Assembly: GCF_004011835.1 (NCBI RefSeq) | Contig: NZ_RKLN01000005.1 | Location: 310,001-374,000, forward strand | Origin: Rhodococcus spongiicola | Lineage (GTDB): Bacteria; Actinomycetota; Actinomycetes; Mycobacteriales; Mycobacteriaceae | DNA: 64,000 nucleotides | Direction of reading: 5' to 3' | Part shown: one piece after another, positions 1 through 64,000 of the stretch | How the letters are laid out: every line of letters starts with the position of its first letter | Numbering within the stretch: position 1 is the first letter of the stretch | Program-made: the position numbers and the translations under genes | The notes under the pieces: generated by a model | The model's input: the letters and a program-made list of their open reading frames with translations, nothing else | Databases searched by the model: none | Told to the model about the DNA's origin: nothing

Positions 1-50
1 TTTGCCCGTCCGATCATCTCGGCGTAGATCTCGGGAGTTGCGATAGGCAC
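1..50 (-). CDS. fba: fructose-bisphosphate aldolase class II, N-terminus only (cut by window edge)
   Basis: Only the first 16 codons lie in the window. Read on the minus strand they begin with a GTG at 48-50 and give PIATPEIYAEMIGRA after the start residue, the recognisable N-terminus of actinobacterial class II fructose-1,6-bisphosphate aldolase, a zinc enzyme of glycolysis and gluconeogenesis. A GGAGGA Shine-Dalgarno-like run lies about 8 bases upstream of the start. The gene is divergent from the DedA gene, an arrangement also known from M. tuberculosis (Rv0363c-Rv0364). The identity rests on a very short segment plus this context. Confidence 0.8.
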   Translation of the reverse strand, partial: MPIATPEIYAEMIGRA

Positions 51-191
51 GGCGGCTGTCCTCCATTGACGAGTCGTGGGCGCGGCCGAGGCGACGGCGC
101 GCAGGATGTATATGCAGTATGGCAATCAACACACACGAGCGCCTCCCCGGTATCAGCTCCCCCGGTGGACAGGCCGTCGGCGGGCCCGTCG

Positions 192-210
192 GCAGGTGAG
201 GCATACCTCG
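192..210. promoter_or_regulatory. possible DtxR/IdeR-type iron box in the fba/dedA divergent promoter
   Basis: The 15-base core AGGTGAGGCATACCT (194-208) matches the core of the classical iron-box consensus (AGGTTAGGCTAACCT) at 12 of 15 positions. It lies 41 bases before the GTG of the first DedA gene. IdeR/DtxR proteins bind such sites with ferrous iron in Mycobacteriales. DedA proteins have no established iron role, so a chance match in GC-rich DNA remains quite possible. Confidence 0.3.
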
Positions 211-250
211 CCTCGAGAGCCTCTCAGTCCCCACCGGTACTCTGGTCCGC

Positions 251-985
251 GTGAATGTGCTGGCAGCTTCGGAATCCGTGACCACAAATCTGGCCTTGCT
301 GCCGGGATTCCTTGATCCTGTAAACCTGCTGAACTCGTTCGGCACATGGATGCTCATCGGCCTGCTGGTCGTCGTGTTCATCGAATCGGGTTTACTGTTT
401 CCCCTGCTTCCGGGTGACTCCCTACTGTTCACTGCCGGCCTCATCGCGGCGTCGAAGTCCGTCGATGTCGAACCGTTCGCCCCGCTGTGGGTGCTGATGG
501 TGACGATCCCGATCGCCGCCATTCTCGGTGACCAGGTCGGATACTTCCTCGGCTCGAAGGGCGGCGCGGCCCTCTTCAAGTCGGACGACGCGAGAATCTT
601 CAAGAAGAGCTACATCGACCACTCGCAAGAGTTCTTCGACAAGCACGGACCCATCACCATCGTCCTGGCCCGCTTCGTGCCGATCGTGCGCACCTACGCC
701 CCGCTCGTCGCCGGGGCGTCGAGGATGAAGTACCCGGTCTTCATCAGCTACAACGTGATCGGTGGCGTCGTCTGGGGTGCCGGCGTCACGCTGCTCGGCT
801 ACCTCCTCGGCCAGGTCGAGTTCATCGCCGCCAACATCGACTACATCTTCATTCTCATCGTTCTCGTCTCGGTGATCCCCATCATCGTCGAGGTCGGCAA
901 GCGGTACTTCGGTCCCCGTAGGTCGGCCCGCCGCGCCCTGGCGGTCGAGCCGTCGGCTACGACTCCGAACGATCCGGCCGCTTGA
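251..985 (+). CDS. DedA family membrane protein (first of two)
   Basis: A 244-residue polytopic membrane protein of the DedA/VTT family, whose members act in lipid flipping and membrane homeostasis in the cytoplasmic membrane. Visible hallmarks are the acidic residue and PGD of the first re-entrant segment (E45, PGD 54-56), GDQVGY near 93-98 and the FxxxxRT motif at about 142-149 (ARFVPIVRTYAP). Hydrophobic segments lie near 33-53, 78-96, 164-190 and 196-216. The start is a GTG. The stop codon overlaps the next DedA gene by 4 bases (TTGA), so the two are translationally coupled. The position beside fba matches Rv0364 of M. tuberculosis. Confidence 0.88.
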   Translation: MNVLAASESVTTNLALLPGFLDPVNLLNSFGTWMLIGLLVVVFIESGLLFPLLPGDSLLFTAGLIAASKSVDVEPFAPLWVLMVTIPIAAILGDQVGYFLGSKGGAALFKSDDARIFKKSYIDHSQEFFDKHGPITIVLARFVPIVRTYAPLVAGASRMKYPVFISYNVIGGVVWGAGVTLLGYLLGQVEFIAANIDYIFILIVLVSVIPIIVEVGKRYFGPRRSARRALAVEPSATTPNDPAA

Positions 986-1650
986 TTCTGACCGCTGCCG
1001 CGGGGGCCTTCGGCCCGTTCGAATCGGCAGGTCCCGCTCTCGTCTGGATCGTCGTACTGACCTTCGTCTTCCTCGAGTGCGCTCTGATCATCGGGCTGTT
1101 CCTCCCCGGCGACTCGATGCTGGTGACCGCGGGGATCGTGCTCGCCGCACACGGGGCCGCTGCTCAGCACACCTGGGCGCTGTCGGCGTGCGCGATCGGG
1201 TCCGCGGTCGTCGGGAACCAGATCGGATACGTGATCGGCAAACGCAGCGGCCACCACCTCGTGGCCCGCCGCAACGGCAAGTACATCAACATTCAGAACC
1301 TGCACAAGGTCAATGTGCTGCTGGACCGGCACGGCTTCTGGGCCGTGCTCGTGGCGCGTTGGATTCCGTGGGTGCGCACCCTCTGCCCGATGGTCGCCGG
1401 GGCCGCGAACATGGACCACCGGCGCTACACGATCGCGAGCAGCATCGGCGCAGTCATCTGGGCACCGGTGCTGCTGCTCGCCGGGTTCTACTGCGGTTCG
1501 CTGCTGCTGCAGGTGCCATGGTTGCTATCCGCCGTGGTCGCTGTCCTGGTGACACTCCTGGTCATCGGCACCGCGGCAGGCTTGTGGAGCTACCGCCGCG
1601 AGATGTCCAAACCGATAGAGGACGTCCCGGTCGACGCGGTCCACGCCTGA
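982..1650 (+). CDS. DedA family membrane protein (second of two)
   Basis: A 222-residue paralogue of the preceding gene with the same landmarks: PGDS at 42-45, GNQIGY near 78-83 and ARWIPWVRTLCP at 125-136, plus hydrophobic segments near 20-40, 66-82, 150-170 and 176-200. The likely start is a TTG overlapping the stop of the upstream gene by 4 bases; no other start keeps the full first membrane segment. Two tandem coupled DedA genes suggest a pair with partly different lipid or ion preference, or a hetero-oligomer, which is inference. The gene is convergent with the GH76-like gene 7 bases downstream. Confidence 0.85.
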   Translation: MILTAAAGAFGPFESAGPALVWIVVLTFVFLECALIIGLFLPGDSMLVTAGIVLAAHGAAAQHTWALSACAIGSAVVGNQIGYVIGKRSGHHLVARRNGKYINIQNLHKVNVLLDRHGFWAVLVARWIPWVRTLCPMVAGAANMDHRRYTIASSIGAVIWAPVLLLAGFYCGSLLLQVPWLLSAVVAVLVTLLVIGTAAGLWSYRREMSKPIEDVPVDAVHA

Positions 1651-1657
1651 TCGAGGG

Positions 1658-2779
1658 TCATCGACGCTTCGGGTACCCCGCCGCCGACACCAAATAAGCC
1701 GACTCCATCAGCATCCAGCCACCGAGCTGCACCGACAGATCGCGTTCGGCGATGTCGGATGGATGCACCGTCCCTCCGGAGAAGGTCGCGGTCCCCGCCC
1801 CCAGGCCGGGTAGCTGCGCCGGCAGACTCCAGTCCTTGCCGAACAGCGGCAGTTCCTCGACCTGGAGCCTGTTCTCCCACGCCGCCTCGGCAGAGCCGAG
1901 TACCACTTGCGCCGCGAGTCGCCGCGCCCGCACATCCTCCGAGGCCTCGCCCGGCAGCATCAGCGCCACGAGGGCCAGGTACCGGGCGAGGAGTCCGTTG
2001 AACAGTCCGCCGTCGCCCCCACCGCCTCCGCGGATGACACCGCCCTTCGTGAGTCTCTCGTCGACCGCGTCGACCAGACGATGCACCCGCTGCCGGTGCC
2101 GCGGCGCCCCCATACGCACCGCCAACTCCGTCTCGAGGCTCAGGACCGTGCCCTGACAGTACGAGTAGATGTTCCGTTCCAGGGTCCCGTCGCGCCGAAT
2201 GCCGTCGAAGATCAGCCCGGTCTCCGGATCCCTCAGGGTGTCGTCGATCCAGTCGGCGATCGCCTGCGCCAGCCAGAGTCGACCCGCGCGCGCGAGCACG
2301 AGCCCAGCAGGGCCGTTCGCGGGGGCGTTGAAGAAATCGGAGTTCTTGCGCCACGGGATCCCGCCGCCGGAGTCAGGTGACCACGCCTTGAACAGTTGCC
2401 GTTCGAGTGCGGCAAGGGCCCTGCGGTTGTCGATGAGTTGCATGCGTTGGGCACGTTCGAGGGCCAGCCCGAGCCACGCCATGTCGTCGTAGTAGCTACT
2501 GGTCCAACCCGAGATGTTCCGGAATCGGTGGCCGCGAATGAGTCTCGCGAGGCGGCGGTGGCGCCTCGCGGTGGGGCTTCGTTCAGCAGCGTCGACGGTG
2601 CAATTGATCAGGTTCGCTTGCCACCAGTAGTGCCACTGCAAGAAGACCCGCTCACGGCGCACCGCCGGCCACGCGACGACCGCCAACGCCGTACCGGGTA
2701 TGCCCCAAACGCGGCGAATGTGCCGAGTCATGACCGCGCTCTCGGCGGCATCGGCTCTAGCAGACCATTCGCGCTGCAT
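1658..2779 (-). CDS. glycoside hydrolase family 76-like protein
   Basis: A 373-residue protein resembling GH76 alpha-1,6-mannanases, enzymes with an (alpha/alpha)6 barrel that cut mannan backbones. The tell-tale segment is WTSSYYDDMAWLGLAL, with the paired aspartates (D98-D99) that form the catalytic centre in GH76; NIYSYCQGTVLSLETEL and GGDGGLFNGLLARYLAL follow the family pattern. No signal peptide is seen, so it is probably cytosolic, as for its M. tuberculosis counterpart (Rv0365c). The ATG at 2779 is chosen because it leaves a 34-base gap to the RNA methyltransferase gene; a longer reading would run into that gene. The natural substrate could be intracellular mannoside precursors. Confidence 0.75.
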   Translation of the reverse strand: MQREWSARADAAESAVMTRHIRRVWGIPGTALAVVAWPAVRRERVFLQWHYWWQANLINCTVDAAERSPTARRHRRLARLIRGHRFRNISGWTSSYYDDMAWLGLALERAQRMQLIDNRRALAALERQLFKAWSPDSGGGIPWRKNSDFFNAPANGPAGLVLARAGRLWLAQAIADWIDDTLRDPETGLIFDGIRRDGTLERNIYSYCQGTVLSLETELAVRMGAPRHRQRVHRLVDAVDERLTKGGVIRGGGGGDGGLFNGLLARYLALVALMLPGEASEDVRARRLAAQVVLGSAEAAWENRLQVEELPLFGKDWSLPAQLPGLGAGTATFSGGTVHPSDIAERDLSVQLGGWMLMESAYLVSAAGYPKRR

Positions 2780-2813
2780 GACTACCGATCTTGCCTGGGC
2801 GTCTCCTCTTCCG

Positions 2814-3548
2814 CTACCAGGCGCGACCGAGATTCGCGTGCTGACGTATCCAGGTATGCATCGCGATTCCCGCTGCCACACCTGCGTTGATGCTGCGGGT
2901 GGACCCGAACTGAGCGATCGACACGGTCGTCGACGCGACCTCGTGCCCCTGCTCGGTGACGCCCGGACCCTCCTGCCCGAACAACAACAGACACTCCCGC
3001 GGCAGTTCCACGGTTTCGATCGGGACGGACCCTGGAGTGTTGTCGACCGCGACGACCGTCAGCGCGTTGTCCTGCGCGAACGCCGCCAACGCGTCCAGAT
3101 CGACGTGATGCACCAGGTGCTGATAGCGGTCGGTGACCATGGCGCCGCGCCGGTTCCATCGGCGGCGGCCGACGATGTGCACCGCGGCCGCGGCGAAGGC
3201 GTTCGCGGTCCGCACGACCGTGCCGATGTTCGAGTCGTGGCCGAAGTTCTCGATCGCCACATGCAGCGGATGCCGTCGGCGGTCGATGTCGGCGACGATG
3301 GCCTCCCGCGTCCAGTAGCGGTAGGCGTCGACGACGTTGCGGCGGTCTCCCTCCGCAAGCAGCTGCGGGTCGTACCGCGAGTCGTCGGGAATGGGCGTGT
3401 CGTGCTCCAGGATCCACGGCCCGACACCGTGGGGGTGGTCGCCCCATTCCGTGGGTCCGGGCGCGTCGGCGTCGTCGCCGACCGGGATGTGCATCTTGGG
3501 ATCGTCGGTGCTCACAACGTCTCGTTCGGATCGGGGGTATTCGGACAA
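2814..3548 (-). CDS. TrmH/SpoU family RNA 2'-O-methyltransferase
   Basis: A 244-residue SPOUT-fold methyltransferase expected to transfer a methyl group from S-adenosylmethionine to a ribose 2'-OH of tRNA or rRNA. The three SpoU motifs are all visible: motif 1 at 101-118 (NFGHDSNIGTVVRTANAF), motif 2 LLLFGQEGPG and motif 3 with RSINAGVAAGIAMH, which builds the deep-trefoil knot. About 95 N-terminal residues precede motif 1 and may contact RNA; the true start could lie further in, for example at the methionine of PKMHIP. Equivalent to Rv0380c by context. The exact target nucleotide cannot be read from the sequence. Confidence 0.85.
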   Translation of the reverse strand: MSEYPRSERDVVSTDDPKMHIPVGDDADAPGPTEWGDHPHGVGPWILEHDTPIPDDSRYDPQLLAEGDRRNVVDAYRYWTREAIVADIDRRRHPLHVAIENFGHDSNIGTVVRTANAFAAAAVHIVGRRRWNRRGAMVTDRYQHLVHHVDLDALAAFAQDNALTVVAVDNTPGSVPIETVELPRECLLLFGQEGPGVTEQGHEVASTTVSIAQFGSTRSINAGVAAGIAMHTWIRQHANLGRAW

Positions 3549-3574
3549 GGCAGGGGAAAACTAGGGTGATCCGA

Positions 3575-4369
3575 TTAAACGCGACTGAGCAGCCTGTTCA
3601 ACAGCCGCGCAAGCCAGGCCGGCGAGAACCGCGAGGCCGAAGCCAGGAACCGGGCCTGCGTGCCCACCGGATAATGCACCTTCGGCAGCCTCCGCTGCCG
3701 GTCGGTGGTCGCGGCGACGATCGCGTCCGCTACGTCCTGTGAGGTCAGGTGTACCCCGAGTGAACGCGTACTGCCCGTAGACATCCCACGAATCATGCCG
3801 GTGCGGACGAACAGTGGCCACATGTCGATCACCCGGATGTCGTGCGCCCGCCACTCGAGTTCGAGCCCCTCGGTGATCCCGCGTACCGCGAACTTGGTGG
3901 CGCTGTACGTCGCCAACTCCGGCTGACCGTAGATCGCCGACGCCGACGCCAGGTTCACCACCTGCGCACCGGGCGTCTCCTTCAAGTATGTGAACGCAGC
4001 GAGCAGGCCATTGATCGTGCCGCCCACATTGACGTCGAGCATCCTGCGGTGCGCTTCGGCCGGAATGTCCTCGAAGTGCCCCGACGACAGCACCCCGGCG
4101 TTGTTGACGAGGACGTCGAGCCGTCCTCCACCCGAGGTGAATTCCGCCAACCGTTCGCGCCAAGCGTCGAGGTCGGTGACGTCGAGCACGCCGGTGCGCA
4201 CCCGGCCGCCCCGGGCGAGAATCTCCTCGCTCAGAGCGTCGAGACCCGACTCGTCGACGTCGTACGCACCGACGAAATACCCGCGACTGGCGAACGTCAC
4301 GGCGGTGGCGCGCCCGATCCCCGCGGCGGCACCGGTGATGAACACAGTGGGCAGAGGTGTCGAAAACAT
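3575..4369 (-). CDS. short-chain dehydrogenase/reductase (SDR)
   Basis: A 264-residue classical SDR. The cofactor motif TGAAAGIG sits at 12-19, NNAG near 89-92 and the catalytic YxxxK is Y155/K159 in YSATK, with the active-site serine in NLASASAIYG. The aspartate after beta-2 (YDVD) favours NAD(H) over NADP(H). Length and motif spacing are normal. The C-terminal extension (from about 235) has a hydrophobic/basic tail common to actinobacterial SDRs acting on lipophilic substrates. It lies 26 bases from the methyltransferase gene and may be co-transcribed with it. The substrate is unknown. Confidence 0.85.
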   Translation of the reverse strand: MFSTPLPTVFITGAAAGIGRATAVTFASRGYFVGAYDVDESGLDALSEEILARGGRVRTGVLDVTDLDAWRERLAEFTSGGGRLDVLVNNAGVLSSGHFEDIPAEAHRRMLDVNVGGTINGLLAAFTYLKETPGAQVVNLASASAIYGQPELATYSATKFAVRGITEGLELEWRAHDIRVIDMWPLFVRTGMIRGMSTGSTRSLGVHLTSQDVADAIVAATTDRQRRLPKVHYPVGTQARFLASASRFSPAWLARLLNRLLSRV

Positions 4370-4479
4370 GTCGTCAGGCTAAGACCTGAGACGCCCAGGT
4401 CGGGGGCGAAGCGGAAGATCGACTCAGACCAGTGCCGACGCAGAGCGACTAGGCTGGATAGCGACACGAAGAGAACGCC

Positions 4480-4926
4480 ATGAACCACCCGCGCATCGTT
4501 CGTACCGTCTGCTTCATCACCGTCAGCTACCTCATCGTTCTCGCGACCTGGCTGGGATGGCTAGTCGAGCACACCCCTGAGGCCACGATCCCGTACCAGA
4601 TCGGCGGGTTGCTCGCTGCCTACGGCTCAGCTCTGGGCCTCGGCATGATGTGGGCCGACCGGCCCAGCCGAGCCGAGCGCAAACTCGCCAAGCACGGCAT
4701 AGAAGGGTGGGCGAAGATCCGTCACGCCCAGCGGATTCGGCGCACCGTCGACAACGGGGTGCTGACGGAACTGGACCTCGACCTCACCGTGCCAGGCTCG
4801 GAGTCGTACACCGGCCGGGTGCTCTACGAGGTGTCGCCGGAGAACCGCTCGAGGTTCGAGGTCGGAGAAACCATCTCGATCCTCGTCGACCCCGACGACC
4901 GGGATCGGATCCTGATCTATCCCTAG
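4480..4926 (+). CDS. membrane protein with C-terminal beta-rich domain, unknown function
   Basis: A 148-residue protein with two predicted membrane segments (about 10-30 and 40-58) followed by a soluble domain of about 85 residues rich in alternating hydrophobic residues (GIEGWAKIRHAQRI, YTGRVLYEVSP, FEVGETISILVDPDDRD). The pattern resembles the DUF3592-type fold, in which a small beta domain follows membrane helices, but I am not certain of the family. GAAGAGAA just upstream gives a good ribosome-binding site for the ATG. The gene is divergent from the SDR. Confidence 0.7.
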   Translation: MNHPRIVRTVCFITVSYLIVLATWLGWLVEHTPEATIPYQIGGLLAAYGSALGLGMMWADRPSRAERKLAKHGIEGWAKIRHAQRIRRTVDNGVLTELDLDLTVPGSESYTGRVLYEVSPENRSRFEVGETISILVDPDDRDRILIYP

Positions 4927-5033
4927 TCGCGTCTCCAGGGCGATCCAGCGGTCAACCGTGGACGCTCGTGCGGTACGGCCCCTGTCGCGCATCAGGTCGA
5001 CGTCCGCATACTCGAAACTCGTTGATTCTCAAA

Positions 5034-5492
5034 TTATGTCGCGACCGCGGCGGTGAGGACGGCTGCGGCGGTACCAAGGCAGAGCGGCCGGTACACCGTG
5101 TTGTCCAACTGAATGAAGCGCGGTGAGGGTTCCTCGAGACCGAGGACCTTGGTGGCCGGCCGTCCGCCGGCGACACCGCGCGCCGCAACGCCGGTGGCCA
5201 AGGCGAACCGCGCCACCGTTGCGGCCTTGCCCATCCCGCCCGCTCCTGCCACCAACGCGGCCGCAGCCGCCGCCAGTCCAGCGACGGCGAAGCAGGCTCG
5301 GGCATCAGGCATGGTGTCGCTCCCCACCACAGCATCGGCCAGGTCGGCCCGGTTGCGCAGCGGCCATGCCGAGCCCAGGCCCCATGCGGTGTGGACCAAT
5401 GCAGCCGCCGCGAACGCAGACGAGCCGGTGAGGCCTGCGATGCGCGCGGTCGTTCCCCGAGAACGACCGGTGAGGACCGGGGGGGTAGTCAT
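5034..5492 (-). CDS. DUF3995-like small membrane protein
   Basis: A 152-residue protein with four hydrophobic stretches (around 17-35, 58-80, 83-100 and 135-150) and the segment VHTAWGLGSAWPL near the first helix, which is characteristic of the DUF3995 family of unknown function. The conserved H and W in this segment are present. The ATG at 5492 was preferred over upstream starts because the extra N-terminal 43 residues look non-conserved and run into the promoter of the divergent gene. No operon partner is visible. Confidence 0.65.
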   Translation of the reverse strand: MTTPPVLTGRSRGTTARIAGLTGSSAFAAAALVHTAWGLGSAWPLRNRADLADAVVGSDTMPDARACFAVAGLAAAAAALVAGAGGMGKAATVARFALATGVAARGVAGGRPATKVLGLEEPSPRFIQLDNTVYRPLCLGTAAAVLTAAVAT

Positions 5493-5591
5493 GGTGCCAA
5501 CGTATCCCAGGCACCTTGGCAAAGACCTTCTGCCCCATTGCTGCCGGGCGCCCTGGGACATTCCAACACTCGAATTGGATACATTCGTCGG

Positions 5592-6194
5592 GTGAACAGA
5601 GGACCCTCCGGAACGGATCAAAGGGGAGTCGACGACAGTCGTCCGCCGGGTGTGGTTGTACTCATATCGACAGCTCTCGCGCTCGCAGTTTTGCTATGTG
5701 TCCATTACGACTGGCAACCGTGGCCGGGGAACATGACCGGTCCAGATAAACTCTTGTACCTCGCGATAGGGTCGCTGGCACTTTCCATCGCTGGACTTGC
5801 TTGGGCGGTGCGTACGCTTTACTTTGTCGGCCGAGACCGCAAGTGGTCCTTGTGGGTTGCCGCTGCCCCCTTTGTCGTTATTTCTGGAGTTGCAGTTGCG
5901 CTCGCATTTCCTCCCAGGTCGTTCGATGAAGCGCGACCTGAATTGGAGAAGGTTGCGCAGGAAATGCTGAAAGGCCCTGATCGCTCCAGAAACGATCTGA
6001 CAATCGGCGGTCTCGATATCAGCCTCGTGATACGCGGTGGCAATGGTTCCGTATTTTTCTATGACGCGGACGGATACGTCGGGACGTTCGTCAGCGGTTG
6101 GATATTCTCCCCGAATGTCGTTCCCGAGAGCGGTGGAACCTGGACGTTCGAAATGATTTCCGAAGACTGGTACAAGTTCTCCTATCGCTGGTGA
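5592..6194 (+). CDS. hypothetical membrane protein with extracytoplasmic domain
   Basis: A 200-residue protein starting at a GTG. Three hydrophobic segments (about 20-38, 52-75 and 84-104) are followed by a soluble domain of about 95 residues. That domain contains an acidic/amphipathic stretch and aromatic-rich strands (SVFFYDADGYVGTFVSGWIF, WTFEMISEDWYKFSYRW). Base composition is visibly poorer in GC than the neighbours (for example 5760-6100), which hints at a different origin. I do not recognise the family. It is divergent from the DUF3995-like gene, 99 bases away, and no partner genes are apparent. Confidence 0.6.
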   Translation: MNRGPSGTDQRGVDDSRPPGVVVLISTALALAVLLCVHYDWQPWPGNMTGPDKLLYLAIGSLALSIAGLAWAVRTLYFVGRDRKWSLWVAAAPFVVISGVAVALAFPPRSFDEARPELEKVAQEMLKGPDRSRNDLTIGGLDISLVIRGGNGSVFFYDADGYVGTFVSGWIFSPNVVPESGGTWTFEMISEDWYKFSYRW

Positions 6195-6309
6195 ATGGGA
6201 GAACGAACGGCTGCGACGCGCACCTCGTCGACGGTGACGGCTGCCGCGACTAGCAGCGAAGTGCCAGGATTGTCGCGGTGGCCACGCCACACCCGTTCCC
6301 CCGTGTGCC

Positions 6310-7488
6310 TCAGATCAACCGGCGCGCGGGCGGCGACGCCGTGACCATCGCGAACGCGGGTTCGGTCAGGCCCCGCTCGTCGGCCCTGCTGCGCACGGTC
6401 TCGATCGCCTCGTCCACCCTCTCCGGCGGGATCAACGCGATCGCGGAGCCGCCGAAGCCACCCCCGGTCATACGCGCTCCCAGGGCCCCGGCGATCAGTG
6501 TGCTCTCGACAGCGTTGTCGAGTTCCGCACACGAGACCTCGAAGTCGCAGCTCAGCGAAAGGTGCGATGCGTACAGCAGTCTGCCCAGCTCCCCGAAGTC
6601 GCCGGAATGCAGCGCCCGCACGGCGTGTCGAACGCGCGCGATCTCGCTGATGACGTGCCGGGCCCGGCGGCGCAGGACGTCGTCCTGCAGCGACCGGACC
6701 GCATCCGTCCCGTCGCTCCCCAGGTCGGCGAGTTCACGCAATGATCCGACCCCCAGCCGCTGCGCCGCCAGTTCCACCGCGGCCCGCCGATCCCCGTACG
6801 CCCCGTCCACCAGGCGATGCGGGGCACGGGTGTCGACAACCAGCAACGTCAGGCCCTCCGGATCGAACGGCACCTGCGACACCGAGCTCGACGCCGAATC
6901 CAGCAGCAACGCATGCCCTTCCGTCGCCAGCAGGGCGGCCGCCTGGTCCATGCCCCCGGTGGGAGCCAGCGCCACCTCGTTCTCGGTACGCACACATGCC
7001 GCCGCCAGCTTTGCTCGGTCCGCCTCCGGCGCGAGCGCGAGTGCGAGTGAGCACTCGAGCGCCGCCGAACTCGACAGCCCGGCACCGATCGGTACCGCCG
7101 ACACGAACGCGACATCGACGCCACCGAAATCATCTGTGAGCAACCCGTTCTCACGTAGTGCCCAGATCACCCCGGCCGCGTACGCCGCCCACCCGGCGGG
7201 GCGCCCCGGTCCCACGTCCTCGAGGCGTCCGTCCCACCGGTCCGCGTCGGTCGAGCGCAACCGGATCAACCCGTCCGACCGCGGCGAGACGGCGGCCGCG
7301 GTGCTGTGCGGCAACGCGATCGGCAGGCACAACCCGCCCGCGTAGTCGACGTGCTCACCGATCAGGTTGACCCGCCCGGGCGCCGCCCACACGCCGTCCG
7401 GACCGCGATCGAACTCGCGGCGGAACAGGTCCACCGCGGCCTCCGCGAGTTCGGCGTCGGACATCGGCCGAAACCACCGGGCCGTCAT
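6310..7488 (-). CDS. galK: galactokinase
   Basis: A GHMP-family kinase of 392 residues that phosphorylates galactose at C1 in the Leloir pathway. The galactokinase signature GRVNLIGEHVDYAGG lies near 38-52, the ATP loop PIGAGLSSSAALECS in the middle, and the third GHMP motif GARMTGGGFGGSAIALI near the C-terminus. The chosen ATG at 7488 overlaps the galT stop by 4 bases (ATGA) and has a GGAGG 7 bases upstream, lying inside galT. Translation is therefore coupled to galT. No galE is seen in this window. Confidence 0.95.
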   Translation of the reverse strand: MTARWFRPMSDAELAEAAVDLFRREFDRGPDGVWAAPGRVNLIGEHVDYAGGLCLPIALPHSTAAAVSPRSDGLIRLRSTDADRWDGRLEDVGPGRPAGWAAYAAGVIWALRENGLLTDDFGGVDVAFVSAVPIGAGLSSSAALECSLALALAPEADRAKLAAACVRTENEVALAPTGGMDQAAALLATEGHALLLDSASSSVSQVPFDPEGLTLLVVDTRAPHRLVDGAYGDRRAAVELAAQRLGVGSLRELADLGSDGTDAVRSLQDDVLRRRARHVISEIARVRHAVRALHSGDFGELGRLLYASHLSLSCDFEVSCAELDNAVESTLIAGALGARMTGGGFGGSAIALIPPERVDEAIETVRSRADERGLTEPAFAMVTASPPARRLI

Positions 7489-8600
7489 GGCGCAACCTCC
7501 CGGAACCGAGCGGCGATCTGTTCGGGGGTGGTGTCGCTGATCCATGCCCCCATCCCGGACTCGGAACCGGCGAGGTACTTCATCCGGTGCGGTGAGCGCA
7601 TGAGCGAGAACACTTGCAGGTGAAGCCGGCCCAGTTCCCGACCGGTGCCGACCGGCGCCTGGTGCCAGCCGGCGACATACGGCAGTCGGGTGACCTGGTC
7701 GAAGAAGCGGTCGAGGCGACCGAGCACGTCGAGGTACAGATGCGACAGCTCGTCGAGTTCGGCGTCGTCGAGTTCGGTGAGGTCCGCGACATCGCGGTGC
7801 GGTGCGAGGTGCAGTTCGACCGGCCAGCGGGCGGCCGCCGGCACGTAGGCCGTCCAGCGCTCGCCGTCGACCACGACCCGGGTTCCGGCGCGTCGCTCGG
7901 CTTCGAGGACGTCCCGCAGGAGTGATCGCCCGGTGCGGCTGCGGTGCAGCTCGGCCTGCCGCAGCAGGGCCGCCGTGCGAGGGGGCAGCGTCGGGTAGGC
8001 GTAGATCTGACCGTGCGGATGCGAGAGCGTCACCCCGATCTCCTCGCCACGGTTCTCGAAGCAGTAGACCTGCGCGACGGACGGCAGTGTCGACAGCTCA
8101 CGGGTCCGCTCTCGGAGCGCCTCGAGCACCGTCCGCACTCGGGCCGCGGGCAAGTCGGCGAAGCTGCGCTCGTGCTCACTGGTGAAGCACACCACCTCGC
8201 ACCGGCCGTTCGCAGCACGCTGTGGCCAGAGCTGTTCTCCGTCAACGAGTTCGGACTCGGGCACGGCACCGGACGCCAACGACGGGAATCGGTTCTCGAA
8301 CACCACGACGTCGTAGTCGCCGGCCGGGATCTCGGTGGCCGGGTGGCCCGGCCGGGTCGGACACAGCGGGCACTCGTCGGTTGCGGGCAGGAAGGTCCGG
8401 TCCATCCGGTGCGCTGCGAGGGTCACCCACTCGCCCGTCAAGACGTCGTAGCGCATGGTCGACGCCGCCGCCACCGCAGCCGGTTCACGGCTGTCGTGCA
8501 GTTCGCGGGTCGCCGAACCATCGGCATACGGTTCGGTGTCGTCGAAGTAGAACAGCTCGCGCCCGTCGGATAGGCGTGTCTGCGTCTTCCGAATCGGCAT
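7485..8600 (-). CDS. galT: galactose-1-phosphate uridylyltransferase
   Basis: A 371-residue HIT-superfamily nucleotidyltransferase that exchanges UDP between UDP-glucose and galactose-1-phosphate, the step after GalK. The active-site motif appears as SHPHGQIYAYP, with the nucleophilic histidine in HPH; the N-terminal CPLCP pair fits the metal-binding site of the family, and WHQAP near the C-terminus is also typical. The gene is the first of a galT-galK operon read leftward, and its stop overlaps the galK start. Galactose is a component of mycolata arabinogalactan, so the pathway can work in salvage as well as catabolism. Confidence 0.94.
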   Translation of the reverse strand: MPIRKTQTRLSDGRELFYFDDTEPYADGSATRELHDSREPAAVAAASTMRYDVLTGEWVTLAAHRMDRTFLPATDECPLCPTRPGHPATEIPAGDYDVVVFENRFPSLASGAVPESELVDGEQLWPQRAANGRCEVVCFTSEHERSFADLPAARVRTVLEALRERTRELSTLPSVAQVYCFENRGEEIGVTLSHPHGQIYAYPTLPPRTAALLRQAELHRSRTGRSLLRDVLEAERRAGTRVVVDGERWTAYVPAAARWPVELHLAPHRDVADLTELDDAELDELSHLYLDVLGRLDRFFDQVTRLPYVAGWHQAPVGTGRELGRLHLQVFSLMRSPHRMKYLAGSESGMGAWISDTTPEQIAARFREVAP

Positions 8601-8641
8601 CGGACCACGATATCGAGGTCCCAGGATTTCGGTCCCTCACC

Positions 8642-8673
8642 ACACGGTTCGCGAGCCGGGGCTCGAACCGTGT
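8642..8673 (-). terminator. hairpin terminator after pyrE
   Basis: The arms 8642-8657 and 8660-8673 pair over about 14 base pairs, with one two-base bulge and a very short loop. The hairpin lies 10 bases past the pyrE stop and before galT, so it probably ends pyrE transcription. There is no strong T-run, which is common for actinobacterial terminators. Confidence 0.5.
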
Positions 8674-8682
8674 CCCGTCGGG

Positions 8683-9216
8683 TCAGTTCAGGCCGAGGTC
8701 CTCGAGGCCGAGGAGTGAGCGGTACTCGAGTCCCTCGGCGGCGATGACGGCGTCGGCTCCGGTGGCGCGATCGACGACGGTGGCGACACCGACCACGGTC
8801 GCACCAGCATCGCGCAGCGCCTTGACCGCGGTGAGCGGCGAGTTGCCGGTGGTGGTGGTGTCCTCGACGACCAGGACACGCTTGCCGACGACGTCAGGAC
8901 CTTCGATCTGACGCTGCATGCCGTGCGCCTTGGCGGCCTTGCGGACGACGAACGTGTCGATCGGGCGACCCTCGGCATGCATGACCGCAATCGCGACCGG
9001 GTCGGCGCCCATCGTCAGCCCGCCGACGGCGTCGAAATCCCAGTCGGCAACCATCTCCCGCAGCAGCTTTCCGATCAGGGGTCCGGCCTGATGGTGCAGT
9101 GTCGCACGACGCAGGTCCACGTAGTAGTCGGCTTCCTTGCCCGAGGACAAGGTCACCCTTCCGTGCACCACCGCCAGCTCGCGCACCAGCGCGGCGAGCT
9201 CGTCGCGATCCGTCAT
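8683..9216 (-). CDS. pyrE: orotate phosphoribosyltransferase
   Basis: A 177-residue type I phosphoribosyltransferase that joins orotate to PRPP to make OMP in pyrimidine synthesis. The PRPP-binding motif is VLVVEDTTTTGNS near residues 110-122, and the N-terminal LSSGKEADYYVDLRRATL is the OPRTase orotate-site signature. The ATG at 9216 has a GGGGAGAG ribosome-binding site. Position next to a membrane protein, S4 protein and clpB matches Rv0382c of M. tuberculosis. Confidence 0.94.
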   Translation of the reverse strand: MTDRDELAALVRELAVVHGRVTLSSGKEADYYVDLRRATLHHQAGPLIGKLLREMVADWDFDAVGGLTMGADPVAIAVMHAEGRPIDTFVVRKAAKAHGMQRQIEGPDVVGKRVLVVEDTTTTGNSPLTAVKALRDAGATVVGVATVVDRATGADAVIAAEGLEYRSLLGLEDLGLN

Positions 9217-9345
9217 CGGCCGCTCTCCCCTATCCAACTCGGGCAACATTTGGTCAGGTCGAGCCTAGCGAGGAGGCCGGATCGCTGCGCCTCGGGTTCT
9301 CCCCCGCAACCGCCCGCCATCGGCAGGTCGAGAGATCTACCAGGA

Positions 9346-10041
9346 CTATTCGTCCTCGTCGAACCGGTCGTGGTTCTCCGTCGGCACCGGACGCCCCGGG
9401 TCATGCGCACCCCACCCCATGCCGTGGGGCGGGGTGGCCGGCGGCAACACCCGCAGCATGCCCGACAGGCGAGCCACCGCCTCGGTGGCGTTTTCCCAGT
9501 CGCGGCCCGAGCTACCGATCGGCAGCGACCCGAGGGTCCATTGGCCTTCGCTCCACAGCGCCTGCAATTGCGGTGGCACCGTCTCGGTGAACGCGACCAT
9601 GCGCTGATCGCACACGCGTCGGGCGAGTTCGAGGTCGGTCGCGAACACGATTCGCTTCCCGATGGACCCGAGCAGTTCCAGATCCGCGTCGCGCGGTGGT
9701 GGCGCGGACTTCGGTCGTAGATCGATGTCCACGTCGGAGCCCACCTCACGGTGCACTGCAATGATCGTCGCGGTGTCCCCCAGGTCGAAGAGCACGAAGT
9801 CGCTGCCGCGTCGGGTACCCCACACCACGTCGACCGCGCCCATGTACTCCTGCTTGGCGAGGGTCGCACGATGCCAGAGCGACGGCAGTTGCTCGTCGAA
9901 TCTTTCGTACGTGTATCCGTGCGCGTTCGCCCAGATCTGCCGGACGCGTCCCGTCTGGTTGCGTCGCTTGCGGTCGATGTAGAGCAGCGCGACAGCACCC
10001 AGTAGTGCTATCACTGCCAATCCGAACCAGGTAGCAGTCAT
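9346..10041 (-). CDS. conserved membrane-anchored protein (Rv0383c-like)
   Basis: A 231-residue protein with one N-terminal membrane segment (about 4-21, WFGLAVIALLGAVALLYI) followed by basic residues and a soluble domain of about 200 residues. Seen in the soluble part are paired beta-like strands around GSDFVLFDLGDTATIIAVHRE and a tail rich in acidic residues. It sits between pyrE and the Pro-rich membrane protein, as Rv0383c does in M. tuberculosis, where function is also undefined. The orientation suggests an N-in anchor. No catalytic motif is visible. Confidence 0.75.
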   Translation of the reverse strand: MTATWFGLAVIALLGAVALLYIDRKRRNQTGRVRQIWANAHGYTYERFDEQLPSLWHRATLAKQEYMGAVDVVWGTRRGSDFVLFDLGDTATIIAVHREVGSDVDIDLRPKSAPPPRDADLELLGSIGKRIVFATDLELARRVCDQRMVAFTETVPPQLQALWSEGQWTLGSLPIGSSGRDWENATEAVARLSGMLRVLPPATPPHGMGWGAHDPGRPVPTENHDRFDEDE

Positions 10042-10095
10042 CGGGGCTCAGCCTAGCCACTCGGGGAGCACGACCCTGACATCCGGTGCCGCGCG

Positions 10096-10950
10096 TCAGT
10101 TTCCGAAGCCCGGAATCGTCGTCCCGATGATCACGTTCGCGGTAACCGTCTCGTTCCTGACCCTGTCCCCCTGCACCAGCACCGATTCGCCCGGTTCCAG
10201 GTCGGCGACGTTACGCGCGGTCAGAGAGATCAGGGTGGTGTCGGGGGTGGTGAGCACGGTGATCTCGGACCCGCCGAGACCCTCGAGGGTCAGCGTCCCG
10301 CCGTCGTTTGCGGTGATTGTGCCCAGAGCGGTGCCGGCCTGGCCTATGAGGTCACCGATGCGGCCGGGGATGCTTTCCCCTGGTGAGTCGCTATCGGGCG
10401 CTGCGGGCGGCGGGCTCACCGTCGGCGGTGGCATTTGCACCGACGTGCGGGGCGGTTGCGGCGCAGCTGCCGGGGGGGCGTCGTCGGAGCCCCGTCCGCT
10501 CAGCATGAGTCCGACGATCAGGCCGAGTACCAGCAGCACGCCGCCTGCGACAGCGACCGGCCGCAGCGCGACCCTGCGTCCTGCCGCGTGCTCGGGCGTG
10601 TTCTCGATTGCGGGCGCCTCACCGATGGGCGGCGGTCCGGGCGGCGGATATCCACCGGCGCCGTAGTACGTCGGATACGCCTGGGTGGGGTTGGGGGGAG
10701 CAGCTTGCGGATCGAACCGCGGGTCGTACGTCGGGAATTCCCGCGTCGGATGGGGAGTCTGGGACCCATACGCTCGGTGCGGATCGTCGGTGTAGTACTG
10801 CTCGGTCGGCTGCTCCGGCGATTCGATCGACGCCATCTGCTCGGTCGGGTCGTCGGAGGGGCGGGCCCACTGGGAAGTCTCGTCCGATACCTGCTCGGCA
10901 GGATCGTACGCGCGTTCCTGCGGAGTGCGGTGATCGTCGGGGTTCGTCAT
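10096..10950 (-). CDS. proline-rich membrane protein with C-terminal beta domain
   Basis: A 284-residue protein in three parts: a Pro/Gln/Thr-rich low-complexity N-terminus of about 120 residues, a membrane helix (about 132-152, VAVAGGVLLVLGLIVGLML), then a Pro/Ser linker and a compact C-terminal domain of about 85 residues (GTITANDGGTLTLEG, VLTTPDTTLISL, LEPGESVLVQGDRV). The C-terminal pattern resembles the DUF5666-type OB-like beta domain found in secreted actinobacterial proteins. The cytoplasmic tail may be a protein-interaction region. Function is unknown. Confidence 0.7.
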   Translation of the reverse strand: MTNPDDHRTPQERAYDPAEQVSDETSQWARPSDDPTEQMASIESPEQPTEQYYTDDPHRAYGSQTPHPTREFPTYDPRFDPQAAPPNPTQAYPTYYGAGGYPPPGPPPIGEAPAIENTPEHAAGRRVALRPVAVAGGVLLVLGLIVGLMLSGRGSDDAPPAAAPQPPRTSVQMPPPTVSPPPAAPDSDSPGESIPGRIGDLIGQAGTALGTITANDGGTLTLEGLGGSEITVLTTPDTTLISLTARNVADLEPGESVLVQGDRVRNETVTANVIIGTTIPGFGN

Positions 10951-11069
10951 GGCGCGGGCCTGTTCTCCTCTTTCGTCTCGAGTGCTCTTTCGTCTCCGGT
11001 GCCGACGGCTCCAGTGTGGTCGGACCGACAGTCCAGGGTAAGCCGGATTCCCGGAACGGTCCGAAACCG

Positions 11070-11462
11070 TCAGGCGAGTGGCATACCTCGGTCGAGGAAC
11101 TTCTCCATGTCACGACGCTCGCGTTTGGTGGGGCGCCCGGCCCCCCGGTCACGACGCGGAATGGACGCGAGAAGTTCGGCGGACGGCGGGGGCGGGCTGC
11201 TGTCCTGCATGCACTCCGCCGCTATCTGCGCACCGACGCGTTTGGCGATGGGACGGACCACCACGACGATCCGTTCCCGTCCGGCGGCCCGCACCCGCAC
11301 CTCATCGCCCTGCTTGACCTGCACCGACGCTTTCGCGGAGGAACCGTTGACGCGCACGTGACCGGACCGGCACGCGGCAGCGGACTGCGAGCGCGTCTTG
11401 AACAGCCGCACCGCCCACATCCAGCTGTCGACGCGTACGGTCTCGGAGGCCTGACTGGTCAC
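11070..11462 (-). CDS. S4-domain RNA-binding protein (Hsp15-like)
   Basis: A 130-residue protein with an S4 RNA-binding domain at about 8-70 (VRVDSWMWAVRLFKTRSQSAAACRSGHVRVNG), matching heat-shock protein Hsp15, which in E. coli binds stalled 50S subunits carrying nascent chains. The C-terminal half is basic (RRDRGAGRPTKRERRDMEKFLDRG), as in the family. It is co-directional with clpB 59 bases away, which fits a shared protein-quality role. Whether it is heat-induced cannot be read from its own upstream sequence. Confidence 0.85.
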   Translation of the reverse strand: MTSQASETVRVDSWMWAVRLFKTRSQSAAACRSGHVRVNGSSAKASVQVKQGDEVRVRAAGRERIVVVVRPIAKRVGAQIAAECMQDSSPPPPSAELLASIPRRDRGAGRPTKRERRDMEKFLDRGMPLA

Positions 11463-11520
11463 TCGCCCAGGTTACCGAGATCGCACGCTGCCGCGCGTCC
11501 GTCCCTCGCGGCGACCGCCG

Positions 11521-14115
<2,595 letters not shown>

Positions 14116-14203
14116 TGGTCACCTTCCTTGCGACGAACGAACAAGATCATTGTGCCGGTGCGTACGGGTCCACCGGCCTTTCCTTCTCCTCAACGATCGA
14201 AAT

Positions 14204-14224
14204 GTTGAGTCTGTTCCACTCAAC
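14204..14224. promoter_or_regulatory. HAIR operator (HspR site) in front of clpB
   Basis: GTTGAGT (14204-14210), a 7-base spacer and ACTCAAC (14218-14224) form a perfect inverted repeat. The HspR consensus is CTTGAGT-N7-ACTCAAG, so 12 of 14 arm bases match and the two differing outer bases still pair with each other. It lies 89 bases upstream of the clpB start. HspR is encoded at 18224-18631. The site is also within the short divergent region of the flavohaemoprotein gene, so that gene could be affected too. Confidence 0.85.
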
Positions 14225-14350
14225 TTCGACTATTCCACGTAGATTTGTCCACGGTCGACGAGGGCACCGATCGCCCCCGACTGGAAACAGTGCAAACTGG
14301 TTACCGGTTCCGGCACGTGTCGGGCCACGAGACACGCGAGGGAGGACGAG

Positions 14351-15514
14351 GTGGACACGGCCGAGGTCAGGCTCATCCGCTCACACTTCGCCAACGTCGT
14401 CTCTTCCTCCGCTCACCGTGACCACTTCGCCCGCACGTTCTACACTCACTTCTTCGCACGGTTGCCGCAGTGCCGTTCGCTGTTCCCGGCGAGCATGGAC
14501 GGGCAACGCGTCAGGTTCGTTGCCGCACTCGAATACATCGTGCGCGGACTCGACGACACCGACCGACTGCTGGCGTTTCTTGCGCAACTGGGCCGCGACC
14601 ACCGCAAGTACGGCGTGCAGCGCGGCCACTACGCGGCCGCCGCGAACGCTCTGCTGGACGCGATCCGGGAAGTCGATTCGGACGAACCGTGGAGCCGGGC
14701 CGCCGACACGGCGTGGCGCGAACTCATCGCGCTGATCACCAACACGATGTCCGATGCCGCCGACGCGGACAACTTCCCGGCGCTGTGGGAGGCCACGGTC
14801 GTCAGCCACGAACGGGTGCTGCGCGACCTCGCTGTCATCCGGCTCGAATGCGATTCGCCGATCCCCTACGCCCCCGGCCAGTACGTCAGCGTCCAGATTC
14901 CGCAGCGGCCGCAGATGTGGCGTTACCTGTCTCCGGCGATCCCCACGAACCCGTTCGGCCAAATCGAGTTCCACGTCCGTCGGGTCTCCGGTGGATGGGT
15001 GAGCCCGGCGATGGTCAACCAGACCTCCGTCGGTGACCGCTGGCGCATCAGTTCCCCACTCGGCGGACTGCACGTGGACGTCGACTCCGGGCGGGACGTG
15101 CTGATGATCGCCGGCGGTACCGGCCTGGCCCCGCTGCGCGCCCAGGTGATGGACATGGCGCACCGCGGAATCAATCCGCGGGTGCACCTGTTCGTGAGTG
15201 GCGTGTACCCGTGCGACCTGTACGACATCGAGACTCTGTGGCACCTGTCGCTCAGCAATCCGTGGCTCACCATCGTCCCCGTTTCCGAGGAGGACGAGAA
15301 CCCGTGGTGGCACCCCTATCCCGTGCCCGAGCCACCGCACGGTCTGCACCAACGACTGCGTGGGCCCATCGGTGCGGTCGTGAGCCAGTTCGGGTCGTGG
15401 GCCGATCGTCAGGTGCAGATCTGCGGCTCGCCGTCGATGGTCAAGACCACCGCATACGCCCTGCAGCGGGCCGGGACACCGGTGGAATCGATCTCGTACG
15501 ACCCGCTGCGTTGA
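14351..15514 (+). CDS. flavohaemoprotein (globin plus FAD/NAD reductase), Rv0385-like
   Basis: A 387-residue fusion. Residues 1-130 form a globin domain with the proximal haem histidine probably H84 (LGRDHRKYGV) and a B10-type tyrosine at Y31. Residues 150-387 are a ferredoxin-NADP-reductase-like module with the FAD-binding RYLSPA, the NAD(P) loop AGGTGLAPLR and the C-terminal CGSPSMV. Canonical flavohaemoglobins are NO dioxygenases. The mycobacterial Rv0385 type (often called type II) differs in its binding pockets and has been linked to lactate oxidation, so NO detoxification is not certain. The start is a GTG after GGGAGGACGAG. A stand-alone reductase paralogue follows. Confidence 0.85.
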   Translation: MDTAEVRLIRSHFANVVSSSAHRDHFARTFYTHFFARLPQCRSLFPASMDGQRVRFVAALEYIVRGLDDTDRLLAFLAQLGRDHRKYGVQRGHYAAAANALLDAIREVDSDEPWSRAADTAWRELIALITNTMSDAADADNFPALWEATVVSHERVLRDLAVIRLECDSPIPYAPGQYVSVQIPQRPQMWRYLSPAIPTNPFGQIEFHVRRVSGGWVSPAMVNQTSVGDRWRISSPLGGLHVDVDSGRDVLMIAGGTGLAPLRAQVMDMAHRGINPRVHLFVSGVYPCDLYDIETLWHLSLSNPWLTIVPVSEEDENPWWHPYPVPEPPHGLHQRLRGPIGAVVSQFGSWADRQVQICGSPSMVKTTAYALQRAGTPVESISYDPLR

Positions 15515-15572
15515 CGCGCTGACGCCACCGAATACCGACACCGAGTACCGACACCCCGGAGGCAACATCGCC

Positions 15573-16340
15573 ATGCAGCAGCCGAGCTGGACCGCGACCG
15601 TCGTCGAGCACCATCGCCTGCGCAAGGACCTAGCTGTGGTGCGCCTGGTGGGCGAGCCCGTCCCCTTCCGGCCAGGCCAGTACGTCGACGTCACCGTCCC
15701 GCAGTTCCCGCGGCTGCCGCGACGCCTCTCGCCCGCGTTGCCGCCGTCGCGCGACGGCAAGCTCGAGTTCCACGTGCGGGCCATCCCCGGCGGCTGGGTG
15801 AGCGGCAGTATCGTCGCCGACACCAGACCCGGGGATCAATGGCAGATTTCCTCGCCGAGGGGCGAACTCACAGTCGACGAGAACGGGCCGACGGTCGTGA
15901 TGGTCGCGGGTGGAACAGGACTGGCGCCACTGCGCTCGATCATCCTCGACCTCACCCGGGTGGAGAAACCCCCGCGGGTGTACCTGTTCGTCGGTGGTCG
16001 CACCGTCCAGGACCTGTACGCGTCGGACATGCTGTGGATGCTCACCGAGCAATTGCCTTGGCTCACCACGATTCCCGTCGTCGAGGACGTCACCGGCCGT
16101 GGCGTGCCCGACGAGTGGTATCAGAGGATCCGCGCCGCGATCGGCCCCGAGACCCTCTTCGGATTCACCGAAGACCACCTGCTCGAGGGCACCCTGGGCG
16201 ACGTCGTCGCCGCGCACGGAGCCTTCGTCAACCACCAGGTGCTCGTGTGCGGGTCGCCCGGGATGGTGCAGAGCACCCGGGAGCGACTGACCGCTACCGG
16301 AACTCCGGCCAGGGCCATCCAGTTCGACCCCCTGGGTTGA
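15573..16340 (+). CDS. stand-alone FAD/NAD(P) reductase, paralogue of the flavohaemoprotein C-domain
   Basis: A 255-residue oxidoreductase that aligns with residues 145-387 of the upstream flavohaemoprotein. It shares TVVEHHRLRKDLAVVRL, PGQYVDVTVPQ, RRLSPALP (FAD site), MVAGGTGLAPLRSII (NAD(P) site) and CGSPGMV near the C-terminus, but has no globin and no iron-sulfur domain. It starts with an ATG 58 bases after the flavohaemoprotein and is probably in the same transcript. It looks like a tandem duplication that lost the haem domain. It could be an extra reductase for a separate electron acceptor; the partner is unknown. Confidence 0.85.
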   Translation: MQQPSWTATVVEHHRLRKDLAVVRLVGEPVPFRPGQYVDVTVPQFPRLPRRLSPALPPSRDGKLEFHVRAIPGGWVSGSIVADTRPGDQWQISSPRGELTVDENGPTVVMVAGGTGLAPLRSIILDLTRVEKPPRVYLFVGGRTVQDLYASDMLWMLTEQLPWLTTIPVVEDVTGRGVPDEWYQRIRAAIGPETLFGFTEDHLLEGTLGDVVAAHGAFVNHQVLVCGSPGMVQSTRERLTATGTPARAIQFDPLG

Positions 16341-16363
16341 GTGCGGCGGAGCTAGGCATGGCT

Positions 16364-16403
16364 CGGCGCGCACGGCGGCTTCCCCTGACCGCCGTGCGCG
16401 CCG
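16364..16403. terminator. bidirectional hairpin terminator
   Basis: Perfect 15-base arms at 16364-16378 and 16389-16403 are separated by a 10-base loop. The hairpin sits between the convergent reductase gene (+) and acyl-CoA ligase gene (-), exactly where a shared terminator is expected. Confidence 0.75.
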
Positions 16404-16446
16404 AAGTTCTCACCGGATCGGCTGCCTCACCGGATCGACTGCTCCG

Positions 16447-18024
16447 TCACACCGAGCGAGCCGCGCCCTCCCAGAACTGTGCGCGCAGAGCCTTCTTGTC
16501 GAGCTTGCCCAGCGGTGTGAGCGGCAGCGCGTCGACGAAGTCGACGGACTTGGGCGCGTGCACCGAACCCTTTGCGGTACGGACACGTTCGACGAGTTCG
16601 TCGGCCGGGGCGGTCTGCCCGTCGCGCAGCACGACGCACGCCTTGACGGCCTCTCCCCACTTCTCGTCCGGCACACCGACGACCGCAACCGACGCGACCG
16701 CGGGATGGCCCGAGATGACGTCCTCGACCTCGCGTGGGAACACGTTGAATCCGCCGGTGACGATCATGTCCTTCTTGCGGTCGACGATGTAGAGGAAGCC
16801 GTCCTCGTCGGCGCGGGCGATGTCACCGGTGTGCAGCCAACCGCCGCGCAGCGCCTCCTCCGTCTCCGCCGGCTTCTTCCAGTAGCCCTTCATCACGAGT
16901 GGGCCGCGGACGCAGATCTCCCCGAGTTCGCCCTGGGCGACCTCGTTCAGGTCGTCGTCGAGCAGGCGCACGTCGAGCCACGGCACCGGGCGACCGCACG
17001 ACGCGAGCCGCTCGAGGTTCTCCGGATCGTGCTCCTCCTTGCGCATGACGGTGATCGTCATACCGCACTCGCTCTGTCCGAAGTACTGGAAGAAGATCGG
17101 GCCGAGCTTCTCGATGCCCTCCTTGAGCCGTGCAGGCGACATCGCGGCGGCGCCGTAGAACAGCGTCTGCAGGCTCGACACGTCGCGGGTCTTCAGGTCC
17201 GGGTGGTCGAGCAGCATGTAGATCATCGTCGGCACCAGCATGGTCGAGGTGATCTTGTACTTCTCGATCGCCTCGAGAACCGCGCCCGGCTCGAACGCCG
17301 GCAGCACGACGAGCGAGCCGCCCCGCAGCAGGGTCGGCACGAAGAACGCCATGCCCGCGTGCGAGAGCGGCGTGCACGCGAGGAACCTCATCTCCTCGGG
17401 GAACTGCCACTCGGCCATCTGGATCTGCGGCAGCGTCACACCGGAGCGGAAGGTGTTCACGACGCCCTTCGGCTTGCCGGTGGTGCCGCCGGTGTAGACC
17501 ATGCTCGACGGGTCGTCGCCGTCCACGTCGGCCGCCACCAGGGGCTCGGGGCGCAGCGTCTTCGCCAGTTCGAGAATGTCCGTTCCCACCTGGGACGGCC
17601 CGAGCGAGAACAGGTTCTTCAGCGTCGGGACCGTCGCCTTCAGCTCCGCAGCCCGGTCCTCGAACGCCGTCGGGTCGAAGATGAGCGTCTCGATCTCGGC
17701 GTCACCGAGGATGTAGCTGTGGTCGTCGAGCGACCCCATCGGCGCCAGTGCGGTGTTGCGGCAGCCGAGGATCATCGTCGAACCGGTGCTGATGAGAACC
17801 TCGGGGCGGTTCTTCGACAGCATCGCGACCGTCGACCCCCTGCCGATCCCGAGCGACGCGAGCGCCTGTGAGAAACAACTGATCTGGTCGCGCATCTGGC
17901 CGCCGGTGAGCACGACGTCGCCGAGGTAGAGTGCCGGCCGGTCGACGTTGCGTTCGAGTGCTGTGATCAGGAGGTCCGCCAGGAATCGCGGGCGGTGAAG
18001 AACGTCGTCGAGCGCGTCGGTCAT
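16447..18024 (-). CDS. acyl-CoA/fatty-acid ligase (FadD-type, ANL superfamily)
   Basis: A 525-residue adenylate-forming enzyme that activates a carboxylic acid to acyl-AMP and then to the CoA thioester. Motifs are in order: P-loop-like VYTGGTTGKPKGVV, FQYFGQSECG (acyl site), GWLHTGDIARADEDGFLYIVDRKKD split by the hinge, and the catalytic lysine in PLTPLGKLDKKALR near the C-terminus. The ATG at 18024 has GAAGGA upstream. The length is that of medium/long-chain FadD proteins. The specific acid cannot be inferred; neighbours give no clear pathway. Confidence 0.9.
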   Translation of the reverse strand: MTDALDDVLHRPRFLADLLITALERNVDRPALYLGDVVLTGGQMRDQISCFSQALASLGIGRGSTVAMLSKNRPEVLISTGSTMILGCRNTALAPMGSLDDHSYILGDAEIETLIFDPTAFEDRAAELKATVPTLKNLFSLGPSQVGTDILELAKTLRPEPLVAADVDGDDPSSMVYTGGTTGKPKGVVNTFRSGVTLPQIQMAEWQFPEEMRFLACTPLSHAGMAFFVPTLLRGGSLVVLPAFEPGAVLEAIEKYKITSTMLVPTMIYMLLDHPDLKTRDVSSLQTLFYGAAAMSPARLKEGIEKLGPIFFQYFGQSECGMTITVMRKEEHDPENLERLASCGRPVPWLDVRLLDDDLNEVAQGELGEICVRGPLVMKGYWKKPAETEEALRGGWLHTGDIARADEDGFLYIVDRKKDMIVTGGFNVFPREVEDVISGHPAVASVAVVGVPDEKWGEAVKACVVLRDGQTAPADELVERVRTAKGSVHAPKSVDFVDALPLTPLGKLDKKALRAQFWEGAARSV

Positions 18025-18223
18025 TTGTGTTCCTTCTGCGTACACGGGACCCGCAGGCATGATGAGCACCCTCACGCCCCGGTCCCCTGTGTGGTCCGGG
18101 TCACCGACACGATAGCCGGATTTCTCCCAAACTGGAACCTGTTACACCTGACGGCGGGGCCGGATCCGCCGGTTCAACCAGTCGTGCGCAACCCTGTGGC
18201 ACCCGCACGAAGCGTCGAACGGG

Positions 18224-18631
18224 TCAGCGTTCGCCCCGCGGCTTCCAGACCACGAGCGCGCTGCTGCGCGGAACGGGCACCAGGTCACGGCGGTAGCTGG
18301 CGTGGATCTGGGCGATCTCGGCAGCCAGTTCGTCGACACGGTGCTGCAGCGCCTCGACCTGGTTCGTCAATTCGATGATGCGTTTGATGCCGGCGAGGTT
18401 CACACCCTCGTCCTGAGACAGACGCTGCACCTCACGCAGCAGGGCCACATCCCGGGGCGAGTACCGGCGTCCGCCACCGCTCGCGCGGTGCGGGGTGACC
18501 AGTCCGAGCCGGTCGTAGTTGCGCAACGTCTGTGCGTGCATACCTGCCAGTTCGGCAGCCACCGAGATGACGAACACGCGCGCGTCGGGGTCCGGCGGGA
18601 CCTCGGACTTCTTGCGTTGCTTGTCGCTCAT
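18224..18631 (-). CDS. hspR: heat-shock repressor HspR
   Basis: A 135-residue MerR-family regulator. The winged helix-turn-helix lies at about 18-65 (VFVISVAAELAGMHAQTLRNYDRLGLVTPHRASGGGRRYS), followed by an antiparallel coiled-coil region (about 85-115). HspR binds HAIR inverted repeats and, with DnaK as co-repressor in Streptomyces, shuts down the dnaK operon. It is the last gene of dnaK-grpE-dnaJ-hspR, 32 bases after dnaJ, so it represses its own operon. HAIR sites are visible upstream of dnaK and clpB. Confidence 0.95.
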   Translation of the reverse strand: MSDKQRKKSEVPPDPDARVFVISVAAELAGMHAQTLRNYDRLGLVTPHRASGGGRRYSPRDVALLREVQRLSQDEGVNLAGIKRIIELTNQVEALQHRVDELAAEIAQIHASYRRDLVPVPRSSALVVWKPRGER

Positions 18632-18663
18632 GATCGTTCACCTGCCCGGTCGCTTACGGACTG

Positions 18664-19836
18664 TCAGACGCCGGCCCATCCTGCCCGCGGATCGAATCCG
18701 CTGGCCTTCTCGGCGTTCAGGTACGCGTGGAGTGCCTCGGTGGCGGGGTCGTCGAGCTTCTGCGGCACCGCGACCTTCACGGTCACGAGCAGATCCCCCG
18801 CGCCGCCACCGCGCTTGGGTACTCCCCGCCCGCGCACCCGCAGAACTCGTCCATCTGCGGTTCCGGCCGGAATCTTCACTCCCACACGACCGTCCAACGT
18901 GGGCACCGATACGGTCGTTCCGAGCACCAGCTCACCGTAGCTGACCGGCACCACCAGCGTCAGGTCGTCGCCGTTGCGTCCGAACACCTTGTCGGGCCGC
19001 ACGTGCACGGTGACGTACAGGTCGCCCGACGGCGCACCCCGCAGCCCGGCCTCGCCCTGACCCGCCAGCCGGATCCGAGTGCCGTCGCTGACACCCGACG
19101 GCACGCGAACGGTGATCGTTCGGGTGCGGTTGGCCACGCCGTTGCCGTGGCAGTCGGGGCAGGGGTCGTCGATGATCGACCCGGTACCGCGGCAGTCGTC
19201 GCACGGCTCGCTGAATCCGAACGCCCCCTGGTTACGGGTGACGACACCGGTTCCGTTGCAGCGCGGGCAAACCCGCGGGCTGGTACCGGGCTTGGCGCCG
19301 CTGCCGTGACAGGTTGTGCACGGCGACGGGCTGGTCAGACGCAACGGAACCGTGACGCCCTGTGCGGCCTCGCGGAACTCGAGCGTCGTCTCGGTCTCGA
19401 CATCGCTGCCCCTGCGCGGACGTGTACTCGCCGTGGTCCGGCCGCCGCGATTGAACAGGCCACCGAAGATGTCGCCCAGACCGCTCTCGCCGCCGGCGGG
19501 ACCACCGGCGCCGCCGCCGAAGAGGTCACCCAGGTCGAATCCGCCGTTGAATCCACCTGGACGGGTTGTGTATCCCGCGCCAGGACCGAACCCGCCGCTT
19601 GCGAACAAGCGGCGGGCCTCGTCGTACTCCTTGCGTTTCGCGGGGTCGGAGAGGACGGCATGCGCCTCACTGACCGACTTGAAACGCTCCTCCGCCTTGG
19701 GGTCGCCCTGGTTGGCGTCGGGATGCAGATCCCGGGCCAGCTTTCGGTAAGCCCTCTTGATCTCGTCGGCCGAGGCGTCCGAGGAGACACCCAGGTCCTT
19801 GTAGAAGTCCTTCTCGATCCACTCCCGTTGACTCAC
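18664..19836 (-). CDS. dnaJ: co-chaperone DnaJ (type I)
   Basis: A 390-residue Hsp40 that delivers substrates to DnaK and stimulates its ATPase. The J domain occupies about 10-75 with HPD at 38-40. A Gly/Phe-rich linker follows (about 82-125), then the zinc-binding region with four CxxCxG repeats ([32 protein letters not shown]) and the C-terminal substrate-binding domains. It lies in the dnaK operon, 34 bases after grpE. It corresponds to DnaJ1 of mycobacteria by context. Confidence 0.96.
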
Positions 19837-19870
19837 TGGGCGTCTCCTCCTCTCATCATTTCCTGTTCAG

Positions 19871-20461
19871 CTACTCGACGACCGCATCGGATGCGGGTTC
19901 GCCGTTGGTCACGGTCACCATCGCCGTCCGCAGGACCCGGTCACCGAGACGGTAACCCTTGCGGAGCACCGCGCCGAGGACAGGGTTGTCGCCGTCGCCC
20001 TCCATCTGCACGGCTTCGTGCAGATCCGGGGAGAAGGAGTCGCCTTCCTCGCCGAAACCGACGAGCCCGAGTCCGTCGAGGACGCCGGAGAGCTTGTCCG
20101 ACAATGCCTTCATCGGCCCGCTCTCGAGATCTCCGTGGGCGCGGGCCCGGTCGAGGTCGTCGACGACATCGAGGAACTTGCTCACCACCGCGATCCGCTC
20201 GTCTTCGACCGCCCGGTCGATGCGGGTCCGGGAGTTGCGGTGGAGATTGGCAATCTCCGCCTTGGCGTAGCCCAGCTCCGTCGCGAACTGATCGCGTTCG
20301 GCGGTTACCTTGCCCAGCTCATCCGTCTCGAGCGTGGCGTCGGTCGCCTCCGCGCCGACCTCGGCCTCGGGGGCGAACGAGACTTCCTCTTCGGTGTCGA
20401 AGGGGTCGACCACCTTGCCGTCGGTGATTACCGGTTCACGCTCGGGGTGCTCGCCGGTCAC
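19871..20461 (-). CDS. grpE: nucleotide-exchange factor GrpE
   Basis: A 196-residue DnaK nucleotide-exchange factor. The N-terminal 50 residues are acidic and disordered. A long helix follows (about 50-105, [25 protein letters not shown]) and the C-terminal beta domain carries the signature [26 protein letters not shown]. The start is a GTG overlapping the dnaK stop by 4 bases (GTGA), so GrpE synthesis is coupled to DnaK. Confidence 0.95.
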
Positions 20462-22299
20462 TTCTTGTCCTGATCGCTCGGCTCGTCCACGACCTCGGCG
20501 TCGACGACGTCGTTGTCGGTCGGACCGGCACCGTCGCCGGAGGCGGCGGCGTCGGCGGCCTGCGCCTCGTAGATCGCCTGGCCGAGGGCCTGCGACTCGG
20601 TCGACAGCTTCTCGACCGCCGACTTCACGGCAGCGATATCGGAGCCGGCCAAAGCAGTCCTGACCTCAGCGATCGCGGACTCGACCTTCTCCTTGACGTC
20701 GGCGGGCACCTTGTCCTCGTTGTCCTTGATGAACTTCTCGGTCTGGTGCACCAGCGAATCGGCCTGGTTGCGAACCTCGGCCTCCTCGCGGCGGGCCTTG
20801 TCCTCCTCGGCGTGCGCCTCGGCGTCCTTGACCATCCGGTCGATCTCTTCCTTGGACAGGCCGGAGCCGTCCTGGATCTTGATCGTGTTCTCCTTGCCGG
20901 TGCCCTTGTCCTTCGCGGTGACGTGGACGATGCCGTTTGCATCGATGTCGAAGGTGACCTCGATCTGGGGCACGCCACGCGGGGCCGGCGGGATCCCGGT
21001 CAGTTCGAAGGAGCCGAGCAGCTTGTTGTGCGAAGCGATCTCGCGCTCACCCTGGAACACCTGGATCTGCACCGACGGCTGGTTGTCGTCGGCGGTGGTG
21101 AAGGTCTCCGAACGCTTGGTCGGGATCGTGGTGTTGCGCTCGATGAGCTTGGTCATCACGCCACCCTTGGTCTCGATGCCGAGCGAGAGCGGGGTGACGT
21201 CGAGGAGCAGGACGTCCTTGACCTCGCCCTTGAGGACGCCGGCCTGCAACGCAGCTCCGACCGCCACCACTTCGTCAGGGTTCACGCCCTTGTTCGGCTC
21301 ACGGCCACCGGTGAGCTCGCGCACCAAGTCCGCGACAGCGGGCATACGGGTCGAACCGCCGACGAGCACGACGTGGTCGATCTCCTTGACCGTGATGCCG
21401 GCGTCCTTGATGACCTGCTGGAACGGAGCGCGGGCGCGGTCCAGCAGATCCGACGTGATCTTCTGGAACTCGCTGCGGGTGAGCTGCTCGTCGAGGAACA
21501 GCGGGTTCTTGTCCGCGTCGACGGTGATGTACGGCAGGTTGATGGAGGTGCTCTGCGAGCTGGACAGCTCGATCTTCGCTTTCTCGGCGGCCTCACGCAG
21601 GCGCTGCAGGGCCATCTTGTCCTTGGTCAGGTCGATGCCGTTCTGCGCCTTGAACTTCTCGACGAGCCAGTCGACGACGCGCTGATCCCAGTCGTCGCCA
21701 CCGAGGTGGTTGTCACCGGACGTCGCGCGAACCTCGACGACGCCGTCGCCGATCTCGAGGAGGGAGACGTCGAAGGTGCCGCCACCGAGGTCGAACACCA
21801 GGATGGTCTGTTCCTTCTCGCCCTTGTCGAGGCCGTACGCGAGCGCGGCCGCGGTGGGCTCGTTGACGATGCGCAGGACGTTCAGGCCCGCGATCTGGCC
21901 GGCCTCCTTGGTGGCCTGACGCTGTGAGTCCTCGAAGTACGCCGGGACCGTGATGACGGCGTCGGTGATCTCCTCACCGAGGTACGCCTCCGCGTCACGC
22001 TTGAGCTTCATCAGCGTGCGGGCGCTGATCTCCTGCGGCGTGTACTTCTTGTCGTCGATCTCCACGGTCCAGTCGGTGCCGATGTGACGCTTGACCGAGC
22101 GGACGGTGCGGTCGACGTTGGTGACCGCCTGGTTCTTGGCGGGCTGACCGACGAGCACTTCCCCGTTCTTGGCGAAGGCGACGATCGACGGGGTGGTCCG
22201 TGAGCCCTCGGAGTTGGCGACCACTACGGGCTCGCCACCTTCGAGTACAGACACGACCGAGTTGGTGGTCCCGAGGTCGATTCCGACCGCACGAGCCAT
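20458..22299 (-). CDS. dnaK: chaperone DnaK (Hsp70)
   Basis: A 613-residue Hsp70. The N-terminal ATPase domain begins with GIDLGTTNS, contains [17 protein letters not shown] and [12 protein letters not shown], and is followed by the linker [15 protein letters not shown] at about 360-375, the substrate-binding beta domain and a helical lid. The tail is rich in Ala, Gly and acid residues. It heads the dnaK-grpE-dnaJ-hspR operon and is controlled by HspR through HAIR-like sites at 22376-22396 and 22431-22451. Confidence 0.98.
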
Positions 22300-22375
22300 A
22301 GTGATCCCTCACTTTCCTTCCCTGCAGCTTGGTGAACTGCGGTTTTGCTTACCTACGCTGAGCTGATGAGCCCCA

Positions 22376-22396
22376 GATGAGCGTATACGGCTCAAG
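22376..22396. promoter_or_regulatory. weak HAIR-like site, promoter-proximal, dnaK
   Basis: GATGAGC, a 7-base spacer and GCTCAAG give 10 of 14 matches to the HspR consensus CTTGAGT-N7-ACTCAAG. It lies 77-97 bases upstream of the dnaK start and 55 bases from the better site. Multiple HAIR sites in front of dnaK are known from Streptomyces. Confidence 0.5.
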
Positions 22397-22430
22397 TTTG
22401 CATACGACTCTGGTCGAAGTCAATTTGAAA

Positions 22431-22451
22431 CTTGAGCCCAGCCCACTCAGG
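22431..22451. promoter_or_regulatory. HAIR operator (HspR site), dnaK operon
   Basis: CTTGAGC (22431-22437), 7-base spacer, ACTCAGG (22445-22451): 12 of 14 arm bases match the HspR consensus. It lies about 132 bases upstream of the dnaK ATG. A second, overlapping inverted repeat joins AAACTTGAG (22428-22436) with CTCAAGTTT (22391-22399), which links it to the weaker proximal site. Confidence 0.75.
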
Positions 22452-22680
22452 TCCTCGAAAGACTCAACGGACCGGGAACCGGGTTTGTTCCCGACTGGAT
22501 TCGTTCCCGGCCGGGTCTGGTCCCGGCCCGGTTTTGATCACAGCCGGGTTCGGTCACCAGCCCGGGCGACGGTCGATACGATTTCCGTGTGGACACCGCC
22601 GGCGATCGCGGGGCACCGGACGCAGCGATCCCGCACCGACCGCGGACCGAGCTGCCGGACCGGAATACGGTGACCGCTCG
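22452..22680. other. non-coding, GC-rich repeats upstream of the FAD oxidoreductase gene
   Basis: No gene is seen here. The stretch 22473-22560 holds a dense set of short repeats: CGGGAAC (22473-22479) opposite GTTCCCG (22487-22493), GTTCCCG again at 22503-22509, and several CCGGGT/CCCGG runs. They can fold into small hairpins. They could be a leader, a terminator-like block or simply low-complexity sequence. Confidence 0.4.
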
Positions 22681-24102
22681 ATGACTGACGCGGTCGTCGT
22701 CGGTGCCGGTCCCAACGGGCTGGCCGCGGCCGTCACGCTTGCGCTGCACAAAGTCGCGGTCACCGTCTACGAAGCCGACGACACCATCGGCGGCGGCACC
22801 CGGACCACCGAGCGGACCATCCCCGGGCTGCTGCACGACGACTGTTCCGCCGTGCATCCGATGGGCGCGGCATCGCCCTTCTTCCGCTCGCTCGACCTCA
22901 CCGCGCACGGACTCGAATGGTGCCGCCCCGAGGTCGACCTCGCCCATCCACTCGACAACGCGGTAGGGGGCGTGTTCACACGCTCGATCACGGAGACCGC
23001 CGATCGACTCGGCCCGGACGGGCCGTCGTGGCGACGATTGTTCACCCCTCTGATCGAGCGCTTCGACGAACTCGCCGACGAAGTCCTGCGACCGATCGCA
23101 CACCTGCCACAGCACCCGATCACGTTGGCACGCTTCGGTAGCGGCGCGCTGGCCCCGGCGGCAATGACCGTCAGACGCTGGCGGACGCAGCAGGCACGGG
23201 CCTTGTTCGGCGGCGTCGCGGCTCACGCCTACTACCCCCTGAGCAGGCCGACGACGTCGGCGGCGGGCTTGCTGATGCTCGCCGCCGGCCATCGGTACGG
23301 CTGGCCCGTCGCTCGCGGTGGTTCACGTTCGATCACCGACGCGCTGGCCGCGATCTTGCGCGAGCACGGCGGACAGATCGAGACCGGCCGCCGGGTCCGG
23401 TGGCTCGGAGAACTGCCGCGAACCGACGTCACGATGCTGGATCTGTCACCGGCCGGCGTCATCGAACTGGCCGGAAACCGGTTGCCGCCCCGGGTGGCCC
23501 ACGCATACCGCAGATACCGGTACGGACCGGCCGCGTTCAAGCTCGACCTGGCGGTCGAGGGAGGAATCCCTTGGCGCGACGACGCTTGCCGCCGCGCCGG
23601 CACGGTCCACCTGGGTGGAACATTCGGCGAGACCGCGGCCACCGAACGGGACCTGCACCGCGGACGGATGCCGGAACGCCCCTTCGTTCTGATCGGTCAG
23701 CAGTATCTGGCCGACCCGTCTCGCTCGGCGGGCAGCGTGCATCCGGTGTGGGCGTACGCCCATGTACCGCACGGGTACACCGGCGACGCGACCGAGGCGA
23801 TCCTGCGTCAGATCGAACGTTTCGCCCCCCGCACGCGCGAGCGCATCGTCGGCAGCTGGAGCCGCTCCGCTGTGGAGATGGCCGTCTACAACCCCAATTA
23901 CGTGGGTGGCGACATCGCGTCCGGCGCCAACGATCCTCGACAGCTACTGTTCCGGCCGCGGATGGCGCTGGACCCCTACACGACCGGTATTCCTGGCGTC
24001 TACATCTGCTCCGCCTCGACGCCTCCCGGTGGCGGCGTGCACGGCATGGGCGGCTACAATGCGGCCCGGTCGGCAGTGCGCCGACTGGAGCGCACCGGAT
24101 AG
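22681..24102 (+). CDS. FAD-dependent oxidoreductase, phytoene-desaturase-like
   Basis: A 473-residue flavoprotein. The dinucleotide-binding fingerprint VVVGAGPNGLAAAVTLA is at about 5-21, followed by the acidic end of beta-2 (YEADDTIGGGTR); the C-terminal FAD motif appears in TGIPGVYICSASTPPGGGVHGMGGYNAA. This layout is that of the CrtI/amine-oxidase-like NAD(P)/FAD oxidoreductases that desaturate carotenoids or lipids. No carotenoid genes are nearby, so the substrate is open. The ATG at 22681 precedes the nucleotide fingerprint directly; the ribosome-binding site is weak. Confidence 0.85.
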   Translation: MTDAVVVGAGPNGLAAAVTLALHKVAVTVYEADDTIGGGTRTTERTIPGLLHDDCSAVHPMGAASPFFRSLDLTAHGLEWCRPEVDLAHPLDNAVGGVFTRSITETADRLGPDGPSWRRLFTPLIERFDELADEVLRPIAHLPQHPITLARFGSGALAPAAMTVRRWRTQQARALFGGVAAHAYYPLSRPTTSAAGLLMLAAGHRYGWPVARGGSRSITDALAAILREHGGQIETGRRVRWLGELPRTDVTMLDLSPAGVIELAGNRLPPRVAHAYRRYRYGPAAFKLDLAVEGGIPWRDDACRRAGTVHLGGTFGETAATERDLHRGRMPERPFVLIGQQYLADPSRSAGSVHPVWAYAHVPHGYTGDATEAILRQIERFAPRTRERIVGSWSRSAVEMAVYNPNYVGGDIASGANDPRQLLFRPRMALDPYTTGIPGVYICSASTPPGGGVHGMGGYNAARSAVRRLERTG

Positions 24103-24260
24103 GGCAGCACGAACAGCTTCAGAGCGGGGATGCGGGGCACTCGGACCACAGCGGAGTGGAGTCGTCCGACTTGTGAAGCAAGAGCACAAATTCCCGGGCA
24201 TGTCGGGTGTGTCTTGCTCTATTGTGGGTTGCCGATCCCGCAGAACCCGGAGGACACCGA

Positions 24261-25643
24261 GTGCGAATCTCGCTGGCGCCGCGCGCCGCAGTGCAGTTGT
24301 TGGCCCGCCGAGTCGCCGTCGTGGGATCGTCGGCGCTCCTGCTTGCGGTACCGGTCGCCGCTCCGGCGCTCGCCGATCCTCCACCCTCCTCTTCCGGAAC
24401 ACCCGACGCACAGGTAGTCCAGTTGTCGGCCGCTGAACTGCCCGACGAGATGGTCGAGGCGATCACCCGGGATCTGAAGATCAGCCCGCAGGAGTACCTG
24501 GACCGTGCCGCACGTGCGCAGGAACTCGACTCGTACGCGACGGACTTCCGTGCAAAGCACCCTGAGGAGTTCTCCGGAGCGTGGATGGATCTCGACGGCC
24601 AGCCCGTCGTCGCGGTGACAACTACGGCCGCCGCGCAGACCGCCGCACGTGATGGGTACCGCACCCAGATGGCGCCGGTCTCCGCCGACGGACTCGAGCG
24701 TTCCCTCGCCGACTTCAACCAATGGGTCTCGCAACTGCCCAGCCAGGTCGCTTCTCAGATCGGGGCCGCCTCGATCGACGTCCTCAACAGTCAGATCGTC
24801 GTCGACATCGCGAACAGCCCGCTCGGCCGCGCCATCGACCTCCCGACGCAGCTCGAGAACATCAAGGTGCAACTGAAGGCGCCGGGACCGGTCCCCGTCG
24901 AACGAGTTCCCATGGGAGGCGACACATACTTGACGTTTCCCGAACGTCGCGGGAACTCGATTCCCGACGAATTCGGAATGTGCTCCCTGGGATTCAGCGC
25001 CACCGACCGGAACGGCAACGCGATCAACATCAGCGCGGGACACTGCGATCCCACACCGGGCACCGGCACCGAGGTGTACCTGCCGAACGGCCCGTACCTC
25101 GCCGACAGTGTCCAGGTCGGCAAATTCGAACGCTCCCACTTCGGTGGCACCCAGGCCCTCGACTACTCGCTGATCCGCCTCAACGACGCCGGTGTGCGCG
25201 CCGGACTCGACCGTCCCGTGATCCGTGGCGCCGGCGGCAGCACCCTCACCGTGACGGGTACGGCGGTGCCCGTCGTCGGCGCCCCGATCTGCAAATCCGG
25301 ACAGGCAACAGGGTTCACCTGCGGCATCGTGGCCCATGACCAGGTCCAGGCCGTCGACGAGGACGAAACCCCCGTCGTCGAAGGATTCGCCAGTACCGCA
25401 TGCACCCTGCCCGGCGACAGCGGTGGTCCGATCGTCACCGGCACCCTGGCCCTGGGCATCACCAGCTTGTCCAACATTCTCGACGAAGCAAGCTGCGCCG
25501 AGGCCAACTTGGAACTCATGTTCAACGGTGGAACGATCAGCGTCGGTTTTCCGATCCAGAACGTCCTGAACACGGCCGACAACTACTCAGGGGGCGGGTT
25601 CGGCGCAGGCCTCACGGTGAACACGGGCACTGCACGCGACTGA
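24261..25643 (+). CDS. secreted S1-family serine protease with pro-region (copy 1)
   Basis: A 460-residue chymotrypsin-fold protease. A signal peptide spans about 1-38 (ending PALA-DP). A pro-region of about 180 residues follows, like that of alpha-lytic proteases, then the catalytic domain with triad H261 (ISAGHCDP), D301 (DYSLIRL) and S387 (GDSGGP). Paired cysteines (241/262, 343/354, 381 and the SCAE cysteine) suggest three disulfides. The GTG start has GGAGGA eight bases upstream. A paralogue follows at 25789, so the two arose by tandem duplication. Targets are unknown; the pro-region should act as folding chaperone. Confidence 0.88.
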   Translation: MRISLAPRAAVQLLARRVAVVGSSALLLAVPVAAPALADPPPSSSGTPDAQVVQLSAAELPDEMVEAITRDLKISPQEYLDRAARAQELDSYATDFRAKHPEEFSGAWMDLDGQPVVAVTTTAAAQTAARDGYRTQMAPVSADGLERSLADFNQWVSQLPSQVASQIGAASIDVLNSQIVVDIANSPLGRAIDLPTQLENIKVQLKAPGPVPVERVPMGGDTYLTFPERRGNSIPDEFGMCSLGFSATDRNGNAINISAGHCDPTPGTGTEVYLPNGPYLADSVQVGKFERSHFGGTQALDYSLIRLNDAGVRAGLDRPVIRGAGGSTLTVTGTAVPVVGAPICKSGQATGFTCGIVAHDQVQAVDEDETPVVEGFASTACTLPGDSGGPIVTGTLALGITSLSNILDEASCAEANLELMFNGGTISVGFPIQNVLNTADNYSGGGFGAGLTVNTGTARD

Positions 25644-25708
25644 CGAATCGCCCACACCGAGTTACGTGTATCGGTGGGCACGGCGGCCTTATAGTCGAAC
25701 GCAACTCG

Positions 25709-25765
25709 GGGCGCCCGAAGACGCCGGGTGCTCCTCTCTGTAGACCTCGGCGTCTATGGGCGCCC
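25709..25765 (+). promoter_or_regulatory. long hairpin in the 5' leader of the second S1 protease
   Basis: Arms 25709-25725 and 25749-25765 are inverted repeats matching at 15 of 17 positions, separated by 23 bases. The hairpin ends 24 bases before the ATG at 25789. A TATAGT hexamer at 25690-25695 could be a -10 box, placing the hairpin at the very start of the transcript. It may stabilise the mRNA, control translation, or terminate the upstream gene; there is no T-run. It also argues against an ATG at 25756, which would lie inside the stem. Confidence 0.6.
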
Positions 25766-25788
25766 AGGGCAGACGGAAGAGGGCCCTC

Positions 25789-27111
25789 ATGCGAAGCCTG
25801 CTCGCACGTCCTGCCGCGGTGTTGGGTGCTGCCGCGCTCCTTGTTCTCGGCCCCGCAACGACAGTCGCTCAGGCTCAACCGGCGGCATCGTCCGCGGCGT
25901 CCGAGTCCAGTCTCTCCGATCAACCGGCCCAACTTCCGATCGAACTGACCGATGCTCTCTGGCGGGACCTGCAACTCACCCCCGACCAGTACCTGGAGCG
26001 GTCCGACCTCGCTCAACGACTCGGCGAGTTCGCAGAGTTCGCACGCTCGCAGTTCCCGGAAGCCTTCGGCGGCGCCTGGATCGACCCGTCCGGCGTCCCG
26101 GTGGTCGGCCTCACCGACAACGACGACGGCGTCGCGAAGGCTGCCGTCGAGCGCGCCGGGTTCACGAGCACCGATGTCCTGCGGAACGAGGGTCAGCTCG
26201 AATCCACCCGCGCGGCGCTGGCCACCTGGATCGGAACCTTGCCCCCAGAGATCGCACGGTCCGTCGGCGGAGCGACCGTCGATATCGCCGACAACGATGT
26301 GGTGCTGCGGGCCGACGGCAGCACAGGTGACCTCCTCGACCTGGTGCCCCCGTTCCTGGGGGAGGCCGCGCGAGTGGTGCTCGGTCCCGCTCTCGCGACG
26401 CTGCAACCGGCGACTTCGTCGTCCATGCTCGCGCAGTACGGCGGGGATGCGTTCCTCGGTGGTGATCCGTACGTCGCTTCTGGGGGCGGCGCGGCGTTCG
26501 AGTGCTCGCTCGGGTTCAATGCAGTCGACGGCAACGGAGCACCGGTCAATATCAGTGCAGGCCACTGCGACCCCGACCGCGCCGCCGCAGGAACGGAGTA
26601 CGCCTCTCGAGTGAGCGGCTTGTCCGGAAATGTCGTCGGCACCTTCGAGAGGACGAGCCTCGAGGGGTACGACTACTCGATCCTCCGGCCCACAGCAGCT
26701 GCGGCGCCGCGCTTCACGAACAACGGAGTGCGCACTCCGATTGCCATACCGCTCCCCATCACCGGCACCGCGAACCCCGTAGTCGGCGCTCCTGTCTGCA
26801 AGGCCGGTAGTACCTCCGGGTTCAACTGCGGTGTCGTGACCGCGGTCAACCAGACCGTCCAGGTTGGCGAGCGCGTCCTCAACGGCGGCTTCGCCACGAA
26901 CCTGTGCGCACTGCAGGGCGACAGCGGTGGACCCATCGTCACCGGCACCCTCGCCCTCGGCATCTCGAGCGCCTCGAACGTCGGGGAATTCCAGTCGTGC
27001 GCGGAGGCGAACCTCGGGGCCTTCGAAGAGGGCGAGAGCCCGGAGTTGTTCGCCACCCCGATCAACGCGATCCTCGGTCAGAATCCCGGGCTGAGGCTCC
27101 AGACCTTCTAG
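25789..27111 (+). CDS. secreted S1-family serine protease with pro-region (copy 2)
   Basis: A 440-residue paralogue of the preceding protease. The signal peptide ends near AQAQP (about 1-31). The pro-region runs to about 215 and contains the shared element LTPDQYLERSDLAQRL, equivalent to ISPQEYLDRAARAQEL in copy 1. The triad is H259 (ISAGHCDP), D296 (DYSIL) and S379 (GDSGGP), with matching cysteines. The ATG at 25789 follows a purine-rich GGAAGAGGG. It has its own leader with a strong hairpin, so the two copies are probably expressed separately. Confidence 0.88.
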   Translation: MRSLLARPAAVLGAAALLVLGPATTVAQAQPAASSAASESSLSDQPAQLPIELTDALWRDLQLTPDQYLERSDLAQRLGEFAEFARSQFPEAFGGAWIDPSGVPVVGLTDNDDGVAKAAVERAGFTSTDVLRNEGQLESTRAALATWIGTLPPEIARSVGGATVDIADNDVVLRADGSTGDLLDLVPPFLGEAARVVLGPALATLQPATSSSMLAQYGGDAFLGGDPYVASGGGAAFECSLGFNAVDGNGAPVNISAGHCDPDRAAAGTEYASRVSGLSGNVVGTFERTSLEGYDYSILRPTAAAAPRFTNNGVRTPIAIPLPITGTANPVVGAPVCKAGSTSGFNCGVVTAVNQTVQVGERVLNGGFATNLCALQGDSGGPIVTGTLALGISSASNVGEFQSCAEANLGAFEEGESPELFATPINAILGQNPGLRLQTF

Positions 27112-27370
27112 CCCGCACGGCAGATCGGGCGAGTTCAACGCCTCTTGATCGCCCTCGTGGAGCCAACTCGCGCGTTCCCTTGTCGGCCCGTCGACTGAGT
27201 TAGGCCTACCTACGCGATACCAGCCGCAGGGGCACCACATACCGTTAACTCAATCCAGCCCGGATCGTACGGTTCACCTGGACCCGCGAGTGACGCGTCA
27301 GAGCATCCGCACTGCCCTCCGAGCGGCCCAGCCGGAGGCAAAGATGCAGGAAACTGTGCCACGCGCTATG
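27112..27370. other. non-coding region between S1 protease and etfD
   Basis: No gene is seen. A partial iron-box resemblance (TAGGCCTACCTA at 27201-27212, 10 of 12 to one half and centre of the consensus, poor in the other half) is present but weak. The regulatory signals with better support lie in the adjoining 27371-27408. Confidence 0.4.
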
Positions 27371-27408
27371 TTACCGACAGGTAGAAAATGTAAGTTACTA
27401 GCGGGTAA
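27371..27408. promoter_or_regulatory. two copies of the TTACY-N4-RGTAR operator, etfD promoter
   Basis: TTACC-GACA-GGTAG at 27371-27384 and TTACT-AGCG-GGTAA at 27395-27408 both fit the palindrome TTACY-N4-RGTAR. The second is extended to AAGTTAC/GTAACTT arms (27392-27398 and 27405-27411). They lie 77-114 bases before the etfD start. The same motif occurs before fadE5 and in the fadA2/fabG4 divergent region, with a one-mismatch copy before the tetR gene at 54764, which makes that TetR the best candidate ligand. Confidence 0.7.
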
Positions 27409-27484
27409 CTTGGGAGCGGTTACGATCTGTGGCTGAGCTGAACCCAGGCGGCACGTGTGCTGCCCCGAAACGAAAGGCCTCGAC

Positions 27485-30400
27485 ATGAACGCCCTGACGA
27501 TCACGTTGGGCACAATCGGCGTGCTATTGAGCATTCCCGCGTGGGGGTCATTCTTCCTCGGCGTGTGGAGGATCGTCAGCGCCATCCGGGTCGGTCAGCC
27601 CGCCCCAGACCGTTGGCGGCCGTTCTTCCCGCGATTCAAGCAAATGGTTGCGGAGATCTTCGCTCACACCCGTATGAGCAAGTTCCGAACTGTCGGCTGG
27701 GCGCACTGGCTTGTCATGATCGGCTTCTTGCTGGGATCGATCGTTGCGATGGAGGCCTACATCCAGACCTTCAACCCGCAAGGAGGCTGGCCACTCATCG
27801 GCGGAACCGCCGTCTACCACTTCGTCGATGAATTGCTGGGAATCGGCACCGTCATCGGCATCATCGCCCTGGTCATCATTCGCCAGCGGAACCACCCACG
27901 CGGACCCGCTCGGCTCTCACGGTTCAGTGGCTCCAACTTCCGCGCCGCATACTTTGTCGAAGCAGTCGTCCTCATCGAGGGCCTGGGCATGATCCTCGTA
28001 AAGGCCGGCAAGATTGCCACCTACGGGCACGCCAATCCGTGGACCGACTTCTTCACCATGCGCGTCGCCGAGCTCATCCCGGGTAGCCCCGAACTTGTCT
28101 CTGTGTTCGCGTTCGTCAAGCTGATGTCCGCCATGGTGTGGCTGTACATCGTCGGCCGGAACATCAATTGGGGTGTCGCTTGGCACCGCTTCTCCGCGTT
28201 CTTCAACATCTACTTCAAGCGTGAGGACGACGGTGACGTCGCTCTGGGTGCGGCGAAGCCGATGATGTCCAAGGGTCGCGCGCTCGACATGGAGAACGTC
28301 GACCCCGACACCGACACTCTCGGTGCCGGCCGGATCGAGGACTTCTCGTGGAAGGGTTGGCTGGACTTCACCACCTGCACCGAGTGCGGTCGCTGCCAAT
28401 CGCAGTGCCCCGCATGGAACACCGGCAAGCCGCTGTCGCCGAAGCTGTTCATCATGTCCCTGCGCGACCACGGTTCCGCCAAGGCCCCGTACCTGTTGGC
28501 GGGAGGCCGCAAGGACATGGGCGGCGACGAGGTCGGCCTGGTAGACGCCGAGGGCAAGGTCCTCGAGGACAAGCTCGCCGCGATCCCCGAGGCCGCCCGC
28601 GCCGAGGCCGAGCGTCCCCTGGTCGGCGAGTCGGTCGAGGGTGAACTCGGCGGCATCATCGACCCCGAGACCCTGTGGTCCTGCACCACGTGTGGTGCAT
28701 GTGTCGAGCAGTGCCCGGTGGACATCGAGCACGTCGACCACATCATCGACATGCGCCGCTACCAGGTCCTGATCGAGTCGGACTTCCCGTCCGAGCTCGC
28801 GGGTCTGTTCAAGAACCTCGAAAACAAGGGCAACCCCTGGGGCCAGAACGCCAAGGACCGCCTGAACTGGATCAACGAGATGGACTTCGAGATCCCGGTC
28901 TATGGCCAGGACGCGGATTCCTTCGAGGACTACGAGTACCTGTTCTGGGTCGGCTGCGCCGGCGCCTACGAGGACCGCGCCAAGAAGACCACCAAGGCTG
29001 TCGCCGAACTGCTGGCGACCGCGGGCGTGAAGTTCATGGTCCTCGGCGCCGAGGAGACCTGCACCGGCGACTCGGCCCGCCGAGCGGGCAACGAGTTCCT
29101 GTTCCAGCAGCTCGCCATGCAGAACATCGAGCTGTTGAACACGGTGTTCGAAGGCACCCCGGACAACAAGCGCAAGATCGTCGTCACGTGTGCGCACTGC
29201 TTCAACGCACTCGGCAACGAATACCCGCAGGTCGGCGGCGCCTATGAGGTCGTCCACCACACCCAGCTGCTCAACCGCCTGGTGCGGGCGAAGAAGCTCG
29301 TCCCCGTCGCCAAGCTCGAGGAGAACGTCACCTACCACGACCCGTGCTACCTGGGCCGTCACAACAAGGTGTACGACGCGCCGCGTGAACTGATGGAGGC
29401 GTCGGGCGCAAACCTCACGGAGATGCCACGTCACGGCGAGCGTTCCATGTGCTGTGGCGCCGGTGGTGCCCGCATGTGGATGGAGGAGCAGCTCGGCAAG
29501 CGCATCAACGTCGATCGCGTCGACGAGGCCCTCACCACGCTGGGTGGGAACGGGGCATCGCCCCAGGGTGCATCGACACAGAAGATCGCGACGGGCTGCC
29601 CGTTCTGCCGCGTCATGCTCACCGACGGCGTCACCGCCCGCCAGGAGCAGGGCCAGGGCGAGGGAGTGGAGGTCGTCGACGTCGCGCAGATGATGCTCGA
29701 ATCCGTCACGCGTCTCGATCCCGAACAGCTGACCGCGAACATCAAGGTCGAGCGGCGCGAGAAGGTTCCGGCCGCCACACCGGCTGCGGCCGAGGCTGCC
29801 GCAGCGCCCGCCGCTCCGGCGTCCGAACCCGAAGCCGCTCCGGCGGCCGAACCCGAAGCTGCTCCGGCCGCGGAGGCCGCTCCGGCCCCTGCCGCAGCAC
29901 CGGCGAAGGGCAAGGGCCTGCAGATGAAGGGTCTGGCCAAGGCGCCGGGCGCGAAGGCACCCGGCGCGAAGGCACCCGGCGCGAAGGCACCGGGAGGCAA
30001 GGGCCTGCAGATGAAGGGCGCCGCCAAGGCACCCGGCGCAAAGGCCGCCACGCCGGCACCCGCCGAACCGGCCGCCGATACGCCTTCGGCCCCGGCAGCA
30101 CCGGCCGCCAAGCCCGGTGGACTCGCCATGAAGGGCGGGGCGAAGGCACCCGGCGCGAAGGCACCGGGAGGCAAGGGCCTGCAGATGAAGGGTGGAGCCA
30201 AGGCACCCGGCGCGAAGGCCGCCACGCCTGCACCGGCCGCTGAAGCACCGGCCCCGGCCGCCGAGACGCCTGCGGCCCCGGCTGCTCCCGCGACACCGAC
30301 GGCCAAGCCCGGCGGACTCGCCATGAAGGGCGGAGCCAAGGCACCCGGCGGCAAGGGCCTGCAGATGAAGGGCGGAGCGAAGGCACCCGGCGCCAAGACT

Positions 30401-30556
30401 GCACCGGCACCGGCACCCGAGCCCGAGAAGCCCGCCGAGCAACAGGCAGAGGACGCTTCACCGGAACAGGAGGCGTCGAACACGCCTCCGCCGCAGGCCA
30501 AGCCCGGCGGACTCGGGTTCAAGGCCGGCGCCAAGGCACCGGGCCGTAAGAAGTAG
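27485..30556 (+). CDS. etfD: membrane-bound Fe-S oxidoreductase EtfD (ETF:quinone link of beta-oxidation)
   Basis: A 1023-residue protein. Residues 1-250 contain about five membrane helices resembling a haem b/NarG-like anchor. Two 4Fe-4S motifs follow (CTECGRCQSQCP near 299-310 and CTTCGACVEQCP near 400-411), then two CCG domains (CAGAYEDR...TCAHC and the second ending MCCGAGGARMW), as in heterodisulfide-reductase/glycolate-oxidase type proteins. The M. tuberculosis homologue Rv0338c was named EtfD because it accepts electrons from acyl-CoA dehydrogenases through EtfBA. The C-terminal tail from about residue 755 is Ala/Pro/Lys-rich with repeats and makes this protein longer than the mycobacterial one. 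ATG after GAAAGG. Two operator-like palindromes lie upstream. Confidence 0.9.
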   Translation: MNALTITLGTIGVLLSIPAWGSFFLGVWRIVSAIRVGQPAPDRWRPFFPRFKQMVAEIFAHTRMSKFRTVGWAHWLVMIGFLLGSIVAMEAYIQTFNPQGGWPLIGGTAVYHFVDELLGIGTVIGIIALVIIRQRNHPRGPARLSRFSGSNFRAAYFVEAVVLIEGLGMILVKAGKIATYGHANPWTDFFTMRVAELIPGSPELVSVFAFVKLMSAMVWLYIVGRNINWGVAWHRFSAFFNIYFKREDDGDVALGAAKPMMSKGRALDMENVDPDTDTLGAGRIEDFSWKGWLDFTTCTECGRCQSQCPAWNTGKPLSPKLFIMSLRDHGSAKAPYLLAGGRKDMGGDEVGLVDAEGKVLEDKLAAIPEAARAEAERPLVGESVEGELGGIIDPETLWSCTTCGACVEQCPVDIEHVDHIIDMRRYQVLIESDFPSELAGLFKNLENKGNPWGQNAKDRLNWINEMDFEIPVYGQDADSFEDYEYLFWVGCAGAYEDRAKKTTKAVAELLATAGVKFMVLGAEETCTGDSARRAGNEFLFQQLAMQNIELLNTVFEGTPDNKRKIVVTCAHCFNALGNEYPQVGGAYEVVHHTQLLNRLVRAKKLVPVAKLEENVTYHDPCYLGRHNKVYDAPRELMEASGANLTEMPRHGERSMCCGAGGARMWMEEQLGKRINVDRVDEALTTLGGNGASPQGASTQKIATGCPFCRVMLTDGVTARQEQGQGEGVEVVDVAQMMLESVTRLDPEQLTANIKVERREKVPAATPAAAEAAAAPAAPASEPEAAPAAEPEAAPAAEAAPAPAAAPAKGKGLQMKGLAKAPGAKAPGAKAPGAKAPGGKGLQMKGAAKAPGAKAATPAPAEPAADTPSAPAAPAAKPGGLAMKGGAKAPGAKAPGGKGLQMKGGAKAPGAKAATPAPAAEAPAPAAETPAAPAAPATPTAKPGGLAMKGGAKAPGGKGLQMKGGAKAPGAKTAPAPAPEPEKPAEQQAEDASPEQEASNTPPPQAKPGGLGFKAGAKAPGRKK
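29904..30556 (+). repeat. Lys/Gly/Ala/Pro tandem repeats in the EtfD C-terminal tail
   Basis: From about residue 807 of EtfD the sequence is built from recurring blocks of KGLQMKG, GGAKAPGAKAPG and KPGGLAMKGGAKAPG, separated by Ala/Pro linkers (PAPAAEAPAPAA). At least five MKG-x-AKAPG blocks are present, the last degenerating to GFKAGAKAPGRKK at the C-terminus. The DNA is repetitive too, so copy number may vary between strains. The tail is strongly basic and probably unstructured and cytoplasmic. Confidence 0.85.
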
Positions 30557-30560
30557 GCAC

Positions 30561-30606
30561 ACACGAAGGCGCCCTCACCGTCCGCGGTGGGGGCACCTTC
30601 GTCTGT
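30561..30606 (+). terminator. hairpin terminator after etfD
   Basis: A long imperfect inverted repeat (30561-30580 with 30585-30606, loop TCCG) starts 5 bases after the etfD stop. Most arm bases pair, including two G-T type pairs. No T-run follows. Confidence 0.7.
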
Positions 30607-30622
30607 GGTCACCGCCGACATC

Positions 30623-30692
30623 GCACACCTTCTGCGCCGATCACACACGGGTTCCGGCCGCAGCCGGGGTGTGACGCCGGCAACGGGTGTGC
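30623..30692. repeat. left flanking half-site array of the AbiEi/DUF559-type gene
   Basis: Four related half-sites occur in mirror order: GCACAC (30623), TCACAC (30641), GTGTGA (30669) and GTGTGC (30687), so the distances between starts are 18, 28 and 18. A second array with almost the same layout lies just after the gene at 31745-31816. The stretches CACACCT, CGATCACA and GTGTGACGCC are shared between the two arrays at identical offsets. Two near-DnaA-box words (ATCCACAGG at 30704 and 30722) follow before the gene. Confidence 0.65.
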
Positions 30693-30791
30693 GCTGCCGA
30701 TGTGATCCACAGGCGTTGAGTCATCCACAGGAGGGCGCGACGACGTCGTGTGAGGCACGGGGCAGATCACGCCGCAGTCCACGATGGCCGC

Positions 30792-31739
30792 ATGGGGGCA
30801 CACATCATCCGGCGCGACGAGGCACTACGACGCGGCGCCGCCGACAGCCAACTACAGCGCCTGTGCCACAAGGGGTCCTGGTACCGGCTACGCCCGGGCG
30901 TGTACACGCCGCGCGAACAGTTCGCGGCGCTGGACGCCCGTGAACGACACATAATTCTGGCCACCGCGGCCCTGCACGCGTCGTCACCGGACGCGGTACT
31001 GAGCCACCAGTCGGCGGCCGCGCTACACGGCCTGGACCTGTGGAACACCCCGATGAAGGCCGTCCACCTGACGCGGAACCGGCGATCAGGTGGACGGCGG
31101 ACCGGACATCGACACGTCCACTCCGCGGCCCTGGACTCCGACGAGGTGACGACGATCGACGGTCTCCGCGTCACCACTGTCGCCCGGACTGTCGTCGACC
31201 TGGCGCGGTCGTTGCCGTTCGAGCAGGCAGTCGTGGCGGGCGATCACGCGCTGCACACCAAGCGGTGCACGTTCCGGGACCTCGAGGCCAGCCGTCCGCA
31301 ATCGGCCCGTCGCAAGGTCGCTCGCGTATCGAGCCAGTTGGACGGGAGATCCGAGAGTGTCGGCGAATCCCGGAGCCGGGTCCTGATGATCCGAGAACAA
31401 TTGCCGATCCCCGACTGCCAGGCGAACCTGTACGCACCCGACGGGGTGCACCTGGGACGGGTGGACTTCTTGTTCGAGGAGTTCGGCGTTGTCGGGGAGT
31501 TCGACGGTCGCATCAAGTACGGCCGACTCGTCCCCGACGGGCAAGTCCCAGCAGACGTGCTGTGGGCGGAGAAGACGCGCGAGGACGCGATCCGGGCCGC
31601 GGGCTGGCAGGTGGTGCGGTGGGGCTGGAACGAACTGTCGACGCCCCACGTGGTCGTCCAGCGGATTCGTGACGCGTTCGAGCGGGCGCGCCTTTCCCCT
31701 CCGCCACGCGGACGCGTCGAGCACACGCCGCAACCGTGA
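30792..31739 (+). CDS. AbiEi-type winged-helix protein with DUF559-like nuclease domain
   Basis: A 315-residue protein of an actinobacterial family usually annotated as AbiEi antitoxin-like/endonuclease-domain protein. Residues about 6-45 form a winged-helix-like start (RDEALRRGAADSQLQRLCHKGSWYRLRPGVYTP), the middle resembles the AbiEi C-terminal region (TTVARTVVDLARSLPFEQAVVAGDHAL), and the end (about 215-295) fits a Vsr/DUF559-type PD-(D/E)xK nuclease: VDFLFEEFGVVGEFDG, then KTREDAIRAAGWQVVRWGWNEL. No AbiEii toxin gene is adjacent. The ATG at 30792 begins just before the helix-turn-helix. The gene is bracketed by two palindromic arrays, suggesting a self-contained unit. Real function is unknown; anti-phage defence or a selfish nuclease are possibilities. 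Confidence 0.75.
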   Translation: MGAHIIRRDEALRRGAADSQLQRLCHKGSWYRLRPGVYTPREQFAALDARERHIILATAALHASSPDAVLSHQSAAALHGLDLWNTPMKAVHLTRNRRSGGRRTGHRHVHSAALDSDEVTTIDGLRVTTVARTVVDLARSLPFEQAVVAGDHALHTKRCTFRDLEASRPQSARRKVARVSSQLDGRSESVGESRSRVLMIREQLPIPDCQANLYAPDGVHLGRVDFLFEEFGVVGEFDGRIKYGRLVPDGQVPADVLWAEKTREDAIRAAGWQVVRWGWNELSTPHVVVQRIRDAFERARLSPPPRGRVEHTPQP

Positions 31740-31744
31740 CCGTC

Positions 31745-31816
31745 ACACACCTGATCCGGCGATCACATACCCATTCAACGGTGAAAGCCCGTGTGACGCC
31801 ATCAAAGGAAGTGTGC
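31745..31816. repeat. right flanking half-site array of the AbiEi/DUF559-type gene
   Basis: It mirrors the left array: ACACAC (31745), TCACAT (31763), GTGTGA (31791) and GTGTGC (31811), with start distances 18, 28 and 20. It begins 6 bases after the stop codon of the nuclease-like gene and ends 20 bases before the S9 peptidase stop. It may also act as terminator for the two convergent genes, but the repeat at the other end of the gene is not explained by that. Confidence 0.65.
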
Positions 31817-31835
31817 CGTCAATCCAACGCGACTG

Positions 31836-33785
31836 CTACGGCCGCCACAGCTCCAGCCGCGGGACGCCGGGCGTCTCGAAGCCGAGGACCTGGCCGTAGA
31901 ACGACAGTTCCGCCTCACGGGCGCTGGCGATCGTCTCGGCCTTCCGGAACCCGTGAGACTCGCCCGCATAGGCGAGGTAGGCGTGCGGAATCTGCTTCCG
32001 TACGAGCGCATCGCGGAACTGTTCGGCCTGCGACGGCGGCACGATCGGGTCCGACAGGCCCTGCAGCAACAGCACCGGACACGACAGTCCGTCGACGTTG
32101 TTGACCGGCGCCCGACGGGTGTACAGGTCGGCGGCCTCCGGTAGCGGGCCGATCAGTCCGTCGACGTACCGGGACTCGAAATCGTGGGTCTCCTTGACGA
32201 ACTCGACCAGTTCGGCGACGCCGTAGTACGACACGCCGCACGCGAATACGTCCGACGTCGTCAACGCCGACAACACGGTCCATCCGCCCGCCGAACCGCC
32301 TTCGATCGCAAGACGATCCGGGTCGGCGAGCCCCGCGTCGGCGAGGCCGCGGACGGCCGCGACGGTGTCCTCGACGTCGACGACCCCCCACTGGCCGCGT
32401 AGCCGGTTTCGGTACTCGCGTCCGTACCCGCTGGATCCGCCGTAGTTCACGTCGACAACGCCGATACCGCGGCTCGTGAAGTACGCATACGCCGGCTGCA
32501 GTGCAGGCGCGACATGTGAGGTGGGCCCGCCGTGCACGAACGCGACGTAGGGAGGCAGTTCGCCGTCCGGGGCGTGGTAGTCGGGGTTGTGGGGTGGGTA
32601 GACGACCGTATGCACCTCGCGCTCCGGACCCTGGAAGGTCAGGGACCGTGCCTCGGGCAGGTAGCTGGTGCCGGGTAGTGCGTCGACCGACAGCCGCACG
32701 TCGGTGAGTGCTCCGGTGTCCAGGTCGAGCACGCGTAGCCCCGGTGCGACCTGTGCTCCGCCACAGCGCAGTAGGACCCGTCGTCCGTCCACGTCGCAGA
32801 TCTGTACCGACGAGATGCCTTCGAGTTCGACATCGCGAAGCGCGCCCGTGGCCGGGACGACAAGGCCCAGCGTGTCGGTGCCGACGGTGCGGGCCGTGAG
32901 GAGGTGGCCATCGTCGAGCACCGTGTACCAGCGGGCACCGAGCTGCCAGAGCGGGGCGCCGAAGTCAGCATCGATCGGGCAGATCGGTTCCACGGCATCG
33001 CCGTTCGCCGCGACGCGGTAGAGGTTCCACCAGCCGGTGCGGTCGCTGATCACGTTCAGGGTGGACGCGTCGACCCATTCGGGCTGCAGCACCGATTCCT
33101 CCGGGCCACCGAGCAGGACGTCGACCTTGCCCGAAGCCAGCGTCAGCACGCGCAGTTCGGTCCCGTCCCAGGGCATCTGCGGATGCTTCCACGCGATCCA
33201 GGCGAGACGCTCGCCGTCCGGCGACAATCGCGGGTAGGCGAGGAAGTCGGAGCCGGCGACGATCGAACGCTGCGTTGCCGGGTTGTCCTCCGCGCGTCCG
33301 TCGAGTGGGATCGCGCAGATGTCGCGCTTCGGCGGCCCGTCGCGATAGGACTCGCGCACACACCACACCTCGTCGCCGACGATCGTGAGATCGCCGTAGC
33401 GATCCGCTGACGGGGTCGGAGGAATCGGCGTGATGGGCACGGGTGCGGCATCGATGGACGGGTCGAACCGGTACAGCCTCTGGTCACTGAACTCCGCGAA
33501 TACCAGCACCCCGTCGGCGGTCACCGCCCACGCTCCGCCGCCGTACTCGTGGACGCGAGTTCGCGCGTTCCACGGCGCGGGCAGGACGTCGCCCGGCTCG
33601 CCGTCCGGGCCGATACGTCTGATGGCGGACCGACCGCCCTCGGTGGGACGCTGTTCCGACCACCACACGGCGTCGGCAGCGAAAAAACCTCCCTCGACCA
33701 TGTGCCCGCTGGCGGCGACGTCGGCGGCGGTGATCGGTGAGATCCACGAACCGTAGCTGGCGACGGTTGATGCGTGATGCGCCAT
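31836..33785 (-). CDS. S9-family prolyl oligopeptidase-like peptidase
   Basis: A 649-residue serine peptidase with an N-terminal beta-propeller (about 1-390, repeating strands such as WWSEQRPTEGGRSAIRRIGPDG and LSPDGERLAWIAW) and a C-terminal alpha/beta-hydrolase domain. The nucleophile elbow is GGSAGGW, the acid follows in LQGLSDPIVPP and the histidine is in GESHGF. Such enzymes cut short peptides, usually after proline or with acyl-aminoacyl/dipeptidyl specificity. No signal peptide, so cytosolic. The start at 33785 is taken at MAHHAST; upstream codons overlap the divergent PPOX promoter and look non-coding. Confidence 0.9.
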   Translation of the reverse strand: MAHHASTVASYGSWISPITAADVAASGHMVEGGFFAADAVWWSEQRPTEGGRSAIRRIGPDGEPGDVLPAPWNARTRVHEYGGGAWAVTADGVLVFAEFSDQRLYRFDPSIDAAPVPITPIPPTPSADRYGDLTIVGDEVWCVRESYRDGPPKRDICAIPLDGRAEDNPATQRSIVAGSDFLAYPRLSPDGERLAWIAWKHPQMPWDGTELRVLTLASGKVDVLLGGPEESVLQPEWVDASTLNVISDRTGWWNLYRVAANGDAVEPICPIDADFGAPLWQLGARWYTVLDDGHLLTARTVGTDTLGLVVPATGALRDVELEGISSVQICDVDGRRVLLRCGGAQVAPGLRVLDLDTGALTDVRLSVDALPGTSYLPEARSLTFQGPEREVHTVVYPPHNPDYHAPDGELPPYVAFVHGGPTSHVAPALQPAYAYFTSRGIGVVDVNYGGSSGYGREYRNRLRGQWGVVDVEDTVAAVRGLADAGLADPDRLAIEGGSAGGWTVLSALTTSDVFACGVSYYGVAELVEFVKETHDFESRYVDGLIGPLPEAADLYTRRAPVNNVDGLSCPVLLLQGLSDPIVPPSQAEQFRDALVRKQIPHAYLAYAGESHGFRKAETIASAREAELSFYGQVLGFETPGVPRLELWRP

Positions 33786-33822
33786 AAGGGACACAGTAGC
33801 GATCGGGACGTACTGTTCACCC

Positions 33823-34236
33823 ATGTCCGCACATCTACCTCGGCGGTTCACCGACGCCCCCGTGGCGCGGATGGCGACGGTGTCGGCGGACGGCACTCCG
33901 CATGTGGTCCCGGTGGTGTTCGTGGTCGTGCGGGACACGGTCTACACCGCGGTGGACGACAAACCCAAGACAACCCGCCGACTGAGGCGTCTGGCGAACA
34001 TCGCCGCGACGGGGCGCGTGAGTCTGCTCGTCGACCACTACGACGACGACTGGGCGCAGCTGTGGTGGGTGCGTGTCGACGGGACCGCGGAGGTGCTGGC
34101 GGCCGACGCCGACGAGTCGACCTCAGCCATCGACGCCCTGGTTGCGAAGTATCGGCAGTATCGGTCGATGCGGCCGTCCGGGCCGGTGGTCGCGATACGC
34201 GTGCTTAGGTGGCGTGAGTGGTCGGCGACGTCGTGA
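33823..34236 (+). CDS. PPOX-class F420-dependent oxidoreductase (TIGR03668-like)
   Basis: A 137-residue split-barrel flavin/deazaflavin-binding protein. The N-terminal FTDAPVARMATVSADGTPHVVPVVFVV and the segment LLVDHYDDDWAQLWWVRVDGTAEVL are the signature of the TIGR03668 subfamily, which is thought to use coenzyme F420, a cofactor of Mycobacteriales. The substrate is unknown. The gene is divergent from the S9 peptidase gene, 37 bases apart. Confidence 0.85.
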   Translation: MSAHLPRRFTDAPVARMATVSADGTPHVVPVVFVVVRDTVYTAVDDKPKTTRRLRRLANIAATGRVSLLVDHYDDDWAQLWWVRVDGTAEVLAADADESTSAIDALVAKYRQYRSMRPSGPVVAIRVLRWREWSATS

Positions 34237-34338
34237 AAGTGGCGTCCCGAAAGTGCGGAACGCGGCGTTTGTCCCCGGCTGTAACACACCTGTTCGTTTG
34301 ACGGTCTTGTGGCACAACGCACATCGGACGACCATGGA

Positions 34339-34344
34339 TATAGT
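34339..34344 (+). promoter_or_regulatory. possible -10 box for the small secreted peptide gene
   Basis: TATAGT lies 28 bases before the ATG at 34372 and would start transcription near 34350, giving a short leader with an AGGAAGCG ribosome-binding site. No correctly spaced -35 hexamer is seen. Confidence 0.4.
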
Positions 34345-34371
34345 GCGCATCGCGCACAGGAAGCGAAGCGC

Positions 34372-34578
34372 ATGTCATCGGAAGCGAAGGTTCCTCTCAT
34401 GACACGCAGAATTTCCGCAGCATTGGCCGCTGTCGCGGTCACACTCTCCCTGGGCGCGTTCGGTGCGCCGGCCGCTTCGGCCGCGTCGTTGTCCGAGGCG
34501 CAGACTCCCGTTCAGGGTTCGGTGGGGCTCTGCCTCGTCATCCCGTTCGGATCGCTGGTGCTCCCGATCTGTCTCTGA
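34372..34578 (+). CDS. small secreted peptide, about 30-residue hydrophobic mature form with two cysteines
   Basis: A 68-residue precursor. Residues 1-37 form a signal peptide (basic n-region, hydrophobic AALAAVAVTLSLGAFGAPA, cleavage near ASA). The mature part is about 30 residues: ASLSEAQTPVQGS, then VGLCLVIPFGSLVLPICL. Two cysteines (C54, C67), 13 apart, could close a loop around the IPFGSLVLP core. The ATG at 34372 has AGGAAGCG upstream; an internal ATG at 34399 would give a shorter signal peptide. It is followed by a strong terminator, so it is a one-gene transcript. I do not recognise a characterised family; a cell-envelope peptide or bacteriocin-like factor is speculation. Confidence 0.65.
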   Translation: MSSEAKVPLMTRRISAALAAVAVTLSLGAFGAPAASAASLSEAQTPVQGSVGLCLVIPFGSLVLPICL

Positions 34579-34602
34579 TCCAGTGCACGCTGCGAAACCC
34601 AG

Positions 34603-34642
34603 GCCCGTTCGGCGGAGCTCACGAGCTCCGCCGCTGACGGGC
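34603..34642 (+). terminator. hairpin terminator after the small peptide gene
   Basis: GGCGGAGCTC (34611-34620) and GAGCTCCGCC (34623-34632) pair perfectly across a 2-base gap, extended by outer arms GCCCGT (34603-34608) and ACGGGC (34637-34642). Confidence 0.75.
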
Positions 34643-34761
34643 TGAGCGCGACGCTCGTTGTGACGCACGCAACACCAAGCCTCCGTCGGAACACCCTCCG
34701 GAGGTGGTATTGGCGCCGGGGGAACATGCCGTTCGATACCCGCTTGCACTCGAGTGCAATC

Positions 34762-36024
34762 ATGGGGGCCGTGAGCATTCCAGATTCCCCTCGTCTACGT
34801 CGCCCGCAGCGCGCGCTGGAGCAGTCCACCAAACTGCAGAACGTGCTCTACGAGATCCGGGGTCCGGTGCACGCGCATGCGGCACGCCTGGAGGCCGAGG
34901 GGCATCGCATTCTCAAGCTCAACATCGGGAATCCTGCCCCGTTCGGATTCGAGGCACCCGATGTGATCATGCGAGACATGATCGCCGCGTTGCCCTACGC
35001 GCAGGGATACTCCGAGTCCAAGGGCATTCTGTCGGCCCGACGCGCGATCGTCACCCGCTACGAGCTGGTGCCCGGATTCCCGGAACTCGACGTCGACGAC
35101 ATCTTCCTGGGCAACGGCGTGTCCGAGCTCATCACGATGACGATGCAGGCGCTGCTCAACGACGGCGACGAGGTCCTCATCCCGGCGCCGGACTACCCGC
35201 TGTGGACGGCGATGACCAGCCTGTCGGGTGGCACGCCGGTGCACTACCTGTGCGACGAGCAGAACGACTGGAACCCCGACATCGCGGACATCGAGTCCAA
35301 GATCACGGACAAGACCAAGGCGCTGCTGGTCATCAATCCGAACAACCCGACGGGTGCGGTGTACTCGGCGGAGGTTCTCTCCCAGCTCGTCGACCTGGCA
35401 CGCAGGCACCAACTACTGCTGCTGGCCGACGAGATCTACGACAAGATCCTCTACGACGACGTCAAGCACGTCTCGCTGGCCACACTCGCCCCCGATCTGC
35501 TGTGCCTCACCTTCAACGGCCTGTCGAAGGCCTACCGTGTCGCCGGCTACCGCGCGGGGTGGGTCGCGATCACCGGACCGAAGGACCACGCGTCCGGCTT
35601 CCTGGAGGGTCTCGATCTGCTCGCCTCCACCCGCCTGTGTCCCAACGTTCCCGGTCAGCACGCCATCCAGGTGGCGCTCGGTGGGCACCAGAGCATCGAC
35701 GACCTCGTCCTGCCCGGCGGTCGGCTGCTCGAGCAGCGCGACATTGCATGGGAGCGGCTCAACATGATCCCGGGCGTCTCGTGCGTCAAGCCGCGCGGCG
35801 CCCTGTACGCGTTCCCCCGGCTGGATCCGAACGTCCACGAGATCTACGACGACGAGAAATTGGTCCAGGACCTGCTGCTGCAGGAGAAGATCCTCATGGT
35901 TCAGGGCACCGGCTTCAACTGGCCCAACCACGACCACCTGCGGATCGTGACGCTCCCGTGGGCGCGCGATCTGGCCGTCGCGATCGAACGGTTCGGCAAC
36001 TTCCTGTCCACTTACAAGCAGTAG
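34762..36024 (+). CDS. aspC: pyridoxal-phosphate aminotransferase AspC/AlaA-type
   Basis: A class I aminotransferase of 420 residues, transferring amino groups between amino acids and 2-oxo acids in the cytosol. Visible are NIGNPAPFGFEAP, GYSESKGILSARRAI, the cofactor-site NPNNPTGAVYS, the aspartate in LLLADEIYDKIL, the PLP lysine in NGLSKAYRVAGYRAGW and the substrate arginine in HLRIVTLP. It is homologous to Rv0337c of M. tuberculosis, which also neighbours etfD there; here an insertion of genes separates them. The start is uncertain: the ATG at 34762 or a GTG at 34771 fit best, neither has a strong ribosome-binding site. Confidence 0.9.
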   Translation: MGAVSIPDSPRLRRPQRALEQSTKLQNVLYEIRGPVHAHAARLEAEGHRILKLNIGNPAPFGFEAPDVIMRDMIAALPYAQGYSESKGILSARRAIVTRYELVPGFPELDVDDIFLGNGVSELITMTMQALLNDGDEVLIPAPDYPLWTAMTSLSGGTPVHYLCDEQNDWNPDIADIESKITDKTKALLVINPNNPTGAVYSAEVLSQLVDLARRHQLLLLADEIYDKILYDDVKHVSLATLAPDLLCLTFNGLSKAYRVAGYRAGWVAITGPKDHASGFLEGLDLLASTRLCPNVPGQHAIQVALGGHQSIDDLVLPGGRLLEQRDIAWERLNMIPGVSCVKPRGALYAFPRLDPNVHEIYDDEKLVQDLLLQEKILMVQGTGFNWPNHDHLRIVTLPWARDLAVAIERFGNFLSTYKQ

Positions 36025-36142
36025 CCGCGGCCCCCTTGTGGCTGCGGCGCGGCTGAGGCGTGGCCCGCAACGCGCCGGCTCGAGATACGAGAAACGGACA
36101 CAAGAAACAATTCTGTCCCACAAGATCCACATTCGCGGAAAC

Positions 36143-36161
36143 TTAGGGTAGTCTCACCTCT
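36143..36161. promoter_or_regulatory. possible iron box upstream of the YibE/F gene
   Basis: TTAGGGTAGTCTCACCTCT matches the 19-base DtxR/IdeR consensus (TTAGGTTAGSCTAACCTAA) at 14 positions, with both AGG and ACCT half-site cores intact. It lies about 150 bases before the YibE/F start. It could equally be a chance match. Confidence 0.35.
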
Positions 36162-36162
36162 C

Positions 36163-36290
36163 GGCCCTCCCTGGAGGGCTCGGAAGCGCCTCGTCTTGCC
36201 TCCCCCCTGGGCGGCGAGGTACCGGTGGCGGGGATGCCCCCCTGCTCCCCGTCACCGTCGCTTACCGCAACCTCCCGCTAGCCTGTCCAG
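36163..36290 (+). promoter_or_regulatory. GC-rich potentially structured leader before the YibE/F gene
   Basis: Two hairpins can be drawn: one around 36163-36184 (CCCTCC opposite GGAGGG) and one around 36228-36260 (CGGGGA opposite TCCCCG). The region is non-coding and unusually G/C-tract rich. I cannot match it to a known riboswitch. Confidence 0.35.
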
Positions 36291-36307
36291 GTGCACGGAC
36301 GAAGCCG

Positions 36308-37630
36308 ATGACAACACGCCTGTCGTCCAGCGGAGAGCACAGTCCAGGCCTCCCGCCTGGCAGCCACGGACACGGCCACGGACATTTCGAGGGACCGGCA
36401 CCGGTCGGTCCGATCGCAGCCCGAGTCGTCGTAGCGATTCTCGTCGCGGTTGCCATCGCCGTCGTCGGTGCAGCCGTGATCCTGTGGCCGAGCAATGAGC
36501 ACGTCAGGATCCAGTTACCGTTCCAGAACGCCGACGGCCCCGCCGTCACTACCGAAGCCGGGACGATTGTTGCGCAGGACCTGGCGCCGTGCGGCAGCCC
36601 GTCCGCTGGGCGGGCGTTCTCGGGCGATCCCGCACCACCCCCGGGGACGAGCGGCGGCATCGACTGCCAACGAAGCCTCGTCACCATCGAGTCCGGGCCC
36701 AATGAGGGAACCCGCACGCTGCTCGAGATCGTGCCGGGAGCCGGCCAACCGGATCTGCGGGTCGGCGATCACATTCGTCTTGTCCGCCAGACGGACGCGA
36801 CCGGCACCCCGACCTATTCGTTCAACGACTACTCACGGGGACTACCGCTGGCACTCGTCGCCGCCGTGTTCGTGGTGGCGATCGTCGCCGTCGCTCGGTG
36901 GCGCGGGTTACGCGCACTGCTGGGACTCGGATTCGCGTTCGGCGTGCTGCTCGTCTTCACTCTGCCCGCACTCCTGGACGGCAAACCCGCGATACCCGTG
37001 GCCCTCGTGTCGGGTGCGGCGATCCTCTATATCGTGCTGTACCTGGCGCACGGGGTGAACCTACGGACGAGTTCCGCGTTGCTCGGGACATTGGCGTCGA
37101 TGCTCGTCGCGGCAGTACTGTCCACCGCCGCGATCGGAATGACGCACCTGACCGGCCTGTCCGAGGAACAGAACGTCAATGTCCAGGCCTACATCCAACA
37201 GGTCAGCATCACCGGACTCCTGCTGGCCGGCTTCATCATCGGGTCGCTCGGTGTACTCAACGACGTCACGATCACCCAGGCGTCGGCCGCGTTCGAGATC
37301 GCGTCGATGGACGAATCGGCATCCCGTCGGACCATCTTCGCGGCTGCGATGCGGGTGGGACGCGATCACATCGCAAGTACGGTCTACACACTGGTACTCG
37401 CGTACGCCGGCGGTGCGCTTCCGCTGCTCCTCCTCTTCAGCGCCTCGGGCGACCCCGTTCGAGACGTCGTGACGGGCGAAGCGGTCGCCATCGAGGTCGC
37501 GCGATCCGCTGTGGGCGGTATCGCGCTCGCGCTGTCCGTTCCCCTCACAACTGTGATCGCCGTGCTGCTCGCGCGCCCGCGGTTCGCGACACCGATCGCT
37601 CGACGGCGCCGCGGTCGCCACACCCTCTGA
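36308..37630 (+). CDS. YibE/F-like membrane protein
   Basis: A 440-residue membrane protein of the YibE/F family, whose function is poorly known and which is often proposed as a transporter. A His/Gly-rich N-terminus (GSHGHGHGHFEGP, possibly metal-binding) leads to a first helix (about 38-60), an extracytoplasmic beta domain (60-175), and seven or so helices to the end. Family landmarks are VNLRTSSALLGTLASM, QVSITGLLLAGFIIGSLGVLNDVTITQASA and the following ARRTIF-like segment (SRRTIFAAAMRVGRDHIAS). The histidine cluster and a nearby iron-box-like site hint at metal handling. Confidence 0.85.
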   Translation: MTTRLSSSGEHSPGLPPGSHGHGHGHFEGPAPVGPIAARVVVAILVAVAIAVVGAAVILWPSNEHVRIQLPFQNADGPAVTTEAGTIVAQDLAPCGSPSAGRAFSGDPAPPPGTSGGIDCQRSLVTIESGPNEGTRTLLEIVPGAGQPDLRVGDHIRLVRQTDATGTPTYSFNDYSRGLPLALVAAVFVVAIVAVARWRGLRALLGLGFAFGVLLVFTLPALLDGKPAIPVALVSGAAILYIVLYLAHGVNLRTSSALLGTLASMLVAAVLSTAAIGMTHLTGLSEEQNVNVQAYIQQVSITGLLLAGFIIGSLGVLNDVTITQASAAFEIASMDESASRRTIFAAAMRVGRDHIASTVYTLVLAYAGGALPLLLLFSASGDPVRDVVTGEAVAIEVARSAVGGIALALSVPLTTVIAVLLARPRFATPIARRRRGRHTL

Positions 37631-37682
37631 CCGGAGGCCGTCGGTGCGTCCAAAGGCCGTCAGAAGCGGCCGCAAATACCGC

Positions 37683-38588
37683 CTACCTCGGCCCCGAATC
37701 CACGACGGGCTGCGCGGGTTCCTCCGTCGACGCCACGGTCTCGGGCCCGAAGTACGCGCGGCCGTAGCCCAGGCCGAATCCGATGACCGCGATGGCTAGG
37801 AGTGTCGCGCCCGCTGCCACGGCTCCGGCCACCTGCCAACTCGTGCCCGGGCGCGGCTTCGAGGTGCGCGACGGCCGCCGAGGCTTTGCCGCGGGTTTGG
37901 CAACCGGAACCGCGAGGAGCGCCGCCCCAGTTGCCGCCGTGAACTCCGGGGCATCCGCGACCAGTATCGGGATGGTGGAGCGTTGCTCGAGTACCGACGG
38001 CACCTCGGCGACGTGTGCCCCGCCACCGAGAACCACAACAACGTCGGGCAACAAACCGGACTGCTCGGCGAGCTCCCCGATCAGATCAGCGGAGTCTGCG
38101 ATCGCCTCGCTGGCGGGAACATTGGTGTTCAGGTCCTCGCCGCGCAGCTGTGTGCTGCGTTCGGAGGCGACGATCGAACCGGTGGACCGGTCGACGACGC
38201 TCACTGTGAGCCCCGAGCTTCCGAGATCGTAGAGCACGAGCGTCCGCCGGTCCGCCAGACGCTCGTCGCGGGTCAACCGTTCGAGCACCGCGGCGTGCTC
38301 GGGGACCAGCCGGAAATTCGTGACTTCCTGACGGCGCAGCGCTGCGTCCAGTGCGGCGGCCTGGGCCTCGTCACTGTAGGCGATGCTGACGCTGACCGTC
38401 GATCCCGACTCAGCGGCGTCCGCGAGGACGATGCCGATCGCTTCTGCGGCGAGTTCCTCGGGCGCCCAGGTGTCGACGACGATCGACCGGCGCTCGGGCC
38501 TCGCCGGCGCCCCCGATGACCCGGGCTCGGGGAGCTGCACCATCCGCACGAATCCGGCCCCGACCGACACCCCTAGAACCGCACTCAT
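37683..38588 (-). CDS. DUF7159-like actin/ASKHA-type protein with C-terminal membrane helix
   Basis: A 301-residue protein with ASKHA-fold hints: the start SAVLGVSVGAGFVRMVQL resembles phosphate-1, LVLYDLGSSGLTVSVVD resembles phosphate-2, and VVVLGGGAHVAEVPSVLEQ resembles the adenosine motif of Hsp70/actin-like ATPases. A basic linker and one membrane helix (about 251-272) end in a short Pro-rich tail. Such proteins are common in Mycobacteriales and undefined. The ATG at 38588 fits the phosphate-1 position. Confidence 0.7.
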   Translation of the reverse strand: MSAVLGVSVGAGFVRMVQLPEPGSSGAPARPERRSIVVDTWAPEELAAEAIGIVLADAAESGSTVSVSIAYSDEAQAAALDAALRRQEVTNFRLVPEHAAVLERLTRDERLADRRTLVLYDLGSSGLTVSVVDRSTGSIVASERSTQLRGEDLNTNVPASEAIADSADLIGELAEQSGLLPDVVVVLGGGAHVAEVPSVLEQRSTIPILVADAPEFTAATGAALLAVPVAKPAAKPRRPSRTSKPRPGTSWQVAGAVAAGATLLAIAVIGFGLGYGRAYFGPETVASTEEPAQPVVDSGPR

Positions 38589-38749
38589 AATCGCCTTCGA
38601 TCGATGGCACGCCCGGGCCGAACCTCTCATTCCGGGCGTGTCTGAACCAGTCGAGCTTATAGTGTCGTGCCTACGAGCGCAGACCTGAATCTACTGTCCT
38701 CGTGTGCGGAACCCCTCGAGGCCGCGTTCCAAGCTCGCGCGCGAAGGCC

Positions 38750-39337
38750 TCAGTGCGCACGGCTCCCCGGATGCGTCGCGAAGTTGAGGTACGCCCTCGA
38801 CGGCGTCGGGCCGCGCTGGCCCTGATACTTCGATCCGACCGCGGAACTGCCGTAAGGGTTTTCAGCGGCGCTGGTCAGTTTGAGCAGGCACAGTTGGCCG
38901 ATCTTCATGCCCGGCCACAGCGTGATCGGCAGGTTTGCGACATTCGAGAGTTCGAGCGTGATGTGACCACTGAACCCTGGGTCGATGAATCCGGCCGTGG
39001 AATGCGTCAACAGCCCGAGCCGACCAAGACTCGACTTACCTTCCAGTCGACCGGCGAGGTTGTCAGGAAGCGTGCACACCTCGAGAGTTGATCCGAGGAC
39101 GAACTCCCCTGGGTGGAGCACAAACGGCTCACCGGCCGTGGGCTCAACCAGCGACGTCAACTCGTCCTGCCGGAGGGCAGGGTCGATATGCGTGTACTTG
39201 GTGTTGTCGAAGACCCGAAACAGGCTGTCGAGTCGGACGTCCACACTGGACGGCTGCACCATCTCTGGTTCGAACGGGTCGATACCCAGCCGTCCGGAGG
39301 AAATCTCGGCACGAAGGTCGCGGTCTGAGAGCAGCAC
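38750..39337 (-). CDS. dcd: dCTP deaminase (probably bifunctional dCTP deaminase/dUTPase)
   Basis: A 195-residue trimeric dUTPase-fold enzyme that deaminates dCTP; the mycobacterial form also hydrolyses the dUTP made, giving dUMP. The catalytic region is [35 protein letters not shown] with the essential glutamate in [17 protein letters not shown] and the C-terminal [15 protein letters not shown] close the active site. Length equals the family norm. It is followed on the other strand by tRNA-Gly, as in related genomes. Confidence 0.95.
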
Positions 39338-39508
39338 AGGGAGAGGCTACCGGTGCCTTCGATGCCGATCGACGGGAACCTGGACAATCGCGCCCTCTAC
39401 ACGAATCCGCGTCGGCCCTGGAGCGCACGTCCTACGGCTTCTGCTACAGTTTGCGCTTGCGGGGGTGAGGTGCCCAAATGGATGGCAGCCGCAGCAAAAG
39501 CCCTGCGT

Positions 39509-39579
39509 GCCGATGTAGTTCAATGGTAGAACATCAGCTTCCCAAGCTGAGAACGCGGGTTCGATTCCCGTCATCGGCT
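39509..39579 (+). tRNA. tRNA-Gly (CCC)
   Basis: A full cloverleaf can be drawn: acceptor GCCGATG (39509-39515) with CATCGGC (39572-39578), a D-arm GTTC/GAAC, an anticodon stem TCAGC/GCTGA with loop TTCCCAA, and a T-arm CGGGTTCGATTCCCG. The anticodon is CCC. The 3' CCA is not encoded. A degraded integrase fragment lies within 200 bases downstream, so the 3' end may have served as an attachment site. Confidence 0.95.
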
Positions 39580-39757
39580 CTCTTGCAGGACCTGGCCGGA
39601 GCGTTTTCTCGTCGGGCTTTGCCTGTTGTCGGGCCACCAGCACCTCAAGCGCACATCAGTTGTGGCGAGGCAGGTACGAGTCAGCCAGGATTGGTCCGCA
39701 GCCACCGTCACAGCGCTTGCTCCGATTCGCGGCGGGACGCATGGACGATCCAGCCGT

Positions 39758-39898
39758 CGCTCCTAGCGAAGCCGTTGCGGCACAGTGGTCGTCGGCGAAC
39801 AGGTGTGCGTACACGCTTGGGGTAGTGGTCACCTTCGCGTCCTCCATGAACCCCGCGAGCTCCACGGGTGGAATGCCCGCCGCCACACATGGGCGTAG
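39758..39898 (-). pseudogene. remnant of a tyrosine-recombinase (phage-type integrase) C-terminus
   Basis: The minus strand encodes LRPCVAAGIPPVELAGF, then MEDAKVTTTPSVYAHLFADD and CAATASLGA. This matches the end of tyrosine integrases, where a GH-A-x-V-TTT-x-VY-H-LF pattern carries the catalytic tyrosine (here in VYAHLF). The conserved GH is replaced by ED and everything upstream is missing, so it is a non-functional scar. The reading frame runs on to a stop at 39656. It lies about 180 bases past the tRNA-Gly 3' end, the classic place for an integrated element. Confidence 0.7.
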
Positions 39899-40101
39899 GC
39901 GCGCCGCACGGCCGTCCCAATCCAGCGCGTCAGGCGGGCTTCGGGCTCGTCCGCCACTCAACGCGGCCAGGGCCTCCCCCCGGCCTCATGCAGCGGCCTG
40001 CCGACAAGAAAGATTCCTCGTATCTACATCCATCGTGAGTAACGAAATCGGACGACACACCGAAAAGTAGACCAACCACTACGTACTTGGGGGATGGCCG
40101 G
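39899..40101. other. non-coding stretch downstream of the integrase scar
   Basis: No gene is supported. The sequence may hold further decayed element sequence and the promoter of the secreted-protein gene at 40102. No copy of the tRNA-Gly 3' end was found here by eye, so a second attachment site is not visible. Confidence 0.4.
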
Positions 40102-40524
40102 ATGAAGCGTTCGAGGTTCGTTGTCGCTGCTGTTCTGTTGACAGTCGGGATGGGCATCATCTCCGCGCCGACAGCAGCCGCTGAGGATACGGGGACCGGA
40201 GGCCTCGAGTGGCAGCCGTGCAGTGACCGCTTCCGCCTCCCGTGGGAGCCGGCAACGCTTACAACGGATCCCGTACTCAGCCCGTTCGGAACGGCGGACA
40301 TCTACTGCAAATCATGGCACGGCGTCACCGCGGTCTATCAGCTTGACCCGTCCGGCAACAGGCACGAACTTGTGCGGTCCTTGGGTGCGTTCGAGGGTGC
40401 CGGCAGCTTGGTCGACTTGGTCGGCACGGAGGGTGCTTTCGACCTGTACAGCCCAATGGGCAGCATCATGCTCCCGTTGACGCTGCCGCTGCCGTTCTAC
40501 GTGTGGGATCCGGCAACGTACTGA
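40102..40524 (+). CDS. small secreted protein, unknown function
   Basis: A 140-residue exported protein. The signal peptide is about 1-28 (MKRSRF, hydrophobic core VVAAVLLTVGMGIISAP, cleavage near AAA-ED). The mature part has two cysteines (CSDRF and YCKSW) and a hydrophobic Pro-rich C-terminus (PLTLPLPFYVWDPATY). No known motif. It is convergent with the nuclease lipoprotein gene and lies in the region between tRNA-Gly and fabH that carries the integrase scar, so it may be part of imported DNA. Confidence 0.65.
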   Translation: MKRSRFVVAAVLLTVGMGIISAPTAAAEDTGTGGLEWQPCSDRFRLPWEPATLTTDPVLSPFGTADIYCKSWHGVTAVYQLDPSGNRHELVRSLGAFEGAGSLVDLVGTEGAFDLYSPMGSIMLPLTLPLPFYVWDPATY

Positions 40525-40548
40525 CTCGGTGTTGTCGACCCCGAGATC

Positions 40549-41517
40549 CTATTCGCAAGCCACCCCGTCGCCATCGCCGTCCATCCCCAAGCGGTATCCC
40601 GGCTGCCCGATCCGCAGCGGTGCCGCGCCCGCGGCGCGTGCGGCCGTGCAGTTGGGGTAGTAGACCTCGCCGGTCAGCGTGGACACGCCCATCGGCGAAG
40701 TGCCGCTCAGGGTCGGCTGCGACGTCGGGGCTTTGCTCCCAGCGCCTTCCGTGCTCGAAATCCCGGATCCCGCCCCGCCGCATGAGGCGAGCTCGCGCGC
40801 CATCGCGTCGTGCTCTGCCTGCGTGACCCATAGGCCGTAGGCAATCTTCACCTCGATCTGCCGCTCGACGTACGTGCAGCGGTACGCCGAATTGGGCGGC
40901 AGCCATTCCGACGCGTCGGAGTCGCTCTTGGCCTGATTGGTTGGGCCGTCGACGGCTTGCAGATTGCGCGGATCGTTCGCGAGGTTGCGGCGCGTCGCCT
41001 CGTCGAGTTCCTGCGCGCCCTTCTGCCATGCGTCGGACAGCGCGACGACGTGGTCGATCTGGACGGCACTGGGGGTGTCTGGACCGCGGACGAACCGGAG
41101 TTGCTTGCCCGTATAGGCGTCCTCGAGGGTGCCCGAGAGCACCGTGCAGTCGCGGGACATGGGATCGGTGGTGGTGTAGACGAGGTCGCGGCCAAGGATG
41201 TCGTTGCGGGTGTCGCAACCGTTGCGGCCACCGTCGACGGTGACGTCGTCGGTCCACGCCTGACCGAACTCGGCTCGGTCGTATCCGTCCTTGGAGGCGC
41301 GTGGCTTGATCGGCAGCGCAGCCAGACGCTCCATCGCACCATCGGCGCCCGAGTCACCGTCCGGGCGATCCGATGTCGTGTCGACCGCCGCGGAGTCGTC
41401 CGACGCGGGGGTCGGAGATCCCTCCGACAGCGTGTCCGCGCTGCAGCCTCCCGCGAACAGCACGGCGACGACTATCAAACCGGCTACCCAGGAGGTGTCG
41501 ACTTTCACTGCACTCAT
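40549..41517 (-). CDS. lipoprotein with HNH/DUF1524-type nuclease and excalibur domain
   Basis: A 322-residue predicted lipoprotein with lipobox FAGG-C at C25. After a Ser/Asp-rich linker, a GmrSD/DUF1524-like HNH nuclease domain spans about 65-235, with core IDHVVALSDAWQKGA (the catalytic DH) and NDPRNLQAVDGPTNQAKSD. The C-terminus (about 285-322) is an excalibur calcium-binding domain ending GMDGDGDGVACE. The layout suggests a surface-anchored, calcium-dependent DNA-degrading enzyme, useful for nutrient DNA or defence; this is inference from domains. Confidence 0.85.
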   Translation of the reverse strand: MSAVKVDTSWVAGLIVVAVLFAGGCSADTLSEGSPTPASDDSAAVDTTSDRPDGDSGADGAMERLAALPIKPRASKDGYDRAEFGQAWTDDVTVDGGRNGCDTRNDILGRDLVYTTTDPMSRDCTVLSGTLEDAYTGKQLRFVRGPDTPSAVQIDHVVALSDAWQKGAQELDEATRRNLANDPRNLQAVDGPTNQAKSDSDASEWLPPNSAYRCTYVERQIEVKIAYGLWVTQAEHDAMARELASCGGAGSGISSTEGAGSKAPTSQPTLSGTSPMGVSTLTGEVYYPNCTAARAAGAAPLRIGQPGYRLGMDGDGDGVACE

Positions 41518-41600
41518 CGCCGGCCGAACCCCCGCCCCTCATGCGAATTAATAGCGGCGGCAATGCTAGCTGTCGCGAACGACAGTGCCCCTGGGCGGCG

Positions 41601-41631
41601 ACGGGCCCGCTCGCGGTGCGAGCGGGCCCGT
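41601..41631 (-). terminator. perfect hairpin terminator after fabH
   Basis: Arms 41601-41614 and 41618-41631 are perfectly complementary with a 3-base loop. The hairpin starts 19 bases past the fabH stop (minus strand) and precedes the nuclease lipoprotein gene. Confidence 0.75.
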
Positions 41632-41649
41632 CCAAGGTAATCGGGGACG

Positions 41650-42669
41650 TCAGTCCTGGGCGAGCGGCGGCAGCGTCACTACCTGACCGGCGTAGGACAG
41701 GCCGGCTCCGAAGCCGATCAGCAGCGCCAGGTCGCCGCTCTTCGCCTTACCCGTGCGGAGCACTTCCTCCATCCCCAGAGGAACCGACGCGGCCGAAGTG
41801 TTACCGGTCTCGGCGATGTCGTCGGACACCGCAACCGACTCGGGCAGCTTGATCTGGCGCGCGATGACCTCGTTGATACGACCGTTCGCCTGGTGCGGGA
41901 TGAACGCGCCGAGATCCTCCAGCTCGACACCTGCGCGCTCGACGGCCTGCGTGGCGACCTTGCCCATTTCGAACGCCGCCCAGCGGAAGACGGTGGTGCC
42001 ATCCATCCTGATCCACGGACCACCCTTCGACTGATCCACTCGGAACTCGGCCCAGTCCGGCTCCTGGCGGATCGCGTTCGCCTGCGAGCCGTCCGAGCCC
42101 CACACGACCGGACCGATCCCGGGGACGTCGCTCGGGCCGACGACGGCCGCGCCGGCACCGTCGGCGAAGATGAACCGCACGCTGCGATCCGTCGGCTCGG
42201 TGCTGTCGCTCATGCGCTCGGTGCCGATCACGAGCACGTAGTCCTCGGTTCCCACGCGGACCATGTCGGACGCGACAGCCAGCGCGTAGGAGAAGCCGGC
42301 ACAACCGGCGGTCACGTCGAACGCCGCCGAGCCACCAGTGCCGAGCGCGTCCGCGACGAGCGACGCACACTGCGGCGTGAACAGCGGGTAGGTGGAAGAG
42401 GCGACGATCACGGCACCGATCTGCTCACCAGTGATGCCGCTGACCTCGAGAGCCTTCCGGGCGGAGGCGATGGCCATCGAGAGGACCGTTTCCTCGTCGC
42501 TGGCGAAGCGGCGGTTCTTGATGCCCGAACGGGACTGGATCCACTCGTCGCTGGAGTCGATGGTCTGACAGATCTCTTCGTTGCTGACGACCCGCTCCGG
42601 GCGGTAAACCCCCAGCCCGAGCATGGCGGACTGCCTGAGCACGGTGGAGTTCGAGATCTGCGCACCCAT
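41650..42669 (-). CDS. fabH: beta-ketoacyl-ACP synthase III (FabH)
   Basis: A 339-residue thiolase-fold enzyme that condenses an acyl-CoA primer with malonyl-ACP. In mycolata it links FAS-I products to FAS-II elongation for mycolic acids. The catalytic triad is C123 (TAGCAGFSY), H in IPHQANGRIN and N in ETGNTSAAS. The start at the ATG 42669 has AGAGGAGACC upstream. It is transcribed alone, with a terminator after it. Confidence 0.9.
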   Translation of the reverse strand: MGAQISNSTVLRQSAMLGLGVYRPERVVSNEEICQTIDSSDEWIQSRSGIKNRRFASDEETVLSMAIASARKALEVSGITGEQIGAVIVASSTYPLFTPQCASLVADALGTGGSAAFDVTAGCAGFSYALAVASDMVRVGTEDYVLVIGTERMSDSTEPTDRSVRFIFADGAGAAVVGPSDVPGIGPVVWGSDGSQANAIRQEPDWAEFRVDQSKGGPWIRMDGTTVFRWAAFEMGKVATQAVERAGVELEDLGAFIPHQANGRINEVIARQIKLPESVAVSDDIAETGNTSAASVPLGMEEVLRTGKAKSGDLALLIGFGAGLSYAGQVVTLPPLAQD

Positions 42670-42716
42670 GTTCTGGTCTCCTCTGCATCCAAATTCTGCG
42701 GCGCCTAGCGCCTCGG

Positions 42717-42739
42717 GACAGAGCCCGCGCGGCTCTGTC
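42717..42739 (-). promoter_or_regulatory. hairpin in the fabH upstream region
   Basis: GACAGAGCC (42717-42725) and GGCTCTGTC (42731-42739) pair perfectly over a 5-base loop, about 50 bases before the fabH start. Likely in the 5' leader or promoter; role unknown. Confidence 0.45.
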
Positions 42740-43062
42740 TATCACAACACGGTACTTCGCAAATCGGGCCAGCAGTGTTACTTCGGCAACGAAGCCTCGC
42801 ACAGCACGGGGTACTCCGGCCCGCACGATCGCGGGTCTACCACCAGCTACAGACCATGCGATGGATCGCGACAAATCACATTTTCGAGTATTTCCAAACT
42901 CATTTCGGACAATTTCAAAACGGAAAATGACGATCTCATAAATGCCTTCGTTCCCTCTCGTAGAAATCGCCGCCCCCGGCTAGCCTGTTACGCGCGCCAG
43001 AATGTGGTCGAAGCGCCCAGAATTCGGTCAAACCTCCAGCAACAAGCCGTTTTCCGACACCG
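42740..43062. other. non-coding divergent region between fabH and the arabinanase gene, with an AT-rich block
   Basis: No gene is seen. The stretch 42865-42965 is much richer in A and T than the surroundings and probably holds the promoter of the DUF4185 gene. No clear -10/-35 pair or repeat was identified. Confidence 0.45.
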
Positions 43063-44193
43063 ATGGGAACATCCGTGAAACGAAACCGAGTTCAGTCCGC
43101 CATTGCAGTCCTGATATGCGCGTTCGCCCCCACTCTCGCCTTCTCCCCACCCGTCGGCGCCAATCCGAACTCGGTCAATCCGATTCCCGTCCTCAACGGC
43201 ACGAACGGGGTTCCGATGCTGCCCGGGCGCAGTCAGGCCGTCGCCCAGGTGACCGGCCTGCTGAGCGCCAACCGGACCCAGGACTACAACGTGCTCGGCA
43301 CCGACCTCGGCATCATGTGGGACAACGGAAACGGGCAAGTCCTCACCGCCTTCGGCGATACCGCCGGCCTCGGCATTCCCAACCTGCTGAACGGCAGCCT
43401 GTGGTCGTGGCGCAGCAGCATCCTCGTGCGTAGCTCGGATGGCTTCCTTGCCGACGGCATGACCTTCGACAGCACGCCGTTGGACATCGTCGGCCAGTCG
43501 AAGGAACTGATATTCAGCCCGAAGATTCCGTTCGTCGAAATCAGCCGCATTCCGACCGCCGGCATCGCTGTCGACGGGGTGCAGTACATGAGCATGATGT
43601 CGGTGAAGAACTGGGGCGAGCCCGGCAAGTGGGAGACGAACTACTCGAGCTTGGCCTTCTCGACCGACAACGGCGAGAACTGGGTCGAGGCCACCGAGAC
43701 GCGCCGCCCCCAGGAGGGCGGCAACCGCAATTTCCAAATGGGCGCTTTCATCAAGGCCGGCGGATTCGTCTACCAGTACGGCACCCCCGCCGGCCGAGGC
43801 GGCCTCGTCTACCTCACGCGCGTTCCGGAGCACAAGATCCGCGACCTCGGGGCGTACGAGTACTGGGACGGCGGCAAGTGGGTGCCCAAGAACCCCGACG
43901 TGGCGGCGCCGATCGTCTTCGGCGGCGTGGGTGAGCTGTCCGTGCAGTACAACGAGTTCCTCGGGCAGTACCTGATGCTCACCACCGACGGGCGCAACTC
44001 GGTCGTGATGCGTCGCGCGCCGGAGCCCACCGGGCCGTGGAGCGCCCCCGAGGTGCTGATCGACGCCAACGAACTCCCGACCATGTACGGCGCATACATC
44101 CACCCGTGGTCGTCGGGCCCCGATCTCTACTTCCTCACCACCGTGCACAGCAACTACAACGTGCTGCTCATGCGCACGACGCTGCACCCGTGA
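43063..44193 (+). CDS. secreted DUF4185 (GH183-type) protein, probable endo-D-arabinanase
   Basis: A 376-residue secreted protein: signal peptide about 1-33 (hydrophobic IAVLICAFAPTLAFSPP) and a five-bladed-propeller-like DUF4185 domain. The early element TDLGIMWDNGNGQVLTAFGDT and later SSLAFSTDNGENWVEATETRR and ELSVQYNEFLGQYLMLTTDGRN follow the family. DUF4185 enzymes from mycobacteria were shown to hydrolyse D-arabinan (family GH183), so this could trim cell-wall arabinogalactan. The start could be the GTG at 43075 instead, which begins a cleaner signal peptide. Confidence 0.85.
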   Translation: MGTSVKRNRVQSAIAVLICAFAPTLAFSPPVGANPNSVNPIPVLNGTNGVPMLPGRSQAVAQVTGLLSANRTQDYNVLGTDLGIMWDNGNGQVLTAFGDTAGLGIPNLLNGSLWSWRSSILVRSSDGFLADGMTFDSTPLDIVGQSKELIFSPKIPFVEISRIPTAGIAVDGVQYMSMMSVKNWGEPGKWETNYSSLAFSTDNGENWVEATETRRPQEGGNRNFQMGAFIKAGGFVYQYGTPAGRGGLVYLTRVPEHKIRDLGAYEYWDGGKWVPKNPDVAAPIVFGGVGELSVQYNEFLGQYLMLTTDGRNSVVMRRAPEPTGPWSAPEVLIDANELPTMYGAYIHPWSSGPDLYFLTTVHSNYNVLLMRTTLHP

Positions 44194-44218
44194 CTCGGGT
44201 CGCTATAGCGTCGTATCC

Positions 44219-44837
44219 ATGGATGCGCGGGAGTGGGACGAACGGTATTCGCAGACCGACATGGCCTGGGGTGCGCCACCGAACCCGGTGGTCGTGGAGT
44301 TCGTGACATCACTGCCCGCCGGTCGGGCGCTGGACCTCGCGTGCGGGGAGGGCCGACATGCGCTGTGGCTGGCGACACGAGGGTGGCAGACCACCGGGGT
44401 CGACTTCTCGCCGGTGGCCGTGGAGAGGGCCCGGAAGATAGCGGCGCAGGCGCCGCGTTCGGTGCGCGAACGCCTCAGCTACGCGGTTCGACGACATCAC
44501 CACGACGAACGCCCTGGACGCCAAATACGACCTGATCCTGATGCTCCACGTCCATGTCGAACCCTCTCGGCACCGCGCAATTGTGAGCCGGATCATCGAC
44601 GCCCTCGAACCCGAGGGGATCCTCATGATTCTCGACCACGAGACGATGGACCACGCGCATGGCGCTGGTGGACTGCCTGATCCCGAATTACTCTACTCAC
44701 CAGCAGATTTGAAGGATGAAGTCGGTGGGCGACTCGACGTGACGGTCGCCGAGAGGCGCCATCGGGACACCGATGGCGGACCAGCGGTCGACGCGCTCCT
44801 GGTCGCGCGCAGGCCCGTATCTTGGCAGCTAACTTAA
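44219..44837 (+). pseudogene. class I SAM-dependent methyltransferase with a frameshift
   Basis: Two frames together make one methyltransferase of about 205 residues. The first part (from ATG 44219) has LDLACGEGRHALWLA (SAM motif I) and VDFSPVAVERARKIA. The frame breaks at the TT pair 44487-44488: reading with one T less continues as AVDDITTTNALDAKYDLILMLHVHVEP, then IIDALEPEGILMILDHE and ends with VDALLVARRP. Both halves are family-like and the combined length is normal. It is therefore a real single-base frameshift (a fresh pseudogene) or a sequencing error. Substrate unknown. Confidence 0.75.
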
Positions 44838-44858
44838 TCTTGAGTAACATCGGGTAAG

Positions 44859-44872
44859 TTACCGACGAGTAG
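44859..44872. promoter_or_regulatory. TTACY-N4-RGTAR operator before fadE5
   Basis: TTACC-GACG-AGTAG fits the palindrome seen before etfD and at fadA2/fabG4. The 15-base word starting one base earlier (44858-44872) matches the etfD-upstream word at 27370-27384 at 13 of 15 positions. It lies 62 bases before the fadE5 ATG, and further TAACTTA/TAAGTTA words at 44830-44861 flank it. Confidence 0.7.
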
Positions 44873-44934
44873 CTACTTGGGCGGTACTAGCGGAAGACAG
44901 ACCGCACCAACGCAGTGCACTTCAGGGAGAGAAG

Positions 44935-46770
44935 ATGGGCCACTACAAGAGCAACGTCCGCGACCTCGAATTCAACCTCTTCGAGGTACTGGGCCTGGAC
45001 AAGCCGCTGAGCGAGGGCGTGTGGGGTGACCTCGACACCGACACGGTCAGGGAGATGCTGTCCGAGGTCGCGCGTCTCGCGGAGGGCCCGCTCGGTGAGT
45101 CTTTCGCCGACGCCGACCGCAACCCGCCGGTCTACGACCCCGAGAAGTTCGAAGCGACCCTGCCGGAGTCGTTCAAGAAGTCGTTCAAGGCGATGTGGGA
45201 CGCCGAGTGGTACCGGATGGGCCTGAGCGAGGAGATCGGCGGCGTGCCGGTCCCGCGCGCCATCGTGTGGGCCATCGCCGAGATGCTGCTCGGCGCACAG
45301 CCCGGCGCCTTCATGTTCGGCGCCGGCCCGTCGTTCGCGAACGTCCTCTACAACAACGGCACCGACGAGCAGAAGAAGTGGGCCGCAACCCTCGTCGAGC
45401 GCGGCTGGGGCGCCACGATGGTGCTCACCGAGCCCGACGCCGGCTCCGACGTCGGTGCGGGACGCACCAAGGCAATCCAGCAGGCGGACGGCACGTGGCA
45501 CATCGAGGGCGTCAAGCGCTTCATCACCTCGGCCACTTCGGACGACCTGTTCGAGAACATCTTCCACCTCGTCCTCGCTCGCCCCGAGGGCGCCGGACCG
45601 GGTACCAAGGGCCTCTCCCTGTTCTTCGTCCCCAAGTTCCACTTCGACTTCGAGAAGAACGAACTCGGCGAGCGCAACGGTGTGTTCGTCACCAACGTCG
45701 AGCACAAGATGGGCCTGAAGGTCTCCACGACCTGCGAGCTCACCTTCGGTGGTCACGGCACCCCGGCCGTCGGCTGGCTCGTCGGCGAGGTCCACGACGG
45801 CATCGCGCAGATGTTCGACGTCATCGAGCACGCCCGCATGATGGTGGGCACCAAGGCCATCTCGACCCTGTCGACGGGCTACCTCAACGCGCTCGACTAC
45901 GCCAAGCAGCGCGTTCAGGGCTCGGACCTGACGCAAATGACCGACAAGACCGCCCCGCGCGTCACCATCACCCACCACCCCGACGTGCGCCGCAGCCTGG
46001 CGCTACAGAAGGCCTACGCCGAGGGCCTGCGCGCGGTGTACCTGTACACCTCCGCGCACCAGGACCCGGAGATGGCGAAGCTGGTGTCGGGCGCCGACGA
46101 GCAGATGGCGCACCGGGTCAACGACCTGCTGCTCCCGATCGTGAAGGGTGTCGGCTCGGAGCGGGCCTACCAATACCTGGCCGAGAGCCTGCAGACCCTG
46201 GGTGGCTCTGGCTTCCTGCAGGACTACCCGATCGAGCAGTACATCCGCGACTCGAAGATCGACTCGCTCTACGAGGGCACCACCGCAATCCAGGCGCAGG
46301 ACTTCTTCTTCCGCAAGATCGCCCGCGACCGCGGCGTCGCGCTCGCCCACGTGGCCGGCGAGGTCAAGAAGTTCGTCGACAGCGAGGCCGGCAACGGTCG
46401 CCTCAAGGCTGAGCGCGCCCTGCTCTCGACGGCGCTCGAGGACGTCCAGGCGATGGCCGCCACCCTCACCGGCCACCTCATGGGTGCGCAGGAGCAGCCC
46501 ACCGAGCTGTACAAGGTCGGCCTCGGGTCAGTCCGCTTCCTGATGTCCGTCGGCGACCTGCTCATCGGCTGGCAGCTGCTGCGCCAGTCCGAGATCGCCA
46601 TCAAGGCGCTCGACGAGGGCGCATCGGACAAGGACAAGGCGTTCTACGAGGGCAAGATCGCGACCGCCTCGTTCTTCGCGAAGAACGTCCTGCCCGAGCT
46701 GACCGCGACCCGCACCATCCTGTCGCACCTCGACAACGACATCATGGAGCTGGACGAGGCAGCGTTCTGA
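44935..46770 (+). CDS. fadE5: acyl-CoA dehydrogenase FadE5
   Basis: A 611-residue FAD acyl-CoA dehydrogenase of the larger FadE5 type, which introduces the first double bond in fatty acyl-CoA beta-oxidation. Visible are [18 protein letters not shown] (FAD/substrate loop), KRFITSAT, the mid-domain [11 protein letters not shown] and the C-terminal [19 protein letters not shown] of the catalytic glutamate region. Length equals the mycobacterial FadE5 (Rv0244c), which handles a broad range of chain lengths. Electrons leave via ETF to EtfD. The ATG has GGGAGAGAAG upstream. Confidence 0.95.
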
Positions 46771-46783
46771 GCTGAGCTCCGAC

Positions 46784-46821
46784 GTCGAAACCCCCGTGCG
46801 CAACCGCACGGGGGTTTCGAC
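46784..46821 (+). terminator. perfect hairpin terminator after fadE5
   Basis: Seventeen-base perfect arms (46784-46800 and 46805-46821) around a CAAC loop, beginning 14 bases after the fadE5 stop; the right arm contains a short TTT run. Confidence 0.85.
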
Positions 46822-46900
46822 TGTCCACAGCGCCGTCGGCTGGCCTCCCGCAAGCAAGCTATTCAGGGTGCAGTGCCCGCCACCGACTACTAGATAGCCG

Positions 46901-47647
46901 CTATGGCACGGTGAGCGCGGGTACGACGGCGTCGATGCGTTCTGCCAGAACGTGCTGCCCGTCATCAGTGGGGTGCACCGAGTCGTCCTGTATCAGCTCC
47001 GGGCTGTCCAACCAACTCAGCTCGAGCGCGTCCACGAACGGCAGGCCGGCTGCTTCAGCGGCCAGGCGTGTCCCTTCGTTCGCAACTTCGACGGCATAGG
47101 ACGGCTCGCTGGAATCCCACATCGGGCCGATCACGACGATGGTGGCGTTGGGGGCCTTCGCTTTCAGGTCCGAGAACATGGCGGAAGCGATGGGCTCGAC
47201 GTCGCCGGGGATGGTCTGATCGTTCCGGCTTCCAGCCACGATGATGATGTCGGGACTGTTCGCAGTCGCTGCATCGACCTTGGTGGGAAACGCCGCCTCG
47301 CCATCAGGTCCACTGACCGTGTATCCAGTTCCTTCGGTGGCCACATTGTCGAGCTGCCAGCCGCGCTTCTCGGCCAGGAGTTGCGGCCACGCCACCGTGT
47401 TCCCTACACCTGCCGAGTACGAGCCCCCGATGACCGCAAGGCGTGCTGTCGGCGCTTCGGGGTCGTTGGGGCCGACCCCGGTGTTTGGGGTGTATGTGCC
47501 GGCGTAGGAGGTGGAAGGACCCCTCTCCCCAGCTGCCCAGTACATGCCGACCGCAGCGATCAGCGCGGCGGCCACGAACCCCCAGAAGATCTGGTTCTGA
47601 CGGGAGGGCGATGGCTTCGGTCCCCGTCGGTGAAGTCGATTCCCCAT
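46901..47647 (-). CDS. membrane-anchored SGNH/GDSL hydrolase
   Basis: A 248-residue esterase-like protein with an N-terminal membrane anchor (about 20-40, IFWGFVAAALIAAVGMYWAA) and an extracytoplasmic SGNH domain. Catalytic blocks: serine in VIGGSYSAGVG (block I), asparagine in AGSRNDQT (block III) and Asp/His in DSVHPTDDGQ (block V). Substrates of such proteins are often acylated glycans or lipids of the envelope. It is transcribed toward the fadE5 terminator. Confidence 0.85.
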   Translation of the reverse strand: MGNRLHRRGPKPSPSRQNQIFWGFVAAALIAAVGMYWAAGERGPSTSYAGTYTPNTGVGPNDPEAPTARLAVIGGSYSAGVGNTVAWPQLLAEKRGWQLDNVATEGTGYTVSGPDGEAAFPTKVDAATANSPDIIIVAGSRNDQTIPGDVEPIASAMFSDLKAKAPNATIVVIGPMWDSSEPSYAVEVANEGTRLAAEAAGLPFVDALELSWLDSPELIQDDSVHPTDDGQHVLAERIDAVVPALTVP

Positions 47648-47761
47648 AGGCGGACATCATGCAGCACGCCTGAAGTGTCACTGCGTGGGGTCCTCCCTGC
47701 CCGCGGGCCTACCGACGTCAACGCCCCTCGCACGGGAGGACCCGCTCCTTCGCTGGCGGGA

Positions 47762-50224
47762 TCAGCCGCCCCGACGGGGCCGTGGCTGGTCCCTTTCGTC
47801 GTCGTCGTCCTTCGGTTTCGGCTCGTCCTTTTCCTCGTCCTCTTCCGAGACGCAGTTGACGATCGGTATCGGGTCGTACCGCACGGTCCGGGTGTTGCTG
47901 GAGATCTGGGCTCCGGTCTTGGCGTCGGTGATGATCCGGGTGTCACTGGTCGTGAACCCCTGTCCGCCACCGGACGGCACACAGTCCGGGCCCTCAGGGA
48001 GCGTGATGGTGTTCGGCGACGTGAAGTTGGTGCGGTCGCCCGTCACCGATTGGACGTTCACGGTCTTCGTCCCCCAGAGTCGCACCGTGATGTCCGAGTT
48101 GGTGCCGATGGTCTGGATCACCACGCCGGTGTCCGCGGTGTTGCGGAACTTCAGATCGATGACGCCGTCGAACACAGTCGCCTCGCGTGCCGCCGGATAG
48201 CGGGAGATGTAGTAGCTGTGCTCCGTGTGCTCGACGTCCTCCATGCCGGCGAAGTAGGCGGCGTTGTAGAGGGTGGTCGCGAGCTGGCTGATGCCCCCGC
48301 CGATCGCGGTATCGGGGCGACCGTAGTTGATGATGCCGGAGTCGATGTAGCCCTCCGCCGCGCCGCGTGGACCGGTGTAGCCGTTGAGCGAGAACGTCTC
48401 TCCCGGCTTGACGATCGCGCCGTCGATCTCACTGGCCGCCAGCCGGATATTGACGCCCGATGCCCACGAGAAGCCACCGGTGGTGTACTCGCTGATCACC
48501 TCGCGGATCCCGAGCGCCTCGGCGCCCTCGGTTGTCAGCTCCGGCTCGGCCGATTCGTAGATCGCGGGTGTGGTGCGGGCCTCGGGCGCGACGAGTAACG
48601 CCGGCAGAGGCTCGAGCGTCTCGAGCCACTGCACCTCTTCGCCGGAGACCGACGGAACCACCTGCGGTGAGCCGCTGGCGAGGCTGATCTGCGCATCCTT
48701 CGGTTCGGTCTCCGTGCTCGCCAGCTGCGGAGCGAGGATCTCGGTTGCCGCCTCCAGGTTGTACTGCGGTGACAGCCCGCCCTCGCCGTCGGGCACGAAG
48801 CTCAACACGGCGCCGATTTGATCGCGCGGCAGCGTCGCCGCCGCACCGTCCTTACCGGTGACCACGACATCCGACGCGGCGGCGGGAGTCGCGACGTCGC
48901 GGACCGCGGCGTCGACCCCCGACTGCGTGACCGTGACTTCGACGACGTCCACCGGCAGGTCGACGACTCCGCCGAAGAACCACTCATCGACGAAGGCGTC
49001 CTTGGCCTCGTCCACCCGCAGGTTCTGTCCAGCCTCCGGCGCGACGGGCACGACATTCGCGCCCCCGAATACGACGTCACCCTCGCGTGGCGCTCGGTCG
49101 CTCTCCCCCTGGACACCGGCGATCGCCGTCGACAGTGCGGCGTCGTCGACCGTCGACGCGACGCCGATCTCCCGGGTGGTGAACAGCGACGCCAGTCTCG
49201 TGAACGGATTGATCGGCTGGTCTCCCACCCGATCCAGGGTGGCCTGCCAATCGATCGTCACCCCGGCCTCAGCGGGCACGACCGATCCGTCGGTGGTTCC
49301 GGCACGCACCGGAACCGGACTGTCCACCCGCGGACCGACTTCGGCGCGCAGTACCTCCTCGGCGTCCGCGGGACTCGCGCCCCCGATCCCCACCCCGGCG
49401 ACGGTTACCCCACGCGGCACCCGGTCGCCGGAGGCCACCCAGTCGACCGTGTACAAGATCGCACCGGCCGCCACGACACCGCCTGCGATGGCCGCGTACT
49501 TCACCCAACGCGGGCGCTTGGCAGCGGCATCGACCAGGGTGGCCTGGCCCGTGTCGCCGGGCGGCTCTGCGCCCACGTTCACTGTGGGTTCGGGCACGGC
49601 CCCCGATGCCCTGGGTATCCCAACTGTGGGGATCGCGACCGTGGGGATCGCCTCGGTAGGCGCGTCCGCGTCAAGATCGGCTACTGGATTCGTACCAGCG
49701 GGATCCGGGCTCTCGGACGGAACCACGGCCATGACCTCGGTCGCATCCTCGTTCGGCTCCGGATTCTCCAAACGGCGCTCTTCGTCTTCGGCGCCACCGC
49801 GCCCTTCGTCTTCGGCGCCACCGTGCTCGTCGCTATCGGCTTCTGGCTCAGGATCGTCTCCCGGGTCCGGATCGGCTACTGCATCCGTGCCGGCGGAATC
49901 CTGGCTCTCGGAGGGAACTACGGCCATCATCTTGGTCGTGTTCTCGTCCGGCTCCGGATTCTCCAAACGGCGCTCTTGGTCCTCAGCGCCGTCGCGCTCG
50001 TCGCTATCGGCTCCTGGGTCCGGATCGGCTCCGGGGTCAGGATCATCTCCCGGCTCCGGATCGGCTACTGGATCCGTGCCTGCGGGATCCGGACTCTCGG
50101 ACGGGACCACGGCCATCTTCTTGGTCGTGTTCTCGTCCGGCTCCGGATTCTCCGGACGGCGCTCTTGGTCCTCGGCGCCGTCGCGCTCGTCACTCGTCAA
50201 GTAGGGCTCCTGCTGAATCGGCAC
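47762..50224 (-). CDS. VanW-family membrane protein with repetitive acidic cytoplasmic N-terminus
   Basis: An 820-residue protein. Residues 1-235 are very acidic and contain three copies of a repeat of about 60 residues; one membrane helix follows (about 242-260). The extracytoplasmic part has two peptidoglycan-binding-4-like domains (about 280-560, with WFFGGVVDLPVDVVEV) and a VanW domain (about 600-730: PGETFSLNGYTGPRG, IGGGISQLATTLYNAAYFAG, HSYYISRYPAAREAT). VanW/YoaR proteins are cell-wall associated with unknown activity. The start is a GTG with no strong ribosome-binding site; a doubled 14-base word lies just upstream. Confidence 0.88.
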   Translation of the reverse strand: MPIQQEPYLTSDERDGAEDQERRPENPEPDENTTKKMAVVPSESPDPAGTDPVADPEPGDDPDPGADPDPGADSDERDGAEDQERRLENPEPDENTTKMMAVVPSESQDSAGTDAVADPDPGDDPEPEADSDEHGGAEDEGRGGAEDEERRLENPEPNEDATEVMAVVPSESPDPAGTNPVADLDADAPTEAIPTVAIPTVGIPRASGAVPEPTVNVGAEPPGDTGQATLVDAAAKRPRWVKYAAIAGGVVAAGAILYTVDWVASGDRVPRGVTVAGVGIGGASPADAEEVLRAEVGPRVDSPVPVRAGTTDGSVVPAEAGVTIDWQATLDRVGDQPINPFTRLASLFTTREIGVASTVDDAALSTAIAGVQGESDRAPREGDVVFGGANVVPVAPEAGQNLRVDEAKDAFVDEWFFGGVVDLPVDVVEVTVTQSGVDAAVRDVATPAAASDVVVTGKDGAAATLPRDQIGAVLSFVPDGEGGLSPQYNLEAATEILAPQLASTETEPKDAQISLASGSPQVVPSVSGEEVQWLETLEPLPALLVAPEARTTPAIYESAEPELTTEGAEALGIREVISEYTTGGFSWASGVNIRLAASEIDGAIVKPGETFSLNGYTGPRGAAEGYIDSGIINYGRPDTAIGGGISQLATTLYNAAYFAGMEDVEHTEHSYYISRYPAAREATVFDGVIDLKFRNTADTGVVIQTIGTNSDITVRLWGTKTVNVQSVTGDRTNFTSPNTITLPEGPDCVPSGGGQGFTTSDTRIITDAKTGAQISSNTRTVRYDPIPIVNCVSEEDEEKDEPKPKDDDDERDQPRPRRGG
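49661..50194 (-). repeat. three tandem repeats in the VanW N-terminus
   Basis: Each copy (roughly residues 11-73, 74-130 and 131-188) contains GAEDQERR, LENPEPDENTT, MAVVPSES, DPAGTDPVAD and an Asp/Pro-rich end. The copies are close to identical in the middle, pointing to recent duplication or selection to keep them the same. The DNA is repetitive with a period of about 170-190 bases. Confidence 0.85.
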
Positions 50225-50244
50225 CTTGCGGGACCGTCGCTAAG

Positions 50245-50279
50245 TGTTCGTCCCACTCGTTTCTCTGTTCGTCCCACTC
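50245..50279. promoter_or_regulatory. 14-base direct repeat upstream of the VanW gene
   Basis: TGTTCGTCCCACTC occurs at 50245-50258 and again at 50266-50279, exactly 21 bases (two DNA turns) apart, immediately upstream of the VanW start. Such spacing suits a dimeric regulator on one DNA face. No known regulator could be assigned. Confidence 0.5.
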
Positions 50280-50374
50280 AGGGTAATGGGGACGGACGAC
50301 CATATCGGACGCCGGATCTCCGGCGCTGCGGGCCACCGAGCCGGGTTTGGACAACCTGGGCGGGGACACAGAGC

Positions 50375-50421
50375 GGCACCGTGCCGTTGCCAGGTCGGGG
50401 GTCCGGCAACGACACGGTGCC
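50375..50421 (-). terminator. large hairpin between fadA2 and the VanW gene
   Basis: Arms 50375-50391 and 50405-50421 match at 16 of 17 positions around a 13-base loop. It lies about 100 bases past the fadA2 stop on the minus strand and so could end fadA2 transcription. No T-run. Confidence 0.6.
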
Positions 50422-50520
50422 AACTGGAATATCACTCCCATACGGGCTGCGCGTTACAACTCGATTCAAGATCGGTCTGGTTTGTCCCGATTCGGCCCGT
50501 TTTGTCGGGACCGGGTGGGA

Positions 50521-51858
50521 TCAAACCTCGACGATCGCGGTCACACCCTGGCCACCGGCCGCGCAGATCGAGATCAGGCCACGGCCCGAACCCTTCTCCG
50601 CCAGCATCTTCGCCAACGACGCGACGATCCGACCGCCAGTGGCCGCGAACGGATGCCCGGCCGCGAGCGACGAACCGTTGACGTTGAGCTTGGTGCGGTC
50701 GATCGAGCCGAGCGCACCGTCGAGTCCCAGTCGCTCCTTGCAGTACTCGTCGGACTCCCACGCCTGCAGGGTCGCCAGGACCACGGACGCGAACGCCTCG
50801 TGGATCTCGTAGAAGTCGAAATCCTGAAGCGTGAGGCCGTTGCGGGCCAGCAGGCGAGGCACCGCATACGTGGGCGCCATGAGCAGACCGTCGCCGCCGT
50901 GGATGTAGTCGACCGCGGCGGTCTCGGAATCGACCAGATGGGCGAGCACCGGCAGGTTCCGCTCGGCCGCCCACTCGTCGGTGGACAGCAGCACCGCGGA
51001 CGCGCCGTCGGTGAGAGGGGTCGAGTTGCCGGCCGTCATCGTCGCGTCGCCCAGCTTGTTGCCGAAAACCGGCTTCAGTGTCGCCAGCTTGTCGACGCTC
51101 GAGCCGGGGCGCAGGTTGTCGTCGCGGGTCAGGCCGAGGAACGGCGTGACGAGGTCGTCGAAGAACCCGCGGTCGTAGGCCGCAGCCATGTTGCGGTGGC
51201 TCGCGACGGCCAACTCGTCCTGGTCCTCGCGGCGGATGCCGAACTCCTTGGCGGTGATCGCGGCGTGTTCACCCATCGACAGGCCGGTGCGGGGCTCGCC
51301 GTTGCGCGGGATCTCGATGCCGAGCATCGACGGGCGCACCTGGCCGAGCAGCTTGACCCGGTCGGCCGTCGAACGGGCCCGGTTGACCGACAGCAGGAAC
51401 TCGCGCAGATCGTCGTTCACGCCGATCGGCGCGTCCGACGTCGTGTCGACACCACCGCCGACACCCGCCTCGATGCGACCGGACGCGATGGCGTCCCCGA
51501 CTGCGACGATCGACTGCAGGCCGGTGCCGCACGCCTGCTGCAGGTCGTATGCCGGGGTGTAGGGGCTCAGTGCGCTGCCGAGCACGCACTCGCGCATCAG
51601 ATTGAAGTCCCGGCTGTGCTTGAGCACCGCGCCACCGGCGACCATGCCCAGCCGCTCGTCCTGCAGACCGAACCGGCTCACCAGTCCGTCGAGGGTCGCG
51701 GTGAACATGTCCTGGTTGGATGCGCGCGCGTAGGCGCGGTCCGAGCGTGCGAACGGGATCCGGTTGCCGCCGACGATGGCGACGGGGCGAAGCTGCCGAC
51801 CGCTGGACTTACGTGCGGGTGCCGGCTTCTTGGTGCGGGTACGGGCTTTGCTTGTCAC
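50521..51858 (-). CDS. fadA2: acetyl-CoA acyltransferase (thiolase) FadA2
   Basis: A 445-residue thiolase, last step of beta-oxidation. Nucleophile cysteine in [13 protein letters not shown], second-site histidine in [12 protein letters not shown] and the C-terminal [14 protein letters not shown] with the proton-donor cysteine. A basic N-terminal tail ([19 protein letters not shown]) precedes the fold. The GTG at 51858 has GGAG seven bases upstream and is preferred to an upstream TTG. Divergent from fabG4 across a 38-base palindrome; equals Rv0243 by context. Confidence 0.93.
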
Positions 51859-51905
51859 GTCGGGTCTCCATGAGGAAGGGGCAGGGTTCAATCAGCTTTG
51901 TGCAC

Positions 51906-51943
51906 TCGACATTGAACTTACTCCAGAGTAAGTTCAATGTCGA
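51906..51943. promoter_or_regulatory. 38-bp near-perfect palindrome, core TTACT-CCAG-AGTAA, between fadA2 and fabG4
   Basis: Eighteen-base arms (51906-51923 and 51926-51943) are perfect inverted repeats around a 2-base centre. The core 51918-51931 fits TTACY-N4-RGTAR exactly, and the arms start near 48 bases before the fadA2 start and 80 bases before fabG4. It probably represses both divergent genes when bound by a TetR protein. Confidence 0.8.
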
Positions 51944-52022
51944 TACCGCACCTGACGTAACGGGTGTCGGACCAGCGACAACGCAAGTAATAGAGAAGCC
52001 CAACCGACAAAGAAGGTGGACC

Positions 52023-53369
52023 GTGGCAGCCAGCAAGGGCGCTCCCGACCTCTACTCGCAGTTCCTCTCGTCCGTGCCGGGCGCATTCATCGCAAAACAG
52101 ACCGGGTTGCCGCAGCCGGAAAAGCTGCGCCGGTACAAGGCGGGCGAGCCGCCGCTCGCCGGACCGATTCTCATCGGCGGCAAGGGCCGGCTCGTCGAGC
52201 CGATCCGGGAACTCCTGTCGGACTACCCGACCGCACAGCCGCACGACGATCGCTATGGCGCCCTGGTGTTCGACGCGACCGGCATCGGCCAGGTCACCGA
52301 ACTGGAGCAGCTCTTCGAGTTCTTCCAGCCGGTCATCCGTAACCTCACCACGTGCGCGCGCGTCGTCGTGCTCGGCACCACTCCCGAGTCGGCGTCCGGT
52401 GTCGACGAGCAGATCGCCCAGCGCGCCCTCGAAGGCTTCACCCGCAGTGTCGGCAAGGAGGTCAAGCACGGGTCCACCGCGCAGCTTGTGTACGTCTCGC
52501 CCGACGCGGCGCCGGGCCTGTCCGGCCTCGAATCGACGCTGCGCTTCCTGCTGTCGGCCAAGTCGGCGTTCGTCGACGGCCAGGTCATCCGCGTCGGCGC
52601 CGAGGACGCTGCCGCCCCGGCCAGCTGGGATCGTCCGCTCGAAGGCAAGGTCGCCGTGGTGACCGGCGCGGCGCGCGGCATCGGGGCCACCATTGCCGAG
52701 GTACTCTCCCGTGACGGCGCCCAGGTCGTGTGCGCCGACATCCCGGCCGCCGGCCAGCCGCTGTCGGAGACCGCGAACAAGGTCGGCGGCACGTCGCTGG
52801 CCCTCGACGTCACCGCGCCCGACGCGGCCGACAAGCTCGCCGATCACCTCACCGAACGTCACGGCGGCGTCGACATCATCGTCCACAACGCCGGCATCAC
52901 CCGCGACAAGACGCTCGCGAACATGGACGAGGGCCGCTGGAACAGCGTCATCGGTGTCAATCTCCTTGCCCCGCAGAAGATCACCGATGCTCTTGTCGCG
53001 AAGGGTGTCCTGCGTGAGGGCGGCCGGGTGATCGACGTGTCGTCCATCGCCGGTATCGCCGGTAACCGCGGGCAGACCAACTACGGCACCTCGAAGGCCG
53101 GCGTCATCGGGCTGGTCCAGGCCACGGCACCGGTCCTGGCCGAGAAGAAGATCACGATCAACGCGGTCGCACCCGGCTTCATCGAGACCGCCATGACCGC
53201 GGCCATCCCGTTCGCCACCCGCGAGGCCGGCCGTCGCATGAGCTCGCTGCTCCAGGGCGGAGAGACCGTCGACGTCGCCGAGACGGTCGCGTACTTCGCG
53301 AGCCCCGCGTCGAGCGCTGTCACCGGCCAGATCGTGCGGGTGTGCGGCCAGTCCCTCCTGGGCGCCTGA
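52023..53369 (+). CDS. fabG4: 3-oxoacyl reductase FabG4 (high-molecular-weight FabG)
   Basis: A 448-residue two-domain SDR. The N-terminal flavodoxin-like domain (1-205) lacks the TGxxxGxG motif; the C-terminal SDR domain has VTGAARGIG (214-222), NNAG-equivalent HNAG, and the catalytic YGTSKAG. FabG4 proteins use NADH and reduce 3-oxoacyl-CoA. The GTG at 52023 has GAAGG upstream. Stop and htdX start overlap (TGATG). Confidence 0.93.
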
Positions 53370-54241
53370 TGTCCGGCCGTAAGGACACGGTGGTGCAGCT
53401 GCGCGAGCAGCCCGGCACCCTCGACAACTACGCCCGGGCGGCGTTCAGTGCGCTGCCGTTCGTGAAGCCGTCGGGCCGGAAGAGCCTGCCGAAGGACACG
53501 CTGGCGCTCTCGGGCCTGCGCGTCGACCACGACAACTTGGCCGCCTACGCGAAGGTGTGCGGGCTGCGGTTCGGCGATACCCTCCCGATCACGTACCCGT
53601 TCACGCTGGTGTTCCCGACCGTGATGCGGTTGCTCACCTTGCGCGAGTTCCCCTTCCCCGCAATCGGTTCCGTTCACATCGGCAACCTGATCGAGCAACA
53701 TCGCCCGATCTCTGTGAGCGAACCGCTGGACGTGAAGGTCCGCGCCGAGAACCTGCGACCGCACCCGAAGGGCACCCAGGTGGACCTGGTCAGCGAGGTA
53801 TCGGTGGGCCGCGAACTCGTGTGGCGTCAGGTCAGCTCGTTCCTGAAGATGCACCCCACGGGCGCACCGAAGGAGCCCAAGGCTGAACACGCCGAGGAGG
53901 TCCCACCGCCGCCCACCCGCACCCTGCGGGTGGATCAGAAGACCATCAGCCGGTATGCGGCAGTGTCGGGCGACCGCAACCCGATCCACATCTCGTCGCT
54001 CGGCGCCAGGGCGTTCGGGTTCCCCGGCACCATCGCGCACGGCATGTGGAGTGCCGCCGCGGTGCTGCAGCCGCTCGAGGGACGCCTGCCCGAGGCGGTG
54101 ACCTACGCCGTCCGGTTCGGCAAGCCGATCCTGCTCCCGGCGACGGTGAACCTGTACGCCGACCGCACACCCGACGGGTGGGATCTGTCACTGAAGAATC
54201 CCAAGAAGGGGTACCCGCACCTGAACGCGACGGTGCGCTAG
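53369..54241 (+). CDS. htdX: 3-hydroxyacyl dehydratase HtdX (MaoC/hot-dog)
   Basis: A 290-residue double hot-dog protein. The hydratase 2 motif is in the C-terminal half: YAAVSGDRNPIHISSLGARAFGFPGTIAHGMW with the catalytic Asp and His. It dehydrates 3-hydroxyacyl-CoA after FabG4. The ATG overlaps the fabG4 stop (TGATG), so the two are made together. Equals Rv0241c by context. In the reductive direction the FabG4-HtdX pair could also serve elongation. Confidence 0.92.
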   Translation: MSGRKDTVVQLREQPGTLDNYARAAFSALPFVKPSGRKSLPKDTLALSGLRVDHDNLAAYAKVCGLRFGDTLPITYPFTLVFPTVMRLLTLREFPFPAIGSVHIGNLIEQHRPISVSEPLDVKVRAENLRPHPKGTQVDLVSEVSVGRELVWRQVSSFLKMHPTGAPKEPKAEHAEEVPPPPTRTLRVDQKTISRYAAVSGDRNPIHISSLGARAFGFPGTIAHGMWSAAAVLQPLEGRLPEAVTYAVRFGKPILLPATVNLYADRTPDGWDLSLKNPKKGYPHLNATVR

Positions 54242-54246
54242 CAAAC

Positions 54247-54277
54247 GGGCCGCGGCGGAACCCTGCCGCCGCGGCCC
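54247..54277 (+). terminator. hairpin terminator after htdX
   Basis: Twelve-base perfect GC-rich arms (54247-54258 and 54266-54277) around a 7-base loop, 5 bases past the htdX stop. Confidence 0.8.
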
Positions 54278-54432
54278 GCGGCGGCGCCCTTTCGGCGCGG
54301 GCCGCGCCCTCGTCGTCGCAGCCTCGGCCGGGTTCGGACACCCGGGCCGGGCGCTGAATGTCGTCCTCGTTAGACTCCGCGGGTGGCGCACATCGCGCGC
54401 CCGCGGTCCACGAACCTTACGAGGAGCATTCG

Positions 54433-54723
54433 ATGACCGGCACCACACCGACCCTCGCCCCCCTCGCCGATACCTGGGAATGGCAGCAGCACGGTCTCTG
54501 CCAGGGCATGGACGCATCAGCCTTCTTCCCACCCACCGGCGAACGCGGTAGCGCCCGCATGGTGCGTGAACGGCGCGCCAAGGCGATCTGCAACGCGTGT
54601 CCGGTCATGGCCACGTGCCTCGCGCACTCGCTGGCAGTGCCGGAACCGTTCGGAGTGTGGGGCGGCATGAGCGAGTCCGAACGCGCGGGCTTGCTGCGCG
54701 GACGCCGGCGTGGGGTGGCCTGA
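54433..54723 (+). CDS. WhiB-family Fe-S transcription factor
   Basis: A 96-residue WhiB-like protein. The four Fe-S cysteines are C23 (HGLCQG) and C53, C56, C62 (CNACPVMATC). They are followed by the sigma-A-contacting turn GVWGG (74-78) and a C-terminal basic AT-hook-like tail (RGRRRG). WhiB proteins sense redox or NO through a 4Fe-4S cluster. ATG with GAGGAG upstream. Which of the WhiB subgroups it is cannot be settled by eye. Confidence 0.93.
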   Translation: MTGTTPTLAPLADTWEWQQHGLCQGMDASAFFPPTGERGSARMVRERRAKAICNACPVMATCLAHSLAVPEPFGVWGGMSESERAGLLRGRRRGVA

Positions 54724-54763
54724 CTAGATTCCTCCTTCAAGGGCCGCTCGGTGAGGGTCGCGC

Positions 54764-55360
54764 CTACTTCTTCTTGCCGCCGGCCAGACCCCGCCAGGCG
54801 AGCTTGTCGAGCAGTTCGACAGCGGCATCGACGTCGATCTCGCCACCGGCCACCCGGTCTGCGACGGCCTCCCCCGCCCCGACCAGCGCCACCGCCATGA
54901 TCGAGAAGTCGGTGCCCGGTTCGGGGTCCTTCGTGCTCGACTCGAGCAGCTTTTCCGTCAGTTCGATCAACCGGTCGCGGCTGTTGCCGACCTGAGAAGC
55001 GAACGCCTGCTGGCCGATCGCCTGCCGGTAGAGCACCATCCACGAACTCCGGTGCTGGTCGACGAACCCGAGGAAGCCGGTGAGTGCGGCGCGCAGCTGC
55101 TCGCGCGGGGGCAGGTCGGGATCACCCGCAGGGGAAATGGCCTCGACGAAACGTAGGCCCTCCCGGTGGATGCACGACGCGAACAACTCCTCCTTGGACC
55201 CGTAGTAGAGGTACAGCATCGGCTTGGAGATGCTCGCCTTCGCCGCGATCGAATCCATCGAGGCGTCGTGAAACCCGTTGTCGGAGAACACCTCGACGGC
55301 GGCGTCGAGCATCTGCTGCTCACGCACCGCCCTGGGCAGGCGCTTGGTGCCACCAGCCAT
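54764..55360 (-). CDS. TetR-family regulator, likely repressor of the beta-oxidation regulon
   Basis: A 198-residue TetR protein. The helix-turn-helix is at about 12-58 (AVREQQMLDAAVEVFSDNGFHDASMDSIAAKASISKPMLYLYYGSKEELF) and a ligand-binding helical domain follows; the tail is basic (GGKKK). GGAGGA directly before the ATG at 55360 fixes the start. It corresponds to Rv0238 of M. tuberculosis by context. A near-copy of the fadE5/etfD operator lies in its own promoter (55393-55406), suggesting autoregulation. The inducer would be an acyl-CoA, which is inference. Confidence 0.85.
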   Translation of the reverse strand: MAGGTKRLPRAVREQQMLDAAVEVFSDNGFHDASMDSIAAKASISKPMLYLYYGSKEELFASCIHREGLRFVEAISPAGDPDLPPREQLRAALTGFLGFVDQHRSSWMVLYRQAIGQQAFASQVGNSRDRLIELTEKLLESSTKDPEPGTDFSIMAVALVGAGEAVADRVAGGEIDVDAAVELLDKLAWRGLAGGKKK

Positions 55361-55392
55361 AGTTCCTCCAACCAAGGGTAAGGATGGCTATC

Positions 55393-55406
55393 TTACTCGA
55401 TAGTCA
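55393..55406. promoter_or_regulatory. TetR autoregulation site (one mismatch to TTACY-N4-RGTAR)
   Basis: TTACT-CGAT-AGTCA deviates from the consensus at one base. It overlaps CTATC-TTACTC-GATAG (55388-55403), a second 5-base inverted repeat, and GTAAG/CTTAC (55378-55382, 55392-55396). It lies 33 bases before the tetR start. Confidence 0.55.
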
Positions 55407-55439
55407 GAAGATCTGCGGTCGACCGAGGTGATCCGACCC

Positions 55440-56618
55440 TCAACACGTCACGGCCCCCTTCTCACGCGCCACCGTCAGCACCGATGAATCGACCTGCGAC
55501 GACGGCAGACGGCCCGAAGCGACTGCCTCCTCGAGGTGGTCCAGAACCTGTGGGACCTCGTCGGTGCTGAGCCACAGCGCAACCGTCACCCCCGACGACA
55601 GCGCCTGCTCGACGGCCTGGGCGATGTCGAAGCGGTCCGTGATCGCCCGCATCCCGCTGAGGTCGTCGGTGAAGATCGGCCCGGTGAACGGCGGCGCGTC
55701 GTATCCGGTGCCGTCCCTGAGCAGCGAGACCGCCTCCGGGCTCAAGCTCGCCGGCAGATCGCCCGTTGTCAGGCCGGGGACGTTCAGGTGCCCCAGCATC
55801 ACCCCGACGTCGGTGTTGACCAACGCCCGGTACGGGACCAGGTCGGACGTCTGCAGTTGGTCCAGGGGAGGTGTCGTCACCGCACCGGTGTGCGAATCGC
55901 CCGACGCCGAACCGTGGCCCGGGAAGTGCTTGAGCACCGGCAGGATTCCGGCCTCACGCATCCCTCGCGCGTAGGCCTCCGCGTAGGTTGTCACGACCTG
56001 CGGGTTGTCGGAGAAGGACCGGTCGCCGATGACCGCGTTGTCGGGCTGGCTGCTCACGTCGACGTCGGGCGCGAAGTTCACGGTGATTCCGATCCGCCGC
56101 AACTCGCGGCCCCGGTCGAGCGCCATCTCGTACGCCTGCTCGGGTGTCATCGTTCGCGCGACCTCGCGGGCCGACGGGTCCGCGCCGAAGAGTTGGCCGA
56201 CGCGCGAGACCCGTCCGCCCTCCTCGTCGATGGACACCATGAGTGGCACGGCACTCGCGTCCGCGACCTGAGCGATCTCCCCGTTCCCGAGCATCGCCTC
56301 GTCGGTCCAGCTGCCGATGAAGATGCCGCCGATCTGTTCGGACCGGACGACGTCGAGCGCGTCCGCGGTTCCCGTGACCCCGACCATCAGAAGCTGCGCG
56401 AGCTTCTGCCGCTCGGTGAGCGACGAGAGGAACGCCGGTCCGCACACCGCCGACCCGAACGGCGATGCCGCCATCGGTGCGTTCGTGGCCTCGGTTGTTG
56501 TCTGCGTCGTCGTGGGCGAGGTCGATTGGGCAGCCGTCGTCTCGGTCCCGGTCCCCGACGCGCACCCGACGGCCAGTCCGGCACACAGTGCGACGGCGAA
56601 CGCATGTCGAATTCGCAT
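55440..56618 (-). CDS. lpqI: lipoprotein beta-N-acetylglucosaminidase LpqI (GH3)
   Basis: A 392-residue GH3 lipoprotein with lipobox LAVG-C at C19 and a Thr-rich linker (TTAAQSTSPTTTQTTTEATN). The GH3/NagZ signature KHFPGHGSASGDSH carries the catalytic His/Asp dyad. In mycobacteria LpqI removes GlcNAc from peptidoglycan fragments and contributes to recycling. No NagZ-like second domain is present, consistent with the family. Divergent from the universal stress gene. Confidence 0.92.
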   Translation of the reverse strand: MRIRHAFAVALCAGLAVGCASGTGTETTAAQSTSPTTTQTTTEATNAPMAASPFGSAVCGPAFLSSLTERQKLAQLLMVGVTGTADALDVVRSEQIGGIFIGSWTDEAMLGNGEIAQVADASAVPLMVSIDEEGGRVSRVGQLFGADPSAREVARTMTPEQAYEMALDRGRELRRIGITVNFAPDVDVSSQPDNAVIGDRSFSDNPQVVTTYAEAYARGMREAGILPVLKHFPGHGSASGDSHTGAVTTPPLDQLQTSDLVPYRALVNTDVGVMLGHLNVPGLTTGDLPASLSPEAVSLLRDGTGYDAPPFTGPIFTDDLSGMRAITDRFDIAQAVEQALSSGVTVALWLSTDEVPQVLDHLEEAVASGRLPSSQVDSSVLTVAREKGAVTC

Positions 56619-56748
56619 GGACCCGACGGTAGCCGAGATCGATCCGAGCCATTTCCGAACCGAGCGGGGCTGGTAACGGCAAGGTAATCTCGAAGACGGA
56701 ACGCCGAAGTCCGCCGAAGCGCGTCGTCCCGGATTTCAGGAGGTCACA

Positions 56749-57216
56749 GTGCCGGCAGATCTCATGCTCATCGCCTATGACGGCTCCGAGAACTCCAAGC
56801 GGGCCATCGAGTACGCCGGCCGATTCCTCGCCGCGAAACGTGCCGTGGTCGTCACCGCGTGGGAGCCGATGGTGCGGCAGGCCGCCCGCATGTCCGGGCT
56901 CTCCGGGGTGATGCAGCCCGAATGGGTTCCCGACGAGACGTCCGAGGACATCGCACTCACCGACGCGAAGTCCACCAACGAGGAAGGTGTGGATCTCGCC
57001 CTCCTCGCGGGCCTCAACGCCGAGGGCCACTGCCGCGAGTCCACGACGGCGATCTGGGCGACGATCGTCGAGTGCGCGAACGAGCTCGACGCGGACATCA
57101 TCGTCACCGGGACCCGCGGTACCACCGGGCTGCGGTCACTGCTGCAGAGCAGCGTCGCCGACCACGTACTCCGGCACAGCCATCGTCCGGTGCTGATCGT
57201 CCCTCCGGGCCATTAG
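56749..57216 (+). CDS. universal stress protein (UspA)
   Basis: A 155-residue single-domain Usp. The ATP motif G-x2-G-x9-G-S/T is visible near the end as GTRGTTGLRSLLQSSVADHVLRH. The GTG start has a perfect AGGAGG 5 bases upstream. Monomeric Usps bind ATP and act in stress and dormancy responses. It is the first gene of a rightward block (usp, isochorismate synthase, DUF2613, aftD). Confidence 0.9.
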   Translation: MPADLMLIAYDGSENSKRAIEYAGRFLAAKRAVVVTAWEPMVRQAARMSGLSGVMQPEWVPDETSEDIALTDAKSTNEEGVDLALLAGLNAEGHCRESTTAIWATIVECANELDADIIVTGTRGTTGLRSLLQSSVADHVLRHSHRPVLIVPPGH

Positions 57217-57270
57217 CGGCTCGCACCTCGCGGCCACCGGTCCGGGCGCGCCGACTATCGTCGAAGCACC

Positions 57271-58443
57271 ATGGACGGCTTCCTCCTCTCGCGCCCCACG
57301 CGCACACTTCGCACCGCCGGGGCGCGAGATCGATTCGACGACGCGAACGCCGCGGCCGACGCGCTCGCGGCCGGACGGGCCGACCTGATCGTGGGTGCAC
57401 TGCCGTTCGATCCGAACGCGCCGGCCGCGCTCACCGCACCCGAGACGATGTCCTGGACGCCCGGACCGTGGCGGCCGCAGGCCGTCGCGGCATTGCCGAC
57501 CGTCCGGGTCGCCAACGAAATCCCCAGTGCCACAGAACATGTCGCACGGATACATGGTCTCGTCGAGCGGTTGCGTCGCGGGGACCTCGAGAAGGTCGTC
57601 GCCGCGCGGGCCGTGCAACTCGTCGCCGACGCCCCGATCTCTCCCGAGGCGCTGGCGGCGCGCTTGATCGCCCGGCACGAGACCGCCAACGGGTACGCGG
57701 TCGATCTCACACCCGCCGGCGACGGGTATGTCGGACACACCCTCGTCGGTGCCAGCCCCGAGATCCTGCTCAGTCGGCGCGGCACCACCGTCACGTGTCA
57801 TCCGCTGGCCGGATCGGCTCCCCGCCGCGACGATCCCGCCACCGACCGAGCCGAGGGTGAGGCACTTCTCACCTCATCGAAGAACCTCACCGAACACGCC
57901 TACGTCGTCGACTGGATCCGGGACGTGCTCGCGCCGCTGTGCACCGAGTTGGACGTCCCGTCGTCGCCGCAGCTGACCGGGACCCGGGAAGTGTGGCACC
58001 TGGACAGCCCCATCCGCGGGGAACTGCGTGACCCGTCCCTGCATTCGCTCGCCCTCGCCGGCCGACTCCATCCGACGCCGGCGGTGTGCGGGACCCCGAC
58101 GGACCGCGCACTCGAGACCATCCACGAGATCGAGGGCGATCGTCGCTTCTACGGCGGCGCCGTCGGATGGTGCGACGCGGCCGGCGACGGCGACTGGGTG
58201 GTCGCGATCCGTTGCGCCGAGATCGACGCCGACGGCACCACCGCGCTGGCATGGGCCGGGGGCGGAATCGTCGCGGGATCCGATCCCGACGCCGAACTCG
58301 ACGAGACGACCACCAAACTCGGGACTCTGCTCGGGACGCTCGGTGTGGACGTTCGCACCCGCGGCGCGGGCGGGTGGTACCTTGACCCGGATGTGACGAA
58401 TGCACGAGTGGCCGGCGCCCGGCCACCGTGCCCGATGCCTTGA
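57271..58443 (+). CDS. isochorismate synthase
   Basis: A 390-residue chorismate-binding enzyme (MenF/EntC/DhbC type) that makes isochorismate for menaquinone or salicylate-type siderophores. The C-terminal domain shows LEKVVAARAVQL, the substrate motif PLAGSAPRRDD, ATDRAEGEALLTSSKNLTEHAYVVD, HLDSPIRGEL, HPTPAVCGTP and ERRFYGG-equivalent DRRFYGGAVGW. No men or siderophore gene is adjacent, so the pathway is open. It ends 17 bases before the DUF2613 gene. Confidence 0.9.
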   Translation: MDGFLLSRPTRTLRTAGARDRFDDANAAADALAAGRADLIVGALPFDPNAPAALTAPETMSWTPGPWRPQAVAALPTVRVANEIPSATEHVARIHGLVERLRRGDLEKVVAARAVQLVADAPISPEALAARLIARHETANGYAVDLTPAGDGYVGHTLVGASPEILLSRRGTTVTCHPLAGSAPRRDDPATDRAEGEALLTSSKNLTEHAYVVDWIRDVLAPLCTELDVPSSPQLTGTREVWHLDSPIRGELRDPSLHSLALAGRLHPTPAVCGTPTDRALETIHEIEGDRRFYGGAVGWCDAAGDGDWVVAIRCAEIDADGTTALAWAGGGIVAGSDPDAELDETTTKLGTLLGTLGVDVRTRGAGGWYLDPDVTNARVAGARPPCPMP

Positions 58444-58460
58444 ACCATGGGAGATCCGAG

Positions 58461-58634
58461 ATGGCGAAGTTCCTTGTCCCCGGCATTGCCGCCGCAGCGA
58501 TCGGTGCACTCGTCGGCGCCGGCGCCGTGCTCGGAGGCACCGCGGCCATGGAGGAGAACACCCTTCCGAACATCGACCGCTCCGAGAACGCCAGCTCCTC
58601 CCTCCTGAACCAGGTTGAGTACGGCAGCCGCTGA
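58461..58634 (+). CDS. DUF2613 small membrane protein (Rv0236A-like)
   Basis: A 57-residue protein: a membrane helix (about 5-31, FLVPGIAAAAIGALVGAGAVLGG) and a short polar tail (ENTLPNIDRSENASSSLLNQVEYGSR). This is DUF2613, found directly before aftD in mycobacteria (Rv0236A). GGGAG precedes the ATG. Its end overlaps the aftD start by about 20 bases. It may be an accessory subunit of AftD; unproven. Confidence 0.85.
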   Translation: MAKFLVPGIAAAAIGALVGAGAVLGGTAAMEENTLPNIDRSENASSSLLNQVEYGSR

Positions 58635-61600
58635 GCCCGCTCGAATCGCGCGTTCCCGCACTTCCCCCTCGGCCGGTGGCCCCACCGGCGGGGGCACTTC
58701 CGTCGAACCTTCGATCGAACCACTGACCCGGCGCTGGCTGATCGGCGCCGGGTTCATTGCGCTGGTCCTGTGCCTGCTCCAATCGCCGGGCCGGATCGTC
58801 GCCGACACGAAGTACGACCTCACCGAGAACCCGATCGGGTTCCTCTCGCGCGCCGCGCACCAATGGAGCAGTGTCGCGCCGCTCGGCCAGGTCCAGAACC
58901 AGGCCTACGGCTACTTCTTCCCGCACGGCGCTTTCTTCGCGCTGGGTGAGCTGCTGCGCGTTCCACCGTGGATCACGCAGCGCGTGTGGTGGGCACTGCT
59001 GATCGTCGCCGGTTTCTGGGGCGTCATCCGCGTCGCCGAGGCCCTCGGCATCGGCAGCCGCGGCTCCCGCATCGTCGCGGCCGTCGCGTTCGCGCTGTCG
59101 CCGCGAGTGCTCACCACGATCGGCTCGATCTCGTCGGAGTCGCTGCCGATGATGCTGGCCCCGTGGGTGCTGCTGCCGGTGATCCTGGCCACCTCGCCCA
59201 CCTGGCGAGGGGGCCGCAGCCTCGGGCGTCTCGCGGCGCAGTCGGCGCTCGCCGTCGCACTCATGGGCGCCGTCAACGCGGTCGCCACCGCGGCGGCGTG
59301 CCTCGTCGCGGGCCTGTGGTGGATCGCGCACCGCCCCAATCGGCGCTGGTGGGTGTTCACCGCGTGGTGGATCCCCTGCCTGCTGCTGGCGACCGTGTGG
59401 TGGATCGTCCCGCTGCTGCTGCTCGGCCGGGTGAGCCCGCCATTCCTCGACTACATCGAATCGTCCGGCGTCACGACACAGTGGACGTCCCTGACCGAGG
59501 TTCTGCGCGGCACGGACAGCTGGACGCCGTTCGTCTCGCCCGAGCGGGTGGCGGGCACGGTCCTCGTCACCCAGCCCGTCGCCGTCGTCGCCACCGGCCT
59601 GATCGCAGCCGCCGGGCTGGCCGGGCTGTGCATGCGGAGGATGCCCGCCAAGGGCCGACTGACGCTGATTCTGTTCGTCGGCATCGCCGGACTCGCCGCC
59701 GGCTACGTCGGCGACCTCGGGTCCCCGATCGCCGAACAGGTCCGGGCGTTCCTCGACGGCACCGGCGCCCCGCTGCGCAACGTGCACAAGCTCGAGCCGC
59801 TCGTCAGGCTGCCGCTCGTCCTCGGCCTCGCGCACCTGCTCACGCGGGTGCCGCTGCCGGGATCGGTGCCGCTGAAACGGTGGCGGACTGCGTTCGCGCA
59901 CCCCGAGCGCGAACCGATGGTCGCGGTCACCGCGCTGCTGCTCGTCGCGCTCACCCTCACGACGTCGCTCGCGTGGTCCGGCCGGCTCGCCCCCCGCGGC
60001 ACGTACGAGGCGGTGCCGTCTTACTGGCACGACGCGGCGCAGTGGCTCGCCGACAACGCCTCCGGCTCCGGATCCGACGCGCACGACGAACGCGCACTCG
60101 TCGTGCCGGGCGCCCCGTTCGGCGCCCAGATCTGGGGCCTGACCCGCGACGAACCGCTGCAGGCGCTGGCGTCGACCCCATGGGCGGCGCGAGACGCCGT
60201 CCCGCTCGTGCCCCCCGGCGCGATCCGGGCGCTCGACTCCGTGCAGCGGCTGATCTCCGACGGCCGCCCGTCCGCCGGGCTCGCCGACACCCTCCTCGGG
60301 CAGGGGATCCGCTACGTCGTCGTCCGCAACGACCTGGACCCGCAAACGTCCCGGTCGGCGCGCCCGATCCTGGTGCACCAAGCGGTCGAGGGATCGCCCG
60401 GACTGGACAAGGTCGCCCAGTTCGGCGAGGACATCGCGCCCAGCAGCGCCGAGAATGGGGTGGACGAAGAGAACGTGGTGGTGGACGGTGACCTGCGGCC
60501 CGCCTACCCGGCGGTCGAGATCTACCGGGTCACCTCGCCGAGCGGCCCGACACCGCCCGCCGGGCCGTACACGGTGGACCTGGACGCGGTCCCCGTCGTG
60601 CAGGGCGGACCCGAATCGCTGCTGCGGCTCGCCGAGAACGGCACCATGACCGGCCCGGTGCTGCTCGCCAGCGACGCGCAGCGGGCCGGGCGGGACGTCG
60701 GAGAAGTCACCATCACCGACACCCCCACCGCCCGCGAGACCGACTTCGGCCAGGTCGACAACCACAGCTCCGGGCTGCGCGCCCCCGACGACCCGCGCCG
60801 CACGCACAACGCGGTCCCCGACTATCCGGTCCCGGGCGCACCGCTGGTGCAGGGCGAATGGTCGGGCGCGAAGATCACCGTGTCGAGTTCGGCCGCCGAC
60901 GCCACCCAGCTCGGCGGCACCGCGCCGGGCAGCGGACCGGCCGCGACCGTCGACGGCGACCCGGCCACCGCATGGCTGAGCAACGGCCTCGAGACCGCGC
61001 GCGGCCAGTGGCTGCGTGTGGACCTGGACACCCCGATCACCCGCGGCATGCTGCACCTGACGACCAGCCCGGCCGCGTTCGGACCACCGGTGAAGTGGAT
61101 CCGTGTCGAAACCCCCAACGCCTCCACGTCGATCAGGATCGACAGGCCAGGGGAGCCGGTGTCGGTGTCGCTGCCGCCGGGCACGACGCCGTGGCTGCGG
61201 ATCCTCGCCACCTATACCGAGGACGGGTCCCCCGGATTCCAGTTCGGGATCAGCGAGCTGTCGATCGACGACTACTCGTCCGGCGACCCCGTCCCCGTTC
61301 CGATCGTTCACCGAACGGTGCTGCCCGCGACCCCGGAGAGCGCGCAGATCCGTGGCTGGGACCTCGGCCAGGAACTGCCCGGACGCTCAGGCTGTGCCGA
61401 CGGCCCGGACCGCGTCCACTGCAGCCCGGCACTGGCCCTGCCGCCCGAGGAGCCGGGCACGTTCAGCCGGACGTTGTCGGTGCCCGACGCGACCGCAGTC
61501 ACCCCGGAGCTGACGTTGCGGCCGCGGGCAGGGGGCCCGCTCGACGAGATCGTCGCCGACCCCTCGATGGTGTCCGCGCGCGGCCCCGCCGACGGTGTCG

Positions 61601-62961
61601 AAATGCGCGGCTCCGCGAGCGCGGCCGTCGACGGCAACCCCGCGACGTCATGGACGGCGCCCGCGGACAGCGCGCAGGGCAAGGGCGGACTGACGACGCT
61701 GACGATCACGCTCCCCCAGCCGACTGTCGTATCCGGGCTGCAGCTGACCGAGAGTGCCGGCGAACTGCCGGCCGCGCCGTCGCGGGTAGCGGTCAACCTC
61801 GGTAACGGCCCGCAGACCCGCGACCTCGACGGCCCCGAGGGGCCCGGCACCACCCACACCATCGAACTCGAACCGCACCTCACCGACACGATCGAACTCA
61901 CGTTGGTGAAGTGGCACGGCGTGCTCGATCGCACCGGCCTCGGGTTCCTGCAGGCACAGCCACCGGGCCTGTCCGAAGTGGTCGCGCTCGGCGAGGACGG
62001 GCGACCGGTGCCGGGCACCGCGACCGAACCGCCGGAGCGCACCGTCACGGTCGGCTGCGACGCCGGCCCCACCATGTCGGTCGGCGGGGTGATGATGCGG
62101 ATGTCGGTTACCGCGACCGTGCAGCAGCTGGCGACCGGACAGCCGGTCACCGCGACCCCGTGCACGCCCGGCCCGGTTCCGCTGCCGCAGGGCCGCCAGG
62201 ACGTCGTCGTCGCGCCCGGTCCGGCGTTCACCGTCGACAGCCTGCAACTGAACGCGGCGCCGGCGCCGCCGACCCCGTCCGTCACCGCACCGCCGGTCGG
62301 AAGCTGGACCGAGAACCTGCGGGAACTCGACGTCGACGCGTCCAGCACCGACCAACTACTCGTTGTGCCCGAGAGCACCAACGTGGGCTGGGTGGCGACC
62401 GGACCCGACGGCACGCAGCTCGAGCCGATCGTCGTCGACGGGTGGCAGCAGGGCTGGATCGTGCCCGCCGGGACGGACGGCACCGTGACCCTGACCTTCC
62501 CGACCGACCGCTGGTACCGCGCCGGGATCGCCTTCGGTTTGCTGCTGCTGATCCCGCTCGCGCTGCTGGCGCTGGTTCCGCGTCGACGCGCAACGGAACC
62601 CGGGCCACCGCCACGACCGTGGCGCAGCACCTGGGCCGCAGCGGTCGGGGTGGTGGCGGTTGCTGCCGTCGTCGCGGGCCTCGTGGGCGCCGTCACCGCT
62701 CTCCTCGTCGCCGGCTGCGCGCTGGGGCTGTCGCGGTGGAGGGGCGCGGTATTCGCCGTCCGGGTGATGGCCGCCACCGCGGGCCTTTCAATGGTGACCG
62801 CGTCGGTGCTGCTGTCGACCGGCCCGTGGCGGGCCCCCGACGGCTACGTCGGGCATTCGTTCCTGATTCAGCTGTTGGCGCTGATCGGCGTCGTCTGCGT
62901 CGGGGTGGCTGCACTGCCGCTGTCACGTTCTCCGATCTGGCGCCGCCGCTCCCAGCGGTGA
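58615..62961 (+). CDS. aftD: arabinofuranosyltransferase AftD
   Basis: A 1448-residue GT-C-type enzyme that adds arabinofuranose from decaprenyl-phosphoryl-arabinose to arabinan of the cell wall. The N-terminal half (about 40-460) has about eleven membrane helices, a catalytic loop with LTENPIGFL and WSSVAPLGQVQNQAYGYFFPHGAFF, and the long extracytoplasmic C-terminal part contains carbohydrate-binding beta domains (GDPATAWLSNGL, GNPATSWTAPA) and C-terminal helices (about 1300-1435). The probable start is a TTG inside the DUF2613 gene. The 3' end overlaps the convergent acyltransferase gene by 94 bases. Confidence 0.93.
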   Translation: MSTAAAEPARIARSRTSPSAGGPTGGGTSVEPSIEPLTRRWLIGAGFIALVLCLLQSPGRIVADTKYDLTENPIGFLSRAAHQWSSVAPLGQVQNQAYGYFFPHGAFFALGELLRVPPWITQRVWWALLIVAGFWGVIRVAEALGIGSRGSRIVAAVAFALSPRVLTTIGSISSESLPMMLAPWVLLPVILATSPTWRGGRSLGRLAAQSALAVALMGAVNAVATAAACLVAGLWWIAHRPNRRWWVFTAWWIPCLLLATVWWIVPLLLLGRVSPPFLDYIESSGVTTQWTSLTEVLRGTDSWTPFVSPERVAGTVLVTQPVAVVATGLIAAAGLAGLCMRRMPAKGRLTLILFVGIAGLAAGYVGDLGSPIAEQVRAFLDGTGAPLRNVHKLEPLVRLPLVLGLAHLLTRVPLPGSVPLKRWRTAFAHPEREPMVAVTALLLVALTLTTSLAWSGRLAPRGTYEAVPSYWHDAAQWLADNASGSGSDAHDERALVVPGAPFGAQIWGLTRDEPLQALASTPWAARDAVPLVPPGAIRALDSVQRLISDGRPSAGLADTLLGQGIRYVVVRNDLDPQTSRSARPILVHQAVEGSPGLDKVAQFGEDIAPSSAENGVDEENVVVDGDLRPAYPAVEIYRVTSPSGPTPPAGPYTVDLDAVPVVQGGPESLLRLAENGTMTGPVLLASDAQRAGRDVGEVTITDTPTARETDFGQVDNHSSGLRAPDDPRRTHNAVPDYPVPGAPLVQGEWSGAKITVSSSAADATQLGGTAPGSGPAATVDGDPATAWLSNGLETARGQWLRVDLDTPITRGMLHLTTSPAAFGPPVKWIRVETPNASTSIRIDRPGEPVSVSLPPGTTPWLRILATYTEDGSPGFQFGISELSIDDYSSGDPVPVPIVHRTVLPATPESAQIRGWDLGQELPGRSGCADGPDRVHCSPALALPPEEPGTFSRTLSVPDATAVTPELTLRPRAGGPLDEIVADPSMVSARGPADGVEMRGSASAAVDGNPATSWTAPADSAQGKGGLTTLTITLPQPTVVSGLQLTESAGELPAAPSRVAVNLGNGPQTRDLDGPEGPGTTHTIELEPHLTDTIELTLVKWHGVLDRTGLGFLQAQPPGLSEVVALGEDGRPVPGTATEPPERTVTVGCDAGPTMSVGGVMMRMSVTATVQQLATGQPVTATPCTPGPVPLPQGRQDVVVAPGPAFTVDSLQLNAAPAPPTPSVTAPPVGSWTENLRELDVDASSTDQLLVVPESTNVGWVATGPDGTQLEPIVVDGWQQGWIVPAGTDGTVTLTFPTDRWYRAGIAFGLLLLIPLALLALVPRRRATEPGPPPRPWRSTWAAAVGVVAVAAVVAGLVGAVTALLVAGCALGLSRWRGAVFAVRVMAATAGLSMVTASVLLSTGPWRAPDGYVGHSFLIQLLALIGVVCVGVAALPLSRSPIWRRRSQR

Positions 62962-64000
62962 GTGGCGCGCCGCGCAGGATCCTCCACGAGCGCGTAGCTG
63001 GCCGACGCGACCGCGATCGACAGCACCGTGGTGACGGCGAGCACGAACCAGAAATTGCCGCTGAAGGGCGTGATCCCGAACATCGGAAAAACGATCGTCA
63101 GCACCGGGAGGTGCCAGATGAACACGCCGTAGGACCACCGGCCTACCGCCAGTGAGAGGGGACTGGCGAGAATGCGGTGCCGGTGATGAGCCAGCGCCAG
63201 CGGCGCAAGCAGCGCGAAGCCCATGACCGCACCGAGAGCGATCTTGGTCGCGTACTGCCACGGCTCCGGGCGCACGAGGCCCTCCGGGCCGGCCAGCCAG
63301 GTCGTCGACAACCCGAATGCGACCAGCGCGATCGCCGCCATCAGCACCCGACGCTCGGCGAGGCGGTGCACCCACGTCCCGCCGACCATTGCCAGTTCGG
63401 CGAGCAGCATGCCCGCCGCGAACCACGGGATGTAGCCGGGCAGCCAGTTGTCGTGGTGGATGCCCGCGGGGGTCGGCACCGGCAGGAACGCCCACACCAG
63501 GCTCACCAACGACACCGTGAGCAGCACCGGAACCCGGAACCGCGCAGCGGTCCCCCGCAGCCCGACCAGCGCCAAAGCGATGATCGGCAGAACGAGATAG
63601 AACGCCACCTCCACCGACAGCGACCACATCTGCGTCAGCCCCTCGGTGAGGGTGAGCGGGACGAAAACCTGGATCAACGCCAGGTTCGCCGTCCACACCT
63701 GCCACCCGCCACCGGCCGACGGCAGGAACGCCAGCACCAGGACAACTGCCACCCAGTACGCGGGCAGGATGCGGGCCGCGCGGGAGGTCCAGTACTTGAC
63801 GATTCTCGGCGGGGCGCCCAGGCCTCGGGCCGCCCCGGCGTGCGGACGCCACAGCAGGAACCCCGACAGCGCGAAGAAGACCGCCACCGCCAGATCGAAC
63901 CGCCCCCAGATCCGGCCGATGACCGGGTCCCCGACGGCGCCGGTCTGGAAGGCCACGTGCGTCACGAGCACCCCCAACGCCGCGAACCCGCGCATCCCGT
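62868..64000 (-). CDS. acyltransferase-3 family membrane protein (5' end beyond the window)
   Basis: At least 377 residues of a polytopic membrane O-acyltransferase. The reading frame enters at the window edge with GMRGFAALGVLVTHVAF, a typical start region carrying the catalytic histidine. VFFALSGFLLWRP, RILPAYWVAV, MWSLSVEVAFYLVLP and YGVFIWHLPVL are family landmarks. Such enzymes add acyl groups to envelope glycans. Corresponds to Rv0228 by context. Its 3' end overlaps aftD by 94 bases in antisense. Confidence 0.88.
   Translation of the reverse strand, partial: GMRGFAALGVLVTHVAFQTGAVGDPVIGRIWGRFDLAVAVFFALSGFLLWRPHAGAARGLGAPPRIVKYWTSRAARILPAYWVAVVLVLAFLPSAGGGWQVWTANLALIQVFVPLTLTEGLTQMWSLSVEVAFYLVLPIIALALVGLRGTAARFRVPVLLTVSLVSLVWAFLPVPTPAGIHHDNWLPGYIPWFAAGMLLAELAMVGGTWVHRLAERRVLMAAIALVAFGLSTTWLAGPEGLVRPEPWQYATKIALGAVMGFALLAPLALAHHRHRILASPLSLAVGRWSYGVFIWHLPVLTIVFPMFGITPFSGNFWFVLAVTTVLSIAVASASYALVEDPARRATHRWERRRQIGERDSGSAATPTQTTPISANS

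Follow-up and report, generated by a model that had tools for sequence, protein, structure and literature searches.

We propose that a short palindrome, TTACY-N4-RGTAR, is very probably the operator of an FdmR-type TetR regulator, and that the regulon it marks would include the whole ETF outlet (EtfBA and EtfD), a reading drawn from sequence comparison. In the window, by which we mean the entire 64-kb stretch of DNA analysed, the palindrome occurs exactly at 27371-27384, 27395-27408, 44859-44872 and 51918-51931, and with one mismatch at 55393-55406. The original prediction had named these four exact sites and the single-mismatch one, and the observation is real; its distances of 33-114 bases from site to start codon are borne out by the sequence, and its gene names etfD, fadE5, fabG4 and fadA2 by the solved chains 9ojn, 6kse, 5vp5 and 7xly. 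A degenerate second fadE5 site (44834-44847) and a 38-base inverted repeat at fadA2/fabG4 (51906-51943) had been overlooked. Scanning both strands of the 64 kb gave 6 exact strand-hits, compared with a mean of 0.05 and a maximum of 2 in 100 dinucleotide shuffles.

Two of the exact sites stand in tandem before etfD:

27371-27384, no strand: distal operator-like palindrome before etfD (TTACCGACAGGTAG), exact match, 24 bases from the next site
27395-27408, no strand: proximal operator-like palindrome before etfD (TTACTAGCGGGTAA), exact on both strands
27421-27426, plus strand: TACGAT, a putative -10 element for etfD, at an offset of 26 bases from the start of the proximal site
27485-30556, plus strand: etfD, iron-sulfur oxidoreductase of the membrane that connects ETF with menaquinone (matched by solved chain 9ojn at E 3.6e-255)

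For comparison between species we used the two-strand form of the motif, YTACY-N4-RGTAR, with the reversed pattern as control. Of the 79 named relatives that could be tested, 78 had the motif before etfD and none had the control, in a set weighted to near relatives because it was made up of the best 80 of 534 EtfD entries; in 3950 trials with shuffled etfD upstream regions, a site arose 9 times. Among the 78 named promoters with a site, 26 carried two exact sites, 24 of these pairs being 24-25 bases apart, and in 63 a TAnnnT hexamer began at a fixed offset of 26 bases from the proximal site, so that the proximal palindrome would cover the inferred -35 region of etfD. Since a scan with the sigma-70 consensus found no promoter at etfD, the -10 element is assigned by conservation alone. 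This fixed distance was seen directly at etfD only, the hexamer at the same position of fadE5 being TACTAG and not TAnnnT. The inclusion of etfD had been flagged for testing, and few members are as well conserved, both in the named relatives (78/79 loci) and in a 31-genome panel (25/30 loci).

The remaining targets in the window have the following layout:

44834-44847, no strand: degenerate second site before fadE5 (TTAATCTTGAGTAA), one mismatch, 25 bases from the exact site
44859-44872, no strand: operator-like palindrome before fadE5 (TTACCGACGAGTAG), exact match
44935-46770, plus strand: fadE5, acyl-CoA dehydrogenase (solved FadE5 chain 6kse and equal-length chains, e.g. 6kpt)
50521-51891, minus strand: fadA2, 3-ketoacyl-CoA thiolase (7xly FadA2, E 1.8e-212), an ORF whose true start is possibly further in
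51906-51943, no strand: 38-base inverted repeat centred on site 51918-51931 (TTACTCCAGAGTAA), between the divergent fadA2 and fabG4
52023-53369, plus strand: fabG4, 3-oxoacyl reductase (5vp5 FabG4, E 2.2e-187; NCBIfam NF006110 above cut-off)
53342-54241, plus strand: htdX, hydroxyacyl dehydratase-like, overlapping the fabG4 end, with a weak NCBIfam HadA/HadB match below cut-off

The inverted repeat is unpaired at its centre only. The identity of fabG4 was judged by position together with the NF006110 and 5vp5 matches; the gene downstream, for which we keep the name htdX of the original prediction, stands in the same order in genomes G029 and G009. The 25-base spacing of the fadE5 pair is close to the 24-base spacing of the etfD tandem.

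In the 31-genome panel, 25 of the 30 etfD loci are preceded by an exact site; of the 27 tetR genes, 25 have a site (23 exact, 2 with one mismatch); the reversed control gave no exact match and one-mismatch matches at 2/30 etfD and 3/27 tetR loci. Two of the 27 tetR genes, those of G012 and the Mycobacterium G029, have no site within 350 bases, and of the five genomes with a panel etfD locus that has no site before it, four (G003, G012, G016 and G018) encode the TetR. Strict palindromes (TTACYNNNNRGTAA) number 310 across the 31 genomes, against 66 for the reversed control. We inspected nine genomes with sites (G003, G006, G007, G008, G015, G019, G024, G026 and G029) and found sites before an acyl-CoA dehydrogenase gene, L008, in all nine, before fadA2 in eight and etfB in seven, and before fadE5 in four (G006, G007, G008 and G029), those at fadA2 and fadE5 being strict palindromes. 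The assignment of etfBA, which lies outside the window, to the same candidate site set is supported. We take G029 to be a Mycobacterium on the grounds that its EtfD is 75% identical to the solved mycobacterial EtfD over 160 residues (next best 38%); it carries a pair of exact sites before etfD, spaced by 25 bases, and further sites at fadE5, fadA2/fabG4 and etfBA. A comparison of promoters in relatives, as had been suggested, shows the layout recurring in relatives from Rhodococcus and Nocardia and also in a Mycobacterium. At E 1e-15, 9 of the 15 strict-palindrome loci of G029 and 29 of 55 from seven other genomes had no match to targets in the window's genome, and icl and glcB did not recur at strict palindromes of the other genomes inspected.

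Across the window's genome, the exact pattern occurred at 22 sites, counted as 32 strand-hits, and the reversed pattern at 9 places with 11 strand-hits. The 22 exact sites form 19 loci: 12 lie before genes of beta-oxidation, ETF, acyl-CoA or glyoxylate metabolism, 2 before central carbon genes, and 5 do not fit and look unrelated. When the same, rather loose ORF rule was applied to both patterns, called ORFs contained 5 of 21 exact sites but 7 of 9 reversed control sites; a tighter rule put 6 of the 9 control sites in ORFs. With one mismatch allowed there was no genome-wide enrichment (251 strand-hits against 329 for the control); the motif is informative only as an exact match, and the one-mismatch scan was rejected as a regulon finder. 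The original prediction was to be given up if the motif proved no rarer within genes or in front of unrelated ones: this was not found for exact sites, and the objection would apply to one-mismatch motifs. Single sites elsewhere in the genome may be chance matches.

The candidate reader of the palindrome lies beside these genes, with a site of its own:

54764-55360, minus strand: tetR, TetR_N plus TetR_C_46 regulator of FdmR (Rv0238) type (Pfam; 81% identical to solved chain 3f1b)
55393-55406, no strand: putative autoregulatory operator, one mismatch, 33 bases before the tetR start

The protein exceeds the cut-offs for PF00440 and PF21943 and has orthologues in 27 of the 31 genomes, that of Mycobacterium G029 being 59% identical. 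The 27 panel proteins form a single clade with a nearly invariant HTH and with FasR types placed elsewhere; the support of 93/94 falls below the tool's starred level of 95/80, and one long row, G015par, joins beside the clade. The neighbourhood tetR-htdX-fabG4-fadA2-fadE5 is found in the window and in G029. Judged by domains, synteny and phylogeny, this TetR is the counterpart of FdmR (Rv0238). It scores 96 bits against the FasR equivalog NCBIfam NF053731 (cut-off 330) and 45 bits against the Bacillus FadR equivalog NF053878 (cut-off 200). In 25 of 27 genomes the tetR gene is itself preceded by a site, which strengthens the case for this protein as the predicted reader.

The original FdmR study is reportedly that of Dong in PNAS in 2021. 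The original prediction had suggested that a similar TetR might be on record in mycobacteria; passages of several papers describe FdmR (Rv0238) as the mycobacterial fatty acid degradation and modification regulator (PMC12403877, PMC9262360, PMC10701892), as a long-chain acyl-CoA-responsive repressor (PMC12403877) and as the key regulator of fadE5 (PMC9262360). FdmR resembles our protein in its TetR family, in the neighbourhood tetR-htdX-fabG4-fadA2-fadE5 as seen in the Mycobacterium genome G029, and in having fadE5 as a reported target; what differs here is the Rhodococcus-type genome and the presence of sites at etfD, etfBA and glyoxylate genes. A literature search, with partial texts and the original FdmR study outside its scope, found no paper joining FdmR with etfD or etfBA; in the portion covered, PMC11086914 merely cites the FdmR study and mentions EtfD separately.

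We suggest that a dimer of the TetR would bind 5'-TTACY-N4-RGTAA-3' over the -35 region and block transcription of etfD, etfBA, fadE5, fadA2, fabG4-htdX, further beta-oxidation genes and tetR itself and, in the window's genome, of glyoxylate-shunt genes. Accumulating long-chain acyl-CoAs would release the repressor, so that acyl-CoA dehydrogenases would be made at the same time as ETF and EtfD, on which their reoxidation depends. Binding and repression are what we infer from the sites, and the effector is the one published for FdmR, by analogy.

The closest named paralogue of the TetR is FasR (Rv3208), a long-chain acyl-CoA sensor with a related half-site, represented in solved structures by what we take to be chains 6o6n and 6o6p. 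An acyl-CoA-responsive activator of fatty acid synthase with the same TTAC/GTAA half-sites, FasR could read the sites wholly or in part, and its published crystal oligonucleotide, extended by one flanking base at each end, includes a one-mismatch copy of the motif. Moreover, G007 (99% complete) has no orthologue of the TetR at E 1e-20, its nearest TetR being of FasR type, and keeps exact sites before etfD, etfB and fadE5 as well as one lying 106 bases upstream of the part of its FasR-type gene that was matched, and G029 has a strict palindrome upstream of fas. However, the window's genome has a separate FasR-type gene (66% identical to the 6o6p chain, against 30% for the window TetR), and neither there nor at the FasR-type genes of G008 and G025 or the distant one of G004 does any site, exact or with one mismatch, lie within 400 bases, in contrast to 25 of 27 FdmR-type genes. 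G004, moreover, has etfD and its distant FasR-like TetR yet no etfD site, the FasR element is longer and compound, and FasR, described in part of PMC7382501 as the activator of fas-acpS, promotes synthesis, which is contrary to the control that these genes require. We therefore consider a reading by FasR unlikely. That FdmR and FasR share one TTAC/GTAA operator code, by which acyl-CoA sets both synthesis and oxidation, including the ETF outlet, and that in G007 FasR took over the operators of etfD, etfBA and fadE5 and one before its own gene, is a speculative idea of low probability.

A conserved promoter or DNA-structure element, or the operator of an unrelated regulator, in either case unconnected to tetR, is a very improbable reading of the palindrome: the fixed distance to the -10-like element at etfD would suit this, but the dyad symmetry, the site that 25 of 27 genomes have before their tetR gene, the concentration on fatty-acid genes and the synteny with a published acyl-CoA repressor argue against it, and we rejected a generic promoter element on these counts. 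Chance matches to a short motif, to which the one-mismatch counts lend some colour, are practically out of the question for the sites of etfD, tetR and fadA2 taken as a group, being refuted by exact-site counts (6 strand-hits against 0.05 expected; 78/79 etfD promoters against 9/3950 shuffles).

An FdmR-type operator thus remains our preferred reading, and its principle has a precedent in Bacillus subtilis, which limits the surprise. There, YsiA/FadR is likewise a TetR-family acyl-CoA-responsive repressor over beta-oxidation, with a regulon that includes etfBA and fadF; its operator differs from TTACY-N4-RGTAR, and the window TetR, which scores 45 bits in the Bacillus FadR model where 200 is the cut-off, comes from another TetR lineage. 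FadF is an EtfD homologue tied to beta-oxidation, according to part of PMC13083937. MftR is another mycobacterial TetR sensing long-chain acyl-CoA, with an operator, T-N2-GGCA-N5-TGCC-N2-A, unlike the window motif (passages of PMC8728441).

Both M. tuberculosis and M. smegmatis require EtfD for beta-oxidation, and the protein is a studied drug target (PMC8593149, PMC13083937, in the portions covered), and the transcriptional responses of etfD given in the portion of PMC8593149 covered are to iron (IdeR) and peroxide only. The proposed regulon offers candidate operators for testing and a possible role for 3f1b, a solved TetR chain so far only generically named. If true, control of etfD and etfBA by an acyl-CoA repressor would explain how electron-accepting capacity is matched to acyl-CoA dehydrogenase output.

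The palindrome TTACY-N4-RGTAR, which the original prediction had placed before etfD, fadE5, fadA2/fabG4-htdX and tetR as the mark of one candidate beta-oxidation regulon, lies where it was claimed: a pattern scan of the window gave exact matches at 27371, 27395, 44859 and 51918 and a one-mismatch match at 55393, and the six exact strand-hits found compare with 0.05 expected from shuffles. Upstream of fadE5 we found a further, degenerate partner site at 44834. The fadA2/fabG4 site sits inside a 38-base inverted repeat (window 51906-51943), longer than the 14-base motif, in which pairing is broken at the centre alone; a same-genus genome (G009) has an inverted repeat of equal span at this site, and eight other genomes have parts only. 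Across the whole assembly (3.97 Mb, 29 contigs) there are 22 exact motif sites and nine of the reversed control pattern. The expected concentration before lipid genes held for these exact sites, at 12 of 19 loci, but not for one-mismatch matches, which were not enriched (251 versus 329 strand-hits for motif and control). Genes adjoining the sites were named by Pfam and NCBIfam.

Loci with exact sites in the window's genome, by class of adjoining gene
Beta-oxidation, ETF, acyl-CoA or glyoxylate (12 loci):
etfD, tandem pair
etfB
fadE5
fadA2/fabG4
second acyl-CoA dehydrogenase
acetyl-CoA acyltransferase
enoyl-CoA hydratase-type gene
another enoyl-CoA hydratase-type gene; one of these two has an upstream region in common with a phosphorylase gene
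multi-domain SDR oxidoreductase with a fatty-acyl-reductase-type domain, the least certain of the twelve
hotdog thioesterase, tandem pair
isocitrate lyase (L016/L017), tandem pair, two exact sites 23 bases apart
malate synthase G (L010), one exact site
Central carbon (2 loci):
NADP isocitrate dehydrogenase
malic enzyme
Ill-fitting (5 loci):
GntR/FCD regulator gene (L003), strict palindrome between the GntR gene and the ribosomal-protein (L3) side
biotinyl-domain gene
saccharopine dehydrogenase-like gene
sodC
site between two gene ends

When a single ORF rule is applied, called ORFs contain 5 of the 21 motif sites (L004, L006, L008, L015, L018) and 7 of the 9 control sites, a count that leaves out the 22nd site, 51918, which sits within an over-long fabG4 ORF. 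Because ORFs were called by a simple GC-frame rule, start codons are approximate; at L004 and L008 the Pfam match starts well within the ORF, so the called start is probably too early.

The etfD site is kept among relatives. Among named EtfD proteins the nearest by best segment come from Prescottella agglutinans, at 84%, and from Rhodococcus, at 83% and 82%, which puts the window's genome with the Rhodococcus kind and not with Mycobacterium. The best 80 of 534 such loci include 79 with sufficient upstream sequence, and the two-strand form YTACYNNNNRGTAR occurs within 400 bases in 78 of these 79, the reversed control in none; once the upstream regions were shuffled, 9 of 3950 trials yielded a site. 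The single exception (L082) has a one-mismatch site and no exact one in that span. At least two exact sites are present at 26 of the 78 promoters, spaced by 24 (n=14), 25 (n=10), 29 (n=1) or 36 (n=1) bases. In 63 of the 78, TAnnnT starts exactly 26 bases past the start of the proximal site, and given the usual spacer the -35 element would fall within that site; the window's etfD fits this arrangement, and the hexamer at the same position before its fadE5, TACTAG, does not.

In the 31-genome panel, 25 of the 30 etfD loci have a site within 350 bases, as do 25 of the 27 tetR genes (23 exact); the reversed control gave no exact match, and at one mismatch it matched at 2 of the etfD loci and 3 of the tetR genes. 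Strict palindromes number 310 versus 66 for the control in all 31 genomes, and 291 versus 47 in the 27 that bear the TetR. In a set of nine genomes inspected for sites, they recur before the L008 acyl-CoA dehydrogenase (9), fadA2 (8), etfB (7) and fadE5 (4), counts for which the G007 set was drawn by a looser pattern and most known etfD and tetR sites were not re-fetched. Isocitrate lyase (icl) and malate synthase G (glcB) were absent among the palindromes fetched from nine other genomes, and at E 1e-15 no match to the window genome's target proteins was found for 29 of 55 loci from seven of these genomes, for 9 of 15 loci in G029 and for both of two in G002.

The TetR itself (54764-55360, minus strand) carries PF00440 and PF21943 domains (Pfam), and each of 27 of the 31 panel genomes has one close copy (51-100% identity); these orthologues form one clade, apart from FasR types. 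The EtfD of G029 shares 75% identity with the solved mycobacterial EtfD across 160 residues (next best, 38%), and on this basis we took the genome to be that of a Mycobacterium. Its gene order, tetR-htdX-fabG4-fadA2-fadE5, matches the Rv0238 to Rv0244c region. The regulator type is already known. A passage on FdmR (Rv0238) describes a repressor that acts on genes for fatty acid degradation and modification and responds to long-chain acyl-CoA (PMC12403877), and another counts Rv0238 among five TetR genes kept in all mycobacteria analysed (PMC4482099). Upstream of etfD, G029 carries a pair of exact sites at a spacing of 25 bases. Its strict palindromes lie at fadE5, fadA2/fabG4, etfBA, a fatty acid desaturase gene, a flavin monooxygenase-like gene and a cholesterol oxidase-like gene (score below the model's cut-off), and between the genes for an acyl-CoA dehydrogenase and a P450; its tetR has no site within 350 bases. 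Another of these palindromes precedes fas (L194, 1200-1520), with a FasR-like compound element closer to the gene.

The TetR is absent from G002, G004 and G007, all 99-100% complete, and from G014, which is 66% complete. Within 350 bases, etfD has no site in G004 and has one in G014; in G007, the genes etfD, etfB and fadE5 are all preceded by sites. The closest TetR of G007, at 59.6% to chain 6o6p, is of FasR type, and an exact site lies 106 bases before the matched stretch of its gene (L256, 195111-195674); three other FasR-type genes and one more distant gene have no site before them. A one-mismatch copy of the motif is also present in the published FasR DNA element, and FasR may be able to read sites of this kind.

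For the TetR, we infer that repressor dimers most likely occupy one or two operators over the -35 region. Long-chain acyl-CoA would most likely free them, and release would induce acyl-CoA dehydrogenases, ETF and EtfD jointly. In Bacillus, etfBA belongs to the YsiA/FadR regulon. That regulon, with a passage on FadF (PMC13083937), offers a conceptual precedent for including etfD and etfBA; among the matches listed, in a search whose scope did not take in the original FdmR paper, no paper linked FdmR with either. The TetR is 81% identical to solved chain 3f1b, named merely a TetR-like transcriptional regulator, and the present analysis suggests a role for that protein.
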